IMG/VR virus record: IMGVR_UViG_3300030451_005897
Coordinates: 1-36,810 of that record
Direction: 5' to 3' (one strand)
DNA length: 36,810 nt
Source of the DNA: a virus
Shown: in pieces, positions 1 through 36,810 of the stretch
How positions within the stretch are numbered: position 1 is the first letter of the stretch
Layout of the letters: every line of letters starts with the position of its first letter
Program-made: the position numbers and the translations under genes
Notes under the pieces: model-generated
Databases searched by the model: none
What the model saw: only the letters and a program-made list of their open reading frames with translations
Told to the model about the DNA's origin: nothing

Positions 1-3
1 CAT
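1..3 (-). CDS. start codon of a gene running off the window
   Basis: Only an ATG is visible, at 3-1 on the minus strand. It lies exactly 6 nt after the -10 box of an AGGAAC promoter, the same geometry as at five other genes here. The protein lies outside the window, so nothing can be said about its function. Confidence 0.5.
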
Positions 4-9
4 ATCTAT

Positions 10-26
10 AGTATACCTTAGTTCCT
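10..26 (-). promoter_or_regulatory. AGGAAC-type promoter P1
   Basis: Minus strand AGGAAC (26-21), 5-nt spacer, -10 box TATACT (15-10), then 6 nt to an ATG at 3-1. The box overlaps the TAG stop of the lipoprotein gene. The predicted transcript is leaderless. Confidence 0.75.
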
Positions 27-171
27 AATTCGTTACTTTAAAATCTTTTCTTTCCATAATCCAACTACCACCGGTACTTATTGGCTCTTTTAAATTAATT
101 ACAGATGATTGCATTGTTTTACATCCTGACAACATTGCCAATAATACGATTCCTAAAATTATTTTACGCAT
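25..171 (-). CDS. small lipoprotein, 48 aa
   Basis: The product begins with a classic lipoprotein signal: a basic start (MRK), a hydrophobic stretch, and the lipobox LSGC with the lipidated cysteine at residue 17. About 31 mature residues follow, with no recognisable domain. It should be exported and anchored in the cell envelope. The start overlaps the stop of the upstream gene (ATGCGTAA), with a GGAG Shine-Dalgarno just upstream; the TAG stop runs into promoter P1. Envelope lipoproteins of phages can alter superinfection or lysis behaviour, but that role is not shown here. Confidence 0.75.
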   Translation of the reverse strand: MRKIILGIVLLAMLSGCKTMQSSVINLKEPISTGGSWIMERKDFKVTN

Positions 172-469
172 AACTTTCTCCTTTATATGGGTTACGATCA
201 TAGACTCCTCTTCCGCAAGGGGTAAATTTACAATCCATTACCCTAACATAACCAGCATCTGAAACTTTAACCCTGTTATAATAACCTTTTGCTTTTAATT
301 GATTACTTAAAACGTACTCAGCATCGACAGGTTCAAAGTTAGAAACAAAACCTAACGTACGAACTTCTTCTCCATCTATCATTTTTCCATTATTATTAGT
401 CCAACTAATTCCGGAATAAAAAGGAGTATCTCTAAATATTTTTCTTACAGTTTTAGTATCAGCAAACAT
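164..469 (-). CDS. hypothetical protein, 101 aa
   Basis: I do not recognise this soluble-looking protein. It is rich in Tyr, Asn and Arg, has two cysteines near the C-terminus (CKFTPCGRG) and no membrane segment. Its ATG shares bases with the preceding stop (TAATG), so translational coupling is likely. It is the middle gene of a three-gene unit read from promoter P2: 68-aa protein, this gene, then the lipoprotein. Confidence 0.7.
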   Translation of the reverse strand: MFADTKTVRKIFRDTPFYSGISWTNNNGKMIDGEEVRTLGFVSNFEPVDAEYVLSNQLKAKGYYNRVKVSDAGYVRVMDCKFTPCGRGVYDRNPYKGESYA

Positions 470-675
470 TAACTAGCCTCTTTCATAATACATAAACGCT
501 CAACTTCATAAGGTTCCAATCTCAGAAGAACTTTATTTCGATCGTGCGTTGAATGAACTCTATTTTTATCTATAACAACGGTTACGAATTCATCATTAGG
601 ACCTTTACTAAGTTTTAATGAACCGAAATTTTCAATTATATTATCTAAATTATCTTTTGTAACCGTTAAACTCAT
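469..675 (-). CDS. hypothetical protein, 68 aa, leaderless start
   Basis: No family is recognised. The protein is small and charged, with no membrane segment or clear motif. The start at 675 is supported by promoter P2, whose -10 box ends 6 nt before the ATG; there is no Shine-Dalgarno because the mRNA should begin at or next to the ATG. It is the first gene of a three-gene unit ending with the lipoprotein at 25-171. Confidence 0.75.
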   Translation of the reverse strand: MSLTVTKDNLDNIIENFGSLKLSKGPNDEFVTVVIDKNRVHSTHDRNKVLLRLEPYEVERLCIMKEAS

Positions 676-681
676 ATAATA

Positions 682-698
682 ATTATATCTAAGTTCCT
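682..698 (-). promoter_or_regulatory. AGGAAC-type promoter P2
   Basis: AGGAAC (698-693), 5 nt, TATAAT (687-682), then 6 nt to the ATG at 675. The first A of the box is the last base of the TAA stop (700-698) of the upstream gene. Confidence 0.8.
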
Positions 699-901
699 TA
701 TTCTTCTAAACTATTCTTTATAGTATCTTGAAATTCATCCCACCCAAATCGTTCAGTATAAGTTACAACGAACCATAACCACCCTCTATGGTGGTAAACG
801 ACTCCTGTATCTTCATGCTTTCCTTCATACTCTAATTCAACTCGTTGCCAGAACTTAGGTTCAAAGTCAGTCAGATCAATAATATATTTTCCTATTCTCA
901 T
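698..901 (-). CDS. hypothetical protein, 67 aa
   Basis: Unrecognised small protein, strikingly aromatic (FWQRVELEYE, HHRGWLWFVVTYTERFGW). It looks like one compact domain without a membrane segment. It starts 1 nt after the stop of the 135-aa gene upstream and is probably read from promoter P3. Its TAA stop overlaps promoter P2. Confidence 0.75.
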   Translation of the reverse strand: MRIGKYIIDLTDFEPKFWQRVELEYEGKHEDTGVVYHHRGWLWFVVTYTERFGWDEFQDTIKNSLEE

Positions 902-902
902 A

Positions 903-1310
903 TTAATCAGCTAAAACTTTTACAGGGTCGCTTTCATTTGCAAAGTCCGGCCACTCTGCATCGCAGTAATCAATCGGGTACCTTCCGTCATAAAGTTTTT
1001 CAATATCTAAACCAAACCTCTCAAGCTCATCTTTCTTATCGTTATCATACTGAGCAGCTATAATACTTACAGCATAACTTCTTTCAGTACCGACTCCAGC
1101 ATAAGGATAAACCTTATGAAAAAAATCACTATCCCCATGACTCAACATTTCAAAGAAAGTTTCCTTTTCAAAAGTATCCTGGCTATGAATAAACTTTCTC
1201 ATAGCTTTTGCGTCTTGAGAAGCTACTAAGTTAATCATTTTAGAGTAACGATTAACATCCTCAAGTTTAGAGTTAATCGAATCGGTAAGTTGCTTTATTA
1301 GGTTATTCAT
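903..1310 (-). CDS. hypothetical protein, 135 aa, leaderless start
   Basis: No family is recognised. The N-terminal third (residues 1-45) looks helical and possibly coiled coil; the C-terminal half is acidic and aromatic. There is no membrane segment. The start at 1310 fits promoter P3: the ATG comes exactly 6 nt after TATAAT, with no Shine-Dalgarno. It heads a two-gene unit with the 67-aa gene at 698-901. Confidence 0.75.
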   Translation of the reverse strand: MNNLIKQLTDSINSKLEDVNRYSKMINLVASQDAKAMRKFIHSQDTFEKETFFEMLSHGDSDFFHKVYPYAGVGTERSYAVSIIAAQYDNDKKDELERFGLDIEKLYDGRYPIDYCDAEWPDFANESDPVKVLAD

Positions 1311-1316
1311 GCAATT

Positions 1317-1333
1317 ATTATATCACAGTTCCT
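1317..1333 (-). promoter_or_regulatory. AGGAAC-type promoter P3
   Basis: AGGAAC (1333-1328), 5 nt (TGTGA), TATAAT (1322-1317), 6 nt to the ATG at 1310. It lies 7 nt after the stop of the 43-aa membrane protein gene. Confidence 0.8.
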
Positions 1334-1339
1334 CTTTTC

Positions 1340-1471
1340 CTATATAATAATTACTGCACAAACAACTGCTATTGTAAAGCATAATATAGCAGCAAACAAT
1401 AAATCTTTTCTTTGCTGATCATCATAAGATACAGAATGCATTTTAATATATCTTCTTTTTTTCTTTACCAT
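1340..1471 (-). CDS. single-pass membrane microprotein, 43 aa
   Basis: The protein has a strongly basic N-terminus (MVKKKRRYIK), a short polar linker and one C-terminal hydrophobic helix (about residues 24-43) rich in Ala, Ile and Val. The basic face predicts a cytoplasmic N-terminus. The start overlaps the upstream stop (ATGGTAA) and has a strong AGGAGG Shine-Dalgarno inside the upstream gene. Function is unknown; small membrane proteins like this are common among host-takeover or lysis-modulating genes, but nothing specific is visible. Confidence 0.7.
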   Translation of the reverse strand: MVKKKRRYIKMHSVSYDDQQRKDLLFAAILCFTIAVVCAVIII

Positions 1472-1626
1472 CTGGATCTTCCTCCTGATCGTGACATTTG
1501 AAATGCTAAATTAGCTTTACGTTTTCGTTCTTCTTCAGCTTCTTTACGGAAAATATCAGTATAATTTCCATATTGAAGATTACGCGTTCTATTTGATATT
1601 ACTTGTTGTTTACCTGATCTACTCAT
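1465..1626 (-). CDS. basic hypothetical protein, 53 aa, leaderless start
   Basis: A very basic, Arg/Ser-rich small protein: it begins MSRSGKQQ and ends with a similar SRSGGRSRW tail, with an EAEEERKRK charged helix in the middle. The composition suggests nucleic-acid binding, which is inference. The start is fixed by promoter P4, whose -10 ends 6 nt before the ATG. The sequence coding its C-terminus also supplies the Shine-Dalgarno of the next gene, which it overlaps. Confidence 0.7.
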   Translation of the reverse strand: MSRSGKQQVISNRTRNLQYGNYTDIFRKEAEEERKRKANLAFQMSRSGGRSRW

Positions 1627-1632
1627 AATTAA

Positions 1633-1649
1633 ATTATATCACTGTTCCT
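1633..1649 (-). promoter_or_regulatory. AGGAAC-type promoter P4
   Basis: AGGAAC (1649-1644), 5 nt (AGTGA), TATAAT (1638-1633), 6 nt to the ATG at 1626. The box overlaps the TAG stop (1650-1648) of the 162-aa gene. Confidence 0.8.
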
Positions 1650-2136
1650 AATATCCCATTTCATCAACTTCAGTTAAATGACTCATACTCTGACCTTCAG
1701 TCATTTTTTCTTCTTCAAAAAAATATTCAAAGTTTAAGTAACTTTCACTATTATCTTTTACAGGAGCATCTCTATCAGGGTCATAAACGTTTTCCGGAAT
1801 CGAAGTACTTAGACCTATAGCAGACATCTCTTCTTTTACTCTTCGTTTCAAGAGAGCTTCAACTCGTCTATTAATTAATACGCACAAAATATCATCATCA
1901 ATTATATTTTCAAAATCATGCATTTGCACTGAATATGATTCTTTATTCCCTTCATAACGCTCTTTAATAATATTTTTTATCTCTGAAACTTTACGAGGAA
2001 AACCAAACCGGAAAAATTCTTCACCATCAGTAAAAATATCATTACCTACTGGCTCTAATCCAGCATTTATACAATTGCGATATAAAGCAATTTTATCTTT
2101 TCTTTTTTCTTCTTCAGTTTTAGGTATCAATTTCAT
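1648..2136 (-). CDS. hypothetical protein, 162 aa, leaderless start
   Basis: Unrecognised soluble protein with a charged N-terminus (KLIPKTEEEKRKDK) and an acidic C-terminus (EYFFEEEKMTEG). A longer reading frame begins at 2169, but promoter P5 lies inside that extension and its -10 ends 6 nt before the ATG at 2136, so 2136 is the likely start. It is the first minus-strand gene next to the divergent late gene at 2205. Confidence 0.7.
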   Translation of the reverse strand: MKLIPKTEEEKRKDKIALYRNCINAGLEPVGNDIFTDGEEFFRFGFPRKVSEIKNIIKERYEGNKESYSVQMHDFENIIDDDILCVLINRRVEALLKRRVKEEMSAIGLSTSIPENVYDPDRDAPVKDNSESYLNFEYFFEEEKMTEGQSMSHLTEVDEMGY

Positions 2137-2142
2137 ACTTTT

Positions 2143-2159
2143 ATTATATGAGAGTTCCT
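2143..2159 (-). promoter_or_regulatory. AGGAAC-type promoter P5
   Basis: AGGAAC (2159-2154), 5 nt (TCTCA), TATAAT (2148-2143), 6 nt to the ATG at 2136. It stands back to back with the plus-strand late promoter at 2191. Confidence 0.8.
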
Positions 2160-2190
2160 TATTATACACATTTACTTTTCAATTTTTAAC

Positions 2191-2198
2191 TATAAATA
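2191..2198 (+). promoter_or_regulatory. T4-type late promoter
   Basis: An exact TATAAATA octamer, 6 nt before the ATG at 2205. If transcription begins where T4 late promoters start, the leader is essentially absent. Confidence 0.85.
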
Positions 2199-2204
2199 TT
2201 CATA

Positions 2205-5200
2205 ATGGCGCTTAACAAGATAGTTAAAGAAAATGAACTTAAGAAAACTCCCTATCATAGTTATAAATTTGTAGGAACGTTTCACGGAGAAAGACTTTAT
2301 GAAGAGTTTTACGACCAAGTAAAATACGATAGAGATAAAAAGCATTATGAAGAGCGTCAAGTTATTATTGATAACAAAACAACTATAGATAAGAATCTAA
2401 TCTATGAAAATATTATAGACTTAACTCCAGAACCTGTAGTAACATATTCTGTTCGACCTAATTATGAAACTAATAGATTGATAGTTGAAGCTTCAGATGG
2501 GAACGTAACTAATATTCAATGGACGCACAATTTGCTTAAATGGCAAATTAATGATAACGTTTTAGTGTTTAGAGAAATGAATAGAGAGACTAATGAAATG
2601 TATGATAGGTTTTATAATCTTAAAACTAATACAGCAGTACAATCTAGAAAAGTCTTATTAGAAAATAGAGATCGAAATCCTGATCCTGATCCTGAAAGCG
2701 CTGAAGAAGGAGGATCAGATTATTCAACTCCAGTACCTGGCCCCTACTTTGCTTACTTAGCAGGTGGTTATTATGATACTGGATTACGTTTTAATAATAT
2801 CGATATGCAATATAATTCATACGCTGATGATAGTGGTACTAATTTTTCTAGAAAAACAGGTCAATACCCATTAGGTGGATTTTTTGCTAAAAAATACTTT
2901 AATCAAACATATACGCAAACATGGGGCGAAGCTATACCTAACCCAGCCGATTGGAGTAGCGTAGAGCTTTATAATGAATATAAAGATATAGGTTATCCTT
3001 TATCACTAATTAATGAATCATATAGTGCCCATAAACATTATTGGGAATTTACTTTTGAACCAGATGATAGAGAAGAATCTAATGCATTATTTTTTACTTT
3101 CAGTAATTATTTTCCATCGCTAACAGGGTATGGGTCACATACGATGTACGTTAATCCTAAACAGCGTTCAGTACAATTCATTGCTACATCGGCATTAACT
3201 TTATTTGATCAAACAAAATTCCCTACTATTCCTCATAGTTATGATACTTGGTTTCTTTTCAACACTGAAACTTATTTTAGATTAAGTGCTTTTTATAATG
3301 AATCTCCAGATAATAAATATACTTTCAGATCTGTAATTGAACCTCAAGATTCAGGAGAAGAAGTAGTTTCATTATATATGAATGATGTTAAATTAACTAA
3401 TCATTATGTTCAAGGAGGACCTAATTCATCTATATATGATCATCATAATTTAGTATATGGTTATACACATACTAATTCTATTTCAGCAAATGATCCTAAT
3501 TTTGGTAGTAGTAGAACTTTAGTCAATGGTGTAAAACCTTTTGATTGGTTGTCAGGGTTAGATAGTAATAGCATTACTTTTAATGAAAGTTTTGGTATGG
3601 CTAAAGAATATTTGTATGGGGGAAGTTTGCGAAGTAGACCAAGTCAAGATTTTTATGGTGTAGTAAGAGATATGAAATTAGGTACAGATATTAAAGGTGA
3701 TTTATATCACTTCCCTCTTACTCAAGATACAGATGAGTTTACTGGAATATACAAAGAAAATATAGGTACTAATAGTTATGATGAATCATTGTTAAATTTA
3801 AAATATGGGTATGATACTTCATTTGTGTCTATAGGTGACAATAAAGATGTTAATGGTTATGATGAGGCCATTTTATCAGGTAGAAAAATGTATAGATTTG
3901 GAGGAGATATTGGTAATGGTGCATTTAGAAATAAAAACGATAAAGAACTTAATAATGAAGAGAAATTTGAAATACCAAGTAAATTTGAAAATCCTTTATG
4001 GAGTAAACGAAAACCTAAAAGATATTCAATAGATGTTAAACACCCTTTTGATCAAAGTTTAGTTGAAAATGCTTTATCTAATTTAACTCCAGATTACTTT
4101 TCAACTGCAATGTATATATTATCAACTGAAAAATATTCATTAAGTGCCGGATCTCCAATCATTAGAAATGTACACGGAGGTTACTCTAATGCTTCTGTTA
4201 GAGCAGCAAATGTTGATGCTAAAAATAACGTACAAAACAAATTATCAAATAAAGAAATGAATTTTAATACTCAATCATATCCATTTTGGAATGATTTAAA
4301 ACCTGGTAGTTATAATATAAAAAGAAATCCTGATTGTTGGTATAATAAAAAAGCTATTACTTGTTTTTCAGTTATGGCTGAAGTACATCCTTTTAGAACA
4401 TCATTTGTATTACTTTCTCCTAGACACGTTATGTCAGTTACACATATTAGAGATGACTTTGATGATTCTTTTTGGAATGATGGAGATACTATTATACCAT
4501 TCATGAATATGAATAATGAGTTTGTTGAACCTTGTACTAATGCATATATAGATCTATCATCAGTAGCTATTGATGCTAATGGTACATTAAAAACAAATAA
4601 TCAAGGAATTGATTATTCTATATTTCATTTAACTGAAGATGTAACATTATCTGGAATTGAAGTGGTTAAGTTTTTACCTAGAGATCAATTACCTAAAAAA
4701 GAACGACAAAGTAACGGTATTTATTACAATACAAATAAACATACTAAATTTGATTTTAACCCTGTACCATATGGAGTTAGACCCAATAAAGAAGGAATGT
4801 TTGCTATTGAACATATTAATTTTAACGGTTCTTATGGATCAGATGGCTATACTAAAAATGGTCAAAAAACGATAATAGGTACTCCAGATCCTCAATACTT
4901 GCAACCAAGTTTTAAATGGGGCTCACAAAACGTAGATAAAAATAATGAAAGAACTGGTGATAGCAGTAGACCGGTATTTATACCTCACGGTGAAGAATTA
5001 ATTTTTGTAGGCATGGTACAAAATACTCAAGTTAGTAGTACGTATGGTCATGATAACCAATGGGTAGATTATAATTTAGAAGAAGATACATATGTTGATA
5101 GAAAAATACCAAAACAAATAGGTAACAGTGGTTCTGATACTACACTTACAAATGGCTTTACAGCAATGAGTAATGAAACTTATTGGGTACAACAACAACT

Positions 5201-5372
5201 TCATAATGTTGATGTAGCATTTACAACTCTAACTATTGACTTAGTAGATGATATTCAAGCAGCAATGAATAAATTAAGTGATGATAAAGGCACTCAAAGA
5301 TATGAATTACAATATATGAAAGATATTGTAATACCTGAAGTAGATCAGGTAGATAAAGTAACACAATTTTAA
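2205..5372 (+). CDS. large virion-type protein with trypsin-like protease domain, 1055 aa
   Basis: A late gene, probably a tail appendage or adhesin. Residues 1-160 are charged and start with MALNKIVKEN; an acidic DPDPDPES linker follows near 165; a long Tyr/Asn/Ser-rich beta region runs to about 690. From about 715 to 930 there is a chymotrypsin-fold signature: SPRHVMSVTHI with His747, GIDYSIF with Asp803 and GDSSRPVF with Ser920, in the correct order and plausible spacing. The exact GDSG glycine is replaced by Ser. It stands alone on the plus strand between early-type blocks, and its end overlaps the convergent gene at 5369-5488 by 4 nt. Protease activity is inferred; the domain could be a degenerate binding module. 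Confidence 0.75.
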   Translation: MALNKIVKENELKKTPYHSYKFVGTFHGERLYEEFYDQVKYDRDKKHYEERQVIIDNKTTIDKNLIYENIIDLTPEPVVTYSVRPNYETNRLIVEASDGNVTNIQWTHNLLKWQINDNVLVFREMNRETNEMYDRFYNLKTNTAVQSRKVLLENRDRNPDPDPESAEEGGSDYSTPVPGPYFAYLAGGYYDTGLRFNNIDMQYNSYADDSGTNFSRKTGQYPLGGFFAKKYFNQTYTQTWGEAIPNPADWSSVELYNEYKDIGYPLSLINESYSAHKHYWEFTFEPDDREESNALFFTFSNYFPSLTGYGSHTMYVNPKQRSVQFIATSALTLFDQTKFPTIPHSYDTWFLFNTETYFRLSAFYNESPDNKYTFRSVIEPQDSGEEVVSLYMNDVKLTNHYVQGGPNSSIYDHHNLVYGYTHTNSISANDPNFGSSRTLVNGVKPFDWLSGLDSNSITFNESFGMAKEYLYGGSLRSRPSQDFYGVVRDMKLGTDIKGDLYHFPLTQDTDEFTGIYKENIGTNSYDESLLNLKYGYDTSFVSIGDNKDVNGYDEAILSGRKMYRFGGDIGNGAFRNKNDKELNNEEKFEIPSKFENPLWSKRKPKRYSIDVKHPFDQSLVENALSNLTPDYFSTAMYILSTEKYSLSAGSPIIRNVHGGYSNASVRAANVDAKNNVQNKLSNKEMNFNTQSYPFWNDLKPGSYNIKRNPDCWYNKKAITCFSVMAEVHPFRTSFVLLSPRHVMSVTHIRDDFDDSFWNDGDTIIPFMNMNNEFVEPCTNAYIDLSSVAIDANGTLKTNNQGIDYSIFHLTEDVTLSGIEVVKFLPRDQLPKKERQSNGIYYNTNKHTKFDFNPVPYGVRPNKEGMFAIEHINFNGSYGSDGYTKNGQKTIIGTPDPQYLQPSFKWGSQNVDKNNERTGDSSRPVFIPHGEELIFVGMVQNTQVSSTYGHDNQWVDYNLEEDTYVDRKIPKQIGNSGSDTTLTNGFTAMSNETYWVQQQLHNVDVAFTTLTIDLVDDIQAAMNKLSDDKGTQRYELQYMKDIVIPEVDQVDKVTQF

Positions 5373-5488
5373 TCTTTAAACGTAATATAAGCGTAATAAA
5401 ACCAAGCAGGTAAAGCAAGAACTATTAACCAAAACCATTCATAGTTATCTATTGTCATAAGATCTATCATTAGTTCAGTTACGTCCAT
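5369..5488 (-). CDS. membrane microprotein, 39 aa
   Basis: An acidic N-terminus (MDVTELMIDLM) is followed by one aromatic hydrophobic segment, about residues 18-36 (FWLIVLALPAWFYY). It is the last gene of a minus-strand chain in which each start overlaps the previous stop; this start lies 10 nt inside the upstream gene. Its stop overlaps the convergent late gene's stop. Function unknown. Confidence 0.6.
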   Translation of the reverse strand: MDVTELMIDLMTIDNYEWFWLIVLALPAWFYYAYITFKD

Positions 5489-5643
5489 TGTGCTTCATTA
5501 TCCTTTGCAGAACGTTTTATTCTTTTCCATGCTTGTTTAATAATTTTTATTTCTGAACACCCTGCACCGTCTTCAGCTTCAACTACTTCAATCTCTCCTT
5601 TGACGCACATCTCTACTATTTTTAAACAATCATCAAAATTCAT
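5479..5643 (-). CDS. hypothetical protein, 54 aa
   Basis: A small, soluble-looking protein: an acidic first half (VVEAEDGAGCSE) and a basic second half (IIKQAWKRIKRSAKDN). No family is recognised. It starts with an ATGA overlap with the upstream 45-aa gene, and its end overlaps the next start by 10 nt, so the three tiny genes at 5369-5777 form one coupled unit. Confidence 0.65.
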   Translation of the reverse strand: MNFDDCLKIVEMCVKGEIEVVEAEDGAGCSEIKIIKQAWKRIKRSAKDNEAQWT

Positions 5644-5777
5644 CTAGGGTCGCTCGCTAATATAACTGCTAATGCACATACATGAACAACTGATACGCTA
5701 CTCCAAAAACCTAACTTAAGGTCCATATAAAGTGAAATAGCTAATAATGACACTGTTATGTATTTAAATATTTTCAT
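5640..5777 (-). CDS. membrane microprotein, 45 aa
   Basis: Hydrophobic throughout, with a basic start (MKIFKY) and two hydrophobic stretches at about residues 6-18 and 23-41. It is either a hairpin of two short membrane helices or one long segment. The ATG overlaps the upstream stop as TAATG and the end overlaps the next start as ATGA. Function unknown. Confidence 0.65.
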   Translation of the reverse strand: MKIFKYITVSLLAISLYMDLKLGFWSSVSVVHVCALAVILASDPR

Positions 5778-6034
5778 TAATCTTTTAATCTGTTAATAAT
5801 GTGAGTAGTTTCTCCAAGGTTTTCAATCTTCTTTAATACTTCTTCATATGAGCCAACTACATGGATTCTTTTATCGGTTGATAAAAGTATTTCAGCTCGT
5901 TTTGTATTGTGCGGAGCTGAACAAATATAATCAATTCTTTGCAAAGGTATAAGAACTTTATTTTCCGGAACCTTGATATCTTTATCATCTTTATCCCAGT
6001 CATGAACTGGAATTCTATAACACTCTATAAACAT
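5777..6034 (-). CDS. hypothetical protein, 85 aa
   Basis: Unrecognised protein that looks like a compact alpha/beta domain with alternating hydrophobic and charged residues (VLIPLQRIDYICSAP) and a charged C-terminal helix. The start at 6034 is 6 nt after a TATAAT box, as at the leaderless genes, but the upstream element is only AGGAT. It may head the unit of three tiny genes to 5369, or be read from P6. Confidence 0.7.
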   Translation of the reverse strand: MFIECYRIPVHDWDKDDKDIKVPENKVLIPLQRIDYICSAPHNTKRAEILLSTDKRIHVVGSYEEVLKKIENLGETTHIINRLKD

Positions 6035-6040
6035 AATTAT

Positions 6041-6056
6041 ATTATAATATCATCCT
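6041..6056 (-). promoter_or_regulatory. possible weak variant of the AGGAAC promoter
   Basis: TATAAT (6046-6041) lies 6 nt before the ATG at 6034, as in the leaderless promoters. The upstream element reads AGGAT (6056-6052) instead of AGGAAC and the spacing differs by one base. It overlaps the TGA stop of the preceding gene. Confidence 0.35.
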
Positions 6057-6256
6057 ATTGAATGTCCACCATTAACTCTTTCACCTTCTTCGTCCAATCT
6101 AGAGCCAGCTATATGAATGTTAGTTAAATAATTGCGTCTTACTTCATTTGGATTATAATTACATTTAGGAAGCATCTTTAAATAATAATCATACGGTGGT
6201 TTAGGCTCTTGAAGATTATCGTAAAGCTTCTTAAACATTTTTAAATCTTCAGCCAT
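6050..6256 (-). CDS. small protein with PKP...KMLP...EVRR motif, 68 aa
   Basis: No named family is recognised. Residues 18-46 carry the pattern PKP, then KMLP, then N-x-N, then EVRR. The same pattern occurs in the 49-aa product of 6434-6583 on the other side of the bS21 gene, so the two are likely paralogues. The protein overlaps the bS21 gene end by 8 nt and is probably translated with it. A shared role with bS21 is possible but is only suggested by position. Confidence 0.7.
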   Translation of the reverse strand: MAEDLKMFKKLYDNLQEPKPPYDYYLKMLPKCNYNPNEVRRNYLTNIHIAGSRLDEEGERVNGGHSIG

Positions 6257-6434
6257 TATTAAATCTTTTCTTTTTATTTCTAATTTTCTTTTTTTCAGAG
6301 TTGGAAATGAAATATCTTTTATTCTTTACTGAATCTAGAATTCCTTCTTTAAGCATTTTTCTCTTTAAAATTCTAAGAGATTTTTCTATCTTATCTCCTC
6401 TTTTTACTTTAACTTCAATAGTTACTTCCGGCAT
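6249..6434 (-). CDS. rpsU: ribosomal protein bS21 homologue
   Basis: The 61-aa product matches the bS21 family in length and pattern: a short beta start (PEVTIEVKVK), the conserved helix KIEKSLRILKRKMLKEGI, an RYF-type turn and a very basic C-terminal helix (EKKKIRNKKKR). In bacteria bS21 binds the 30S platform near the anti-Shine-Dalgarno end of 16S rRNA and assists initiation. Phage copies are known from marine phages and are thought to replace or supplement the host protein. The ATG overlaps the previous stop (TAATG). In a phage with many leaderless mRNAs a role in initiation preference is an attractive inference. Confidence 0.85.
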   Translation of the reverse strand: MPEVTIEVKVKRGDKIEKSLRILKRKMLKEGILDSVKNKRYFISNSEKKKIRNKKKRFNNG

Positions 6435-6583
6435 TATTTCCCCTTATTAGTTCTTTCTATCCACTTACGATGCACTTCTAATGCATTAAAATTAAATACA
6501 GGTAACATTCGTTTAAATGTCTCCCAGTCAGGTTTAGGTAACGGAAGATCTTGCCATAACTTCTTTCTATCTTCAGGAATCAT
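6434..6583 (-). CDS. small protein with PKP...RMLP...EVHR motif, 49 aa
   Basis: The product begins MIPEDRKKLW and contains PKP-DWETFKRMLP, an N-F-N and EVHRKWIE. This is the same motif order as in the 68-aa product at 6050-6256, so the two appear to be diverged copies flanking bS21. The start lies 1 nt after the zinc-ribbon gene's stop; the stop overlaps the bS21 start. Function unknown. Confidence 0.7.
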   Translation of the reverse strand: MIPEDRKKLWQDLPLPKPDWETFKRMLPVFNFNALEVHRKWIERTNKGK

Positions 6584-6584
6584 A

Positions 6585-6833
6585 TTAACCTCTCATAAAG
6601 TTTTTAACGCTCGATCTCGGACCATTCGGTATAAAATACTTCTTATTCGCATCCCAACTCTCAGCACTCATTATTTCAATACTACCAGCAGTCTTATGCC
6701 CGAATACCATACGACCTTTTACTTTCGGAGTACCTATTTTACTAGCACAGCTAACACAAATTTTCATACCCATTTCAGCACGTTCAAAGGGTATAACATT
6801 ACCACAACCGCAAAATTTTACTTCATAACTCAT
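6585..6833 (-). CDS. C4 zinc-ribbon protein, DksA/TraR-like, 82 aa, leaderless
   Basis: Four cysteines form a zinc-ribbon pattern: C8-x-C10-G, then C26-x2-C29, with an intervening PFERAEMG segment similar to the DksA/TraR zinc finger; a basic C-terminus follows. It may bind RNA polymerase or nucleic acid, but the coiled coil that DksA uses is missing, so the name is only by resemblance. The start is set by promoter P6, whose -10 lies 6 nt upstream. A longer frame reading back into the tRNA-Arg gene is not credible. It heads the unit containing bS21. Confidence 0.7.
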   Translation of the reverse strand: MSYEVKFCGCGNVIPFERAEMGMKICVSCASKIGTPKVKGRMVFGHKTAGSIEIMSAESWDANKKYFIPNGPRSSVKNFMRG

Positions 6834-6839
6834 ATATAT

Positions 6840-6856
6840 ATTATAACTAAGTTCCT
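6840..6856 (-). promoter_or_regulatory. AGGAAC-type promoter P6
   Basis: AGGAAC (6856-6851), 5 nt (TTAGT), TATAAT (6845-6840), 6 nt to the ATG at 6833. It lies 18 nt downstream of the tRNA-Arg CCA end. Confidence 0.8.
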
Positions 6857-6862
6857 TAAAAT

Positions 6863-6870
6863 TATTTATA
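6863..6870 (-). promoter_or_regulatory. exact TATAAATA octamer, possible late promoter
   Basis: An exact late-promoter octamer on the minus strand between tRNA-Arg and promoter P6. It would give a second, late transcript of the zinc-ribbon/bS21 unit with a leader of about 25 nt. In such AT-rich DNA a chance occurrence is quite possible. Confidence 0.35.
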
Positions 6871-6873
6871 AAA

Positions 6874-6950
6874 TGGCACGCCCGGCAGGATTCGAACCTG
6901 CGACCCACGGATTAGAAGTCCGTTGCTCTATCCAACTGAGCTACGAGCGC
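6874..6950 (-). tRNA. tRNA-Arg (anticodon UCU)
   Basis: A full cloverleaf with encoded CCA: acceptor GCGCTCG pairing with CGGGCGT (two G-U pairs), a normal D-arm, anticodon stem ACGGA/TCCGT with loop CTTCTAA, and T-arm GCAGG-TTCGAAT-CCTGC. It reads AGA, a codon heavily used here. Its first base (6950) is the last base of the TAG stop of the upstream gene, so it must be cut from a longer mRNA. Confidence 0.95.
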
Positions 6951-7165
6951 TATAAAATAAGTTTATCTGGATCACCTTGCTTCCAATTATGAAGTTTTCT
7001 ATTTATAATATGACACTCTTCTTCAGCTATCATAGCTTTATTTCTTAACCCTTCGTATCTTTTACTATTCGGGTGGCATTTATTTAAATTATTGAGGTAT
7101 CTTAAAAAGTTCGATCGTGCTTTTTTGTACTCAGATTCTAATTGTATTTTTGATTTTCTACCCAT
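6950..7165 (-). CDS. basic hypothetical protein, 71 aa
   Basis: The protein starts MGRKSKIQLESEYKKARSNF and is Lys/Arg/Asn-rich and largely helical, suggesting nucleic-acid or ribosome association; no family is recognised. An AAGGA Shine-Dalgarno lies about 10 nt before the ATG. The stop codon TAG abuts tRNA-Arg, sharing its last base. It is near the end of the long unit from promoter P7. Confidence 0.7.
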   Translation of the reverse strand: MGRKSKIQLESEYKKARSNFLRYLNNLNKCHPNSKRYEGLRNKAMIAEEECHIINRKLHNWKQGDPDKLIL

Positions 7166-7186
7166 TTTATAAGATTCCTTAAGTTT

Positions 7187-7276
7187 TTATGATTTTTCGT
7201 AGAATCCCCCTTGTGAGATTAACGGAGAATCAATTTGTTTGGTGTTAGGTAACTGATTATATACCTGGAAATTCAT
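7187..7276 (-). CDS. possible microprotein, 29 aa
   Basis: A tiny frame whose ATG overlaps the upstream TGA stop (ATGA), as elsewhere in this unit. The product (MNFQVYNQLP start, GGFYEKS end) has no recognisable motif and no Shine-Dalgarno. It fills an otherwise empty 107-nt gap in a region where genes nearly always touch. It may be real or just leader sequence. Confidence 0.4.
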   Translation of the reverse strand: MNFQVYNQLPNTKQIDSPLISQGGFYEKS

Positions 7277-7479
7277 TGTTTTTTACGGTTTTTACGTTTT
7301 TTCTTTATATCATGTAACCATTTAAAAGTAGGTTCTCCATAGTCTTGCTTTACTTCAAACCCGTGATAAGCTTTATTTGGTTCGTTAGAAAAGTTTTTTT
7401 CATTCCAAGCTCCAGAAGAAACATTGATTGTTTTATTATGATGCTTGACATTATCGTCATTAATGTTTGTCATAACCAT
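7273..7479 (-). CDS. hypothetical protein, 68 aa
   Basis: Hydrophilic, Asn/His/Lys-rich, with a strongly basic tail (KKKRKNRKKQ) that suggests nucleic-acid binding. The first ATG lies 20 nt inside the upstream gene; a second ATG two codons on (7473) is an alternative start. No family is recognised. Confidence 0.6.
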   Translation of the reverse strand: MVMTNINDDNVKHHNKTINVSSGAWNEKNFSNEPNKAYHGFEVKQDYGEPTFKWLHDIKKKRKNRKKQ

Positions 7480-7681
7480 ACATAGCCCATTTAAATTTTT
7501 TACTCTTTATAAAAACTGTAGGATTAAAAATGTAATTGAATATTCTAACTTGATCATTTAAATTGTCGTATGAATTTATTTCATTTAAAACTTCAACTAT
7601 ATCTTTACCGAGCCATTCAGCATAATGAATAGTTGCTTCAGCAATATCTTCCCATTCTTGATTAAGATTATCTAAAATCAT
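7460..7681 (-). CDS. hypothetical protein, 73 aa
   Basis: An acidic, helical first half (LNQEWEDIAEATIHYAEWLG) and an aromatic second half. No family is recognised. The start overlaps the previous stop as ATGA, consistent with coupled translation in the P7 unit. Confidence 0.7.
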   Translation of the reverse strand: MILDNLNQEWEDIAEATIHYAEWLGKDIVEVLNEINSYDNLNDQVRIFNYIFNPTVFIKSKKFKWAMYGYDKH

Positions 7682-7965
7682 TTAACTAATGTAACCCACG
7701 GAGAAAATATATCATTAAACTTATCGACAATTTTCTTTTTTGATACGTTAGGTATAGCTGAATCTTTTATTTCGTTTTGACATTCATTTACGTCCCAATC
7801 AAGTTGTCTGCATGTTGTTTTTGCTAAACTTAGACAAAAAGTATATGCTTCTTTTCCGGAACGTACGTTATGTTCTTTTAATGAAATAGTCTGTCTACAC
7901 TCTTCTGGTACTTCAGGGTTAACATAATAAATGCCCCCTGGTTCATATTCTTTTCCTTTACTCAT
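7678..7965 (-). CDS. Cys-containing hypothetical protein, 95 aa
   Basis: Unrecognised soluble protein with four cysteines (residues about 18, 44, 52 and 62) spaced irregularly, not a clear zinc motif. The start overlaps the upstream stop (ATGAGTAA) and the end overlaps the next start (ATGA). It is the third gene of the P7 unit. Confidence 0.7.
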   Translation of the reverse strand: MSKGKEYEPGGIYYVNPEVPEECRQTISLKEHNVRSGKEAYTFCLSLAKTTCRQLDWDVNECQNEIKDSAIPNVSKKKIVDKFNDIFSPWVTLVK

Positions 7966-8245
7966 AAATCGGACTCTTTCTATCTTTTCTATATCCTATA
8001 CGCATATTATATAACTCTTTTGCTCTAGAATAACCTTTATCCATCGCCTCTTGAGGAGTTTTAAACCCATAAAAATATTCAGCAGCTGACGTTTGTAACA
8101 TATACTCGTTAGGGTTCCGTCCTTGCTTTATATCGTAATCAAGATCAGTTCTTCTTATAGTCATATAAAAGGTGTAATAATCCTTGCAAGTCCAAGTCTC
8201 ATTAACACCTTCTACAAATCTATTTCTATCCGATTTCACTTTCAT
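7958..8245 (-). CDS. hypothetical protein, 95 aa
   Basis: No named family is recognised. The protein is aromatic-rich (CKDYYTFYMTIRR) and ends in a basic helix (RAKELYNMRIGYRKDRK); a FKTPQEAMDKGYSRAKEL segment looks like a helical repeat. It overlaps the upstream gene by 20 nt. Confidence 0.7.
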   Translation of the reverse strand: MKVKSDRNRFVEGVNETWTCKDYYTFYMTIRRTDLDYDIKQGRNPNEYMLQTSAAEYFYGFKTPQEAMDKGYSRAKELYNMRIGYRKDRKSPIYE

Positions 8246-8420
8246 CTGGAAACTTACCTAATCGTTTATAGTTAGTCCATAAACCTCTAAGCTTAGGATC
8301 AGTATTTTTCCATTTCAAATAATGATTCCAAAGCATAGTAGTTCTTTCAGTAGGGGTTAAAACCTCTCTTCTTTTACGACGAGGTTTAAATTTAAACTTA
8401 ACATTATTATTTTCAGCCAT
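8226..8420 (-). CDS. basic hypothetical protein, 64 aa
   Basis: A small basic protein with a PRRKRREVL patch near residue 15 and a helical TERTTMLWNHYLKWK segment. Two in-frame ATGs exist. AAGGAG directly abuts the first (8426) but is 6 nt before the second (8420), so 8420 is chosen. It is the first gene after promoter P7, which here gives a leader of about 14-20 nt with a Shine-Dalgarno rather than a leaderless start. Confidence 0.7.
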   Translation of the reverse strand: MAENNNVKFKFKPRRKRREVLTPTERTTMLWNHYLKWKNTDPKLRGLWTNYKRLGKFPDESEIG

Positions 8421-8440
8421 TTGCATCTCCTTAAATAATA

Positions 8441-8457
8441 ATTATAATATAGTTCCT
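8441..8457 (-). promoter_or_regulatory. AGGAAC-type promoter P7 (with Shine-Dalgarno leader)
   Basis: AGGAAC (8457-8452), 5 nt (TATAT), TATAAT (8446-8441), then about 20 nt containing AAGGAG before the ATG at 8420. The box overlaps the TAG stop (8458-8456) of the gene upstream. Confidence 0.78.
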
Positions 8458-8650
8458 AATATAAATTTGTATCTTTACTATATTTTTCAAACATCCACAT
8501 CATTTCTATTTCAAAATCTTTATCAGATTTAATAACTGTATCAGACTTTTTTAATGGAGATGTAGATAATTCATTTTCAAACATTAACACAGTTTCATTT
8601 TCATATACGAAATAAAACCCATTGTATAATCTAGTTTTTTTATCACTCAT
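8456..8650 (-). CDS. hypothetical protein, 64 aa
   Basis: Starts MSDKKTRLYNGFYFVYENET; an amphipathic beta start is followed by an acidic Met-rich helix (FEIEMMWMFEKY). No family is recognised. Its ATG is 4 nt after the stop of the membrane gene upstream, and its stop overlaps promoter P7. Confidence 0.7.
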   Translation of the reverse strand: MSDKKTRLYNGFYFVYENETVLMFENELSTSPLKKSDTVIKSDKDFEIEMMWMFEKYSKDTNLY

Positions 8651-8654
8651 TTTT

Positions 8655-8837
8655 TTACCTATAAGGATGGGTATCCTTTTTATTATTTATTTTTGTATCA
8701 ATATTACTCTTCCAGAATACATTGATAAGAACGTTAGTTAGAACTCCAAAATATATACCTAAACTTAGATTAAAAAATGGAGTTAAGATTGTAATTACTA
8801 GAAGTAATTTAATTATATTTTCTTTTGTAGCTATCAT
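8655..8837 (-). CDS. two-helix membrane protein, 60 aa
   Basis: Two hydrophobic segments, about residues 9-24 (IIKLLLVITILTPFF) and 26-42 (LGIYFGVLTNVLINVFW), with a charged C-terminal tail rich in Lys, Asp and Asn. It should sit in the cytoplasmic membrane as a hairpin with both ends inside. No Shine-Dalgarno is evident. Function unknown; a holin-like role is conceivable but unsupported. Confidence 0.7.
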   Translation of the reverse strand: MIATKENIIKLLLVITILTPFFNLSLGIYFGVLTNVLINVFWKSNIDTKINNKKDTHPYR

Positions 8838-8847
8838 TAAATTACGT

Positions 8848-9033
8848 TTAACCGTTTAATAATTCAATAACTGAATCTTGATTAACTTCAACAATAGAGC
8901 TTGCACTCTTCTTTTCAGCTACTACGTAAATAATTTTACCGTCAAACTGTTTAATTTGTTTAACAGTACCGCTAGAGACATCATTAATAGTTTTGAAATT
9001 TATATAATCTCCTTCGTTATATTTAGCGCTCAT
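8848..9033 (-). CDS. hypothetical protein, 61 aa, KOW/SH3-like barrel
   Basis: The pattern YNEGDYINFKTINDVSSGTVKQI followed by KIIYVVAEKK and SIVEVNQDSVIEL looks like a small SH3-like or KOW-type beta barrel: a 'GD-x-V' start, a 'G-x-V' turn and alternating strands. That assignment is by pattern only. No recognised promoter; it is probably read through from the gene upstream. Confidence 0.65.
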   Translation of the reverse strand: MSAKYNEGDYINFKTINDVSSGTVKQIKQFDGKIIYVVAEKKSASSIVEVNQDSVIELLNG

Positions 9034-9091
9034 ATATAATATTTTAATCTATAATATTAGTATTTCAACTATTTTAAATTAAAAAAAATTA

Positions 9092-9310
9092 CTAAACATC
9101 AAGCTGTTCTTGAGCTGTAAGTAAGTTCTGGTAAGCGCATTCAAAGGAGATTAACTTCTCTCCTAGTTCTTTTTCATGATTAGTATAAGGTTCATGTGGA
9201 TGCATTTCTCTTAAAATATAATAGTTTTCAAATTCCGGATCATCTAAAACCTTATCCATATCAACCGAGGTTTTAAATTTATTATTTTCTTTATCTATTT
9301 CTATATGCAT
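9092..9310 (-). CDS. hypothetical protein, 72 aa
   Basis: An acidic protein (MHIEIDKENNKFKTSVDMD) with a long probable C-terminal helix (EKELGEKLISFECAYQNLLTA). No family is recognised. It starts a few bases after the U-tract of a terminator, so its expression may depend on terminator read-through; the TATAAT directly upstream overlaps the ATG itself and is badly placed as its promoter. Confidence 0.65.
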   Translation of the reverse strand: MHIEIDKENNKFKTSVDMDKVLDDPEFENYYILREMHPHEPYTNHEKELGEKLISFECAYQNLLTAQEQLDV

Positions 9311-9314
9311 TATA

Positions 9315-9343
9315 TAAAAAAAGCCGAGGTTTTACCCTCGGCT
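9315..9343 (-). terminator. Rho-independent terminator
   Basis: Minus strand: 8-bp GC-rich stem (AGCCGAGG/CCTCGGCT), 6-nt loop, then a run of six or seven U. It ends the transcript of the DUF932-type gene (stop at 9357). Confidence 0.9.
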
Positions 9344-9356
9344 ATCCTTTCTATCT

Positions 9357-10358
9357 TTAGGCTAATTCAGCTAGTTTCAACAATTTCTTACCACGTTCTA
9401 TTGTTCGTTCGGCTAATTGCTCGTTATTAATCAAAGTCCAAAACGATGACTTATTCATACGACCTAAGCCATGCTCTGAAGAATAGTATTGATTACCTTT
9501 ATTCTTACCTTTACCACGAGTACTATTATGCGTATAGTAATCAGTTACTGCAGAGAATGCATCTGCATAACTCTCACCCCGGTTACCTGCACCCTTAACA
9601 AAGAGTTCATTTAACGTTTCAACAGTATTTAAGCAACGAGTACTTAAACCTTCTTTAGGGTTATTACGCATTAAGAATCCAGTAAACAACTCAGTAGCTT
9701 CTTTCTTCTTAATTCTTTTCTTAACTAGAGTTTCGAACTTCTTCTTGAAGTCTTCTTGCGTACCTAAGAATGCATCTACGACATTACCTAAGTCAGCTAA
9801 CTTCATCTCAACATCACCTTTATGAACTACTGATCCAATCTGATCACTATTTAAGTTGCAAGTAAAAGTATTTTCACAAACAGTACAAACATTGGTATTA
9901 TTTACCCAAAGTTTAGAAGTCTGATCATGAGCATTACCGAAGTTTAGATAGTCACGAAACTCTCTATCTCCAATCTTATATTCACTCTTTCCCGCAAGAC
10001 TAACTGAAGCAAATACTTTACCTCGATTTGCTACCGAACCGATACTTTCAAGCTTAGCTTTAGGTAAACGTTTCATTGCATCACTAACAAGATCTAAAAA
10101 CTGCTCATTAGTAATATGTTTGTAAGTAGGGCTCATAGGACGTCCAACGATTTCATCATCGTCAGTCGCAACTAAGATACCATAACCAGTATCAATCTCT
10201 TCACCTTCCTTATTAATATACGTCAAAGGTTGCCTCTCTACATCCCAAGTAGATAAGAAATTATCTTTAACGTCAATGACGGGCATTATTTCCGTCAAGT
10301 CATGCCAGGCTTGCTTTAAGCCTTGCTGTGTATCTCTCTCTGTTATATTATGTGCCAT
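9357..10358 (-). CDS. DUF932 (phage/plasmid-like TIGR03299) protein, 333 aa
   Basis: The length and layout fit the DUF932 family: a WHDLTEIMPV-type start, a middle GKVFASVSLAG segment, then LNFGNAHDQTS and a CTVCENTFTCN region, followed by a Lys-rich helical C-terminal half. Such proteins occur widely in phages and plasmids; their biochemical role is not established, though they often lie near recombination or replication genes. Here the upstream gene is a RadA-like ATPase. It has its own promoter (P8), a Shine-Dalgarno leader (AAAAGGA) and its own terminator, so it is a single-gene transcription unit. Confidence 0.8.
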   Translation of the reverse strand: MAHNITERDTQQGLKQAWHDLTEIMPVIDVKDNFLSTWDVERQPLTYINKEGEEIDTGYGILVATDDDEIVGRPMSPTYKHITNEQFLDLVSDAMKRLPKAKLESIGSVANRGKVFASVSLAGKSEYKIGDREFRDYLNFGNAHDQTSKLWVNNTNVCTVCENTFTCNLNSDQIGSVVHKGDVEMKLADLGNVVDAFLGTQEDFKKKFETLVKKRIKKKEATELFTGFLMRNNPKEGLSTRCLNTVETLNELFVKGAGNRGESYADAFSAVTDYYTHNSTRGKGKNKGNQYYSSEHGLGRMNKSSFWTLINNEQLAERTIERGKKLLKLAELA

Positions 10359-10373
10359 AAGTGCTTTTTCCTT
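10359..10373 (-). repeat. 15-bp direct repeat, copy A (leader of the DUF932 gene)
   Basis: AAGGAAAAAGCACTT on the minus strand, carrying the Shine-Dalgarno just before the ATG at 10358. An identical copy lies at 10415-10429, upstream of promoter P8. Confidence 0.85.
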
Positions 10374-10389
10374 TTAATTTATATTATTA

Positions 10390-10406
10390 ATTATATATAC
10401 GTTCCT
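10390..10406 (-). promoter_or_regulatory. AGGAAC-type promoter P8 (with leader)
   Basis: AGGAAC (10406-10401), 5 nt (GTATA), TATAAT (10395-10390), then about 31 nt to the ATG at 10358, including a Shine-Dalgarno. It is flanked by the two copies of the 15-bp repeat. Confidence 0.78.
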
Positions 10407-10414
10407 TATTTCTC

Positions 10415-10429
10415 AAGTGCTTTTTCCTT
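10415..10429 (-). repeat. 15-bp direct repeat, copy B
   Basis: Identical to the DUF932-gene leader at 10359-10373 but located upstream of promoter P8, with no start codon after it. Confidence 0.85.
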
Positions 10430-10482
10430 AAAAGTTTAAAAAAGTTTAAGCAGTTTATAGTCTTGCTTAGGACCGTACCTAA

Positions 10483-11391
10483 TTATGAATGCTTATAAAT
10501 TGCGTTCTGACCTTTGCCAAACTTAATTAACTTACCGTTAAGAACTAAATCTCTCAATCGGTTATAAGCTCTTTGATAATCAACATCTAAAGCTTCCATA
10601 ACTACTTGAGCAGTTAGATGAGGCGGCTCTTTTATTGCCATGATCTTATTTTCCTCATCCTTCTTACGATTCTTCTTAGAAGGAGCTTTACTTTCACTCT
10701 CTTCAATCTTAACCGGGTTACCAAAGTCATAACCTTTAGCTCCTAAGAACAACGTTACATCATTCAGAGCACCGAAACGATTCTTGCTGAAACCAATCTT
10801 ACGAGCATCATCAGCAATATCACCTTCAATCGAAATTTCCATATTCACATCAACAGTATGCGGAACGATCGTACTACCTTTCAACTTACCATCTTTAGTC
10901 AAATGCATTACGAAAAAGATCGTGCACTCATTATCTTTCGCAGCACGAGTCAATTTACTAACTGCATACTTTTCAAGAGCTCTGCTATTGAGCTTCTTAT
11001 GAGACGTTAGAGCTTGAAATGAATCAAATACCATCACATCGAAATCTTTCATTCGATCGCACAAAGTATCAATATCAGTCTCGTTAGCTATCTTAACGTT
11101 CTTAACACCAATACGATTACAAGTAAACGCTAACTGATAAGTATTTTCCTCACCACTTGCATAAGCTACTTCGTAACCATTTACCGACATACCTTCTAAC
11201 ATTTGCAATAAGAACGTAGTCTTACCACATCCAGCAGGAGCAGTTAAAGTAATACTGCTTCCTGGTAGTATACCATCACCGAATAATTCATCGACGACTT
11301 CGATACCAGACTTATAACGTCTATAAAACAGATCAGGTACTTTAATTTCCTTTACTGCTTTGAATTGAGTTGCTTCATAATTTAGGTTCAT
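10483..11391 (-). CDS. RadA-like recombination ATPase with winged-helix tail, 302 aa
   Basis: RecA-superfamily ATPase. Residues 28-45 match the RadA/Sms opening; Walker A is APAGCGKT (51-58), Walker B VMVFDS (119-124), and the RadA-specific KNRFG motif is at 203-207. HLTKDGKLKG resembles the RadA segment before it. RadA loads as a ring helicase extending recombination intermediates. This version lacks the N-terminal C4 zinc finger and the C-terminal Lon-like domain; after a basic linker (KKNRKKDEENK) it ends in a winged-helix-like domain (about 245-302). A DnaB-like helicase role is an alternative. Promoter P9 and AAGGAG precede the ATG. Confidence 0.8.
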   Translation of the reverse strand: MNLNYEATQFKAVKEIKVPDLFYRRYKSGIEVVDELFGDGILPGSSITLTAPAGCGKTTFLLQMLEGMSVNGYEVAYASGEENTYQLAFTCNRIGVKNVKIANETDIDTLCDRMKDFDVMVFDSFQALTSHKKLNSRALEKYAVSKLTRAAKDNECTIFFVMHLTKDGKLKGSTIVPHTVDVNMEISIEGDIADDARKIGFSKNRFGALNDVTLFLGAKGYDFGNPVKIEESESKAPSKKNRKKDEENKIMAIKEPPHLTAQVVMEALDVDYQRAYNRLRDLVLNGKLIKFGKGQNAIYKHS

Positions 11392-11413
11392 ATTTTTATC
11401 TCCTTATACTACA

Positions 11414-11430
11414 ATTATATCACTGTTCCT
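11414..11430 (-). promoter_or_regulatory. AGGAAC-type promoter P9 (with leader)
   Basis: The box reads AGGAAC (11430-11425), followed by 5 nt (AGTGA), TATAAT (11419-11414), then a 22-nt leader carrying AAGGAG before the ATG at 11391. Confidence 0.8.
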
Positions 11431-11441
11431 ATTTGTGCGTT

Positions 11442-11645
11442 CTACCATCTACGGAACTTCGATTGCATTCCAAGCGTCATTGTTTCATCAATACGCTTTT
11501 GTGCGCTTCTAGAAACTGATACGTTAGATTTTTCAGACCACCGGAATGCTTCAGCTTCCTTAAGTACTGTTTCGTGTTTAGTACGGGTCCTCGTTAAAAC
11601 AAAACCGAACATCGAATTAAAAGTTAAGTTATATTCTTTTTCCAT
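11442..11645 (-). CDS. basic hypothetical protein, 67 aa, leaderless
   Basis: Starts MEKEYNLTFNSMFGF and is rich in Arg, Ser and Thr, with a basic end (QSKFRRW). No family is recognised. Promoter P10 places the -10 box 5 nt before the ATG, so the mRNA should be leaderless. A single-gene unit ahead of the RadA-like gene. Confidence 0.72.
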   Translation of the reverse strand: MEKEYNLTFNSMFGFVLTRTRTKHETVLKEAEAFRWSEKSNVSVSRSAQKRIDETMTLGMQSKFRRW

Positions 11646-11650
11646 ACTGT

Positions 11651-11667
11651 ATTATATCACAGTTCCT
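11651..11667 (-). promoter_or_regulatory. AGGAAC-type promoter P10
   Basis: AGGAAC (11667-11662), 5 nt (TGTGA), TATAAT (11656-11651), 5 nt to the ATG at 11645. The TGA stop of the upstream gene lies inside the 5-nt spacer. Confidence 0.8.
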
Positions 11668-11821
11668 TTTCATACCAAAGCTTGTAGCACAGCTCATTCA
11701 TCTTTTCCGGAAAATGAATAAAGGTCCAAAATGCAAAACTTAAAGATAAATATATCGTTACAGGTATCCATAATATTATTATCAAAAACCCTGATATTAG
11801 TTCGTATAATAGTTTATTCAT
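11657..11821 (-). CDS. membrane protein, 54 aa
   Basis: A small protein with one long hydrophobic stretch, residues about 10-36 (FLIIILWIPVTIYLSL...), enough for one or two membrane passes, followed by a short charged tail (PEKMNELCYKLWYEKEL). The start lies 8 nt after the -10 of promoter P11, so the leader is very short and lacks a Shine-Dalgarno. The stop codon lies within promoter P10. Function unknown. Confidence 0.7.
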   Translation of the reverse strand: MNKLLYELISGFLIIILWIPVTIYLSLSFAFWTFIHFPEKMNELCYKLWYEKEL

Positions 11822-11829
11822 ATTTTTTT

Positions 11830-11846
11830 ATTATATGTTCGTTCCT
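11830..11846 (-). promoter_or_regulatory. AGGAAC-type promoter P11
   Basis: AGGAAC (11846-11841), 5 nt (GAACA), TATAAT (11835-11830), 8 nt to the ATG at 11821. It begins a few bases after the CCA end of tRNA-Leu. Confidence 0.78.
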
Positions 11847-11848
11847 TA

Positions 11849-11935
11849 TGGTACTCATAGCCGGACTCGAACCAGCAAGACTTTACAGTCGACAGATTTT
11901 AAGTCTGTTGTGTTTACCAATTTCACCATATGAGC
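11849..11935 (-). tRNA. tRNA-Leu (anticodon UAA)
   Basis: An 87-nt class II tRNA with encoded CCA. Acceptor GCTCATA pairs with TATGAGT, anticodon stem ACAGA/TCTGT carries loop CTTAAAA, a long variable arm (GACT...AGTC) is present and the T-arm is GCTGG-TTCGAGT-CCGGC. It reads UUA, the dominant leucine codon here. Confidence 0.95.
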
Positions 11936-11982
11936 ATATAAATTAAATAAGAATATCATTATTTTAAAAATAACCTAACGAT

Positions 11983-11999
11983 AGTATATCTATGTTCCT
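11983..11999 (-). promoter_or_regulatory. AGGAAC-type promoter P12 (tRNA-Leu)
   Basis: AGGAAC (11999-11994), 5 nt (ATAGA), TATACT (11988-11983), about 48 nt before tRNA-Leu. Its box overlaps the plus-strand late promoter at 11999-12004 by one base. Confidence 0.72.
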
Positions 12000-12004
12000 A
12001 AATA
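11999..12004 (+). promoter_or_regulatory. late promoter variant
   Basis: CTAAATA with 5 nt to the ATG at 12010, the usual spacing for late genes in this window. Confidence 0.6.
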
Positions 12005-12009
12005 TATAT

Positions 12010-12252
12010 ATGAAGGATCTTCTTACTTCTATCAAGTGTAGATTAGAAGAATTTACTAATAATGTATTCGTAGATTATGAGAGAGAATCAATTCTCTTAG
12101 AGATTCATGAAGATTATTTCGACGAGGTTATAAGAGAAGTTAAAAAACATTCCGATTGTAATATAATGTTTGTTAAAAGATTAAAAAAAGATACTGTAAC
12201 TATACTAATCAGTCAAATAGTCATCATTGATGTAGATCATCTTAATGAATAA
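12010..12252 (+). CDS. hypothetical protein, 80 aa
   Basis: A small alpha/beta protein with no recognised family: helix (MKDLLTSIKCRLEEF), strand, helix (EVIREVKKHSD), then two hydrophobic strands (IMFVKRL, TVTILISQIVIID). A longer frame from 11992 exists, but 12010 sits exactly 5 nt after the TAAATA element, so it is preferred. The end overlaps the late promoter of the next gene. Confidence 0.65.
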   Translation: MKDLLTSIKCRLEEFTNNVFVDYERESILLEIHEDYFDEVIREVKKHSDCNIMFVKRLKKDTVTILISQIVIIDVDHLNE

Positions 12253-12255
12253 ATA
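12250..12255 (+). promoter_or_regulatory. late promoter
   Basis: AATAAATA (12248-12255), 5 nt to the ATG at 12261. The TAA stop of the upstream gene is part of the element. Confidence 0.8.
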
Positions 12256-12260
12256 TTATT

Positions 12261-13592
12261 ATGGATATAAGATTATCAAGTAATAATGCTACGGAAATAT
12301 GTACCGGTACTACTACAGGTACTAAATTAAGTGGATGCTTACATCTTAATAATTTCCCCAATCTTAAAAAAATTAATTCATTTAATAATGATATTGAAAT
12401 AGTTTATGGTATCAACGAAAATACTACTTTAACTGCAATAGAATTAGCTTGTAATAAACTAACTTCATTACCTATAATTAAAAATAAGCCTGGAATAGTA
12501 ACTGTAGATTTAAGAGATAATAAAAATATATCTGGAGAAATTTTTGATTCTTTTCCTTCTACATTAGAATGTTTTTGCGCAGAACATGTAACTAATCTTT
12601 CAGGTTATATGCCTCCTATCAACCAATGTTTAACTGATATATCATTTGCACCTAATTACATCTTAAGTGGTTCTATCACACCTATAGACAGTACTAGAAA
12701 ACTTAATATTGAAGACTTTTTTGCTAACCCGGGTAATACACTCTCATTAAATTCTAAAGAGTATGATGTTAATAAAGTTTCTACATTATCAGCTGCATGC
12801 GCCTTACCTGATAACTTATTTAGTGGAGGTAATACTGATATATTAGAGTATAATGTTTTTAATTTAAATGCAGTAGGTCAATTTAATAAATGTAACAGCA
12901 CAGCTTCTTCTCTTTTTGATGATGTTCCGAATTTATCAGTATTTAAAGCCGGTACTGTACCATTATCTAATAATGAAACAGGCACCGGTAACTATTATTA
13001 TTGTTTAGAAAGAGGTACACCATTAGTTCCATTAGCTTCAAGTGAAGATACAGCAAATATGATATCATTTGTACCGATAGACCATCCATTAAAAACTTTA
13101 AAGATTGAAGGATTCCAAAGATCAGCTACAAGAGATAGCGGCGGAGCAATAACAGTTGATGGAGGATCAAAATTTGGTTATTGTGGTAACATTGGAATAT
13201 ATGGTAACTCTCTCTCTGGAGATAAATTTTATGTCTCTGAAAATACTACTAATATTAGTTTTGCTAATAATAGATTAAATGGAGTTCAAACTTTAAACAT
13301 CTTATCAGGTGTTTGTCATACAGCAGTAACTTGCGGGGTAACTGGAGGGTTGCTTGATTTAAGAGGTAATTCAATGGTTAATTGTTTTAGTGTATCTAAT
13401 TATAGTGGCATTAGTGCTACAGGTAATAATTTGTGTACTTGCCTAGGAACAGTTGTAGGGGCTCCTTTCGGTAAATTAGTAAAAGAATGCGGTTGGACCG
13501 TTTTATATAGTTTAAATTCTGATTGTGGATGGACTGCTGAAAGTACAACTATTAATGCAGGTCCTAATGTTTGTACTACTCCTATTGATTAA
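12261..13592 (+). CDS. LRR-like, cysteine-rich late protein, 443 aa (probable adhesin or fibre)
   Basis: A probable virion appendage protein. Residues 20-125 show leucine-rich-repeat-like spacing (LHLNNFPNLKKIN, IELACNKLTSL, VDLRDNKNISG). The rest is Gly/Thr/Asn/Ser-rich with further solenoid-like pieces (ISFANNRLNGV, LLDLRGNSMVN). About 18 cysteines are unusual for a phage cytoplasmically assembled protein; two C-terminal repeats share the form C-GWT (near 412 and 425). It has no signal peptide. Its stop overlaps the convergent glycosyltransferase gene by 4 nt. Host recognition is inferred from context. Confidence 0.65.
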   Translation: MDIRLSSNNATEICTGTTTGTKLSGCLHLNNFPNLKKINSFNNDIEIVYGINENTTLTAIELACNKLTSLPIIKNKPGIVTVDLRDNKNISGEIFDSFPSTLECFCAEHVTNLSGYMPPINQCLTDISFAPNYILSGSITPIDSTRKLNIEDFFANPGNTLSLNSKEYDVNKVSTLSAACALPDNLFSGGNTDILEYNVFNLNAVGQFNKCNSTASSLFDDVPNLSVFKAGTVPLSNNETGTGNYYYCLERGTPLVPLASSEDTANMISFVPIDHPLKTLKIEGFQRSATRDSGGAITVDGGSKFGYCGNIGIYGNSLSGDKFYVSENTTNISFANNRLNGVQTLNILSGVCHTAVTCGVTGGLLDLRGNSMVNCFSVSNYSGISATGNNLCTCLGTVVGAPFGKLVKECGWTVLYSLNSDCGWTAESTTINAGPNVCTTPID

Positions 13593-14494
13593 TTCTTCTG
13601 AATAGAGTCTACAATATCTTGAAGTTTAAAAATATCATTAGACGGATAAGGAAAATCATGCTCAGGCCCGTTAAAGTCATTATCAAAGAACTGAGCGTCT
13701 ACAAGCCTAGATGTAACATCCGTTGGTTTAATATTAGGCATAATATTTGTATGCATTTTATAACCAAATACTTTAGGACTAGTACCTATCCAACATACAG
13801 TAGAGGGTAAATTAAATGCTGCGGCAGCATGTTGTAAACAACTATCTATTAACAATCTCTTTGAACTTTTTAATAACGTAGCAATAAAAGTTCTTTTGTT
13901 ATCTACATTTTCAATAAACTGAGCATTCTGCAATCTAGGACTATTAGGTTTTGCTATTTGTATTACTTCATAGATTTTACTTAACTCATTAGTTAATAAC
14001 TGAGCTTGACCAATAGGGAAGTCTCTTGTCCATGAGTATGATTTCTCTGAATCGTATGGCCCTCCATTAGTTTGAAATATTAATATGGGTTTAGTAAACT
14101 GGTTTAAATTCGCTGCATAGTTATCTACTTCCGCTGGTGTAAAGAAAATTTCAGGCTTTGCTTCTTTCTCATTATATTCCAAGTCATGTAAATCGCACCA
14201 TGATTTAATTAGATGCTGCGCCTGATACATATGTTTAGGTTGAAAATAAGGTTCACCTTTTAATACAATGCTATCTCTTCCTTCTATATAATCTTTATAG
14301 AAATATGGCGTATTGAAACTTTTATAGCATCTATATATTCTAGGATTATTTAAAAATATTTCTGCCCAAGGCGAAACAACCACTACCTTATGTTCAGGGT
14401 ATTTTTTTATTATGAAAGGTATTAATGCAGTTGATGCAATTATTTTACCTAGACCACCTTCAGGGTTAAATACAACATAATTTTCTTTAGCCAT
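13589..14494 (-). CDS. GT9-type (heptosyltransferase-like) glycosyltransferase, 301 aa
   Basis: The N-terminus (VVFNPEGGLGKIIASTALIPF) and the C-terminal nucleotide-binding region (LLIDSCLQHAAAAFNLPSTVCWIG) match glycosyltransferase family 9, whose members transfer ADP-heptose and related sugars in LPS synthesis using a GT-B fold. The length is a little below the usual 320-350 aa. It lies among fibre genes and has a late promoter with a 5-nt start spacing, so it is made late. It could glycosylate virion fibres or modify host surface sugars; neither donor nor acceptor can be read from sequence. Confidence 0.78.
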   Translation of the reverse strand: MAKENYVVFNPEGGLGKIIASTALIPFIIKKYPEHKVVVVSPWAEIFLNNPRIYRCYKSFNTPYFYKDYIEGRDSIVLKGEPYFQPKHMYQAQHLIKSWCDLHDLEYNEKEAKPEIFFTPAEVDNYAANLNQFTKPILIFQTNGGPYDSEKSYSWTRDFPIGQAQLLTNELSKIYEVIQIAKPNSPRLQNAQFIENVDNKRTFIATLLKSSKRLLIDSCLQHAAAAFNLPSTVCWIGTSPKVFGYKMHTNIMPNIKPTDVTSRLVDAQFFDNDFNGPEHDFPYPSNDIFKLQDIVDSIQKN

Positions 14495-14499
14495 AAAAA

Positions 14500-14505
14500 T
14501 ATTTA
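14500..14505 (-). promoter_or_regulatory. late promoter
   Basis: TAAATA on the minus strand, 5 nt before the ATG at 14494. Confidence 0.7.
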
Positions 14506-14523
14506 CCTATTTTTTTATAGAAA

Positions 14524-14724
14524 TCAAATATCCCACTCACTACAAAAGCTATATAAAAAATCTAAATGAGACGGTGCATTTAGCATATTATTTTCATACA
14601 TATGTACCAACTCTGATTGAAATCCATAATTTTCTACTTGCTGTAATATTAAATTAACTTGACCTATATGCTTTTTATCTACGTTTTTTCTTATTACTTC
14701 TACTAATTGAGCATACTTATCCAT
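14524..14724 (-). CDS. hypothetical protein, 66 aa
   Basis: A helical protein starting MDKYAQLVEVIRKNVDKK; it ends in an aromatic FLYSFCSEWDI. No family is recognised. A TATAAT box lies exactly 6 nt before the ATG as at the leaderless genes, but the AGGAAC element is absent. It precedes the glycosyltransferase gene. Confidence 0.65.
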   Translation of the reverse strand: MDKYAQLVEVIRKNVDKKHIGQVNLILQQVENYGFQSELVHMYENNMLNAPSHLDFLYSFCSEWDI

Positions 14725-14730
14725 ATAATT

Positions 14731-14736
14731 ATTATA
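14731..14736 (-). promoter_or_regulatory. possible -10 box, leaderless spacing
   Basis: TATAAT (14736-14731) 6 nt before the ATG at 14724, without the AGGAAC element found elsewhere. Confidence 0.35.
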
Positions 14737-14770
14737 TATTACTAATTATTGTAATCAAGGATTTAATCGA

Positions 14771-14776
14771 TAAATA
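14771..14776 (+). promoter_or_regulatory. late promoter
   Basis: GATAAATA with 7 nt to the ATG at 14784. Confidence 0.75.
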
Positions 14777-14783
14777 ATAATAT

Positions 14784-15785
14784 ATGGCCGAGCAAGCTTC
14801 AAAGGTAATAATAAAGTCAACTAATATTGATTTATATAAAGATAATTACGTATCGTTTAGAACTGCATACCCTATAACAAGTGCTGAAGGTATAGCAGTT
14901 TTTATAACTAATACTGATATGTTCGATTCTGATTTATTTACAGATTCATATATGCCATTTGTTACAGGTTACGGTTTAGGTTTATTGCCTAATTTTAGAA
15001 ATATAACCCAGACAGACGCTAATGGTGCAGCAGTAGACAATTTAGGTGGTACTACGTTATGGACATTTTCAACCCCTAATACAGGTACTCAACTAAATGG
15101 ATTATCTGCGGATGAAACATTCATGCCTGTTAAATGGGGTGATGGTACTTTAAGTTCAGGATCTGGATCAGTTAATAAAACTTATAATAATTACTCCGGT
15201 AAACCATTATCTGGATTTAATTATTTCTTTAACCACATTGCATCCGTAGCATTGGATGGAAGAGGTGGTTACGGGTTATCAGGATTTGCATTTACAGATG
15301 GAGGTAATAACTATCTAAGCAGATATTCAATAACTAATAGAGTATTATCTGATATGCTATCAACAAATGATAGTAGAGGTACTTTTAGTGTAGCTTCTCA
15401 TTGCAATACAACAGAAAGAGTAGCAGTGCTTTCTACTGGGTATGGTACTAATGGTATAGGTGTAGAGTTAGATAGTGCACAAAACCAAATACATGAAACA
15501 TCAGGGCTAACTTATAGAATTAAATTTAGTGCATTTTTAGTAGATATGAGAGTAGATGTCTTAACTTCTAATAACGAGTTTAATAATGAGTTTAAAACTA
15601 TAGCAGATTTATCTGGAGCTGATTTAAGAACTGAAGAAAAAAGAAATGAGTTCATTAAAAAAATACCAAGATATGGTAGAATTGGTATAGCATATGCAGG
15701 TAACAGTTCTTCATACGATGGTGATTACTCTTCTGGAAAGAAAGCAAGTCAAGGCATCCAGGATATAACTCTTAACTTAGGATAA
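14784..15785 (+). CDS. late structural-type protein, 333 aa
   Basis: Rich in Gly, Ser, Thr, Asn and Tyr with short beta segments, typical of phage appendage proteins, but no domain is recognised. The N-terminus (SKVIIKSTNIDLYKDNYVSF) is more ordered; the middle has Gly-rich loops; the C-terminus has a charged helix (LRTEEKRNEFIKKIPRYG) and a strand-like end. It lies between the glycosyltransferase and fibre genes, which suggests tail-fibre or decoration use. Its end overlaps the convergent fibre gene by 9 nt. Confidence 0.65.
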   Translation: MAEQASKVIIKSTNIDLYKDNYVSFRTAYPITSAEGIAVFITNTDMFDSDLFTDSYMPFVTGYGLGLLPNFRNITQTDANGAAVDNLGGTTLWTFSTPNTGTQLNGLSADETFMPVKWGDGTLSSGSGSVNKTYNNYSGKPLSGFNYFFNHIASVALDGRGGYGLSGFAFTDGGNNYLSRYSITNRVLSDMLSTNDSRGTFSVASHCNTTERVAVLSTGYGTNGIGVELDSAQNQIHETSGLTYRIKFSAFLVDMRVDVLTSNNEFNNEFKTIADLSGADLRTEEKRNEFIKKIPRYGRIGIAYAGNSSSYDGDYSSGKKASQGIQDITLNLG

Positions 15786-16580
15786 TTTCTTTTTAGTCTT
15801 TTTTACCGGTGCAGTGTTATTAATTGATTTTTTAAGAATCTCAACTTCTTTATTAAGTCTCTTTATTTCTGCAAATAAGATAGGTATAAAGCTTTGATAG
15901 TCTAATCTTAACCACTCATTTTCATGGACTAAACTTTCATCTACTGCTTTTACTTCCTGTGCTATAAAACCTTTACCCTTTTGTCCATGCTTAGGGCTTT
16001 TTTCATTCCATATATACTCATAAGCATTTAATTTATCAAAATAAATCTTACTATCTAAAGGTTTAATTTGATCTTTAAGTCTTTTATCAGATGCAGCGAA
16101 TGCAGTAATATCACCATTAACGCTTAGATCACCGGTAAAGGTAACATCTCCATTACCGACGCTTAATGCACCATTAACAGTGGTAGCTGCAGAAACTGAT
16201 AAAGTTTGATACATTGTTGTGGTACCTCTAAATATACCATCACCTGTAAAGTTGAATGAGTTAGCTGATAAATTACCTTTTACCATTAAGTTAGAGTCAG
16301 CTCTTAGATTGCCGTTAGTTATTAGTTCACTATTTAAAGTAGTTACACCTTCTACAGTTAAAGGTGATGGAACTGTGTTAGTACCTATGGTAACTGCTCC
16401 ATTTGTAACGTTTAATGGTCCATTTAAATCAGCGCCTGCCCCGTCCGGAGCTAATGATAAAGATAATTGATTACCGATACCGTCAGTTAATTTTGTTTTA
16501 GCAGTTATTTCATTATTATCAAGACTTTTTACCAAACCTTGATATGTTGCATTAATATTAGTACCGTTCAATGTTGCCAT
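15777..16580 (-). CDS. tail fibre with S74 self-cleaving chaperone domain, 267 aa
   Basis: The N-terminal 160 residues are a repetitive beta region (LNGPLNVTNGAVTIG, GDVTFTGDLSVNGDIT) as in triple-stranded fibres. Residues 162-250 form a peptidase S74 intramolecular chaperone: the Ser164/Lys169 dyad in ASDKRLK, then YEYIWNE, KGFIAQEV and a C-terminal coiled coil (AEIKRLNKEVEILKK). S74 domains drive trimerisation and then cut themselves off just before the catalytic Ser. It shares N-terminal motifs with the neighbouring 291-aa fibre, whose stop overlaps its ATG. It should be a distal fibre or spike. Confidence 0.88.
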   Translation of the reverse strand: MATLNGTNINATYQGLVKSLDNNEITAKTKLTDGIGNQLSLSLAPDGAGADLNGPLNVTNGAVTIGTNTVPSPLTVEGVTTLNSELITNGNLRADSNLMVKGNLSANSFNFTGDGIFRGTTTMYQTLSVSAATTVNGALSVGNGDVTFTGDLSVNGDITAFAASDKRLKDQIKPLDSKIYFDKLNAYEYIWNEKSPKHGQKGKGFIAQEVKAVDESLVHENEWLRLDYQSFIPILFAEIKRLNKEVEILKKSINNTAPVKKTKKKLS

Positions 16581-17455
16581 TATTTTTTACCCTCCAAAAT
16601 TTCAATTCTATTATTAAGAGATTTTATTTCTTCAATTAATACTGGTATAAGTTGAATATAATCTACTGCTAAATAATTGTTACTATTTTTCTTCACAGCT
16701 TCTGGCATTACTTTTTCAACTTCTTGCGCTATGACTCCATATGAATGACCTTCTTTAGTTGCTTCTTCTTTCCAATCAAACTCATACCCATTTAAAGATT
16801 TTATAATACTATTACTATTAGTTATAGGTTTAATATTATCTTTTAAATTTTTATCTGATGAAGCGAATGCAATAATATCTCCATCGCTTTGTATAGTACA
16901 CGATGCACATAAATGATCACTTTTAATTATAGCATTAGTTCCAGTTGAACAAATATTAGTTTGTGAAATAATACAACCAGTAGCATTAATATGACTATTA
17001 GAACAAATTATTGACCCTGTTATTAATCCTGTACCTCCGCAAGAGTTATCAACTGTTACATTATTGTTAAATTGAGAAATACCATTTACATTTACATTAC
17101 CTGAAACGTTAAAGTTATCACCTATAGATGCACTTCCATTATGTACACATAAAATATGACACGTACTAGCGTCTCCAATAGGTGTATTAGCATTACATAC
17201 TAATAGAGGTCCTTGTATTTTAGCACCTGCATGTTCTTGACCTAAAGATAATGATGATACTGCTCCATCACCATCTGTTATATTAACCAACGCATTAGGT
17301 GTTGCTCCTGATGATCTTAAACAATTCACAAATACAGGACTGCCTCTAGTGCCGCCTATAACAGCTGGTAAGTTTAAGTTATCACCAATCTTTATTATAC
17401 TACTATAAGTAAGTGCTATTAACTTACCTTTATAACTATCAATCGTACTTGCCAT
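16580..17455 (-). CDS. cysteine-rich tail fibre with S74 chaperone domain, 291 aa
   Basis: A paralogue of the neighbouring fibre. Residues 1-195 are a beta-rich, repetitive stem with ten cysteines (for example CSNSHINATGC, NICSTG, HLCASC). The S74 chaperone follows: Ser200/Lys205 dyad in SSDKNLK, YEFDWKE, YGVIAQEV and the coiled-coil tail EEIKSLNNRIEIL. Both fibres share an 'SLSL...GA...GPL' segment near residues 40-85. The late promoter with 5-nt spacing precedes it; its stop overlaps the next ATG, so the two are co-translated. The Cys-rich stem is unusual. Confidence 0.85.
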   Translation of the reverse strand: MASTIDSYKGKLIALTYSSIIKIGDNLNLPAVIGGTRGSPVFVNCLRSSGATPNALVNITDGDGAVSSLSLGQEHAGAKIQGPLLVCNANTPIGDASTCHILCVHNGSASIGDNFNVSGNVNVNGISQFNNNVTVDNSCGGTGLITGSIICSNSHINATGCIISQTNICSTGTNAIIKSDHLCASCTIQSDGDIIAFASSDKNLKDNIKPITNSNSIIKSLNGYEFDWKEEATKEGHSYGVIAQEVEKVMPEAVKKNSNNYLAVDYIQLIPVLIEEIKSLNNRIEILEGKK

Positions 17456-17460
17456 AATAA

Positions 17461-17466
17461 TATTTA
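17461..17466 (-). promoter_or_regulatory. late promoter
   Basis: ATAAATA with 5 nt to the ATG at 17455. Confidence 0.8.
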
Positions 17467-19536
17467 TTAAATAATCACGGTAGACAAAGGCGGTATTCTA
17501 CTTCCAAGTCTTGTGACTTCAATAAGCTCCAAAATTTTAGTTTGATATTCATATAAATTTGTTATAACTCTATTTAAAACATTGCCGTTTAACGTTTCAT
17601 TTACCCCTACAAAGAATTGACTAGGGTCTTCTATTTTAGCTATTTTTTTATCATCATAGGTTAGTTCAGTAAAGTCATCAAAAAATAAATAAAAATCAGT
17701 TGCAAATTTAGCTAATACTTTTTTATTTAAATTTTGCACTAACATATTTAAATTATTGATATGTTTATAGAAAGCTAGATTAAAAGTTATATTATTAAAG
17801 TATTCATTAGATAATAAAATTTCACTCCTTTTATAAAAGCTAGGACCTTTAGTAGTTAAAAGACTTACATCATCGTTGCTTTCCACGAATTTAAATATAC
17901 GGGTATTAGCAAATGCCAAAATAGTTTCATTATTATCTATATCATCTGGTACACTTACAATTGGATTGTCTACAAAAAAGAATCTATCAAAATTAGGTAA
18001 TTGGTCCCAAGTTGTTTGACCCATTGCTGAATAATCTATAAACGTAGTATTCCATAAATTAGCATCATCAAAAGTTAGGTCAATAGTAAATTTATTAACT
18101 AACTCATTTTGTTTATTAATATAATATTTGTATATATTTTTATTTGTTACTAAATAATAAATGTTACTGTTGTTAGTAGAAAATTCTATCTTTCTTGGTT
18201 CTTCTACAAAACCTTCTACTAATGGTATTTCATATGCAAATCTATTTGTATTATATACAAACTTATCCTTTACTGTTAAATTATCTCCATCTAATATTTT
18301 AACTTCAAAATCGTTAGTTACAATCCACAACTCATTATGAAACGAATTAAATGACATGTTTTGAAATGCATGCTCTTTAAAATATTTTTCATTAAAGTAT
18401 TCGATTTGAAATTTTAATTCTTTAGTATATTTTCTTATACTATTAGTATATCTCATATAAACATATACTGAATCATTACCATAGACAACAATACTATTAC
18501 CTGATAAATTAGTATTATAAGTTCCAATACCACCTATAGTATCAATATGTTCAAAATTTCTTAACCCAGTTCGGTCTTCGTTAACTATAGTATTAACATC
18601 TAATTTATATAATGCATTACCACTTAAATCATTTACAAATAATAAATTATCGGGGGTAGTAGCTAAGCTTGTAATTCTTTTAAATTTAATTTGATTAGAA
18701 TCGGTACCTACATTAGTAGAACTTGCAACAAATGAAAAAGTGGTATGTGCATCATTTAACTGATAAGCATATAAATTAGAACTAATAGCAAAAAATAATG
18801 TATACCTATCTGTATTTTTAGTACTTCTAGCTGCAGCTATCGTAGCGGATTTTGTATCATCATTATCACCAAAACCTGCATCGAAAACAGATAACGGAGG
18901 GTAAAAATCAGATGCAAGAGACCCTGCTGAAATAAATTGTTCATTTGATCTTATAATTTGCCAAGACGTGTTTACATTAAATTCTGGATCTGATCCTCCT
19001 GGACCTCCTTCATTAGATGATAAAGTAATATAAGCAGGAAAGTTATCAGGCACTAATGGGTCATTTAAAACTGTATAGTTATATATTTTAGCAAAATTTC
19101 TATAAAAAAGATCTAATTTATAGTTTATAGAGTTTTTATTTATAATTTCATTCGGTTTAAATAAAATATCATCTAAAACAAAATCAAATTTTAATTGAGA
19201 AAATATGGTTGTATCAAAATATTTACCTGCAAAGATATTATCATTATAAACGTTTTCAATTGGTACTAACTTATCTAATTGATTATACTTTGTTTTATAT
19301 ACGTTATTGTCTTTATCTATATTAACATATCCTATATATTTGTTACCTTCAAAAGTAAAATCATTACCATCTGTATAGTAAAACCTTTTATTATAATCAA
19401 TAACAGAACTTACCCCTACATTACTTGCGTAATTTAAAGGTATATTCCCAGCAATACTTTCAGTAGATGAAGTTACAGAAGAAGAACCTCCACCGGAGTA
19501 AGGATTGCTAGAATAACTACCACCGTGATAAGCCAT
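17467..19536 (-). CDS. large tail/baseplate-type protein with propeller-like repeats, 689 aa
   Basis: Begins with a Gly/Ser/Tyr-rich linker (MAYHGGSYSSNPYSGGG). Residues about 210-480 contain repeated strand sets of the beta-propeller kind (FVNDLSGNALYKLDVNT, ELWIVTNDFEVKILDGDNLTV, NIYYLVTNKNIYKYYINK). The C-terminus is helical and may be a coiled coil (LAFYKHINNLNMLVQNLNKKVL). It has a strong AGGAGG site and no promoter of its own; it follows the 1397-aa gene immediately (TAATGG overlap). An appendage or baseplate role is inferred from position after gp6. Confidence 0.7.
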   Translation of the reverse strand: MAYHGGSYSSNPYSGGGSSSVTSSTESIAGNIPLNYASNVGVSSVIDYNKRFYYTDGNDFTFEGNKYIGYVNIDKDNNVYKTKYNQLDKLVPIENVYNDNIFAGKYFDTTIFSQLKFDFVLDDILFKPNEIINKNSINYKLDLFYRNFAKIYNYTVLNDPLVPDNFPAYITLSSNEGGPGGSDPEFNVNTSWQIIRSNEQFISAGSLASDFYPPLSVFDAGFGDNDDTKSATIAAARSTKNTDRYTLFFAISSNLYAYQLNDAHTTFSFVASSTNVGTDSNQIKFKRITSLATTPDNLLFVNDLSGNALYKLDVNTIVNEDRTGLRNFEHIDTIGGIGTYNTNLSGNSIVVYGNDSVYVYMRYTNSIRKYTKELKFQIEYFNEKYFKEHAFQNMSFNSFHNELWIVTNDFEVKILDGDNLTVKDKFVYNTNRFAYEIPLVEGFVEEPRKIEFSTNNSNIYYLVTNKNIYKYYINKQNELVNKFTIDLTFDDANLWNTTFIDYSAMGQTTWDQLPNFDRFFFVDNPIVSVPDDIDNNETILAFANTRIFKFVESNDDVSLLTTKGPSFYKRSEILLSNEYFNNITFNLAFYKHINNLNMLVQNLNKKVLAKFATDFYLFFDDFTELTYDDKKIAKIEDPSQFFVGVNETLNGNVLNRVITNLYEYQTKILELIEVTRLGSRIPPLSTVII

Positions 19537-22500
19537 TAATAACCTCCTCCTTCACTATCAGTTGATAAGTTTTGTTCATTAATTATATTTAAATTAATTT
19601 CAGTAGTAGTCAAAGATGCTGAATCAGTTTTATGAATTGCGCCTGTCATTACCTCACCATTATCCATTATATGATAAGGACTACCATTAACCACATATGA
19701 TAACTCTTGCATATTAAACGGTAATTTATTTTTAATATTCGTATGGACGTAATTAATTAGTGATGAAATATTTTCTTCTTTAACGTTTAAATTCTTAATA
19801 TGTATTAACCCGTGATTATTTTTACTACCGGGTATCTTATAGTTATATAAATTTTCTATTTCTTCTATAGAATTTTTAGTACCATTAAACATATCAAAAT
19901 ATAATTTATCAAAATTATTATTTTCTAAAACTAAATAATTTACCAAATCTTTATTAAATGATCTATTATATACTTTAATATTTTTTAAACATCCATTATT
20001 TGACTTATAGTTTGAAAGGAGAGGCGATACAGTTAATATAGGTTGATTTCTAAAGTTAATCGTATTGATAAATATATCAGGTGATAGCATTCTCTTAATT
20101 GGTAATAATGCAGGATTGAATTGCATTCTTCCAAACTCTAAACTATTATTATATAATACAATAGTACCATTGTTATAATTAAAATCAAAATTGAAATGAT
20201 TATGTATTTCTAAATTAGGTACTTTAAACAGAACTTCTAAATTAGCAGCAGATGCAGATGATACTATTGAATAAGCACCGTCCCATGCACTTAAACCTGT
20301 CGGCGGCGTAGGCCATAAAAAGAACTCATAGCCGGTGACTTCAAGAGGAGGTCCAGCTGATGCCCAATCTACAGTAGTAAACTTAGCTAGTAAAGATGTA
20401 TTGATATTTACTTGGAAAGTTAAATCATCTTCAACATCTTTATATTTGTTATAAAGATCGTTACCTCCAGTAAAATTATTATGAAATCTACTAGTAGATA
20501 ATACTTCAGTACCAGCAGTAATAATAGATCTAACAGTATACCCTACACCTGATACAGCTGAGGTACCACTAATAGTATTGAATTCTGTATCAGATAAAAA
20601 TTTATATTTAGGTAATTTTTTATTAACATCAAAAAGAGTACTTAATACTGGAAATCCTGAATTAGCTGATAGGGGGTCTATTTCAATAAATGTTCTGTAT
20701 CTGTTTAAAGAAGTTGGGTCATTTACTTCATAATCTAATGTTTTATTAGCTTCTATCGCACCAGTTTTAGTATTAAATTTATCAATTAATAATTTTCCAT
20801 TTACATCTTTACTAAAGCTTAATGCTTTCCAAGTATCGTTTTCATAAGTAAAGTCTACACCCACACCTGATACAGCTGAGCTATTAATCGGAAATGCTGA
20901 TAATTTATATCTTTCAGGGGTAATTGTATTTAAAAAGTTTCCTCCCCCTGATACGAAAGTCTGGACATATAAATTTTCATCAATAGAATTTACCCCATAA
21001 ATTTTTCTTTCAAGAGAGTCTACAACGGGTAACATTGCTTCTGCATCATTAGATATTGTCAGATCATCAAATAATATTTTATTGTTACCATCATATACAA
21101 AGGTAAAGAAGTTTGCAAACGCACCAGAATCAGTAGCTGAAGCTGGTATAATTCTATAATACAAATCAGGTGTCATAGAGAATCCAGTAGCCATACCGCT
21201 TAAGAATATTGCTGATAAGTCACCTTGACCTGACCCATCTCCTAATTCTCTGAATGCTAAACCTGGAATATTTTGAGTAGATACAAATCTTGCTTCATCT
21301 GTTATACTAAATGCAAAATCATCTTTAACAAATCTACCACCGAAGCCTTCTTGTAATAATATTTGTGAGCTTAAAGTTGAATATATAGCTGAATTATTTG
21401 CTGATGTAGAGGCAAATGATATACCTAAATCAGTTATTACTAAGTTAGTTAAATCTAGATTATAAACTAAACTATCACTACCGCTATAATTATTATTATA
21501 AATTAATACATTTTTTGCACCATAGAAACTTCTACTTTTATAAGATTTAGCTAATTCATCTAAATAAGCTCCTTGCTCATCTACATGCCTTTCACTAACT
21601 ACCTCTCCAAATACATTAGTTACTAAAATTTTATTACTACATAATAATACTATATCACTATTTTGTTCAACATAAAGTACATCAATAATATCTGATACTT
21701 CATTAAAGGTAATTTGATTGATTAACTCGAAAGATGCACTATCTAATATCGTTAATACATTTTTATTTGCTAAAAATATAAATGGTGTAAAATAGAATTT
21801 ATTTTTAAATGATATACCATCATTATACATGTTACCTAATATATTATAACTTTTTAATGATGATAAAGATTCAAGTTCTAAATCAAAACTAATATGATGA
21901 TTTTTATTTTCAATATTGTCTATTCTAAATGTATCATAACCATCATTAAAATTAAAATTTAATTCTTTTCTATTTTGTAATACTTGTCCGCTTAATATTA
22001 TATTAAAAGTATCTTTTATATTATGAGCGCTTTGATTCTTAATCATAGTACTAACATAATCTTTACCTATTCTTTGATATAAATATTCTGCATTAGCCTC
22101 AAATGCCATATTACTTTGTACATCGAAATAGGATGAATTAGTTTTATTTTTTTCAAAGTATTGCTTAGCTTGAGTTAGATCAGAGAAATTTTGACCTGCA
22201 GTACTACCAGTTAGTGAAACTGTATAACTTTTAGTGTCAGGTAAGTAATATCTATCATACCAAGTTGCAGTAGTATCTTCATCCTTTAACCAAGTGCATA
22301 AATAAGTACCAAAAATATCATTTTTTTGAACTAAGTTTAAATTCTGAAAACCTAAAATATTATCATCTTGTAATAAAATAAAACTTTCTGAGTCTTCATT
22401 AACTAAAAACTCTTCTCTTTCTACAAATTGATTTCTAAGATTATTTAAATTACTATTAGTTTGCTTAAAAATTTTATCACTAAAGTATGGTGACTTAGCA

Positions 22501-23729
22501 GCATACGCACCATTTTCTACTAATAAAGTATCATTTATGTTAATTTTTTCATAAGGAAATAAATTATTAGGCATTTTTAACCTATTAATTTTATTAGGCA
22601 ATATTTCATATTCTTTATTAAAAAATGTATAATTTAAATTTAAATCTTCTGAATCAGTTTCTTTATTTTTATTATTAGTAAAATTATAATATATTCTCTG
22701 ATTTAAAGGATCATCAAGAGCAGATACTGCATTGTATGTAATATTATGTTGTGATAAATGATTTTTTAAATTAAAGAAGTCTAAATCAGTATAAAAATTA
22801 TTATCAGTGCCACTTAAATCGGATCCTGATAAAGTTATAGATTCATATGGAAAATATGATATCATATCATATTTTAAACCTGATATTGATTCATTACTTA
22901 CCTTATTATTATTTTCATAATCATAATAAACAAACTGATCTAAATTATGAGGTAAAAAGTCATCTAAAGTATCTCCTACTTTAATTAACCCGTCTCTTGA
23001 AGTTTTTAAATTAATTGCAGATAATACAGGAGCTGCAGGATTTGTAAAAGTAGATAGAGTTACTACCTCTGAAGATGAACCATTTGAAGATAGTCCTTCA
23101 AACGTTGCAGTTAAGGTTCTAGTACCTGCTGTAACAATCTTATCATCATTATAAAGTTTTAAATGATTATTTTCTTCATTGTATGCATAACCAAAATAAT
23201 ATCTAGAAGTAAGAGAGTTATTCAGTAAATCAGAATTATTTAAAAATACTAAATCTAAATTTATATCATTACTATTTCTATAAAGATATTTTTTAGTCAC
23301 CCCATCAACGAGTGAAATAGTACAATAATTATCATCTATAAAATCTACTAAGAAAGATTGTGATGATGAAACATCATTTTTTGAATCAAATAATACTACA
23401 CTATCTTGATCAGTTTTATCCAAGATACCTGCCATGGTTCTAAATGATGAAATAGGGTCTAGCAAACTAAATGTAAGTTTAGTATTGAGACTATTCATTA
23501 AGTTTTGTTTAGGAAAATCTATTACCTCTTGACCTGACTTTTGATTAATTAAAAAATTTGAAGTATAGTTTTTTAACAAAGTATCTTTAGCACTGAGATT
23601 AATAACATAATCAGTATATTCTAGTCCTTGATTGGTTATAACTTTATCACCTTTAAAGATAAACTTATCATCTTTACTTGTAAAGTTTAAACCTCTAAGT
23701 TCATTATAATTTTTTACATCATAAGCCAT
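19536..23729 (-). CDS. giant tail/baseplate-type protein, 1397 aa
   Basis: The largest gene of the window. No T4 protein is recognised, but it lies where T4 has gp7-gp12. An N-terminal segment (LNFTSKDDKFIFKGDK) resembles that of the 689-aa neighbour. A propeller-like part lies in the middle, roughly residues 630-1000 (VLTILDSASFELINQITF, DIVLLCSNKILVTNVFGE). Near 1150-1300 a concanavalin/LamG-like part occurs, with the typical 'LKNIKVYNRSFNKD' edge motif, suggesting glycan binding. It is the first gene after its late promoter. Confidence 0.72.
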   Translation of the reverse strand: MAYDVKNYNELRGLNFTSKDDKFIFKGDKVITNQGLEYTDYVINLSAKDTLLKNYTSNFLINQKSGQEVIDFPKQNLMNSLNTKLTFSLLDPISSFRTMAGILDKTDQDSVVLFDSKNDVSSSQSFLVDFIDDNYCTISLVDGVTKKYLYRNSNDINLDLVFLNNSDLLNNSLTSRYYFGYAYNEENNHLKLYNDDKIVTAGTRTLTATFEGLSSNGSSSEVVTLSTFTNPAAPVLSAINLKTSRDGLIKVGDTLDDFLPHNLDQFVYYDYENNNKVSNESISGLKYDMISYFPYESITLSGSDLSGTDNNFYTDLDFFNLKNHLSQHNITYNAVSALDDPLNQRIYYNFTNNKNKETDSEDLNLNYTFFNKEYEILPNKINRLKMPNNLFPYEKININDTLLVENGAYAAKSPYFSDKIFKQTNSNLNNLRNQFVEREEFLVNEDSESFILLQDDNILGFQNLNLVQKNDIFGTYLCTWLKDEDTTATWYDRYYLPDTKSYTVSLTGSTAGQNFSDLTQAKQYFEKNKTNSSYFDVQSNMAFEANAEYLYQRIGKDYVSTMIKNQSAHNIKDTFNIILSGQVLQNRKELNFNFNDGYDTFRIDNIENKNHHISFDLELESLSSLKSYNILGNMYNDGISFKNKFYFTPFIFLANKNVLTILDSASFELINQITFNEVSDIIDVLYVEQNSDIVLLCSNKILVTNVFGEVVSERHVDEQGAYLDELAKSYKSRSFYGAKNVLIYNNNYSGSDSLVYNLDLTNLVITDLGISFASTSANNSAIYSTLSSQILLQEGFGGRFVKDDFAFSITDEARFVSTQNIPGLAFRELGDGSGQGDLSAIFLSGMATGFSMTPDLYYRIIPASATDSGAFANFFTFVYDGNNKILFDDLTISNDAEAMLPVVDSLERKIYGVNSIDENLYVQTFVSGGGNFLNTITPERYKLSAFPINSSAVSGVGVDFTYENDTWKALSFSKDVNGKLLIDKFNTKTGAIEANKTLDYEVNDPTSLNRYRTFIEIDPLSANSGFPVLSTLFDVNKKLPKYKFLSDTEFNTISGTSAVSGVGYTVRSIITAGTEVLSTSRFHNNFTGGNDLYNKYKDVEDDLTFQVNINTSLLAKFTTVDWASAGPPLEVTGYEFFLWPTPPTGLSAWDGAYSIVSSASAANLEVLFKVPNLEIHNHFNFDFNYNNGTIVLYNNSLEFGRMQFNPALLPIKRMLSPDIFINTINFRNQPILTVSPLLSNYKSNNGCLKNIKVYNRSFNKDLVNYLVLENNNFDKLYFDMFNGTKNSIEEIENLYNYKIPGSKNNHGLIHIKNLNVKEENISSLINYVHTNIKNKLPFNMQELSYVVNGSPYHIMDNGEVMTGAIHKTDSASLTTTEINLNIINEQNLSTDSEGGGY

Positions 23730-23735
23730 TAATAA

Positions 23736-23741
23736 TATTTA
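23736..23741 (-). promoter_or_regulatory. late promoter
   Basis: TTAAATA with 6 nt to the ATG at 23729. Confidence 0.75.
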
Positions 23742-23769
23742 ATTTTAAAAACTAATTAGACAAGAGTTA

Positions 23770-24594
23770 TTATGTAAGAGCTCCGTCCTGAGGCGTGGAT
23801 CTGGTGGTTATAGGTTCATAAATTCTAAACGAACCCATTCCTGAAGTACCTACCATATAATTAGAATCAGTTTTTGTTGAACTAAAAATAATTTCTTTAT
23901 CAACAATTTCTGCAAATATATCTTTACTAGTCGTTTCTATACTATCAACAACCTTAAATGAGTCATTGGTGTTTGTAAAAATAAAACTGCTAGTAGTAAA
24001 TTGAAAAGTACTATTAGTTTCATAATTAGTCTCAGTAACTAATTGAGATTGATTACCGTCAATGGCTAAATCTATTTTATAATTATTTGATGATAATACT
24101 CTTGAAGTTGATGCACTATTCCATCTTGTAACATAAAATTTTACTGTACTTTCTGATAAATTTTGATTATCAGAGTCCTTAGATAAAAATATTTTATCTG
24201 ATATAACATCTTTTACATTTAATCTGCATGTTTGAGCTGATTTAAAAACGTTACCCGCGCTATTATATACACATAAAGTTATATTATAATCACCTGGTAA
24301 ATCATATCTGTGATATGCAGATAAATTATTATATACTACAGTACCGTCACCGAAATCTATAAAAAAATTAGTATCACTAATAGTATCATCTGCACTTAGA
24401 AATCTAGGAGTCACGGTAAATCCACCGAAGTTACCTGTAAACATTCCAGATAAATTATTAGGTGTATTTGTAAACCCATATAGGAAGTCAGGGTCAATAA
24501 TTATATCTCCATATCTATTTCTTACTTCAAATGGAGCTTTTATAGCAGTTAAATTACTATAATCTGTTTCAAAACTATAACTTAAATTAGACAT
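23770..24594 (-). CDS. PKD-domain baseplate-associated protein, 274 aa
   Basis: Residues about 60-128 are a PKD-type Ig-like domain: FGDGT (81-85), then HRYDLPGDYNITLCVYN, the usual signature. The flanking regions are beta-rich and unrecognised. PKD domains in virion proteins usually mediate surface contacts. The gene overlaps the end of gp6 by 8 nt and should be co-translated, so a wedge-periphery or fibre-attachment role is likely but inferred. Confidence 0.75.
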   Translation of the reverse strand: MSNLSYSFETDYSNLTAIKAPFEVRNRYGDIIIDPDFLYGFTNTPNNLSGMFTGNFGGFTVTPRFLSADDTISDTNFFIDFGDGTVVYNNLSAYHRYDLPGDYNITLCVYNSAGNVFKSAQTCRLNVKDVISDKIFLSKDSDNQNLSESTVKFYVTRWNSASTSRVLSSNNYKIDLAIDGNQSQLVTETNYETNSTFQFTTSSFIFTNTNDSFKVVDSIETTSKDIFAEIVDKEIIFSSTKTDSNYMVGTSGMGSFRIYEPITTRSTPQDGALT

Positions 24595-26401
24595 TTTCTA
24601 CCACTATATTATTTTTAATACTTTGATCTTGTAAGTATGGGTATTGAAAGAATGGTAATTGTCTATTTTCATTAATAACTGTTACATCATTTTCAGGGTA
24701 AATAGGGTTATACTTAAGTAAACTAATTGATGGAACTTCAGTTATAATTCCATTAACAGTTCTTCTTGTTTTAATTCCCTTTACTCCGTTTATTGATAAT
24801 ATTCTGCTCGATAACTCATCTATACTTACAACACTTCCTAATCCTAAACTATTAAAGTAATTTTTAAATATATTATCTACTTGTCCTTTTAAATTTTCAT
24901 CACTTACATTAGATAATACGTCTCTTTGAATAACTAAGAGAGTATCTTTTGCTATATCTTTACTAGGATTTTGATTACCAGCTACCCCTAAAGTAAATGC
25001 AATGTAAACTGGGTCCATAGGAACTATATTCATGTTAAATAGTTTTTTATCTTGCATTGAATTTATAATTATGCTTTTTTGAGATTTGTTTACAAATGAT
25101 AATTTATTATCTTCATTTACATTAGCTAATTTTGAAACTAAAAATAAGTAAACATTATTAGACTGGTTAATAGTAGAGAAGTTAACTTGATTATAAAGAA
25201 GTCTTGAATCTAAATTAGGTCTGTTTAAACCTATATCATAAAAATATTGCAAATAAATTTTTACATAATCGGTATTGTTAACTGCTTTAAAACTTTTTAA
25301 TATTGAACTATAGTTAGCACTGATATAGTTTTCGAAATCTTGAGATGTAACTAATCTATTTTGCAATTGAAAGTTTTTAGCTGCATTATCTCTAATACTA
25401 TCTACATTTTCTCTTTCAATAGGTGGTGTCGAATCAATAGTGTTACTGAAATCTATAAATTGAGAATTATTACTATTAACTAAATTGAAATTTGAATTAT
25501 ATTCAAATAATTTTATAATATTAAATTGAGGTGTATTGAATAATTTTAATTTTTGCCCGTCAAGAGCTCCTTGAGAAACTAAACCTTCTCTACCAGAACT
25601 TTTAATATAGTAAATTAATATTACGTCTCCGCTATTTAATTTTGAACTAAATACACCGTTTCCGAATTTAATATCATATAATCCATTTTCATTTAAACGT
25701 TTTTCATATTTTTTAGTACCAGGAGATTCAAGAAAGATGTTGGTAGTTAATTCATATTTTGAAATAATACTTGTATTAACGTCTCTTACATAAACATCTA
25801 TTGAATCAGCATCTATATTTAAAGCTTCATTGGTAAGAGGGTCTTTTAAATTTAAAGTAACTACTTCAAAATCTTCTCCCAAAGCTGCAGTAGGAGGAAA
25901 TTCATTATAGATACCTTCTCTTAGTAGATTACTTTCAGAAAAGTCTGATAAAAATTCAGAAGATGATAATGTTTTGTTAAATGTTGCATCATTAATAAAT
26001 GAATACGGTACACCATTAACATCTAAATAACTATATCTCGGAACTGTATAAGTGCCTATAGATAAATTTGACGTAGCATTTGCATTAAATGATAATAATG
26101 ATGTTTGATAACCTTGAGGTTTATAGTCAATTAACTTAACAATTCTATTCATATTTTCATATATAGAAGTGTCGGTAAACATTGTTTCAGCTGATGTTTG
26201 ATTTAAATAGAATAATAGTAAATGATACGAATATGAAATTACATCTATTATTGAAGACATGTTACTACCTTCAAATGATTGATCTGTATATACCCCGCCT
26301 TCAGATAATCTGCTTTGAATTAATTCTTTAAGAGTTAATGCATCAAAAGCAACATAACTGTCTTGTTTAAGTTTAAAATCAGTATTATTATTTACTGCCA
26401 T
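24587..26401 (-). CDS. gp6: baseplate wedge protein gp6-like (baseplate J family), 604 aa
   Basis: The N-terminus (FDALTLKELIQSRLSEGG, then NMSSIIDVISYSYHLLLFYLNQ and ENMNRIVKLIDYKPQGYQT) matches T4-type gp6, the central wedge component that forms the ring around the tail hub. A middle baseplate-J region (YDIKFGNGVFSSKLNSGDVILIYYIKSSG) and a VTSQDFENYISANY segment follow. The length is near the T4 protein's 660 residues. It follows gp25 directly, as in many T4-like phages, and has its own late promoter. Confidence 0.88.
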   Translation of the reverse strand: MAVNNNTDFKLKQDSYVAFDALTLKELIQSRLSEGGVYTDQSFEGSNMSSIIDVISYSYHLLLFYLNQTSAETMFTDTSIYENMNRIVKLIDYKPQGYQTSLLSFNANATSNLSIGTYTVPRYSYLDVNGVPYSFINDATFNKTLSSSEFLSDFSESNLLREGIYNEFPPTAALGEDFEVVTLNLKDPLTNEALNIDADSIDVYVRDVNTSIISKYELTTNIFLESPGTKKYEKRLNENGLYDIKFGNGVFSSKLNSGDVILIYYIKSSGREGLVSQGALDGQKLKLFNTPQFNIIKLFEYNSNFNLVNSNNSQFIDFSNTIDSTPPIERENVDSIRDNAAKNFQLQNRLVTSQDFENYISANYSSILKSFKAVNNTDYVKIYLQYFYDIGLNRPNLDSRLLYNQVNFSTINQSNNVYLFLVSKLANVNEDNKLSFVNKSQKSIIINSMQDKKLFNMNIVPMDPVYIAFTLGVAGNQNPSKDIAKDTLLVIQRDVLSNVSDENLKGQVDNIFKNYFNSLGLGSVVSIDELSSRILSINGVKGIKTRRTVNGIITEVPSISLLKYNPIYPENDVTVINENRQLPFFQYPYLQDQSIKNNIVVENV

Positions 26402-26406
26402 AGAAA

Positions 26407-26412
26407 TATTTA
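26407..26412 (-). promoter_or_regulatory. late promoter
   Basis: TTAAATA with 5 nt to the ATG at 26401. It overlaps the end of the gp25 gene. Confidence 0.72.
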
Positions 26413-26413
26413 A

Positions 26414-26887
26414 TTAAAAAGTATAAAAACCGGATTTACTTAATGCACCTTTTAGGTTCAGAGGGTTATTAGAGAAGTCAGGAATAATTATAGTTATATC
26501 AACTTCATACTCTTGTTGCTCTTCATCTGCAACTACATTAATTTTTTGTATAGTTATTCTTGGTTCAAACGATGAAAAATTACGTAATATAGTATCACCT
26601 ATAATTTTACCTCTTTGCTTAGAGACTGGTAGAAATAATAAGTCTCCAAAATTTATACCAAATGTTGGACTCAATATTTTTTGACCAGGGGATGTTAACA
26701 TCATATTTACTAGACTATTTTTTACAGCTTCAAAATTAGTTTTAGTTATCAGATCTTTATTATTTTCTTTATCTACTAAAGCATTTGTTGTAGTCTGACC
26801 AACTTTCATATTTAAATCTATATCATTAAAAATGATATCGTCTGTTGGTGTGTCAACTTTTTGTAAAATATTAGCTTTAATAGGCAT
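26414..26887 (-). CDS. gp25: baseplate wedge protein gp25-like, 157 aa
   Basis: A member of the gp25/GPW family. The key stretch is MMLTSPGQKILSPTFGINFGD, followed by FEPRITIQKINV and YEVDITIIIPD; these are the conserved loop and strands of gp25, the sheath-like wedge subunit that nucleates sheath assembly. A longer N-terminus than T4 gp25 (132 aa) is present. Its late promoter sits 5 nt before the ATG and gp6 follows within 12 nt. Confidence 0.88.
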   Translation of the reverse strand: MPIKANILQKVDTPTDDIIFNDIDLNMKVGQTTTNALVDKENNKDLITKTNFEAVKNSLVNMMLTSPGQKILSPTFGINFGDLLFLPVSKQRGKIIGDTILRNFSSFEPRITIQKINVVADEEQQEYEVDITIIIPDFSNNPLNLKGALSKSGFYTF

Positions 26888-26892
26888 AATAA

Positions 26893-26898
26893 TATTTA
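26893..26898 (-). promoter_or_regulatory. late promoter
   Basis: TTAAATA with 5 nt to the ATG at 26887. It overlaps the stop of the gp14-like gene. Confidence 0.78.
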
Positions 26899-27702
26899 AT
26901 AATAATCTCCGTATACATCATCAGGATTATCAGACATATCAAAAACATCTGCCTTACTTATATCATCTACGTTGTATTGATCGTATCCATCTTTCTTAGG
27001 CTGACTTTGTTCATTAACCCCTCCAGCTGCTCTACCTGCAAATGAATCTTCATAAACCTGAGCATTACCAGATATATTACTTGTTAAGTTGTTAAACGGT
27101 ATATTAGGTTCAAAGCTATAATCTAATCGTTTAGCTTTTATTTTAAATACGTAATGACCACCTAACTGATTAATTTCAGCAATATCTTGATCTAACTTCT
27201 CAGTAACTTCAAAGTACTTAGCTTGTCTATTAGACGGTCTATCATCTCCGTATTCTGATAATTGAAATACATCCCCAGCTTTAGGTTCCACTACAATTGG
27301 TGAAAAATTAGATGCAGATAGATCAAAAGAAGAAAGATCTTCAAAACTACTTTGAAATGAACTTATATGTATATAACCAGTTATTGCATCGTCACTATCA
27401 AAGCCGAATCTACTTAAAGTTATTGCATCTTCATTTAAAGTAACTGCTATAATAGTATCTACAGGATCAGCAAATGATCTATTAGGATCTTCTCCATAAA
27501 AATTATCACCGCTTAAAGTATTAAATCTATTGACAAAGTATTTTACTTTAGTCCCATATAAATTAATTTGCTCTCTCCAATAATTAGAAAATAATAATCT
27601 TTCATTTGAAGAGTTTTCATTATCTTTATTAGTAAATCTGAAACAGGTTTCGTCGGTTTGAACTATTCCAGGAAAATCACATGTATAATCTCCGCTACTC
27701 AT
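26896..27702 (-). CDS. gp14: gp14-like neck protein, 268 aa
   Basis: The pattern REQINLYGTKVKYFVNRFN, then FYGEDPNRSF, a long beta region, KAGDVFQLSE and YVFKIKAKRLDYSFE is that of the T4 gp14 neck protein and its marine relatives, which close the portal and join head to tail. Length agrees with T4 gp14 (256 aa). The C-terminus is acidic and Asp/Tyr-rich. It overlaps the upstream 102-aa gene by 4 nt. Assigned by pattern, not by alignment. Confidence 0.72.
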   Translation of the reverse strand: MSSGDYTCDFPGIVQTDETCFRFTNKDNENSSNERLLFSNYWREQINLYGTKVKYFVNRFNTLSGDNFYGEDPNRSFADPVDTIIAVTLNEDAITLSRFGFDSDDAITGYIHISSFQSSFEDLSSFDLSASNFSPIVVEPKAGDVFQLSEYGDDRPSNRQAKYFEVTEKLDQDIAEINQLGGHYVFKIKAKRLDYSFEPNIPFNNLTSNISGNAQVYEDSFAGRAAGGVNEQSQPKKDGYDQYNVDDISKADVFDMSDNPDDVYGDYY

Positions 27703-28007
27703 CGCTCTATTACAAACTTTCCTAAATTGTTATCAAAATATAGTTTAATACCAGTACTGCCTAATTTCTTAATTTGTCCTTTTATAGGTACAACTTTATA
27801 TGTGTCTCGTATATAAGTTAGTTCTGGTGATCCGCAAATATGTTTACCTTTACCTCCTCTTAATAATTCTATTTTTGAATTCTTAGTAGGGTCAGTTTTC
27901 ATATAATCAGGCACTAGATTTAAGGATTTACGTCGATAATGTTTATCATGGTCTGTAAAACCTCTTCTATGTCTATGATTAGTAAAAAATTTAGAAAAAG
28001 TATCCAC
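27699..28007 (-). CDS. basic late protein, 102 aa, GTG start
   Basis: A small basic protein rich in His and Arg near the start (FTNHRHRRGFTDHDKHYRRK), with a beta-rich C-terminal half (YKVVPIKGQIKKLG...IKLYFDNNLG). An ATG at 28037 lies inside the upstream terminator and is unlikely; a GTG at 28007 is 5 nt after a TTAAATA late element, exactly as at other late genes, so GTG is chosen. No family is recognised; its partner gp14 suggests a neck or head-completion role. Confidence 0.65.
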   Translation of the reverse strand: MDTFSKFFTNHRHRRGFTDHDKHYRRKSLNLVPDYMKTDPTKNSKIELLRGGKGKHICGSPELTYIRDTYKVVPIKGQIKKLGSTGIKLYFDNNLGKFVIER

Positions 28008-28012
28008 GAAAA

Positions 28013-28018
28013 TATTTA
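28013..28018 (-). promoter_or_regulatory. late promoter before a GTG start
   Basis: TTAAATA with 5 nt to the GTG at 28007. It lies right after the terminator of the upstream gene. Confidence 0.75.
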
Positions 28019-28021
28019 AGC

Positions 28022-28047
28022 AAAAAAAAGCTGGCATAAAGCCAGCT
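28022..28047 (-). terminator. Rho-independent terminator
   Basis: Minus strand: 7-bp stem AGCTGGC/GCCAGCT, 5-nt loop and a run of about eight U. It ends the transcript of the acidic protein gene. Confidence 0.9.
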
Positions 28048-28081
28048 CTTAAAATTAGTTGATTGAAGTCAATTAAAAGTA

Positions 28082-28942
28082 TTAATCACCGAATAAATCA
28101 GCGCCAACTTTTAGGTTACCAACTTTATTATTTTTAGTAGATGTTAAAGAATGACCACCTGCATCACTCATTTCAGATCCACTATCATCTTGCTTCTTGA
28201 TCTTAGCATCTGCTTTCTTAGAAGACGCTTTTAATGCTACTTTGTTGTTCTTAGGATTTTTTAATCCTGAATCTTTTTGATTTACTAGTGCATGACCATG
28301 ATCTTCAGCATCAACTGCTTCTTCAGCAACTTCTTCATCTTCTTCATCTTCGCCATCTTCTGAATCTTCAGCATCTTCTTCATAATCAGAAACTTCTTCC
28401 ATTTCTTCATAATCTTCATGCTCCATGTCTTCAGCTTCGTCACCTTCACCCATTGCTGCTTGTAAAAGATCGCAAAGACTCTTAGCCATGTCTTTATCTA
28501 ATTCAATTGTGATTGTATCACCGGCTTCGGAAACTTCATCAGTTTCGGTATCTACTCCGAGTGCTTCAAGCTCACCTTGCTCTTCATCACTCATTACGTT
28601 TTCAAATAATTTATCAAATGTTGACTTCATGTAATTATTTATTGACTCTTTAACCTTTTTTCCAACTTTTTTATTATATTGTTCATCAGAAAACTTTTCC
28701 ACATCATCTCCTACTTTATTTTTAGCAGGATCATTAACTGTATAAGGCTCTTTTTCAAATCCATCTGCATTTTCAGGACCTGAAGTATCTTTATTTGTAA
28801 GCTCGTTACTCTTGTTTAAATTCTTAGCACCTGGCCCTGGTTTAATACCCATTTTAGCTGCTTTTGCTGCTGGAGCAGATTCAGATAATATATTCTTATT
28901 ATATGTATCCCATATTTCTGTTAAAGTGTTTACACGTGTCAT
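28082..28942 (-). CDS. acidic late protein, 286 aa (possible prohead core or internal protein)
   Basis: Three parts: a Lys/Ala/Pro-rich N-terminus; a short ordered helix-strand part (TITIELDKDMAKSLCDLLQAAM); and a long Glu/Asp-rich stretch of about 65 residues. The C-terminus has a duplicated motif: GHAL...KNNKVALK and GHSL...KNNKVGNLK. Acidic composition fits T4 prohead core proteins, but no match is certain. The start at 28942 rather than 28978 is set by TATAAATA with 5-nt spacing. It is transcribed alone, divergent from terminase, and ends with a terminator. Confidence 0.7.
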   Translation of the reverse strand: MTRVNTLTEIWDTYNKNILSESAPAAKAAKMGIKPGPGAKNLNKSNELTNKDTSGPENADGFEKEPYTVNDPAKNKVGDDVEKFSDEQYNKKVGKKVKESINNYMKSTFDKLFENVMSDEEQGELEALGVDTETDEVSEAGDTITIELDKDMAKSLCDLLQAAMGEGDEAEDMEHEDYEEMEEVSDYEEDAEDSEDGEDEEDEEVAEEAVDAEDHGHALVNQKDSGLKNPKNNKVALKASSKKADAKIKKQDDSGSEMSDAGGHSLTSTKNNKVGNLKVGADLFGD

Positions 28943-28955
28943 AAATATATTTATA
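28940..28955. promoter_or_regulatory. bidirectional late promoter
   Basis: A near-perfect palindrome containing TATAAATA on the minus strand (28955-28948), 5 nt before the ATG at 28942, and CATAAATA on the plus strand (28940-28947), 13 nt before the terminase ATG at 28961. Confidence 0.72.
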
Positions 28956-28960
28956 GCGAA

Positions 28961-30652
28961 ATGGCAAAAGATAAACAAAATTATATGAATAACCCTAATT
29001 TACCTACCGTAGGGGCTGAATTTGCATATACTCCTAAGATGGTAAAAGAAATAGAGAAGAGCTCTAAAAATATATTGCACTTCGCTGAAAATTATTTTCA
29101 TATAGTATCATTAGATGACGGTAAACAAAAAATTAAACTTCATTATTGTCAAAAACGAGTACTAAGAAAAATGAGAGATAATAGATTTTTTGTATTATTA
29201 GCTTCTCGCCAGATTGGTAAAACAACGATGATGACAATTTATGCATTATGGAATGCATGCTTTAATAATGATCAACGTATATTGGTAGTAGCTAATAAAG
29301 AAGGTACCGCTATAGAAATAATGAATAGGATTAGATTAGCATATGAAGAATTACCTAATTGGTTAAAACCTGGAGTTAAAGAGTATGGTAAGACTTCTGT
29401 TACGTTTGCTAATGGAACTAAAATAGGTATATCAACTACCACCGGTACAGCAGCTCGTGGTCAATCAGTTAATATACTAATACTTGATGAGTTAGCTTTT
29501 ATTGAACCTCATTTAGTAGAAGACTTTTGGAAATCAGTTTATCCTATTATTTCATCATCTAAAAAGTCTAAAATTTTCATAGCATCAACTGCTAATGGTA
29601 CTGATAATCTTTTCTATAATTTATATACTGGAGCTGAAGCAGGTGAATCAAACTGGTCATGTGATAAAATTTTATGGAATGAAATACCAGGTAGGAATGA
29701 GAAATGGAAACAAGAAACTATTAGATCGATAGGAAGTAGAGATGCTTTTGAGCAAGAGTTTAATTGTGTATTCTTAAACTCTGGTGAAAGTACTCTAGAT
29801 GATGACTTATTTGATAGGCTTAAAGTACAGGCATCTGAACCAAAATATGTGTTTGATGAAGGTAAGTATTTACTTTGGGATGAACCACACGATGACCGTA
29901 TATATATAGCAAGCGTCGATACATCTGAAGGTTTAGGTAAAGACGCTTCAGTTATACAGGTATTTGAGTATTCTGATTTAACTAATATAACTCAAGTTGC
30001 ATGCTACCATGATAGTACAATATCCCCGTATAATTTTACAGAAAAAGTATATGAAATTTTACAGCATTGGGGTAAGCCATTAGTTTGTATAGAGAGAAAT
30101 AATTGTGGAGCTCAAGTTGTTGATGGGTTAAAGAATACTTACGATTATGAAAATATAATTTCTTGGGGATCATCTACTGCAAGTAGAAAGAGTCAATCTC
30201 AATTAGGAATAGTAGCTCATACAAATACGAAATATAAAGGTGTTACTAATATGAGATATTGGCTTAATGAACTTAATGCAGTTAAAATTAATGATATACA
30301 ATTAGTAAAAGAATTAAAAAACTTTATTAAGTTTGCAAACGGCACGTGGGGAGCTAAAAGAGGCTACCATGATGATAGAGTAATGGCTTTAATTTGGAAT
30401 TTAATTATTTTAATTGATGATATAGTTAGCAGGTATTTTGAAGTAACAAAATATGATAGTAATAAAAGACCTCTTGAGCTTGAGCAATTTGATTATGGTA
30501 TTAAATACTTTATGAACCCTACTTCAATGTATACCAATGAAAAGATTAACGAGTTCGGAAGTACTATGCCCGTTATTATTGGTAATGCAACAAAGGCAGA
30601 GTCAGAAATGGATTTATTAATGAAGCAAGGATATAAGGTATGGCAGCAGTAG
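28961..30652 (+). CDS. gp17: large terminase subunit gp17, 563 aa
   Basis: The packaging motor ATPase and nuclease. Walker A ASRQIGKT (81-88), Walker B ILILDE (172-177) and the coupling motif IASTANG (207-213) are all present. The nuclease part carries SVDTSEG (Asp320), CIERN (Glu378) and YHDDRVMA (Asp471/472), the three acidic positions of the T4 gp17 nuclease. The length is close to T4's 610. The portal (gp20) is outside the window. The next gene starts 13 nt before its stop. Confidence 0.95.
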   Translation: MAKDKQNYMNNPNLPTVGAEFAYTPKMVKEIEKSSKNILHFAENYFHIVSLDDGKQKIKLHYCQKRVLRKMRDNRFFVLLASRQIGKTTMMTIYALWNACFNNDQRILVVANKEGTAIEIMNRIRLAYEELPNWLKPGVKEYGKTSVTFANGTKIGISTTTGTAARGQSVNILILDELAFIEPHLVEDFWKSVYPIISSSKKSKIFIASTANGTDNLFYNLYTGAEAGESNWSCDKILWNEIPGRNEKWKQETIRSIGSRDAFEQEFNCVFLNSGESTLDDDLFDRLKVQASEPKYVFDEGKYLLWDEPHDDRIYIASVDTSEGLGKDASVIQVFEYSDLTNITQVACYHDSTISPYNFTEKVYEILQHWGKPLVCIERNNCGAQVVDGLKNTYDYENIISWGSSTASRKSQSQLGIVAHTNTKYKGVTNMRYWLNELNAVKINDIQLVKELKNFIKFANGTWGAKRGYHDDRVMALIWNLIILIDDIVSRYFEVTKYDSNKRPLELEQFDYGIKYFMNPTSMYTNEKINEFGSTMPVIIGNATKAESEMDLLMKQGYKVWQQ

Positions 30653-31251
30653 ATCAATCACAATTTAATAAAAGTAGATTAGATAAATTTTTACTTGTTA
30701 TAGATTTACCTAACTCGCTAAAAGATATACTAACTACTGACTTAGCCGATAGAAAAAATACATCTATAATAAGTGATTCTCTTCAATTTTCAGTTTATGG
30801 GTCAATTGTTCCGGAAGTTTTAGTACCAGAAAAAGCTCTAGGTTATGCCGGGCAATCAATTAAAATATCGTCTCATGTTAGACCGGTTTATCCTAATGTT
30901 AATGTAAATTTTACTATTGATAACCAATTTAATAATTATTGGACCATATATAAATGGTTAGATTTCTTGAATGATGAAAAGGAATCAGTCTTCAATAGTA
31001 AAAACATAGCAAAAACGCCAGAAGTTGCATCAGGATTTAAAACTAAAAAAACTTTAACGCCATCTGATTTATATCAAGCAGATTTTAGTCTTTATGCTAA
31101 AAATGAATTTGATCAGGATATAGTAAAATTTACATATACCAATGCTTTTCCTGTAAGTTTAGGTAAAATAGATTTTAATTATAGAGACCCCGGTGAAATA
31201 GAAACTAGTTTTGAATTTGCATTTTCACAATTACTTGTTGAATTGATATAA
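30640..31251 (+). CDS. gp19-superfamily tail protein, 203 aa
   Basis: The middle and end follow the T4 gp19 tube fold: VNFTIDNQFNNYWTIYKWLDFL, then YQADFSLYAKNE, FTYTNAFPVSLGKIDFNYRD and a final strand. It is not the main tube, since a clearer gp19 is at 35031. It could be a second tube-like protein or a tail terminator/completion component. It starts inside the terminase gene with a Shine-Dalgarno-like GCAAGGA upstream and no late promoter. Confidence 0.7.
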   Translation: MAAVDQSQFNKSRLDKFLLVIDLPNSLKDILTTDLADRKNTSIISDSLQFSVYGSIVPEVLVPEKALGYAGQSIKISSHVRPVYPNVNVNFTIDNQFNNYWTIYKWLDFLNDEKESVFNSKNIAKTPEVASGFKTKKTLTPSDLYQADFSLYAKNEFDQDIVKFTYTNAFPVSLGKIDFNYRDPGEIETSFEFAFSQLLVELI

Positions 31252-31266
31252 TTTGTCCTCGGAGAA

Positions 31267-31274
31267 TATAAATA
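31267..31274 (+). promoter_or_regulatory. late promoter (exact octamer)
   Basis: TATAAATA with 7 nt to the ATG at 31282. Confidence 0.85.
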
Positions 31275-31281
31275 ATAATAT

Positions 31282-33711
31282 ATGGCACGTACAATACAAT
31301 CTCCAGGAGTTGAAATTAAAGAAATAGACAGGACTACAAGACCGGTGCTACCTACCGGTACTAATGTCTTAGTAGCAGGTTTTGCAAATAGAGGACCTAC
31401 AGATGAGGTAGTTCAAATAACTAGTCTTAGTGAATACGAAAGTCTTTACGGGGCAGCAACTACACCAGCTGAACGTTACTTTAGCGGTACAATAAAACCT
31501 TTATTAGATTCACCAGCTAATATTTTTACATATAGATTACCTTATGGTGCAGAAACCGGCGTCGGTTTTGGAACATCATATGGTTGTTTAGCATATCCAG
31601 CATCAGGTTATAATTTTAGTTCTACTTTAGTTGACTCTACATCAGGTGATATGCCTACAAAATATAGTCAATTAGGTGTTGGTACTGCAACTGATTCAAC
31701 TTCAGCTGATGGTGGAGTGGTAATTTTAGGTAAACCAGTGCATTTTGAATTAACACGACAAGAATATGATGCTATATTAGCTAAAGGTAAGTTTCCAGAT
31801 ACTGGGGACGGTACTTTTGAATGGCAAGATTTTATGCTAAACTCACTTTCTGGTGTAGGTGTATTAGATCATGCAGCTTTACTTGTATTAAATAAAGCTC
31901 AAACAACTATAAATCAAAAGTTTGAAGGGTTTTATATCGGTGCTGTTGATAACACTCAATTAAATCCTGCAACAGACTTTGATGGTATTAGATCAGTACA
32001 AACTCTTACAACAAGTGCTGATAGAACAGCTTCCTTTACGACATTACCAGATGCAAGACTAGATAATGTATTATCAGCTGCATCAGATAATAGTACAACA
32101 ACATTTGGTCAAGATACAGATAGTATTTCAGAAGTAATGGAAAACTTAAGTATATTTGATATTTCAGAAGCTAATTACGATGATACACTTTCATTAGGAT
32201 TGTTTAGATTAAGACAATCACCATTTACACCAGATGTAATTAAGTTAACAGTTAATTTAGAAGAAAGTTATGTTGGATCATTTGATTATCATAGGCAAAT
32301 TAACTCACAAGAAGGTGGTCAGCCAATATCATTTAATATTGAATCTAAAGAATCAGATTCTCCTAATATTAAGATATTAGTAAATGAGAAATTAAATCAT
32401 AAATTAGGTAGTACTTATTTAGATTTAAATGGTAACCCTAAAGTTAAAGTTAGAATGGCTACTGAATTTATTAATGGTAAAGCAGTTGCTCACTCTAATA
32501 TGAATACTCTTTCGTCAGGATTTGGTGGTACTGATGATAATATAGGGCAGTTAGGAAACACACTTGGTGAATTAGGAGCAGTATTAAGCCCTGCAGATTC
32601 GTTATTCCCAATAGGATCATTTGAAAGTGCTAACTTAGAGAATAAGATTATTGGTGATGTACCTAAGAAATTAGATAGACTTTTTGATACAGTAGAAAAT
32701 GTTGAATTATTTGATATTGATATAACCGTAGATGGTGGTTTATCAACTATATATTCATCATCAAAAGACCAAGGCACAGAAGGATTTGATGATACAGCAA
32801 ATATAGACTCAATTGATAGTTTTAGAACTACTCAAGTTAATTCAGATGGTTCATCAGGATCAGCTGCTGGTCAAACATTGAGAAGTAATTGGAAAGAAGT
32901 AACTGATAGATTTATTAACTTTGCAGAGTTCAAAAGAAAAGATCACTTGTTTATTAGTGATCTACCAAGAAGTATATTTGTACAAGGAGAAGATTTCTTA
33001 ACTTTATCAGATCCTAATAAAAACTTTAGTAGAGATATTTTAAATCCTATTAAAGCGTTTAGATCAGTAAATAGTAATTATGCAGCAACTTATGGTCAGT
33101 GGGTTAAAGTATATGATCCATACGTAGATGCTAATGTTTATAATCCATTCTCAGGATTTGCAGCAGCTGCAATGGCTAATACAGATAGTAATTTTAATCC
33201 ATGGTTTGCACCAGCAGGGTTTACAAGAGGTAGAGTTATAGGAGCTAATGACTTAGCATTATTCCCAACTCAGAAACAAAGAGATATGCTTTATAAGTTA
33301 AATGTTAACCCAGTAGCATTCTTCCCTGGAGAAGGTTTTGTAATATTTGGTCAGAAAACGTTACAGAAACTACCAAGTGCATTTGATAGAATTAATGTTA
33401 GACGTTTATTCTTAAATCTTGAGAAAGGTGTTAGAAATACAGTTAGATTCTTTGTATTTGAACCTAATACGTTATTAACAAGAACAAGAGTAATCAATGC
33501 AATATCACCAATCTTTGATAATGCTAAAAATACAGAAGGTTTATTTGATTACCTCGTAGTTTGCGACGAAAGAAATAATACACCAGATGTTATTGATGGT
33601 AATGAGCTTAAGGTAGATATTTACTTGAAACCAGCTAGAGCAGCAGAATTTATATTAGTTAATTTCTTTGCAACCAGAACTGGTACCGACTTTACTGAGT
33701 TGGTAGGTTAA
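31282..33711 (+). CDS. gp18: tail sheath protein gp18, 809 aa
   Basis: The N-terminus (PGVEIKEIDRT, then GTNVLVAGFANRGPTDE) and the C-terminal core (FFPGEGFVIFGQKTL, INVRRLFLNLEKGVRNTVRFFVFEPNT, VCDERNNTPDVIDGNELKVDIYLKPARAAEFI) are the conserved sheath fold that contracts during infection. It is longer than T4 gp18 (659 aa), with the extra length in the variable middle, about residues 80-500. Late promoter with an exact octamer. Confidence 0.95.
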   Translation: MARTIQSPGVEIKEIDRTTRPVLPTGTNVLVAGFANRGPTDEVVQITSLSEYESLYGAATTPAERYFSGTIKPLLDSPANIFTYRLPYGAETGVGFGTSYGCLAYPASGYNFSSTLVDSTSGDMPTKYSQLGVGTATDSTSADGGVVILGKPVHFELTRQEYDAILAKGKFPDTGDGTFEWQDFMLNSLSGVGVLDHAALLVLNKAQTTINQKFEGFYIGAVDNTQLNPATDFDGIRSVQTLTTSADRTASFTTLPDARLDNVLSAASDNSTTTFGQDTDSISEVMENLSIFDISEANYDDTLSLGLFRLRQSPFTPDVIKLTVNLEESYVGSFDYHRQINSQEGGQPISFNIESKESDSPNIKILVNEKLNHKLGSTYLDLNGNPKVKVRMATEFINGKAVAHSNMNTLSSGFGGTDDNIGQLGNTLGELGAVLSPADSLFPIGSFESANLENKIIGDVPKKLDRLFDTVENVELFDIDITVDGGLSTIYSSSKDQGTEGFDDTANIDSIDSFRTTQVNSDGSSGSAAGQTLRSNWKEVTDRFINFAEFKRKDHLFISDLPRSIFVQGEDFLTLSDPNKNFSRDILNPIKAFRSVNSNYAATYGQWVKVYDPYVDANVYNPFSGFAAAAMANTDSNFNPWFAPAGFTRGRVIGANDLALFPTQKQRDMLYKLNVNPVAFFPGEGFVIFGQKTLQKLPSAFDRINVRRLFLNLEKGVRNTVRFFVFEPNTLLTRTRVINAISPIFDNAKNTEGLFDYLVVCDERNNTPDVIDGNELKVDIYLKPARAAEFILVNFFATRTGTDFTELVG

Positions 33712-33739
33712 TAACCGTTGGTAAGCTGACAGTCTTCAA

Positions 33740-33745
33740 TAAATA
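33740..33745 (+). promoter_or_regulatory. late promoter
   Basis: ATAAATA with 5 nt to the ATG at 33751. Confidence 0.8.
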
Positions 33746-33750
33746 TTAGT

Positions 33751-34221
33751 ATGGCGGATACTAAAGTATCAAATTTAACTGAATTAACGACAGCAGATAG
33801 TACTGATGTATTGTATATTGTCGACACCAGTGACAGTAAATCTAAAAAAATAACCTTTAATAATTTATTAAAGAATAATGCAGGTATTACTTTTCCTAGT
33901 GTTGTAACGACAGTAACTTCTTTATCTACTGATTTCGTTTCTATATCTACAGCAGTTGAACAAGTAACGGCATTCCAAACAGCTTCAGTTGCTTCATTAA
34001 GTACTGATTTATTAATTCTAAGTTCAAATCATAATTCATTGAGTTCAGATGTTGATGGGTTAAGTGCTTATGAAGGTAGAAAAGATATATTTTTAAGTTT
34101 AAGCGCCCAAGCAACTCGCGGAGGTAACGGTACAGCAGCTTCTCCACTAACTGTTAACGTTACTGATGGATCAACAACAACATTAACCTTCATTAGTGGA
34201 ATGTTAGTAGGGACAACATAA
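33751..34221 (+). CDS. small fibre-like late protein, 156 aa
   Basis: The start (SNLTELTTADSTDVLYIVDTSDSKSKKITFNNLL) is the 'LTELT...DVLYIVD...SKKITFNNL' module seen at the N-terminus of many phage fibre-like proteins. The middle is a Ser/Leu/Asp heptad-like stretch (LSTDFVSISTAVEQV...LSTDLLILSSNHNSL) likely to form a coiled coil. It is followed directly by a paralogue. It may be a virion decoration or whisker. Confidence 0.72.
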   Translation: MADTKVSNLTELTTADSTDVLYIVDTSDSKSKKITFNNLLKNNAGITFPSVVTTVTSLSTDFVSISTAVEQVTAFQTASVASLSTDLLILSSNHNSLSSDVDGLSAYEGRKDIFLSLSAQATRGGNGTAASPLTVNVTDGSTTTLTFISGMLVGTT

Positions 34222-34991
34222 TGGCAAATAAAAGATTAACAGATTTAGATACAATAACAACTTTATCAAATGACGATTTACTGTATATCGTAGATCCTAT
34301 TTTAAATCAATCTAAAAAGATTACTTTTGAAAATTTGGTAGGAACCACTACAGGAACTATTTCGACTAATGTTAATACGTTAAGTACAGCATTTAATTTA
34401 TTATCTGGATTTGGAGGAGTAGAAAATGGACAAGGCGGTTTATATTCTTTTGCTATACCTAATATAATTAATTTATCAGCAGCATTCGGTACCTCGCCAG
34501 TCGGTTTTAGAGAAGGACATACATACGTTGATGGTGATGTTTTTCCTGTTACAACTGCTTTAACCTTTTTATCAGCAGATGCGTTGGGTAAAATAACTAA
34601 TTTAGAAAATAATAAAGCTGATGGTAATACCAATACAACTTTTCTAAGTACTGAATTTGATAAGTTAAGTGCTAATGTTGATTTTTTATCATCTAGTGAT
34701 GGACGAAATGCTACTGGATTTGCAAGTCTTTCAACTCAAGTTCATGATTTATCTACTATAGTGGTTACCAATGCAGGATTAGCATTTACAACTTCTAACG
34801 CTACATCATCAGATGCTACCTTTAGAAATATAGGGGTAAATACCGCAGATGGTAATAATTTAAGATACCCAGCTCCATCAACTCCAGCAGCAGCTCAATT
34901 AACTGATTTCGCTGCATTGAAAGAAGGTATAAGATTTATACCTGTTACTATTGGAAGTGATACATTTAGATTACTATTATCTGCAACTTAA
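34221..34991 (+). CDS. small fibre-like late protein, paralogue, 256 aa
   Basis: A paralogue of the gene before it: TDLDTITTLSNDDLLYIVDP...KKITFENLV repeats the same N-terminal module, and LSTEFDKLSANVDFLSS and LSTQVHDLSTIV echo the Ser/Leu heptads. A non-shared middle and C-terminal part follow. Its ATG overlaps the previous stop (TAATGG), so the two are co-translated. Their place between sheath and tube genes is unusual for fibre-like proteins. Confidence 0.72.
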   Translation: MANKRLTDLDTITTLSNDDLLYIVDPILNQSKKITFENLVGTTTGTISTNVNTLSTAFNLLSGFGGVENGQGGLYSFAIPNIINLSAAFGTSPVGFREGHTYVDGDVFPVTTALTFLSADALGKITNLENNKADGNTNTTFLSTEFDKLSANVDFLSSSDGRNATGFASLSTQVHDLSTIVVTNAGLAFTTSNATSSDATFRNIGVNTADGNNLRYPAPSTPAAAQLTDFAALKEGIRFIPVTIGSDTFRLLLSAT

Positions 34992-35016
34992 TTAAGCTAA
35001 AATTAGTAAGAATGCA

Positions 35017-35022
35017 TAAATA
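35017..35022 (+). promoter_or_regulatory. late promoter
   Basis: CATAAATA with 8 nt to the ATG at 35031. Confidence 0.75.
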
Positions 35023-35030
35023 ATTATAGT

Positions 35031-35576
35031 ATGGCACAGACTAGACAAACAATACAAAATTTTTATACGCAAAGTCAAACGAGAGATTTCGCAAGACTTA
35101 ATCTTTTCAGAGTTTTAAATATAAGTTTTGGAGATGGTTCAGACGTAAGTTTTAATGAAGATGATTTAGTATATGCTACTACAGCTGCCTTACCTAAAAA
35201 GGACATTACATCTAATACAGTTCCATATATGGGATTAGAATTTAGAGTCCCAGGAATAGTTAAGTACCCAGGTAGTGGTGCATATAACATTAGATTCAGA
35301 TGTGATGAAAACTATGATTTAAGAACTAGATTCTTACAGGTATTAAATGATACTTTTGATGATGCCGATTCAACAGGTAACTATTTTATACCTAACCAAA
35401 ATAGTGTTATCGATTTAGCATTACTTGATAAAGAGTTAAATCGAGTAAGTCAATTTCAATTAGTTGGTGTAGCACCTGTTTCAGTTGGAGAGATCCAATA
35501 TGATGTGACTGGTGACGGTGGACCAGTTGAATTTGACGTTACAGTTTCTTACCACTACTTTAGACAAACCGCGTAA
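35031..35576 (+). CDS. gp19: tail tube protein gp19, 181 aa
   Basis: Fits the T4 gp19 tube in length (163 aa in T4) and pattern: LNLFRVLNISFGD start, a KYPGSGAYNIRFRCDENYDLRTRFLQVLNDTF core, then QFQLVGVAPVSVGEIQYDVTGDGGPVEFDVTVSYHYFR, the last strands of the fold. It forms the inner tube through which DNA passes. It has its own late promoter, allowing high expression. Confidence 0.9.
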   Translation: MAQTRQTIQNFYTQSQTRDFARLNLFRVLNISFGDGSDVSFNEDDLVYATTAALPKKDITSNTVPYMGLEFRVPGIVKYPGSGAYNIRFRCDENYDLRTRFLQVLNDTFDDADSTGNYFIPNQNSVIDLALLDKELNRVSQFQLVGVAPVSVGEIQYDVTGDGGPVEFDVTVSYHYFRQTA

Positions 35577-35591
35577 TTCTAAACATCTTTT

Positions 35592-35613
35592 CGTATTAAA
35601 TATTATTAATACG
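35592..35613 (+). repeat. inverted repeat spanning a late promoter
   Basis: Arms CGTATTAA (35592-35599) and TTAATACG (35606-35613) with a 6-nt loop. The late element TTAAATA spans the left arm and loop. Confidence 0.75.
35597..35602 (+). promoter_or_regulatory. late promoter inside an inverted repeat
   Basis: TTAAATA followed by 13 nt to the ATG at 35616, longer than the usual 5-8 nt. Confidence 0.7.
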
Positions 35614-35615
35614 AC

Positions 35616-36449
35616 ATGGCTTTAGGTGGATCATATAATAACGCATTAAGGAGTTTAAACAATCTTGGAGGAGGTTTACTAGGTGCTCCAAGTCTTGATT
35701 TAATAGGTGCAAATATACCTTTCGCTCCATTAATTAGTTTTAGAGATTTTTTCTTAGATAACTTTAATCAATGGACCAACTCAATACCTTTAAATACTCA
35801 GTTTATAATTTTAATTGATAGATATCCTCCAGGTTTATCTACAAGTAATTTAAGAGATTTAGAAGCACCAACCGCTACTGGCTTTGATATAGATATAGCA
35901 GCTTCTCTTTTAACCAGTACTAAAAATCAAAATATAATAGGGTGTATATTTGCTAATGGGTTTACTATAGGTTCGGAAAGTTTAAGGGTTAGAGAAGCTC
36001 CTATACCGAATAATAGAGGTTTTATACCAGGAACTATTTTAGGAGAAAGAAGTGGGTTTGCAAACAATTTATTACAAGTTAATTTTAGAGAAACAAATAC
36101 ATCATTTGTAGATGTATTAATGAGACCATGGTTAATAATGTCATCTCATCACGGTTATGTAGCAAGAGACCCTAATGATATAGAACAATCTGATAAAGAT
36201 ATGAAATGTAATATTACAATTTTGCAATATACTAGATCAGATAAAGGATTAGCTCAAATACCTAGAAAAACATGGAGATTTTTTAATTGTGTTCCAACTA
36301 CTTTGGATTCAAGAGCTCATTTGTATAGTGATAGTGAAAACGTAAATAACTACACTGTTGGTTTCGCTTATGATAAATATGAAGTTGGTAATAATTTATA
36401 CGGGTCAATTAATCAGCTTATAAAGAGTATTAACCCGTTTAACTTTTAA
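35616..36449 (+). CDS. gp54-like tail tube initiator / baseplate hub protein, 277 aa
   Basis: The sequence PLNTQFIILIDRYPPGL, then VNFRETNTSFVDVLMRPWLIM...GYVARD and CNITILQYTRSD...KTWRFFNCVP resembles the gp19-like fold of T4 gp54 or gp48, which cap the baseplate hub and start tube growth. Length is similar to T4 gp54 (320 aa). A Gly/Leu-rich N-terminal 35 residues precede the fold. Its position after gp19 and before a probable tape measure agrees. Which of gp48 or gp54 it matches cannot be decided by eye. Confidence 0.7.
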   Translation: MALGGSYNNALRSLNNLGGGLLGAPSLDLIGANIPFAPLISFRDFFLDNFNQWTNSIPLNTQFIILIDRYPPGLSTSNLRDLEAPTATGFDIDIAASLLTSTKNQNIIGCIFANGFTIGSESLRVREAPIPNNRGFIPGTILGERSGFANNLLQVNFRETNTSFVDVLMRPWLIMSSHHGYVARDPNDIEQSDKDMKCNITILQYTRSDKGLAQIPRKTWRFFNCVPTTLDSRAHLYSDSENVNNYTVGFAYDKYEVGNNLYGSINQLIKSINPFNF

Positions 36450-36451
36450 CT

Positions 36452-36457
36452 TAAATA
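36452..36457 (+). promoter_or_regulatory. late promoter
   Basis: TTAAATA with 6 nt to the ATG at 36464. Confidence 0.75.
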
Positions 36458-36463
36458 TTTTAT

Positions 36464-36810
36464 ATGGCTAACGATAACATAGGTGATGCATTAATTTTAT
36501 TAACACAGCTTAATTCTAAGCTTATTGATGCTGTTAATAGTAAAGGTACGGGATTTACCAGAGGTAGAGCTGTCGGTGAGCCAGAAGAAGAGTTTAAAAA
36601 GCCTGCAGAAGAAGTTATTATTCATGATTTTAATGCCCCGGCATTATCTAAGTTAAAAGAAATAGGTATATCTGCTGGACCTACTCAAGGTGTTGATACC
36701 ACTACTCCTGATAAAGCAATGTCAGGTTTTGGATCTATTTTATCAGCAGGTATATCAATAGCAGGTATATCTTTAATAGTAGCAGGTGCAACTAAGGCTA
36801 TAGAGGCTTT
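36464..36810 (+). CDS. start of a late protein, probable tape measure, partial
   Basis: The first 115 codons only; the frame is open to the window end. It starts MANDNIGDALILLTQLNSKL, has an acidic middle (EPEEEFKKPAEEV), then a Gly/Ala/Ile/Ser-rich hydrophobic segment from about residue 92 (GSILSAGISIAGISLIVAG), as found in tape-measure proteins that later insert in the membrane. Its position after the tube and hub genes supports tape measure, but too little is visible for certainty. Confidence 0.55.
   Translation, partial: MANDNIGDALILLTQLNSKLIDAVNSKGTGFTRGRAVGEPEEEFKKPAEEVIIHDFNAPALSKLKEIGISAGPTQGVDTTTPDKAMSGFGSILSAGISIAGISLIVAGATKAIEA

Follow-up and report, generated by a model that had tools for sequence, protein, structure and literature searches.

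A putative promoter class with a GGAAC box in place of the -35 element in uncultured T4-like phages

What is the hexamer AGGAAC that recurs on one strand of an uncultured virus genome at a fixed distance from a -10 hexamer, and what reads it? The window, that is, the whole stretch of DNA analysed here, comprises 36,810 nucleotides (positions 1–36,810 of the IMG/VR record IMGVR_UViG_3300030451_005897). A first-pass annotation had listed twelve AGGAAC-N5-TATA(A/C)T sites confined to the minus strand; all were recovered at the coordinates given, with 10 TATAAT and two TATACT hexamers and 12/12 on the minus strand. Only 0.03 sites were expected in the window, and none of 100 shuffles attained 12. 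Every minus-strand AGGAAC of the window (12/12) carries a -10 hexamer at N5, and none of the six plus-strand copies does, as had also been claimed. When the search of the window was relaxed to two mismatches, the extra sites were chance-like only (21 found, 14.6 expected). AGGAAC-N5-TATAMT is thus supported as a putative promoter motif with strict register and strand. The predicted promoters of the window, including those of two other classes, are as follows.

10–26, minus strand: box promoter AGGAAC-TAAGG-TATACT; ATG at 3–1, 6 nt past the -10; the gene leaves the window
682–698, minus strand: box promoter; ATG at 675, 6 nt past the -10; gene 469–675, 68 aa
1317–1333, minus strand: box promoter with extended -10 TGA; ATG at 1310, 6 nt; gene 903–1310, 135 aa
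1633–1649, minus strand: box promoter with extended -10 TGA; ATG at 1626, 6 nt; gene 1465–1626, 53 aa
2143–2159, minus strand: box promoter; ATG at 2136, 6 nt; gene 1648–2136, 162 aa
6840–6856, minus strand: box promoter; ATG at 6833, 6 nt; gene 6585–6833, 82 aa, C4 finger-like
8441–8457, minus strand: box promoter, then a leader with AAGGAG; gene 8226–8426
10390–10406, minus strand: box promoter, then a 31-nt leader; DUF932 gene 9357–10358
11414–11430, minus strand: box promoter with extended -10 TGA; 22-nt leader with AAGGAG; AAA_25/DnaB-RadA-like ATPase gene 10483–11391
11651–11667, minus strand: box promoter with extended -10 TGA; ATG at 11645, 5 nt; gene 11442–11645, 67 aa
11830–11846, minus strand: box promoter; ATG at 11821, 8 nt; gene 11657–11821, 54 aa
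11983–11999, minus strand: box promoter AGGAAC-ATAGA-TATACT, upstream of tRNA-Leu
11849–11935, minus strand: tRNA-Leu (taa), downstream of the box at 11983
6041–6068, minus strand: second-class promoter without a box, TGGACA-N16-TATAAT; ATG 6 nt downstream; gene 5777–6034
14731–14758, minus strand: second-class promoter without a box, TTGATT-N16-TATAAT; ATG 6 nt downstream; gene 14524–14724
2191–2198, plus strand: T4-type late promoter TATAAATA; ATG 6 nt downstream; gene 2205–5372
28948–28955, minus strand: T4-type late promoter TATAAATA; ATG 5 nt downstream
31267–31274, plus strand: T4-type late promoter TATAAATA; ATG 7 nt downstream; tail sheath gene 31282–33711

The spacer is strictly 5 nt, which places the AGGAAC hexamer at -23 to -18 and its GGAAC core at -22 to -18, in line with the earlier view that the box is distinct from both a -35 hexamer and a MotA box. 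The TATAAT -10 is that of standard sigma-70 promoters. The motif had also been set apart from the extended -10, which does not hold for four of the 12 sites, where an extended -10 (TGATATAAT) is present; in relatives, T and G are common at -15 and -14 (55% and 47%). The sites do lie upstream of minus-strand genes or a tRNA, as described, but the genes are not all small, since they include those of a 302-aa AAA ATPase and a 333-aa DUF932 protein. The box at 1633–1649 shares bases with the TAG stop codon of the gene upstream.

An ATG lies 5–8 nt past the -10 in 8/12 window sites, at exactly 6 nt in six (binomial P ~2e-6, from the local ATG frequency). With +1 predicted from standard -10 geometry, this spacing would make the first base of the ATG the +1 position and so leave the mRNA leaderless. 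The ATG at the predicted transcription start (+6/7) was overlooked in the first-pass annotation, as were the mutual exclusion of the box with a TTGAAA -35 element and the extent of the clade. Among loci selected regardless of ATG, a start codon occurs 5–7 nt downstream in 244 of 340 sites (72%), the distances of 5, 6 and 7 nt accounting for 90, 129 and 25 of the 340. Where it lies 4–8 nt from the -10, the start codon is ATG in 113 cases and TTG in 2, and among 269 boxed genes the ATG is the earliest possible in-frame start in 231. Most contigs show a depletion of Shine-Dalgarno sequences, and messages from box promoters probably carry no ribosome-binding leader.

A search of related phages with the pattern, as had been proposed, found the motif widely in IMG/VR; it is not private to the window. 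The first 13 relatives were mostly chosen with an ATG-containing pattern, a bias corrected by 101 IMG/VR loci picked regardless of ATG. In these loci 347 sites have a spacer of 5, and no other length between 0 and 19 accounts for more than five; near-exact boxes number 405 at the N5 register and at most four at each other shift. A random scatter over positions and strands, which had been named as evidence against the motif, was not found in the first relatives, where sites are clustered in 13/13 and lie on one strand bar one site. In some larger contigs (G019, G021) both strands carry sites. Chance or a composition artefact might appeal to the AT-rich genome, in which TATAAT by itself occurs often (128 copies in the window, counting both strands). 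The counts have already refuted it and leave it practically no probability: 12 sites against 0.03 expected, 347 at N5 against five or fewer at each other length, and only 0–1 per contig for a reversed-pattern control.

The box is common to very diverged phages. It is kept upstream of the 82-aa C4 finger-like gene in 9/18 contigs, and the DUF932 promoters of the window and of a near relative (G001) have identical flanks and differ in the N5 spacer alone. None of seven cultured T4-like records has more than one site, a short-BLAST search of 50,697 phage records with the consensus produced only partial hits among the matches listed, and a literature search with motif terms found no paper. When 84,980 bacterial and archaeal genomes (GTDB) were scanned with the motif in extended form, one match was returned. 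This speaks against a host promoter, although the pattern was narrow (TCYRA spacer, N6, ATG) and could miss looser host use. That match lies in a Ktedonobacteraceae MAG, on a contig of 52% GC where no second site occurs, and is taken as chance. T4-type structural genes and a late sigma are present, as expected of T4-like phages, and the box class belongs to a large uncultured T4-like clade. Affiliation with Far-T4/RM378 was rejected, the clade being nearer to cyanophage and SAR11-phage relatives, as was a Bacteroidota host by promoter type (TTTG/TAnnTTTG in 0/2797 genes).

In 27 related T4-like contigs, the starts of the form TATAMT-N5-7-ATG comprise 362 that are boxed and lack a -35 element and 207 without a box, many of which have TTGAAA-N16. 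Box promoters thus have a sigma-70 -10 without a TTGACA-like -35 at 16–18 nt. TTGA at spacers of 15–19 occurs in 4.1% of box promoters, 36% of box-less promoters and 2.8% of shuffles; being near the shuffle level in the former, it indicates that the box replaces the -35 element. Genes under predicted box promoters encode small ORFans, an RpoD-like sigma (G005, G034) and an ATPase, and those under predicted TTGAAA promoters encode SSB, UvsX and the late sigma. Three promoter classes would be readable from sequence in these abundant phages.

The box had been proposed to be read by a phage factor or through an altered sigma contact. Something beyond standard sigma contacts is indeed likely, but an altered sigma alone is disfavoured, because the G010 sigma is near-canonical in regions 2.4 and 4.2 and no such sigma was detected in box-rich G019. 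RpoD-like sigmas with regions 1.2, 2, 3 and 4 are encoded within the box-rich region of G005, G010/G031, G018 and G034, and two of these genes are themselves boxed, as might be expected if a phage sigma with changed contacts read AGGAAC-N5-TATAAT. This is improbable given the near-canonical G010 protein, a 5-bp spacer too short for region 4 to bind at the -35 site, and the failure to detect an RpoD-like sigma in G019 (221 kb, ~31 boxes), G015, G021 and G038, where a gp55-like late sigma alone was found. As a general reader it was rejected, since it occurs only in some lineages and box-rich genomes without it exist. MotA was rejected because its PF09158 profile is absent from 16 records, possibly fragments (T4 control, 7e-71), and GcrA because PF07750 is absent from 20. 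The T7-type polymerase profile PF00940 had no match in 14 records, in a search whose positive control was silent too. No gene family is universal across the contigs, which are complementary fragments. The 82-aa C4 finger family is the one early family in most contigs, and was rejected as reader because it is conserved but not universal (not found in G002, G015, G021 and G038); its AlphaFold model has low pTM and low confidence and matches no known fold.

A direct reading of the box by RNA polymerase as a basal element, through the beta-prime zipper and sigma region 3 and without a further factor, has a low, if by no means negligible, probability. The box would then be a strong relative of the Z-element and the extended -10, giving strong -35-less early promoters from the first minutes of infection. 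The Z-element, at -17/-18 in the -35/-10 spacer, is on record as contacted by the beta-prime zipper and aiding promoter recognition (PMC5101437). Box and extended -10 often occur together, and retention across very diverged phages is expected if the reader is the conserved polymerase. The box region is also of the small-ORF type, and in T4 such regions are transcribed at once by host polymerase. The box, however, lies mostly upstream of the -17/-18 contact, and an element of this kind should be in use in hosts as well, yet the genome scan returned its single match. We know of no polymerase-read spacer element of such strict sequence. It is very improbable that the motif represents a mobile promoter cassette present as repeats, or a signal other than a promoter (a recombination or processing site) preceding genes by chance. 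Boxes are dense and sometimes near-identical beside ORFan genes (many copies in G010), and T4-like early regions contain promoter cassettes, but N5 and flanks vary freely while the spacing of box, -10 and ATG is fixed, and a non-promoter would not readily account for the mutual exclusion with the -35.

On balance, we favour a promoter class of early type that host-type RNA polymerase reads together with a factor, the latter most likely phage-encoded and unrelated to MotA, with mostly leaderless mRNA. The class would serve the accessory, early-type gene region of the clade, with a sigma-70-type -10 (TATAAT, often extended) and the GGAAC box standing in for the -35. Transcription would begin ~7 nt past the -10, mostly at the A of the start codon. 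A phage protein on the box may hold the polymerase in fixed register, resembling the role of MotA in T4; the protein would be unrelated to MotA. This predicts an undescribed form of -35 replacement, in which the DNA contact, compared with T4, is shifted ~7 bp towards the -10. The actual start site, early timing, the reading factor and the mode of translation are what we infer. More tentatively, and with rather more doubt than belief, a widespread clade may follow a leaderless rule in early-type, replication and late promoters, with Shine-Dalgarno sequences depleted and a new phage activator at GGAAC (-22 to -18) replacing the -35 in the early accessory region. Such a rule, if true, would imply a matching adaptation or a takeover of translation initiation. 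The box class itself would fix the exact start codon of each of hundreds of small early genes that lack annotation, and offers a test case of a lytic phage running on leaderless mRNA.

The box class resembles T4 middle promoters (MotA box, AsiA, TATAAT) in that the sigma-70 -10 is kept and a phage-specific box in fixed register replaces the -35, and, as in T4, it is one of three classes, beside -35/-10 and TATAAATA promoters. The MotA box, by contrast, lies near -30, ~12 nt upstream of the -10, whereas here the spacer is N5, the box sequence differs, no MotA homologue was detected and the messages are predicted to be leaderless. Promoters of the Thermus phage phiYS40 have only a -10-like element. 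Its middle and late transcripts are leaderless (PMC3594737) and come from a host-type polymerase, and both features may recur in the present phages, where the absence of a leader is predicted from the 5–7 nt spacing. Unlike phiYS40, these phages have a second, invariant box in an early-type gene region and belong to another lineage. Alphaproteobacterial GcrA promoters and lambdoid Q binding elements have a protein-read site within the spacer in register with the -10, the GcrA site being GANTC rather than AGGAAC. Spacer sequence contributes to recognition in Z-element and extended -10 promoters too, but here it is a near-invariant hexamer at -23 to -18. The GGAAC -35 of ECF-sigma promoters lies ~16–17 nt from the -10, whereas the spacer here is 5 only, and sigma-54 promoters (TGGCAC-N5-TTGCW) share the N5 geometry but not AGGAAC and TATAAT. 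Like T4, with its gp55-dependent late promoters, the clade has TATAAATA and a gp55-like late sigma; unlike in T4 (0/18), its late promoters often lie 5–7 nt before the ATG and would often be leaderless too.

The window contains 12 copies of AGGAAC-N5-TATA(A/C)T in 36.8 kb, all on the minus strand within 10–11999, against 0.03 expected from a shuffled-sequence control, in agreement with the first-pass annotation, which had reported twelve copies confined to that strand. Its claim that plus-strand AGGAAC lacks a -10 also holds, as the -10 lies exactly 5 bases past AGGAAC at 12/12 minus-strand hexamers and at 0/6 plus-strand ones. The T4-type terminase, tail sheath, TATAAATA late promoters, tRNA-Arg and tRNA-Leu identify the window as a fragment of a T4-like myovirus.

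A feature overlooked in that annotation is the placement of ATG at the predicted transcription start. The ATG follows the -10 by exactly 6 nt at 6 of the 12 sites, by 5 nt at one and by 8 nt at one; given the local ATG frequency, the binomial probability of 8/12 ATGs at 5–8 nt is near 2e-6. Assuming the usual start 7 nt past the -10, +1 would fall on the A of the ATG. For 231 of 269 boxed genes (those preceded by AGGAAC, the box, and its -10), the frame of the ATG offers no earlier possible start. Three window sites have leaders of 14–31 nt, two of which contain AAGGAG, and another site precedes tRNA-Leu. These sites argue against a translational signal, and the motif is, judging from them, a putative promoter with or without a leader behind it.

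A first IMG/VR scan, for the motif plus N6-ATG, retrieved relatives from an uncultured clade of T4-like phages. The 13 first relatives, among the matches listed, carry 4–20 sites each, all on one strand apart from one case in contig G013; a reversed control pattern gave 0 or 1 match per contig. Both strands carry sites in G019 and G021, larger contigs found later. A second scan with AAGGAACTCTRATATAAT, which contains no ATG and so avoids circularity, yielded 101 new loci. There, the gap between AGGAAC and TATAAT measures 5 bases 347 times, and no other length in the range 0–19 is seen more than five times. The distance to the next start codon is 5 nt at 90, 6 nt at 129 and 7 nt at 25 of 340 ATG-unselected sites. 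In a separate count, start codons at 4–8 nt are nearly always ATG (113 ATG, 2 TTG). The alignment of sites gives WAAGGAACTCTGATATAATAA; position -1 is T, and the -35 region shows no conserved hexamer. Tolerated box variants are NGGAAC (mostly A), ACGAAC in G006 and G023, and AGGAAA in G010. The promoter region of the DUF932 gene is identical in the window and in G001 over the box, the -10, 20 bases before the motif and 33 after it, the sole difference lying inside N5 (GTATA versus TTAGA).

All TATAMT-N5-7-ATG starts in 27 contigs were compared (n=569; 362 with box, 207 without). TTGA at spacers 15–19 precedes 36% of box-less starts, 4.1% of boxed ones and 2.8% of shuffles, and spacer 16 alone accounts for 65 TTGA/TTGC cases among box-less starts. 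The box is thus predicted to take the place of the -35 element. The TTGA difference defines two putative early-type classes, TTGAAA-N16-TATAAT and AGGAAC-N5-TATAAT; late genes appear to use TATAAATA. TTGAAA sites are dispersed and lie upstream of SSB and UvsX in G018 and G001, and of a gp55-like late sigma in G018. Boxes cluster in the accessory region; the genes downstream of them are short ORFans with a median length of 74 aa, an ATPase and the RpoD-like sigmas of G005 and G034.

Late promoters in the window display similar spacing:
Window 2191, plus strand: late TATAAATA promoter, ATG 5–7 nt downstream
Window 31267, plus strand: late TATAAATA promoter, ATG 5–7 nt downstream
Window 28955, minus strand: late TATAAATA promoter, ATG 5–7 nt downstream

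In the first 14 contigs, 39/128 TATAAATA sites have a start 5–7 nt downstream, compared with 7/287 and 4/234 for two unrelated control octamers, 19/156 for ATAAATAT, which overlaps the TATAAATA motif, and 52/225 for AATATAAT, which includes a -10. This spacing suggests that late mRNAs are leaderless. SAR11 phage HTVC008M resembles the clade, with a start at 4–8 nt for 5/16 late sites, unlike T4 (0/18). Across 28 clade contigs (1,462 ORFs of 100 aa or longer), Shine-Dalgarno-like sequences precede 8% of starts that lack the leaderless signal, below the 12% background and in contrast to 77% in T4 and 56% in HTVC008M, all percentages being rough because starts were called mechanically. The window is an exception (7/22 ORFs). 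Translation without Shine-Dalgarno sequences would fit a Bacteroidota host; the Bacteroidota-type promoter (TTTG/TAnnTTTG) was found at 0/2797 genes.

RpoD-like sigma genes occur in the clade contigs G005, G010/G031, G018 and G034:
G010 L165:17823-18725, plus strand: RpoD-like sigma; regions 1.2, 2, 3 and 4 in a domain scan
G005 L156:9940-11088, minus strand: RpoD-like sigma, driven by AGGAAC box
G034 L338:2887-4020, plus strand: RpoD-like sigma, driven by AGGAAC box
G018 L285:10743-11906, minus strand: RpoD-like sigma, in addition to a gp55-like late sigma

Their presence would accommodate a phage sigma as the reader of the box, which is nevertheless improbable, as only gp55-like sigmas were detected in box-rich G019, G015, G021 and G038 (fragments, so that absence is soft). 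Direct reading by RNA polymerase is doubtful, since the extended motif (TCYRA spacer, N6, ATG) has a single match in 84,980 bacterial and archaeal genomes. Profile searches matched neither MotA in 16 clade records nor GcrA in 20, absences that are likewise soft in fragments. Together, these observations favor a phage-encoded activator as the probable reader. Many sites in G006 and G023 have drifted to ACGAAC alongside AGGAAC sites, a shift that may reflect an altered reading factor.

Promoters of phage phiYS40 are not known to have a second box, a difference from those of the clade. The likeness to T4 middle promoters lies in a phage box that replaces the -35 while the host -10 is kept; the clade departs from the MotA class in box position and in protein. 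The leaderless messages predicted here from spacing would be a feature shared with phage phiYS40 (PMC3594737). The Z-element lies at -17/-18 (PMC5101437), whereas the clade box spans -23 to -18.

Two large window proteins have no Pfam match:
Window 2205-5372, plus strand: 1055-aa protein, behind a late promoter
Window 17467-19536, minus strand: 689-aa protein

An early-region protein of about 150 aa with an HELRH-like metalloprotease motif (L286:4454-4909, minus strand, and 14 relatives) has no confident family. An 82-aa protein (window 6585-6833, minus strand), without match in Pfam, PHROG or fold comparison, contains a CxC-x15-CxxC finger similar to those of DksA/TraR; it is conserved across 18 contigs, and its gene has a box in 9 of them.

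Follow-up and report, generated by a model that had tools for sequence, protein, structure and literature searches.

The question raised by this locus is whether an isolated gene of a T4-like phage encodes a protein that ends in a trypsin-like protease and, if so, what such a protease would do for the phage. The stretch of DNA analysed (hereafter, the window) is a virus record of 36,810 bases holding terminase, tail sheath, baseplate wedge, head closure and S74 tail fibre genes of the T4-like type. The open reading frame (ORF) in question starts with ATG, encodes 1055 residues, and stands isolated on the plus strand, where it is flanked by short minus-strand genes. Comparisons of its sequence indicate that the last ~365 residues very probably form a diverged S1-type (chymotrypsin-like) serine peptidase domain, in which His747, Asp803, and Ser920 would make up the catalytic triad.

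Layout of the protein and its gene context

The features of the locus are the following:

2191–2198, plus strand: TATAAATA, exact copy of the T4-type late promoter box, lying 6 nt upstream of the ATG
2205–5372, plus strand: 1055-residue protein with a C-terminal S1-like domain (relative on contig G001 at 52–57% identity)
2319–2714, plus strand: N-terminal module, residues 39–170 (123/132 residues identical to G001, 93%)
2715–4271, plus strand: middle region, residues 171–689 (identity to G001 drops from 67% to 44% along it)
4272–5369, plus strand: putative S1-like peptidase domain, residues 690–1055, to the C-terminus (alignments A5 and A10; profile match)
4416–4448, plus strand: His block SPRHVMSVTHI, with His747 at codon 4443–4445 (triad-block test, five-row alignment)
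4605–4625, plus strand: Asp block GIDYSIF (GIDYSIFHL), with Asp803 at codon 4611–4613 (triad-block test, five-row alignment)
4956–4979, plus strand: Ser block GDSSRPVF, with Ser920 at codon 4962–4964 (triad-block test, five-row alignment)
5241–5288, plus strand: LVDDIQAAMNKLSDDK, aligned at low confidence with the C-terminal helix of S1 proteases (alignment and profile-profile match)

The N-terminal module is closed by an acidic Pro-Asp linker and is a candidate for the virion-docking part of the protein, in which no signal peptide was recognised by eye. As for the genes on either side of the ORF, the upstream one is present in none of 20 related records and the downstream one in a single record (1/20).

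The box ahead of the gene, TATAAATA, corresponds to the T4-type late promoter consensus. The window holds eight exact copies against 16 expected, and two of the other seven lie 5–7 nt before the ATG of an ORF, one of which is the tail sheath gene. Because the box is rarer than chance and two other copies also stand just before ORF starts, its presence is a reasonable indication that a gene is expressed late; the exact match 6 nt ahead of the ATG thus suggests late expression of this gene, in line with the preliminary description of its product as a late protein. The boxes found 5–7 nt before start codons (2191–2198, 28948–28955, and 31267–31274) would, should they act as late promoters of the T4 kind, give rise to messages with almost no leader. 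The box was not seen just before the genes of the three relatives from G005 and G011 described below.

A different repeat, ATTATAT-N5-GTTCCT as read on the plus strand, precedes several short minus-strand genes between positions 1 and 12002 of the window (for example, at 669–700, 1620–1651, 2130–2161, and 6827–6858). Read on the minus strand, it consists of AGGAAC followed by an AT-rich box near the start codon, and is perhaps an early promoter.

The His-Asp-Ser triad

His747, Asp803, and Ser920, which the preliminary description had placed in the order of the chymotrypsin triad, are all found at these residues of the 1055-residue ORF, and both the triad-block test and the alignment show them in S1-like surroundings. 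The block test makes use of PSSM blocks that cover the His, the Asp, and the Ser with its following strand, derived from 80 bacterial S1 proteases plus four further S1 proteases. It was run on the window, 32 related phage contigs, and the Sinorhizobium phage phiM9, which together gave 1787 unique ORFs; the contigs represent 32 of the 35 related records (all except G006, G030, and G034), which had been reached through 35 of 52 terminase loci, and G015, G025, and G031 were scanned up to their last 509, 1076, and 1961 bases, respectively.

The best ordered triple chosen by this test in the 1055-residue protein is exactly H747/D803/S920, and its score was not reached by any of 2000 shuffles, as was also the case for the related G001 protein (0/2000). 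Among the 1787 ORFs, the G001 protein ranks first and the window protein second, while the positive control, phiM9 gp099, annotated as trypsin-like, ranks fifth. Among ORFs of at least 100 residues from the window, G001, G002, and G005, only the window ORF and its G001 relative match a strict regular expression written for the three residues in their order.

A family of five proteins

Four further proteins share this arrangement. The G001 protein is a relative of the window protein whose N-terminus is cut off and whose triad is kept. The block scan yielded three more, whose phages carry related terminases: G005a (G005, 28824–31022, 733 residues; blocks PRHGVAAEH, NDCSLV, and GDSGNPNF), G005b (G005, 174622–176565, 648 residues; KFGLSNTH, NDANLI, and GDSSSPSF), and the G011 member (49290–51155, 622 residues; KFGLTNTH, QDCRVE, and GDSSSPAF). 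The latter ranks just 11th in the scan, and was recognised by its GDSSSP motif and by its 56% blastp identity to G005b. As G005a matches the G005b and G011 members with E-values of 1e-7 and 6e-9, these three proteins are mutually homologous at the sequence level. The G005b and G011 genes abut a same-strand ORF of 332 or 331 residues, and G005a is separated by one other ORF from a preceding gp5-like baseplate hub gene. A match to a GDS-x-x-P pattern in G027 (L064) was judged unrelated on reading its sequence.

The link between the window/G001 pair and the G005/G011 members, taken alone, is weak by blastp (E 0.02–0.04, over the Ser block). HMM cross-searches between both groups gave E-values of 0.07 and 0.39, which correspond to the 4th and 6th places among 2058, and the G005/G011 members are not among the best 12 matches listed for a model of the window and G001 proteins.

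In the five-row alignment A10, 17 of 497 columns are invariant, including H747, D803, G918-D919-S920, and P923, although the members are only about 20% identical. The three catalytic residues are conserved in all five rows of both A10 and an L-INS-i alignment, partly by selection in the G005/G011 rows, since the block scan requires H, D, and S. In G005a, the Asp chosen by the scan (555) differs from the one placed by A10, and in the four-row alignment A11 the His column is shifted and not invariant. Every one of the five members carries the domain at its C-terminus and ends with a Gly/Tyr/Leu motif, located after LVDDIQAAMNKLSDDK in the window protein, that the block scan did not use.

A 244-residue fragment at a contig edge (L219 of G008, 3–734) opens with NPPTFNDLKR, a motif shared by the proteins G005b and G011, and is probably a further family member cut before the protease domain.

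Relation to S1 proteases

Profile-profile similarity to S1 proteases is found with the family profile and not with single sequences. Compared by hhalign with a profile of 84 S1 sequences, the five-row profile scores 36.8 (P 1.3e-4, probability 53%), and this blind comparison brings the family His and Asp into exact register with those of trypsin. With a looser confidence cut-off, the alignment extends through the Ser to the last (C-terminal) helix. Lower scores were obtained for 198 column shuffles (≤18.7), for 86 other phage families against S1 (≤21.9), and for the five-row profile against the same 86 families (≤21.7). Given that the block scan demands H, D, and S, a selection-aware control was included, in which 20 decoy sets picked by the same block score reached at most 19.1. 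His and Asp also fall in register when only the four further proteases are used, but with an E-value of 0.011.

The profile of the window and G001 proteins, which were not picked by block score, scores 24.3 against S1 (40 shuffles, ≤19.3), and its two best local alignments place the Ser block and the Asp block in register. The window protein alone scores 22.1, not above its shuffles (maximum 22.4), and neither G001 alone, G005a alone, nor G005b with G011 rises above shuffles. When the 84 S1 sequences are turned into a plain HMMER model, the window and G001 domains do not stand out, obtaining 1.4 and 0.8 bits versus 3.9 for the best background.

The five-protein family with invariant H, D, and S, together with the blind S1 profile match in register, supports the trypsin-like domain of the preliminary description, and a double beta-barrel fold would be expected for it. 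Since both the Gly-Gly after the Ser and a Pfam match are absent, the domain is here named S1-like rather than a typical S1 member.

Library searches and comparison with known systems

The 1055-residue protein has no Pfam match at E ≤ 1 and its domain none at E ≤ 10, nor was any of the five family members matched at E ≤ 10. Neither PF00089 nor PF13365 was matched by the protein; PF00089 was not found anywhere in the window at E ≤ 10, and PF13365 occurs in none of 20 related records. PHROGs and NCBIfam gave no match for the family members except chance-level rows for the G001 protein, which makes the S1-like domain family new to these three libraries. The label "tail-type", used in the preliminary description, finds no backing in any library match of the protein. 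Moreover, tblastn of the protein against phage isolates and named phage records gave no match, no match to the family profile turned up in 11 named T4-like isolates, and nothing meaningful was matched among PDB sequences by the protein or the domain.

Viral contigs searched with the protein, the domain, the N-terminal part, the His block, and the Ser block each returned only G001, and a search with the G005b/G011 domain returned only those two themselves. A DNA pattern search found four contigs, one of them G001, with the gene on locus L007; the other three were read and judged unrelated. No match was obtained in genome contigs searched with the A1 profile. Across the 35 related records, many of them fragments, the A1 and A5 profiles found only G001 (1/35), an absence that is weak because the same profiles missed the G005 and G011 members.

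Compared with S1 peptidases (PF00089, PF13365), the phage domain shares the H-D-S order, the hydrophobic strand before the His, the Asp block, the G-D-S-x-x-P motif, the blind profile register, and, at low confidence, the C-terminal helix. However, it falls below every library threshold, its Gly-Gly after the Ser is replaced, it holds long insertions between the Asp and the Ser and after the Ser strand, and it is fused to a protein portion of ~700 residues without a signal peptide (as judged by eye).

T4-like Rhizobium and Sinorhizobium phages are known to encode stand-alone trypsin-like proteases (PMC10783043). Among these, phiM9 gp099 and its Rhizobium phage relatives represent an S1-type protease in a T4-like phage, as the window domain probably does, and are found by the same block scan. 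Unlike the window protein, gp099 is a stand-alone protein of 230 residues whose gene lies near the major head gene; by eye, it resembles HtrA and appears to have a membrane anchor. A profile comparison of gp099 with the window domain gave no match, and by sequence these stand-alone proteases are different proteins from the 1055-residue one. A second comparison is offered by the Peptidase_S74 domain (endosialidase chaperone), which closes fibre proteins encoded in this cluster, although its Pfam match (PF13884) is absent from the 1055-residue protein. Judging by listings of mostly open-access literature, no paper describes an S1 domain as part of a tail protein of a phage.

Divergence from G001

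Identity between the window and G001 proteins falls from 93% (residues 39–170) to 38% (residues 956–1055). A gradient of identity from the N- to the C-terminus is usual for tail fibres, and the one seen here fits an attached base with a variable outer end.

The other genes common to the window and G001 are 26–87% identical, apart from two at 99%. These two, a DUF932 gene and an AAA-ATPase gene (window 9360–11403), form a block whose near identity is a sign of recent exchange. Two isolated plus-strand genes in the tail fibre region, one at 12261–13592 (443 residues, weak leucine-rich-repeat score, 26% identical to G001) and one at 14784–15785 (333 residues, without a match, 48% identical), appear to be fast-changing accessory genes. 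In G001, a sulfotransferase-like gene (by eye; L001, 7399–8223) lies a few kilobases from the protease gene.

Proposed role

We lean, with little more than even confidence, towards an S1-type peptidase carried by a late T4-like phage protein, borne on the particle, and cutting host surface proteins. The strongly conserved N-terminal part would most likely fix the protein to the particle (in the tail, baseplate, or fibre region), the fast-diverging C-terminal part would face outward, and the peptidase domain at its end would cut host surface proteins during adsorption or penetration. Fold, activity, and substrate are all predicted here, as is the location in the virion, which we infer from the gene context (baseplate genes and S74 tail fibres elsewhere in the window, and a gp5-like hub gene near G005a), the late-type promoter box, and the conservation gradient.

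The main alternative, which we regard as rather unlikely, is a protease that works in cis or on adjacent fibres to mature them while the particle assembles, as a serine-protease counterpart of the S74 domain. S74 C-terminal domains self-cleave and fibre assembly can need processing, so that the S74 domains at the ends of the neighbouring tail fibres in the window, as well as the C-terminal position of the protease domain throughout the family, would suit such a role. However, no conserved cleavage site was noticed by eye ahead of the domain, and host-specific use is favoured over assembly because the distribution of these proteins is accessory and patchy.

Probable activity of the domain

Peptidase activity of the domain is likely, as judged from its conserved residues. 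The preliminary description had pointed to the Ser-Arg after the catalytic Ser as a possible mark of an inactive enzyme. This argument is weakened by the family: in A10, the two positions that follow the Ser read SR, SS, SS, SS, and GN, so the canonical Gly-Asp-Ser-Gly-Gly-Pro is not found in any member, while Gly-Asp-Ser and the Pro are fixed in all five. Because the family varies at these two positions and Gly-Asp-Ser is invariant, Ser-Arg alone is no argument for inactivity.

The replacement of Gly-Gly in every member (GN, SR, SS) would also suit an S1-like fold retained as a binding domain without activity, and some S1 relatives are indeed inactive binders. We consider this even less probable than a processing role, since the oxyanion hole is supplied by the Gly and Ser amides, and the invariance of H, D, Gly-Asp-Ser, and Pro at such low overall identity would be unexpected if catalysis had been lost.

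Finally, an unrelated fold with a chance arrangement of residues, such as a GDSL-type hydrolase read from the GDS motif, is improbable: the missing library matches and the poor AlphaFold2 models (pLDDT 27.6 and 29.9, from two-row and four-row alignments, the second with the shorter G005b domain as first row) would agree with it, but the shuffle, phage-family, and decoy controls of the block test and hhalign speak against it, and GDSL/SGNH hydrolases hold their residues in the order Ser, Asp, His, with the His near the C-terminus, whereas no invariant His follows Ser920 in A10.

Possible implications for phage entry

To our knowledge, the enzymes described from phage tails act mostly on sugars or peptidoglycan. 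The preferred reading, that of a particle-borne peptidase acting on host surface proteins, opens a wider and still tentative possibility: this group of T4-like phages may arm its particles with trypsin-like protease heads that cut protein receptors or surface layers at entry, as polysaccharide depolymerases cut capsules, with the heads being swapped between N-terminal docking modules. Two different proteins with the domain, G005a and G005b, are encoded by a single phage. The family would add putative proteases without a match in Pfam, PHROGs, or NCBIfam, and if tail-type proteins repeatedly carry an S1-like domain, it would become possible to test whether phages attack surface structures made of protein.

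Follow-up and report, generated by a model that had tools for sequence, protein, structure and literature searches.

The window analysed here is a 36.8-kb (36,810-nt) stretch of viral DNA with 70% A+T, in which each of 17 late genes lies behind an element with a TAAATA core and two variable first bases. Homologues of the virion genes gp6, gp17, gp18, gp19 and gp25 are among the genes with this box upstream. The spacer between the end of TAAATA and the start codon is 5 nt in nine genes, 6 nt in three, 7 nt in two, 8 nt in one and 13 nt in two. All 17 elements that the original prediction had matched to genes were present at the implied places, and its figure of 15 start codons at 5-8 nt was reproduced on recounting, but exactly 5 nt was found for nine genes rather than the ten it had reported.

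Late elements and start codons

Spacers of 5 nt follow the plus-strand elements at 11997..12004 (CCTAAATA, ATG 12010), 12248..12255 (AATAAATA, ATG 12261), where the TAA of the element also ends the reading frame of the gene upstream, and 33738..33745 (AATAAATA, ATG 33751). On the minus strand, the same spacing is found at 14500..14507 (GGTAAATA, ATG 14494), 17461..17468 (AATAAATA, ATG 17455), 26407..26414 (ATTAAATA, ATG 26401, gp6-like baseplate wedge), 26893..26900 (ATTAAATA, ATG 26887, gp25-like baseplate wedge), 28013..28020 (CTTAAATA, GTG 28007) and 28948..28955 (TATAAATA, ATG 28942). The 6-nt spacers follow TATAAATA at 2191..2198 (+; ATG 2205, a 1055-aa protein whose gene is only presumed late), ATTAAATA at 23736..23743 (-; ATG 23729, a 1397-aa protein) and CTTAAATA at 36450..36457 (+; ATG 36464). 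Those of 7 nt follow GATAAATA at 14769..14776 (+; ATG 14784) and TATAAATA at 31267..31274 (+; ATG 31282, gp18 tail sheath), and the 8-nt spacer follows CATAAATA at 35015..35022 (+; ATG 35031, gp19-like tail tube). The two exceptions named in the original prediction are both at 13 nt, with a predicted leader of ~8 nt and no Shine-Dalgarno sequence: the gp17 terminase gene (ATG 28961; CATAAATA, 28940..28947, +) and the gene at ATG 35616 (ATTAAATA, 35595..35602, +), earlier annotated as gp54-like, for which the best PHROG match is a tail tube. The gp17 element adjoins the divergent minus-strand element at 28948..28955, with a palindromic core.

For 14 of the 17 genes, no other start codon lies between the start and an in-frame stop 6-45 nt upstream. 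Three starts differ from the longest-ORF start: 28942, which is the first ATG in its ORF, the GTG at 28007, for which relatives have ATG at the aligned codon, and 12010, the least certain of these corrected starts, with another in-frame ATG at 11992. An ATG-only caller without start correction still recovered 12 such genes. The next in-frame start codon lies at least 20 residues inside nearly all element-led genes, and alignments of their products with relatives begin at residue 1.

In 2000 dinucleotide shuffles of the upstream regions, TAAATA fell 5-8 nt before the start in a mean of 0.39 genes (maximum 4, compared to 15 observed), and exactly 5 nt before it in a mean of 0.10 (maximum 2, compared to nine observed). 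TAAATA precedes only 5 of the window's 1344 other ATGs by 5-8 nt (Fisher p about 1e-25). TAAATA is under-represented across the window, with 91 occurrences against 131 expected, so its crowding before start codons is not an effect of AT content.

Shine-Dalgarno sequences, gene overlaps and terminators

None of the 17 element-led late genes in the window has a Shine-Dalgarno sequence. Counting matches of four or more bases in the window and the related contigs G001 and G003, we found one before 4 of 105 near-leaderless late genes and before 37 of 159 unclassed genes, while in T4 and KVP40 they precede 21 of 23 element-led genes.

Six late genes have no element, and every one of them overlaps the preceding gene, by 1-13 nt. 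The minus-strand genes at 17467..19536 and 15777..16580 each overlap by 1 nt and have Shine-Dalgarno sequences, a strong one (AAGGAGGAGG) and GGAGGG, respectively. On the same strand, the gene at 23770..24594 overlaps its upstream neighbor by 8 nt and is presumed to be translationally coupled, and the gene at 26896..27702 overlaps by 4 nt. On the plus strand, the tail-tube-like gene at 30640..31251 overlaps gp17 by 13 nt and has a weak Shine-Dalgarno sequence, and the gene at 34221..34991 overlaps by 1 nt and has none. The idea that operon-internal genes keep strong Shine-Dalgarno sites thus applies to two of the six (starts 16580 and 19536), the others having one weak site and three none.

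Intrinsic terminators that end 12-22 nt before a start codon, with the element in between, were found in 32 non-redundant cases with differing stems, which caps the leader length in many genes. In the window, the T run of a minus-strand terminator (AAGAGCTGGCTTTATGCCAGCTTTT, 28026..28050) ends 14 nt ahead of the GTG start at 28007, so that this terminator caps the leader of that gene. Some element-led genes start only 8-14 nt after another gene on the same strand.

Early TATAAT promoters show a spacer peak 6 nt before the start codon, which is the register expected for sigma70 if +1 falls on the A of ATG, with the -10 box ending at -7. Three early genes with TATAAT spacings of 17-31 nt have a Shine-Dalgarno-like sequence. 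Early sigma70-like promoters would obey the same near-leaderless rule in most cases. The terminator-capped leaders, the early 6-nt TATAAT peak and the overlap of all element-less late genes are new here.

Element spacing across relatives

Close spacing between element and start is a property of a clade of uncultured T4 relatives. In related contigs with 53-87% gp17 identity to the window, the element peaks at 4-7 nt, whereas in T4, KVP40, Syn9, S-PM2, P-SSM2 and XG4, analysed identically, it lies mostly 12-40 nt before the start. The comparison with related phages that had been proposed as a check placed close spacing in the clade contigs and not in classical T4-like phages. Among non-redundant contexts of core relatives, there were 6 cases at 0-4 nt, 132 at 5 nt, 37 at 6 nt and 32 at 7 nt, giving a hard lower edge at 5 nt; contig G008 has several 4-nt spacers. 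Spacing is kept between orthologues while the surrounding sequence changes: in related contigs, some of them overlapping or near-identical, the 28942 gene has a spacer of exactly 5 nt in 33 of 34 orthologues and the 33751 gene one of 5-6 nt in all 28. Hexamers of the same composition that do not overlap TAAATA are not enriched at the place of the element.

At 138 sites with a 5-nt spacer, the base before the start is T or C in 94%, matching the usual start-site preference. Where the spacer is 6-13 nt, almost every element in the window has a T-A step at nt 5-6 downstream of it; the step is common in G001 and weak in G003, suggesting that the start position may vary by 1-3 nt. We do not claim that +1 invariably falls on the sixth nt past the box, since this pattern, which holds in the window and for the most part in G001, is weak in G003.

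A profile search for the gp55-family sigma (phrog_234) covered the relatives, with the window, a 36.8-kb fragment, outside the search, and gave matches in most clade contigs tested (G002, G003 and G007-G011) but none in the 75.8-kb fragment of G001. Compared to T4, gp55 is shorter in the clade, the match stopping at model position 127-156 of 181. The gp45 sliding clamp is only weakly recognisable: four contigs encode proteins of 243-245 aa that match its profile weakly. A Pfam clamp model was silent in the clade. The Pfam model for the N-terminal part of the clamp is silent even in Syn9 and so uninformative. Neither a phage-encoded IF3 nor a ribosomal S21 that might act as a cause was present in the clade contigs tested. 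No psbA was present in the clade contigs tested for it, which speaks against a cyanobacterial host and, together with a gp17 tree in which the cyanophages lie outside the clade, against membership in the T4-like cyanophages. Far-T4 phages are recognised by their grouping with RM378 or Lake Pavin contigs in gp23, gp20 or gp17 trees; judged through RM378, whose gp17 has a very long branch and is placed outside the clade, membership in this group was not supported. A tRNA-Arg was uninformative about the host, as bacterial contigs from many phyla, 17 in all, contain an exact 45-nt match to it.

Scanning for a single exact leaderless late sequence gave 84 stretches. Six stretches (L163, L214, L184, L193, L231 and L212) have many such genes but no late protein in common with the window, and a PHROG scan assigned them few functions; they may be further segments of the same phages or may come from different lineages.

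Promoter interpretation and known systems

The T4 late box has its first bases at -13/-12 (PMC2988020) and spans -13 to about -6, so that with a spacer of 5 nt, +1 would coincide with the A of ATG. It is highly probable from the sequence evidence that the elements are T4-type late promoters moved so that +1 falls at or just before the start codon, giving near-leaderless late mRNAs. This reading, already put forward in the original prediction, is the best supported, with 5' ends deduced from a conserved element and its spacing edge, the lack of this spacing in classical T4-like phages, the absence of Shine-Dalgarno sequences, the terminator caps and the gp55 homologue in relatives. Host RNA polymerase with the gp55-family sigma would recognise the late elements, and transcription would start at the start codon or 1-3 nt before it. 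Late mRNAs would then be leaderless (5'-AUG, once 5'-GUG) or nearly so, with up to ~8 nt for gp17 and the 35616 gene, and would be translated without a Shine-Dalgarno sequence, presumably by ribosomes binding the 5'-terminal start codon. Most late genes would have their own promoter, and the remaining ones, overlapping the preceding gene, would be translated by coupling or from their own Shine-Dalgarno sequence.

The AT-rich stretch before the start could instead be an unstructured, S1-binding translation enhancer on longer transcripts, with no promoter, which we consider improbable. The region is indeed AT-rich, many bacteria use AT-rich initiation regions lacking a Shine-Dalgarno sequence (PMC3160421), and element-led genes only 8-14 nt downstream of a same-strand gene would also ride on read-through transcripts. 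However, the signal consists of one particular 6-mer placed at a constant distance with a sharp limit, rather than of general AT richness, and other hexamers of its composition are not enriched there. It is also the T4 late box, in a lineage with gp55, and it is missing from the six late genes that overlap their predecessors and would be in equal need of an enhancer. Two box types with two modes, at 5 and 6 nt, each fit known start-site geometry, and terminators directly upstream deny many genes a longer transcript.

The start site used by T4-type promoters can vary somewhat. Together with some 4-nt spacers in G008, this would favor late promoters at which transcription begins 2-3 nt later, losing the first codon and leaving translation to an internal start or to longer upstream transcripts. 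Such an arrangement is very unlikely given the distance to the next in-frame start in nearly all genes, the N-terminal alignment with relatives and the avoidance of spacers below 5 nt in core relatives. Chance or a gene-calling artefact, to which an AT-rich genome with 3 of 17 starts corrected might be prone, has a negligible probability: it is excluded by the shuffle and internal-ATG controls, and the starts are nearly all forced and are conserved across the sampled range of gp17 identity.

Late transcription in T4 is a textbook system, and the late virion proteins rank with the proteins produced most strongly during an infection. The clade resembles the T4 system of gp55, gp33, gp45 and the TATAAATA box (PMC2988020) in its 6-8 bp box with a TAAATA core, AT-rich start region, late structural genes and, in relatives, gp55-family sigma. 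In T4, the box is mostly 24-30 nt before the start with a Shine-Dalgarno sequence between them, whereas in the window the distance is mostly 5-8 nt with none. Late promoters of T4-like cyanophages (NATAAATA; PMC2984593, PMC3037559) have the same element at homologous virion genes, but its spacing is 12-39 nt in the stretches analysed from Syn9, S-PM2 and P-SSM2, with no case at 5-8 nt. Late-promoter prediction is reported to have failed in pelagimyophages (PMC7029224). Pelagibacter phage HTVC008M shares with the clade a few TAAATA sequences 5-8 nt before ATG (gp063, gp13, gene 092 and gp3) and one TATAAT at 6 nt, as in the clade's early promoters, but its virion genes mostly carry AAGGAGA-type leaders and its gp17 groups with cyanophages, outside the clade of the window.

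We found no literature report of leaderless late mRNAs in a T4-type system. Middle and late mRNAs of the lytic Thermus phage phiYS40 are mostly leaderless (PMC3594737), resembling the late mRNAs predicted for the clade, but its host belongs to a group rich in leaderless genes (PMC3160421), whereas in the clade a T4-type late box would be responsible. The logic is common to bacterial leaderless (TA-led) genes, defined in silico by a promoter box ~12 nt before the start (PMC3160421), although in bacteria the -10 hexamer of the host's sigma70 plays this part and in the clade's late genes a phage-type box does. We entertain only tentatively, leaning slightly against it, the broader idea that nearly all promoter-proximal genes of the whole T4-like lineage, early and late, are on leaderless mRNAs, with host ribosomes that tolerate them or initiation that is reprogrammed during infection. 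If late virion proteins are produced throughout such a lineage from mRNAs lacking a ribosome-binding site, either the host initiates efficiently on leaderless messages or the phage causes it to do so. As a practical rule, promoter and start codon can both be recognised in the clade from a TAAATA box 5-7 nt upstream, which helps to fix gene starts.

Late elements and start codons in the window

Late genes were taken from an ORF list built by simple first-ATG calling, and spacers from the last base of the T4-type TAAATA core to the start codon were measured in the upstream regions after starts had been corrected in three genes. Seventeen late genes carry the element, with spacers of 5 nt (nine genes), 6 nt (three), 7 nt (two), 8 nt (one) and 13 nt (two). 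This recount agrees with the original prediction of 15 genes at 5-8 nt, and lowers its count at exactly 5 nt from ten to nine. Shuffled upstream regions gave a mean of 0.39 genes with an element at 5-8 nt and a maximum of 4 in 2000 runs, versus the 15 observed. Only 5 of 1344 other ATGs in the window have an element at this distance, and the TAAATA 6-mer is under-represented across the window overall. The element of the gene starting at 35616 lies within an inverted repeat (CGTATTAA...TTAATACG, 35593-35616) that is partly retained in the IMG/VR locus L002.

The start codons of the element-led genes are secure. In 14 of 17, the reading frame is closed by a stop codon 6-45 nt before the start without an intervening start codon, the next in-frame start is at least 20 residues inside every gene except gp17 (terminase, start 28961; Met at residue 8), and orthologues in relatives aligned from residue 1 in most cases. 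The GTG start at 28007 is supported by relatives that carry ATG at the aligned codon; the start at 12010 is the least certain.

All 17 element-led genes are clear of a same-strand upstream gene (by at least 8 nt, far away, or divergent), and each of the six element-less late genes shares 1-13 nt with the gene before it (p about 1e-5), so the element marks genes needing their own promoter and the others can be coupled. No Shine-Dalgarno-like sequence lies just upstream of any of the 17. Strong sites had been described for operon-internal genes, which held for two of the six element-less genes and failed for the other four. With a 4-base criterion, Shine-Dalgarno sites precede 4 of 105 near-leaderless late genes (window and related contigs G001 and G003). 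The count is 37 of 159 for genes with neither box close by and 21 of 23 for T4 and KVP40 genes led by the element; the fraction is lower in cyanophages (8/32), so a missing site is not by itself diagnostic.

The best reading is that T4-type late promoters have moved so that late mRNAs would be leaderless or nearly so; transcript 5' ends, sigma recognition and translation are what we infer here from sequence. Among phages, leaderless late mRNAs have their precedent in Thermus phage phiYS40 (PMC3594737). We found no report of them in a T4-type system in a literature search short on subscription papers, probably including cyanophage start-site maps.

Spacing in relatives and known T4-like phages

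IMG/VR scans with gp17 and gp18 (tail sheath) yielded relatives at 67 loci, all uncultured contigs, and the spacing is kept in orthologues down to about 35% protein identity. Among partly redundant loci, 33 of 34 orthologues of the 28942 gene have a 5-nt spacer, and all 28 orthologues of the 33751 gene have one of 5-6 nt. Longer stretches of related contigs and known T4-like phages were put through the same scan. Spacers peak at 5-7 nt in G001, G003, G009 and G010 and at 4-5 nt in G008, whereas the element peak in T4 lies 24-30 nt before the start. In KVP40, Syn9, S-PM2, P-SSM2 and XG4 most elements lie 12-40 nt from the start codon and none at 5-8 nt, and HTVC008M is mixed, with a few genes at 5-8 nt and AAGGAGA leaders on most virion genes. 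In a gp17 tree the window belongs to a clade of 18 members with a long stem and support of 100/100; T4, cyanophages, HTVC008M and the added Rhodothermus phage RM378 fall outside. The contigs L163, L214, L184, L193, L231 and L212 contain many TAAATA-N5-ATG genes, yet have no match to the window's late proteins.

Promoter geometry and terminators

The first bases of the T4 late box lie at -13/-12 (PMC2988020), which by our reading puts its last base at -6 and leaves 5 nt before +1. Over non-redundant contexts in core relatives, spacers of 0-4 nt occur 6 times, 5 nt 132 times, 6 nt 37 and 7 nt 32, declining beyond; such an edge at 5 nt is what one would predict if the start codon is the latest point at which transcription can begin. 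Of 138 spacer-5 sites, 94% have T or C directly before the ATG. At other spacers, a T-A step is found at nt 5-6 past the box in most window sites and many G001 sites, but not in G003; the exact start may shift by a few nt.

In 32 non-redundant cases from the window and relatives, an intrinsic terminator's T run ends 12-22 nt before a start codon, with the late element between; the arrangement is constant while stem sequences vary. The terminator of the 28007 gene (28026-28050) is one case. Unless polymerase reads through, such mRNAs must begin inside the short gap. Terminator and late promoter are fused both at 28007-28050 and in the other 31 of these cases, which come from relatives, the T run abutting or nearly abutting the element.

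The 28942 gene and gp17 are divergent, and their late promoters (28940-28955) have a common palindromic core, TAAATATATTTA in the window and TAAATATTTA in relatives, kept in nearly all relatives. This core fixes the gp17 spacer at 11-13 nt.

Early promoters and expression machinery

Early genes (469-11860, minus strand) have a common GGAAC-N4/5-TATAAT motif, whose GGAAC part is too close to TATAAT for a -35 box. Ten such sites are gene-proximal in the window, seven with 5-8 nt from TATAAT to ATG and three with 17-31 nt; all three of the latter genes are preceded by a Shine-Dalgarno-like sequence. The -10 box of sigma70 promoters ends at -7, so the modal TATAAT spacer in core relatives, 6 nt, again makes the A of ATG the predicted +1. 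The late and early boxes thus differ in their spacing mode but share one predicted end point, an independent double check.

The late sigma factor family gp55 (phrog_234) was matched in G002, G003 and G007-G011, with a match shorter than that of T4. The gp55 homologues of L105 and L126 are short (157-159 aa), and their C-terminal part has no match to the T4 family model. The sliding clamp is weakly recognisable: 243-245-aa proteins weakly similar to gp45 in G001, G003, G009 and G010 (loci L117, L106, L115 and L116) are possibly a divergent form. Neither IF3 nor S21 was found in the clade contigs searched. At 15777-17455, two adjoining tail proteins have C-terminal ends that by eye resemble S74 chaperone domains.
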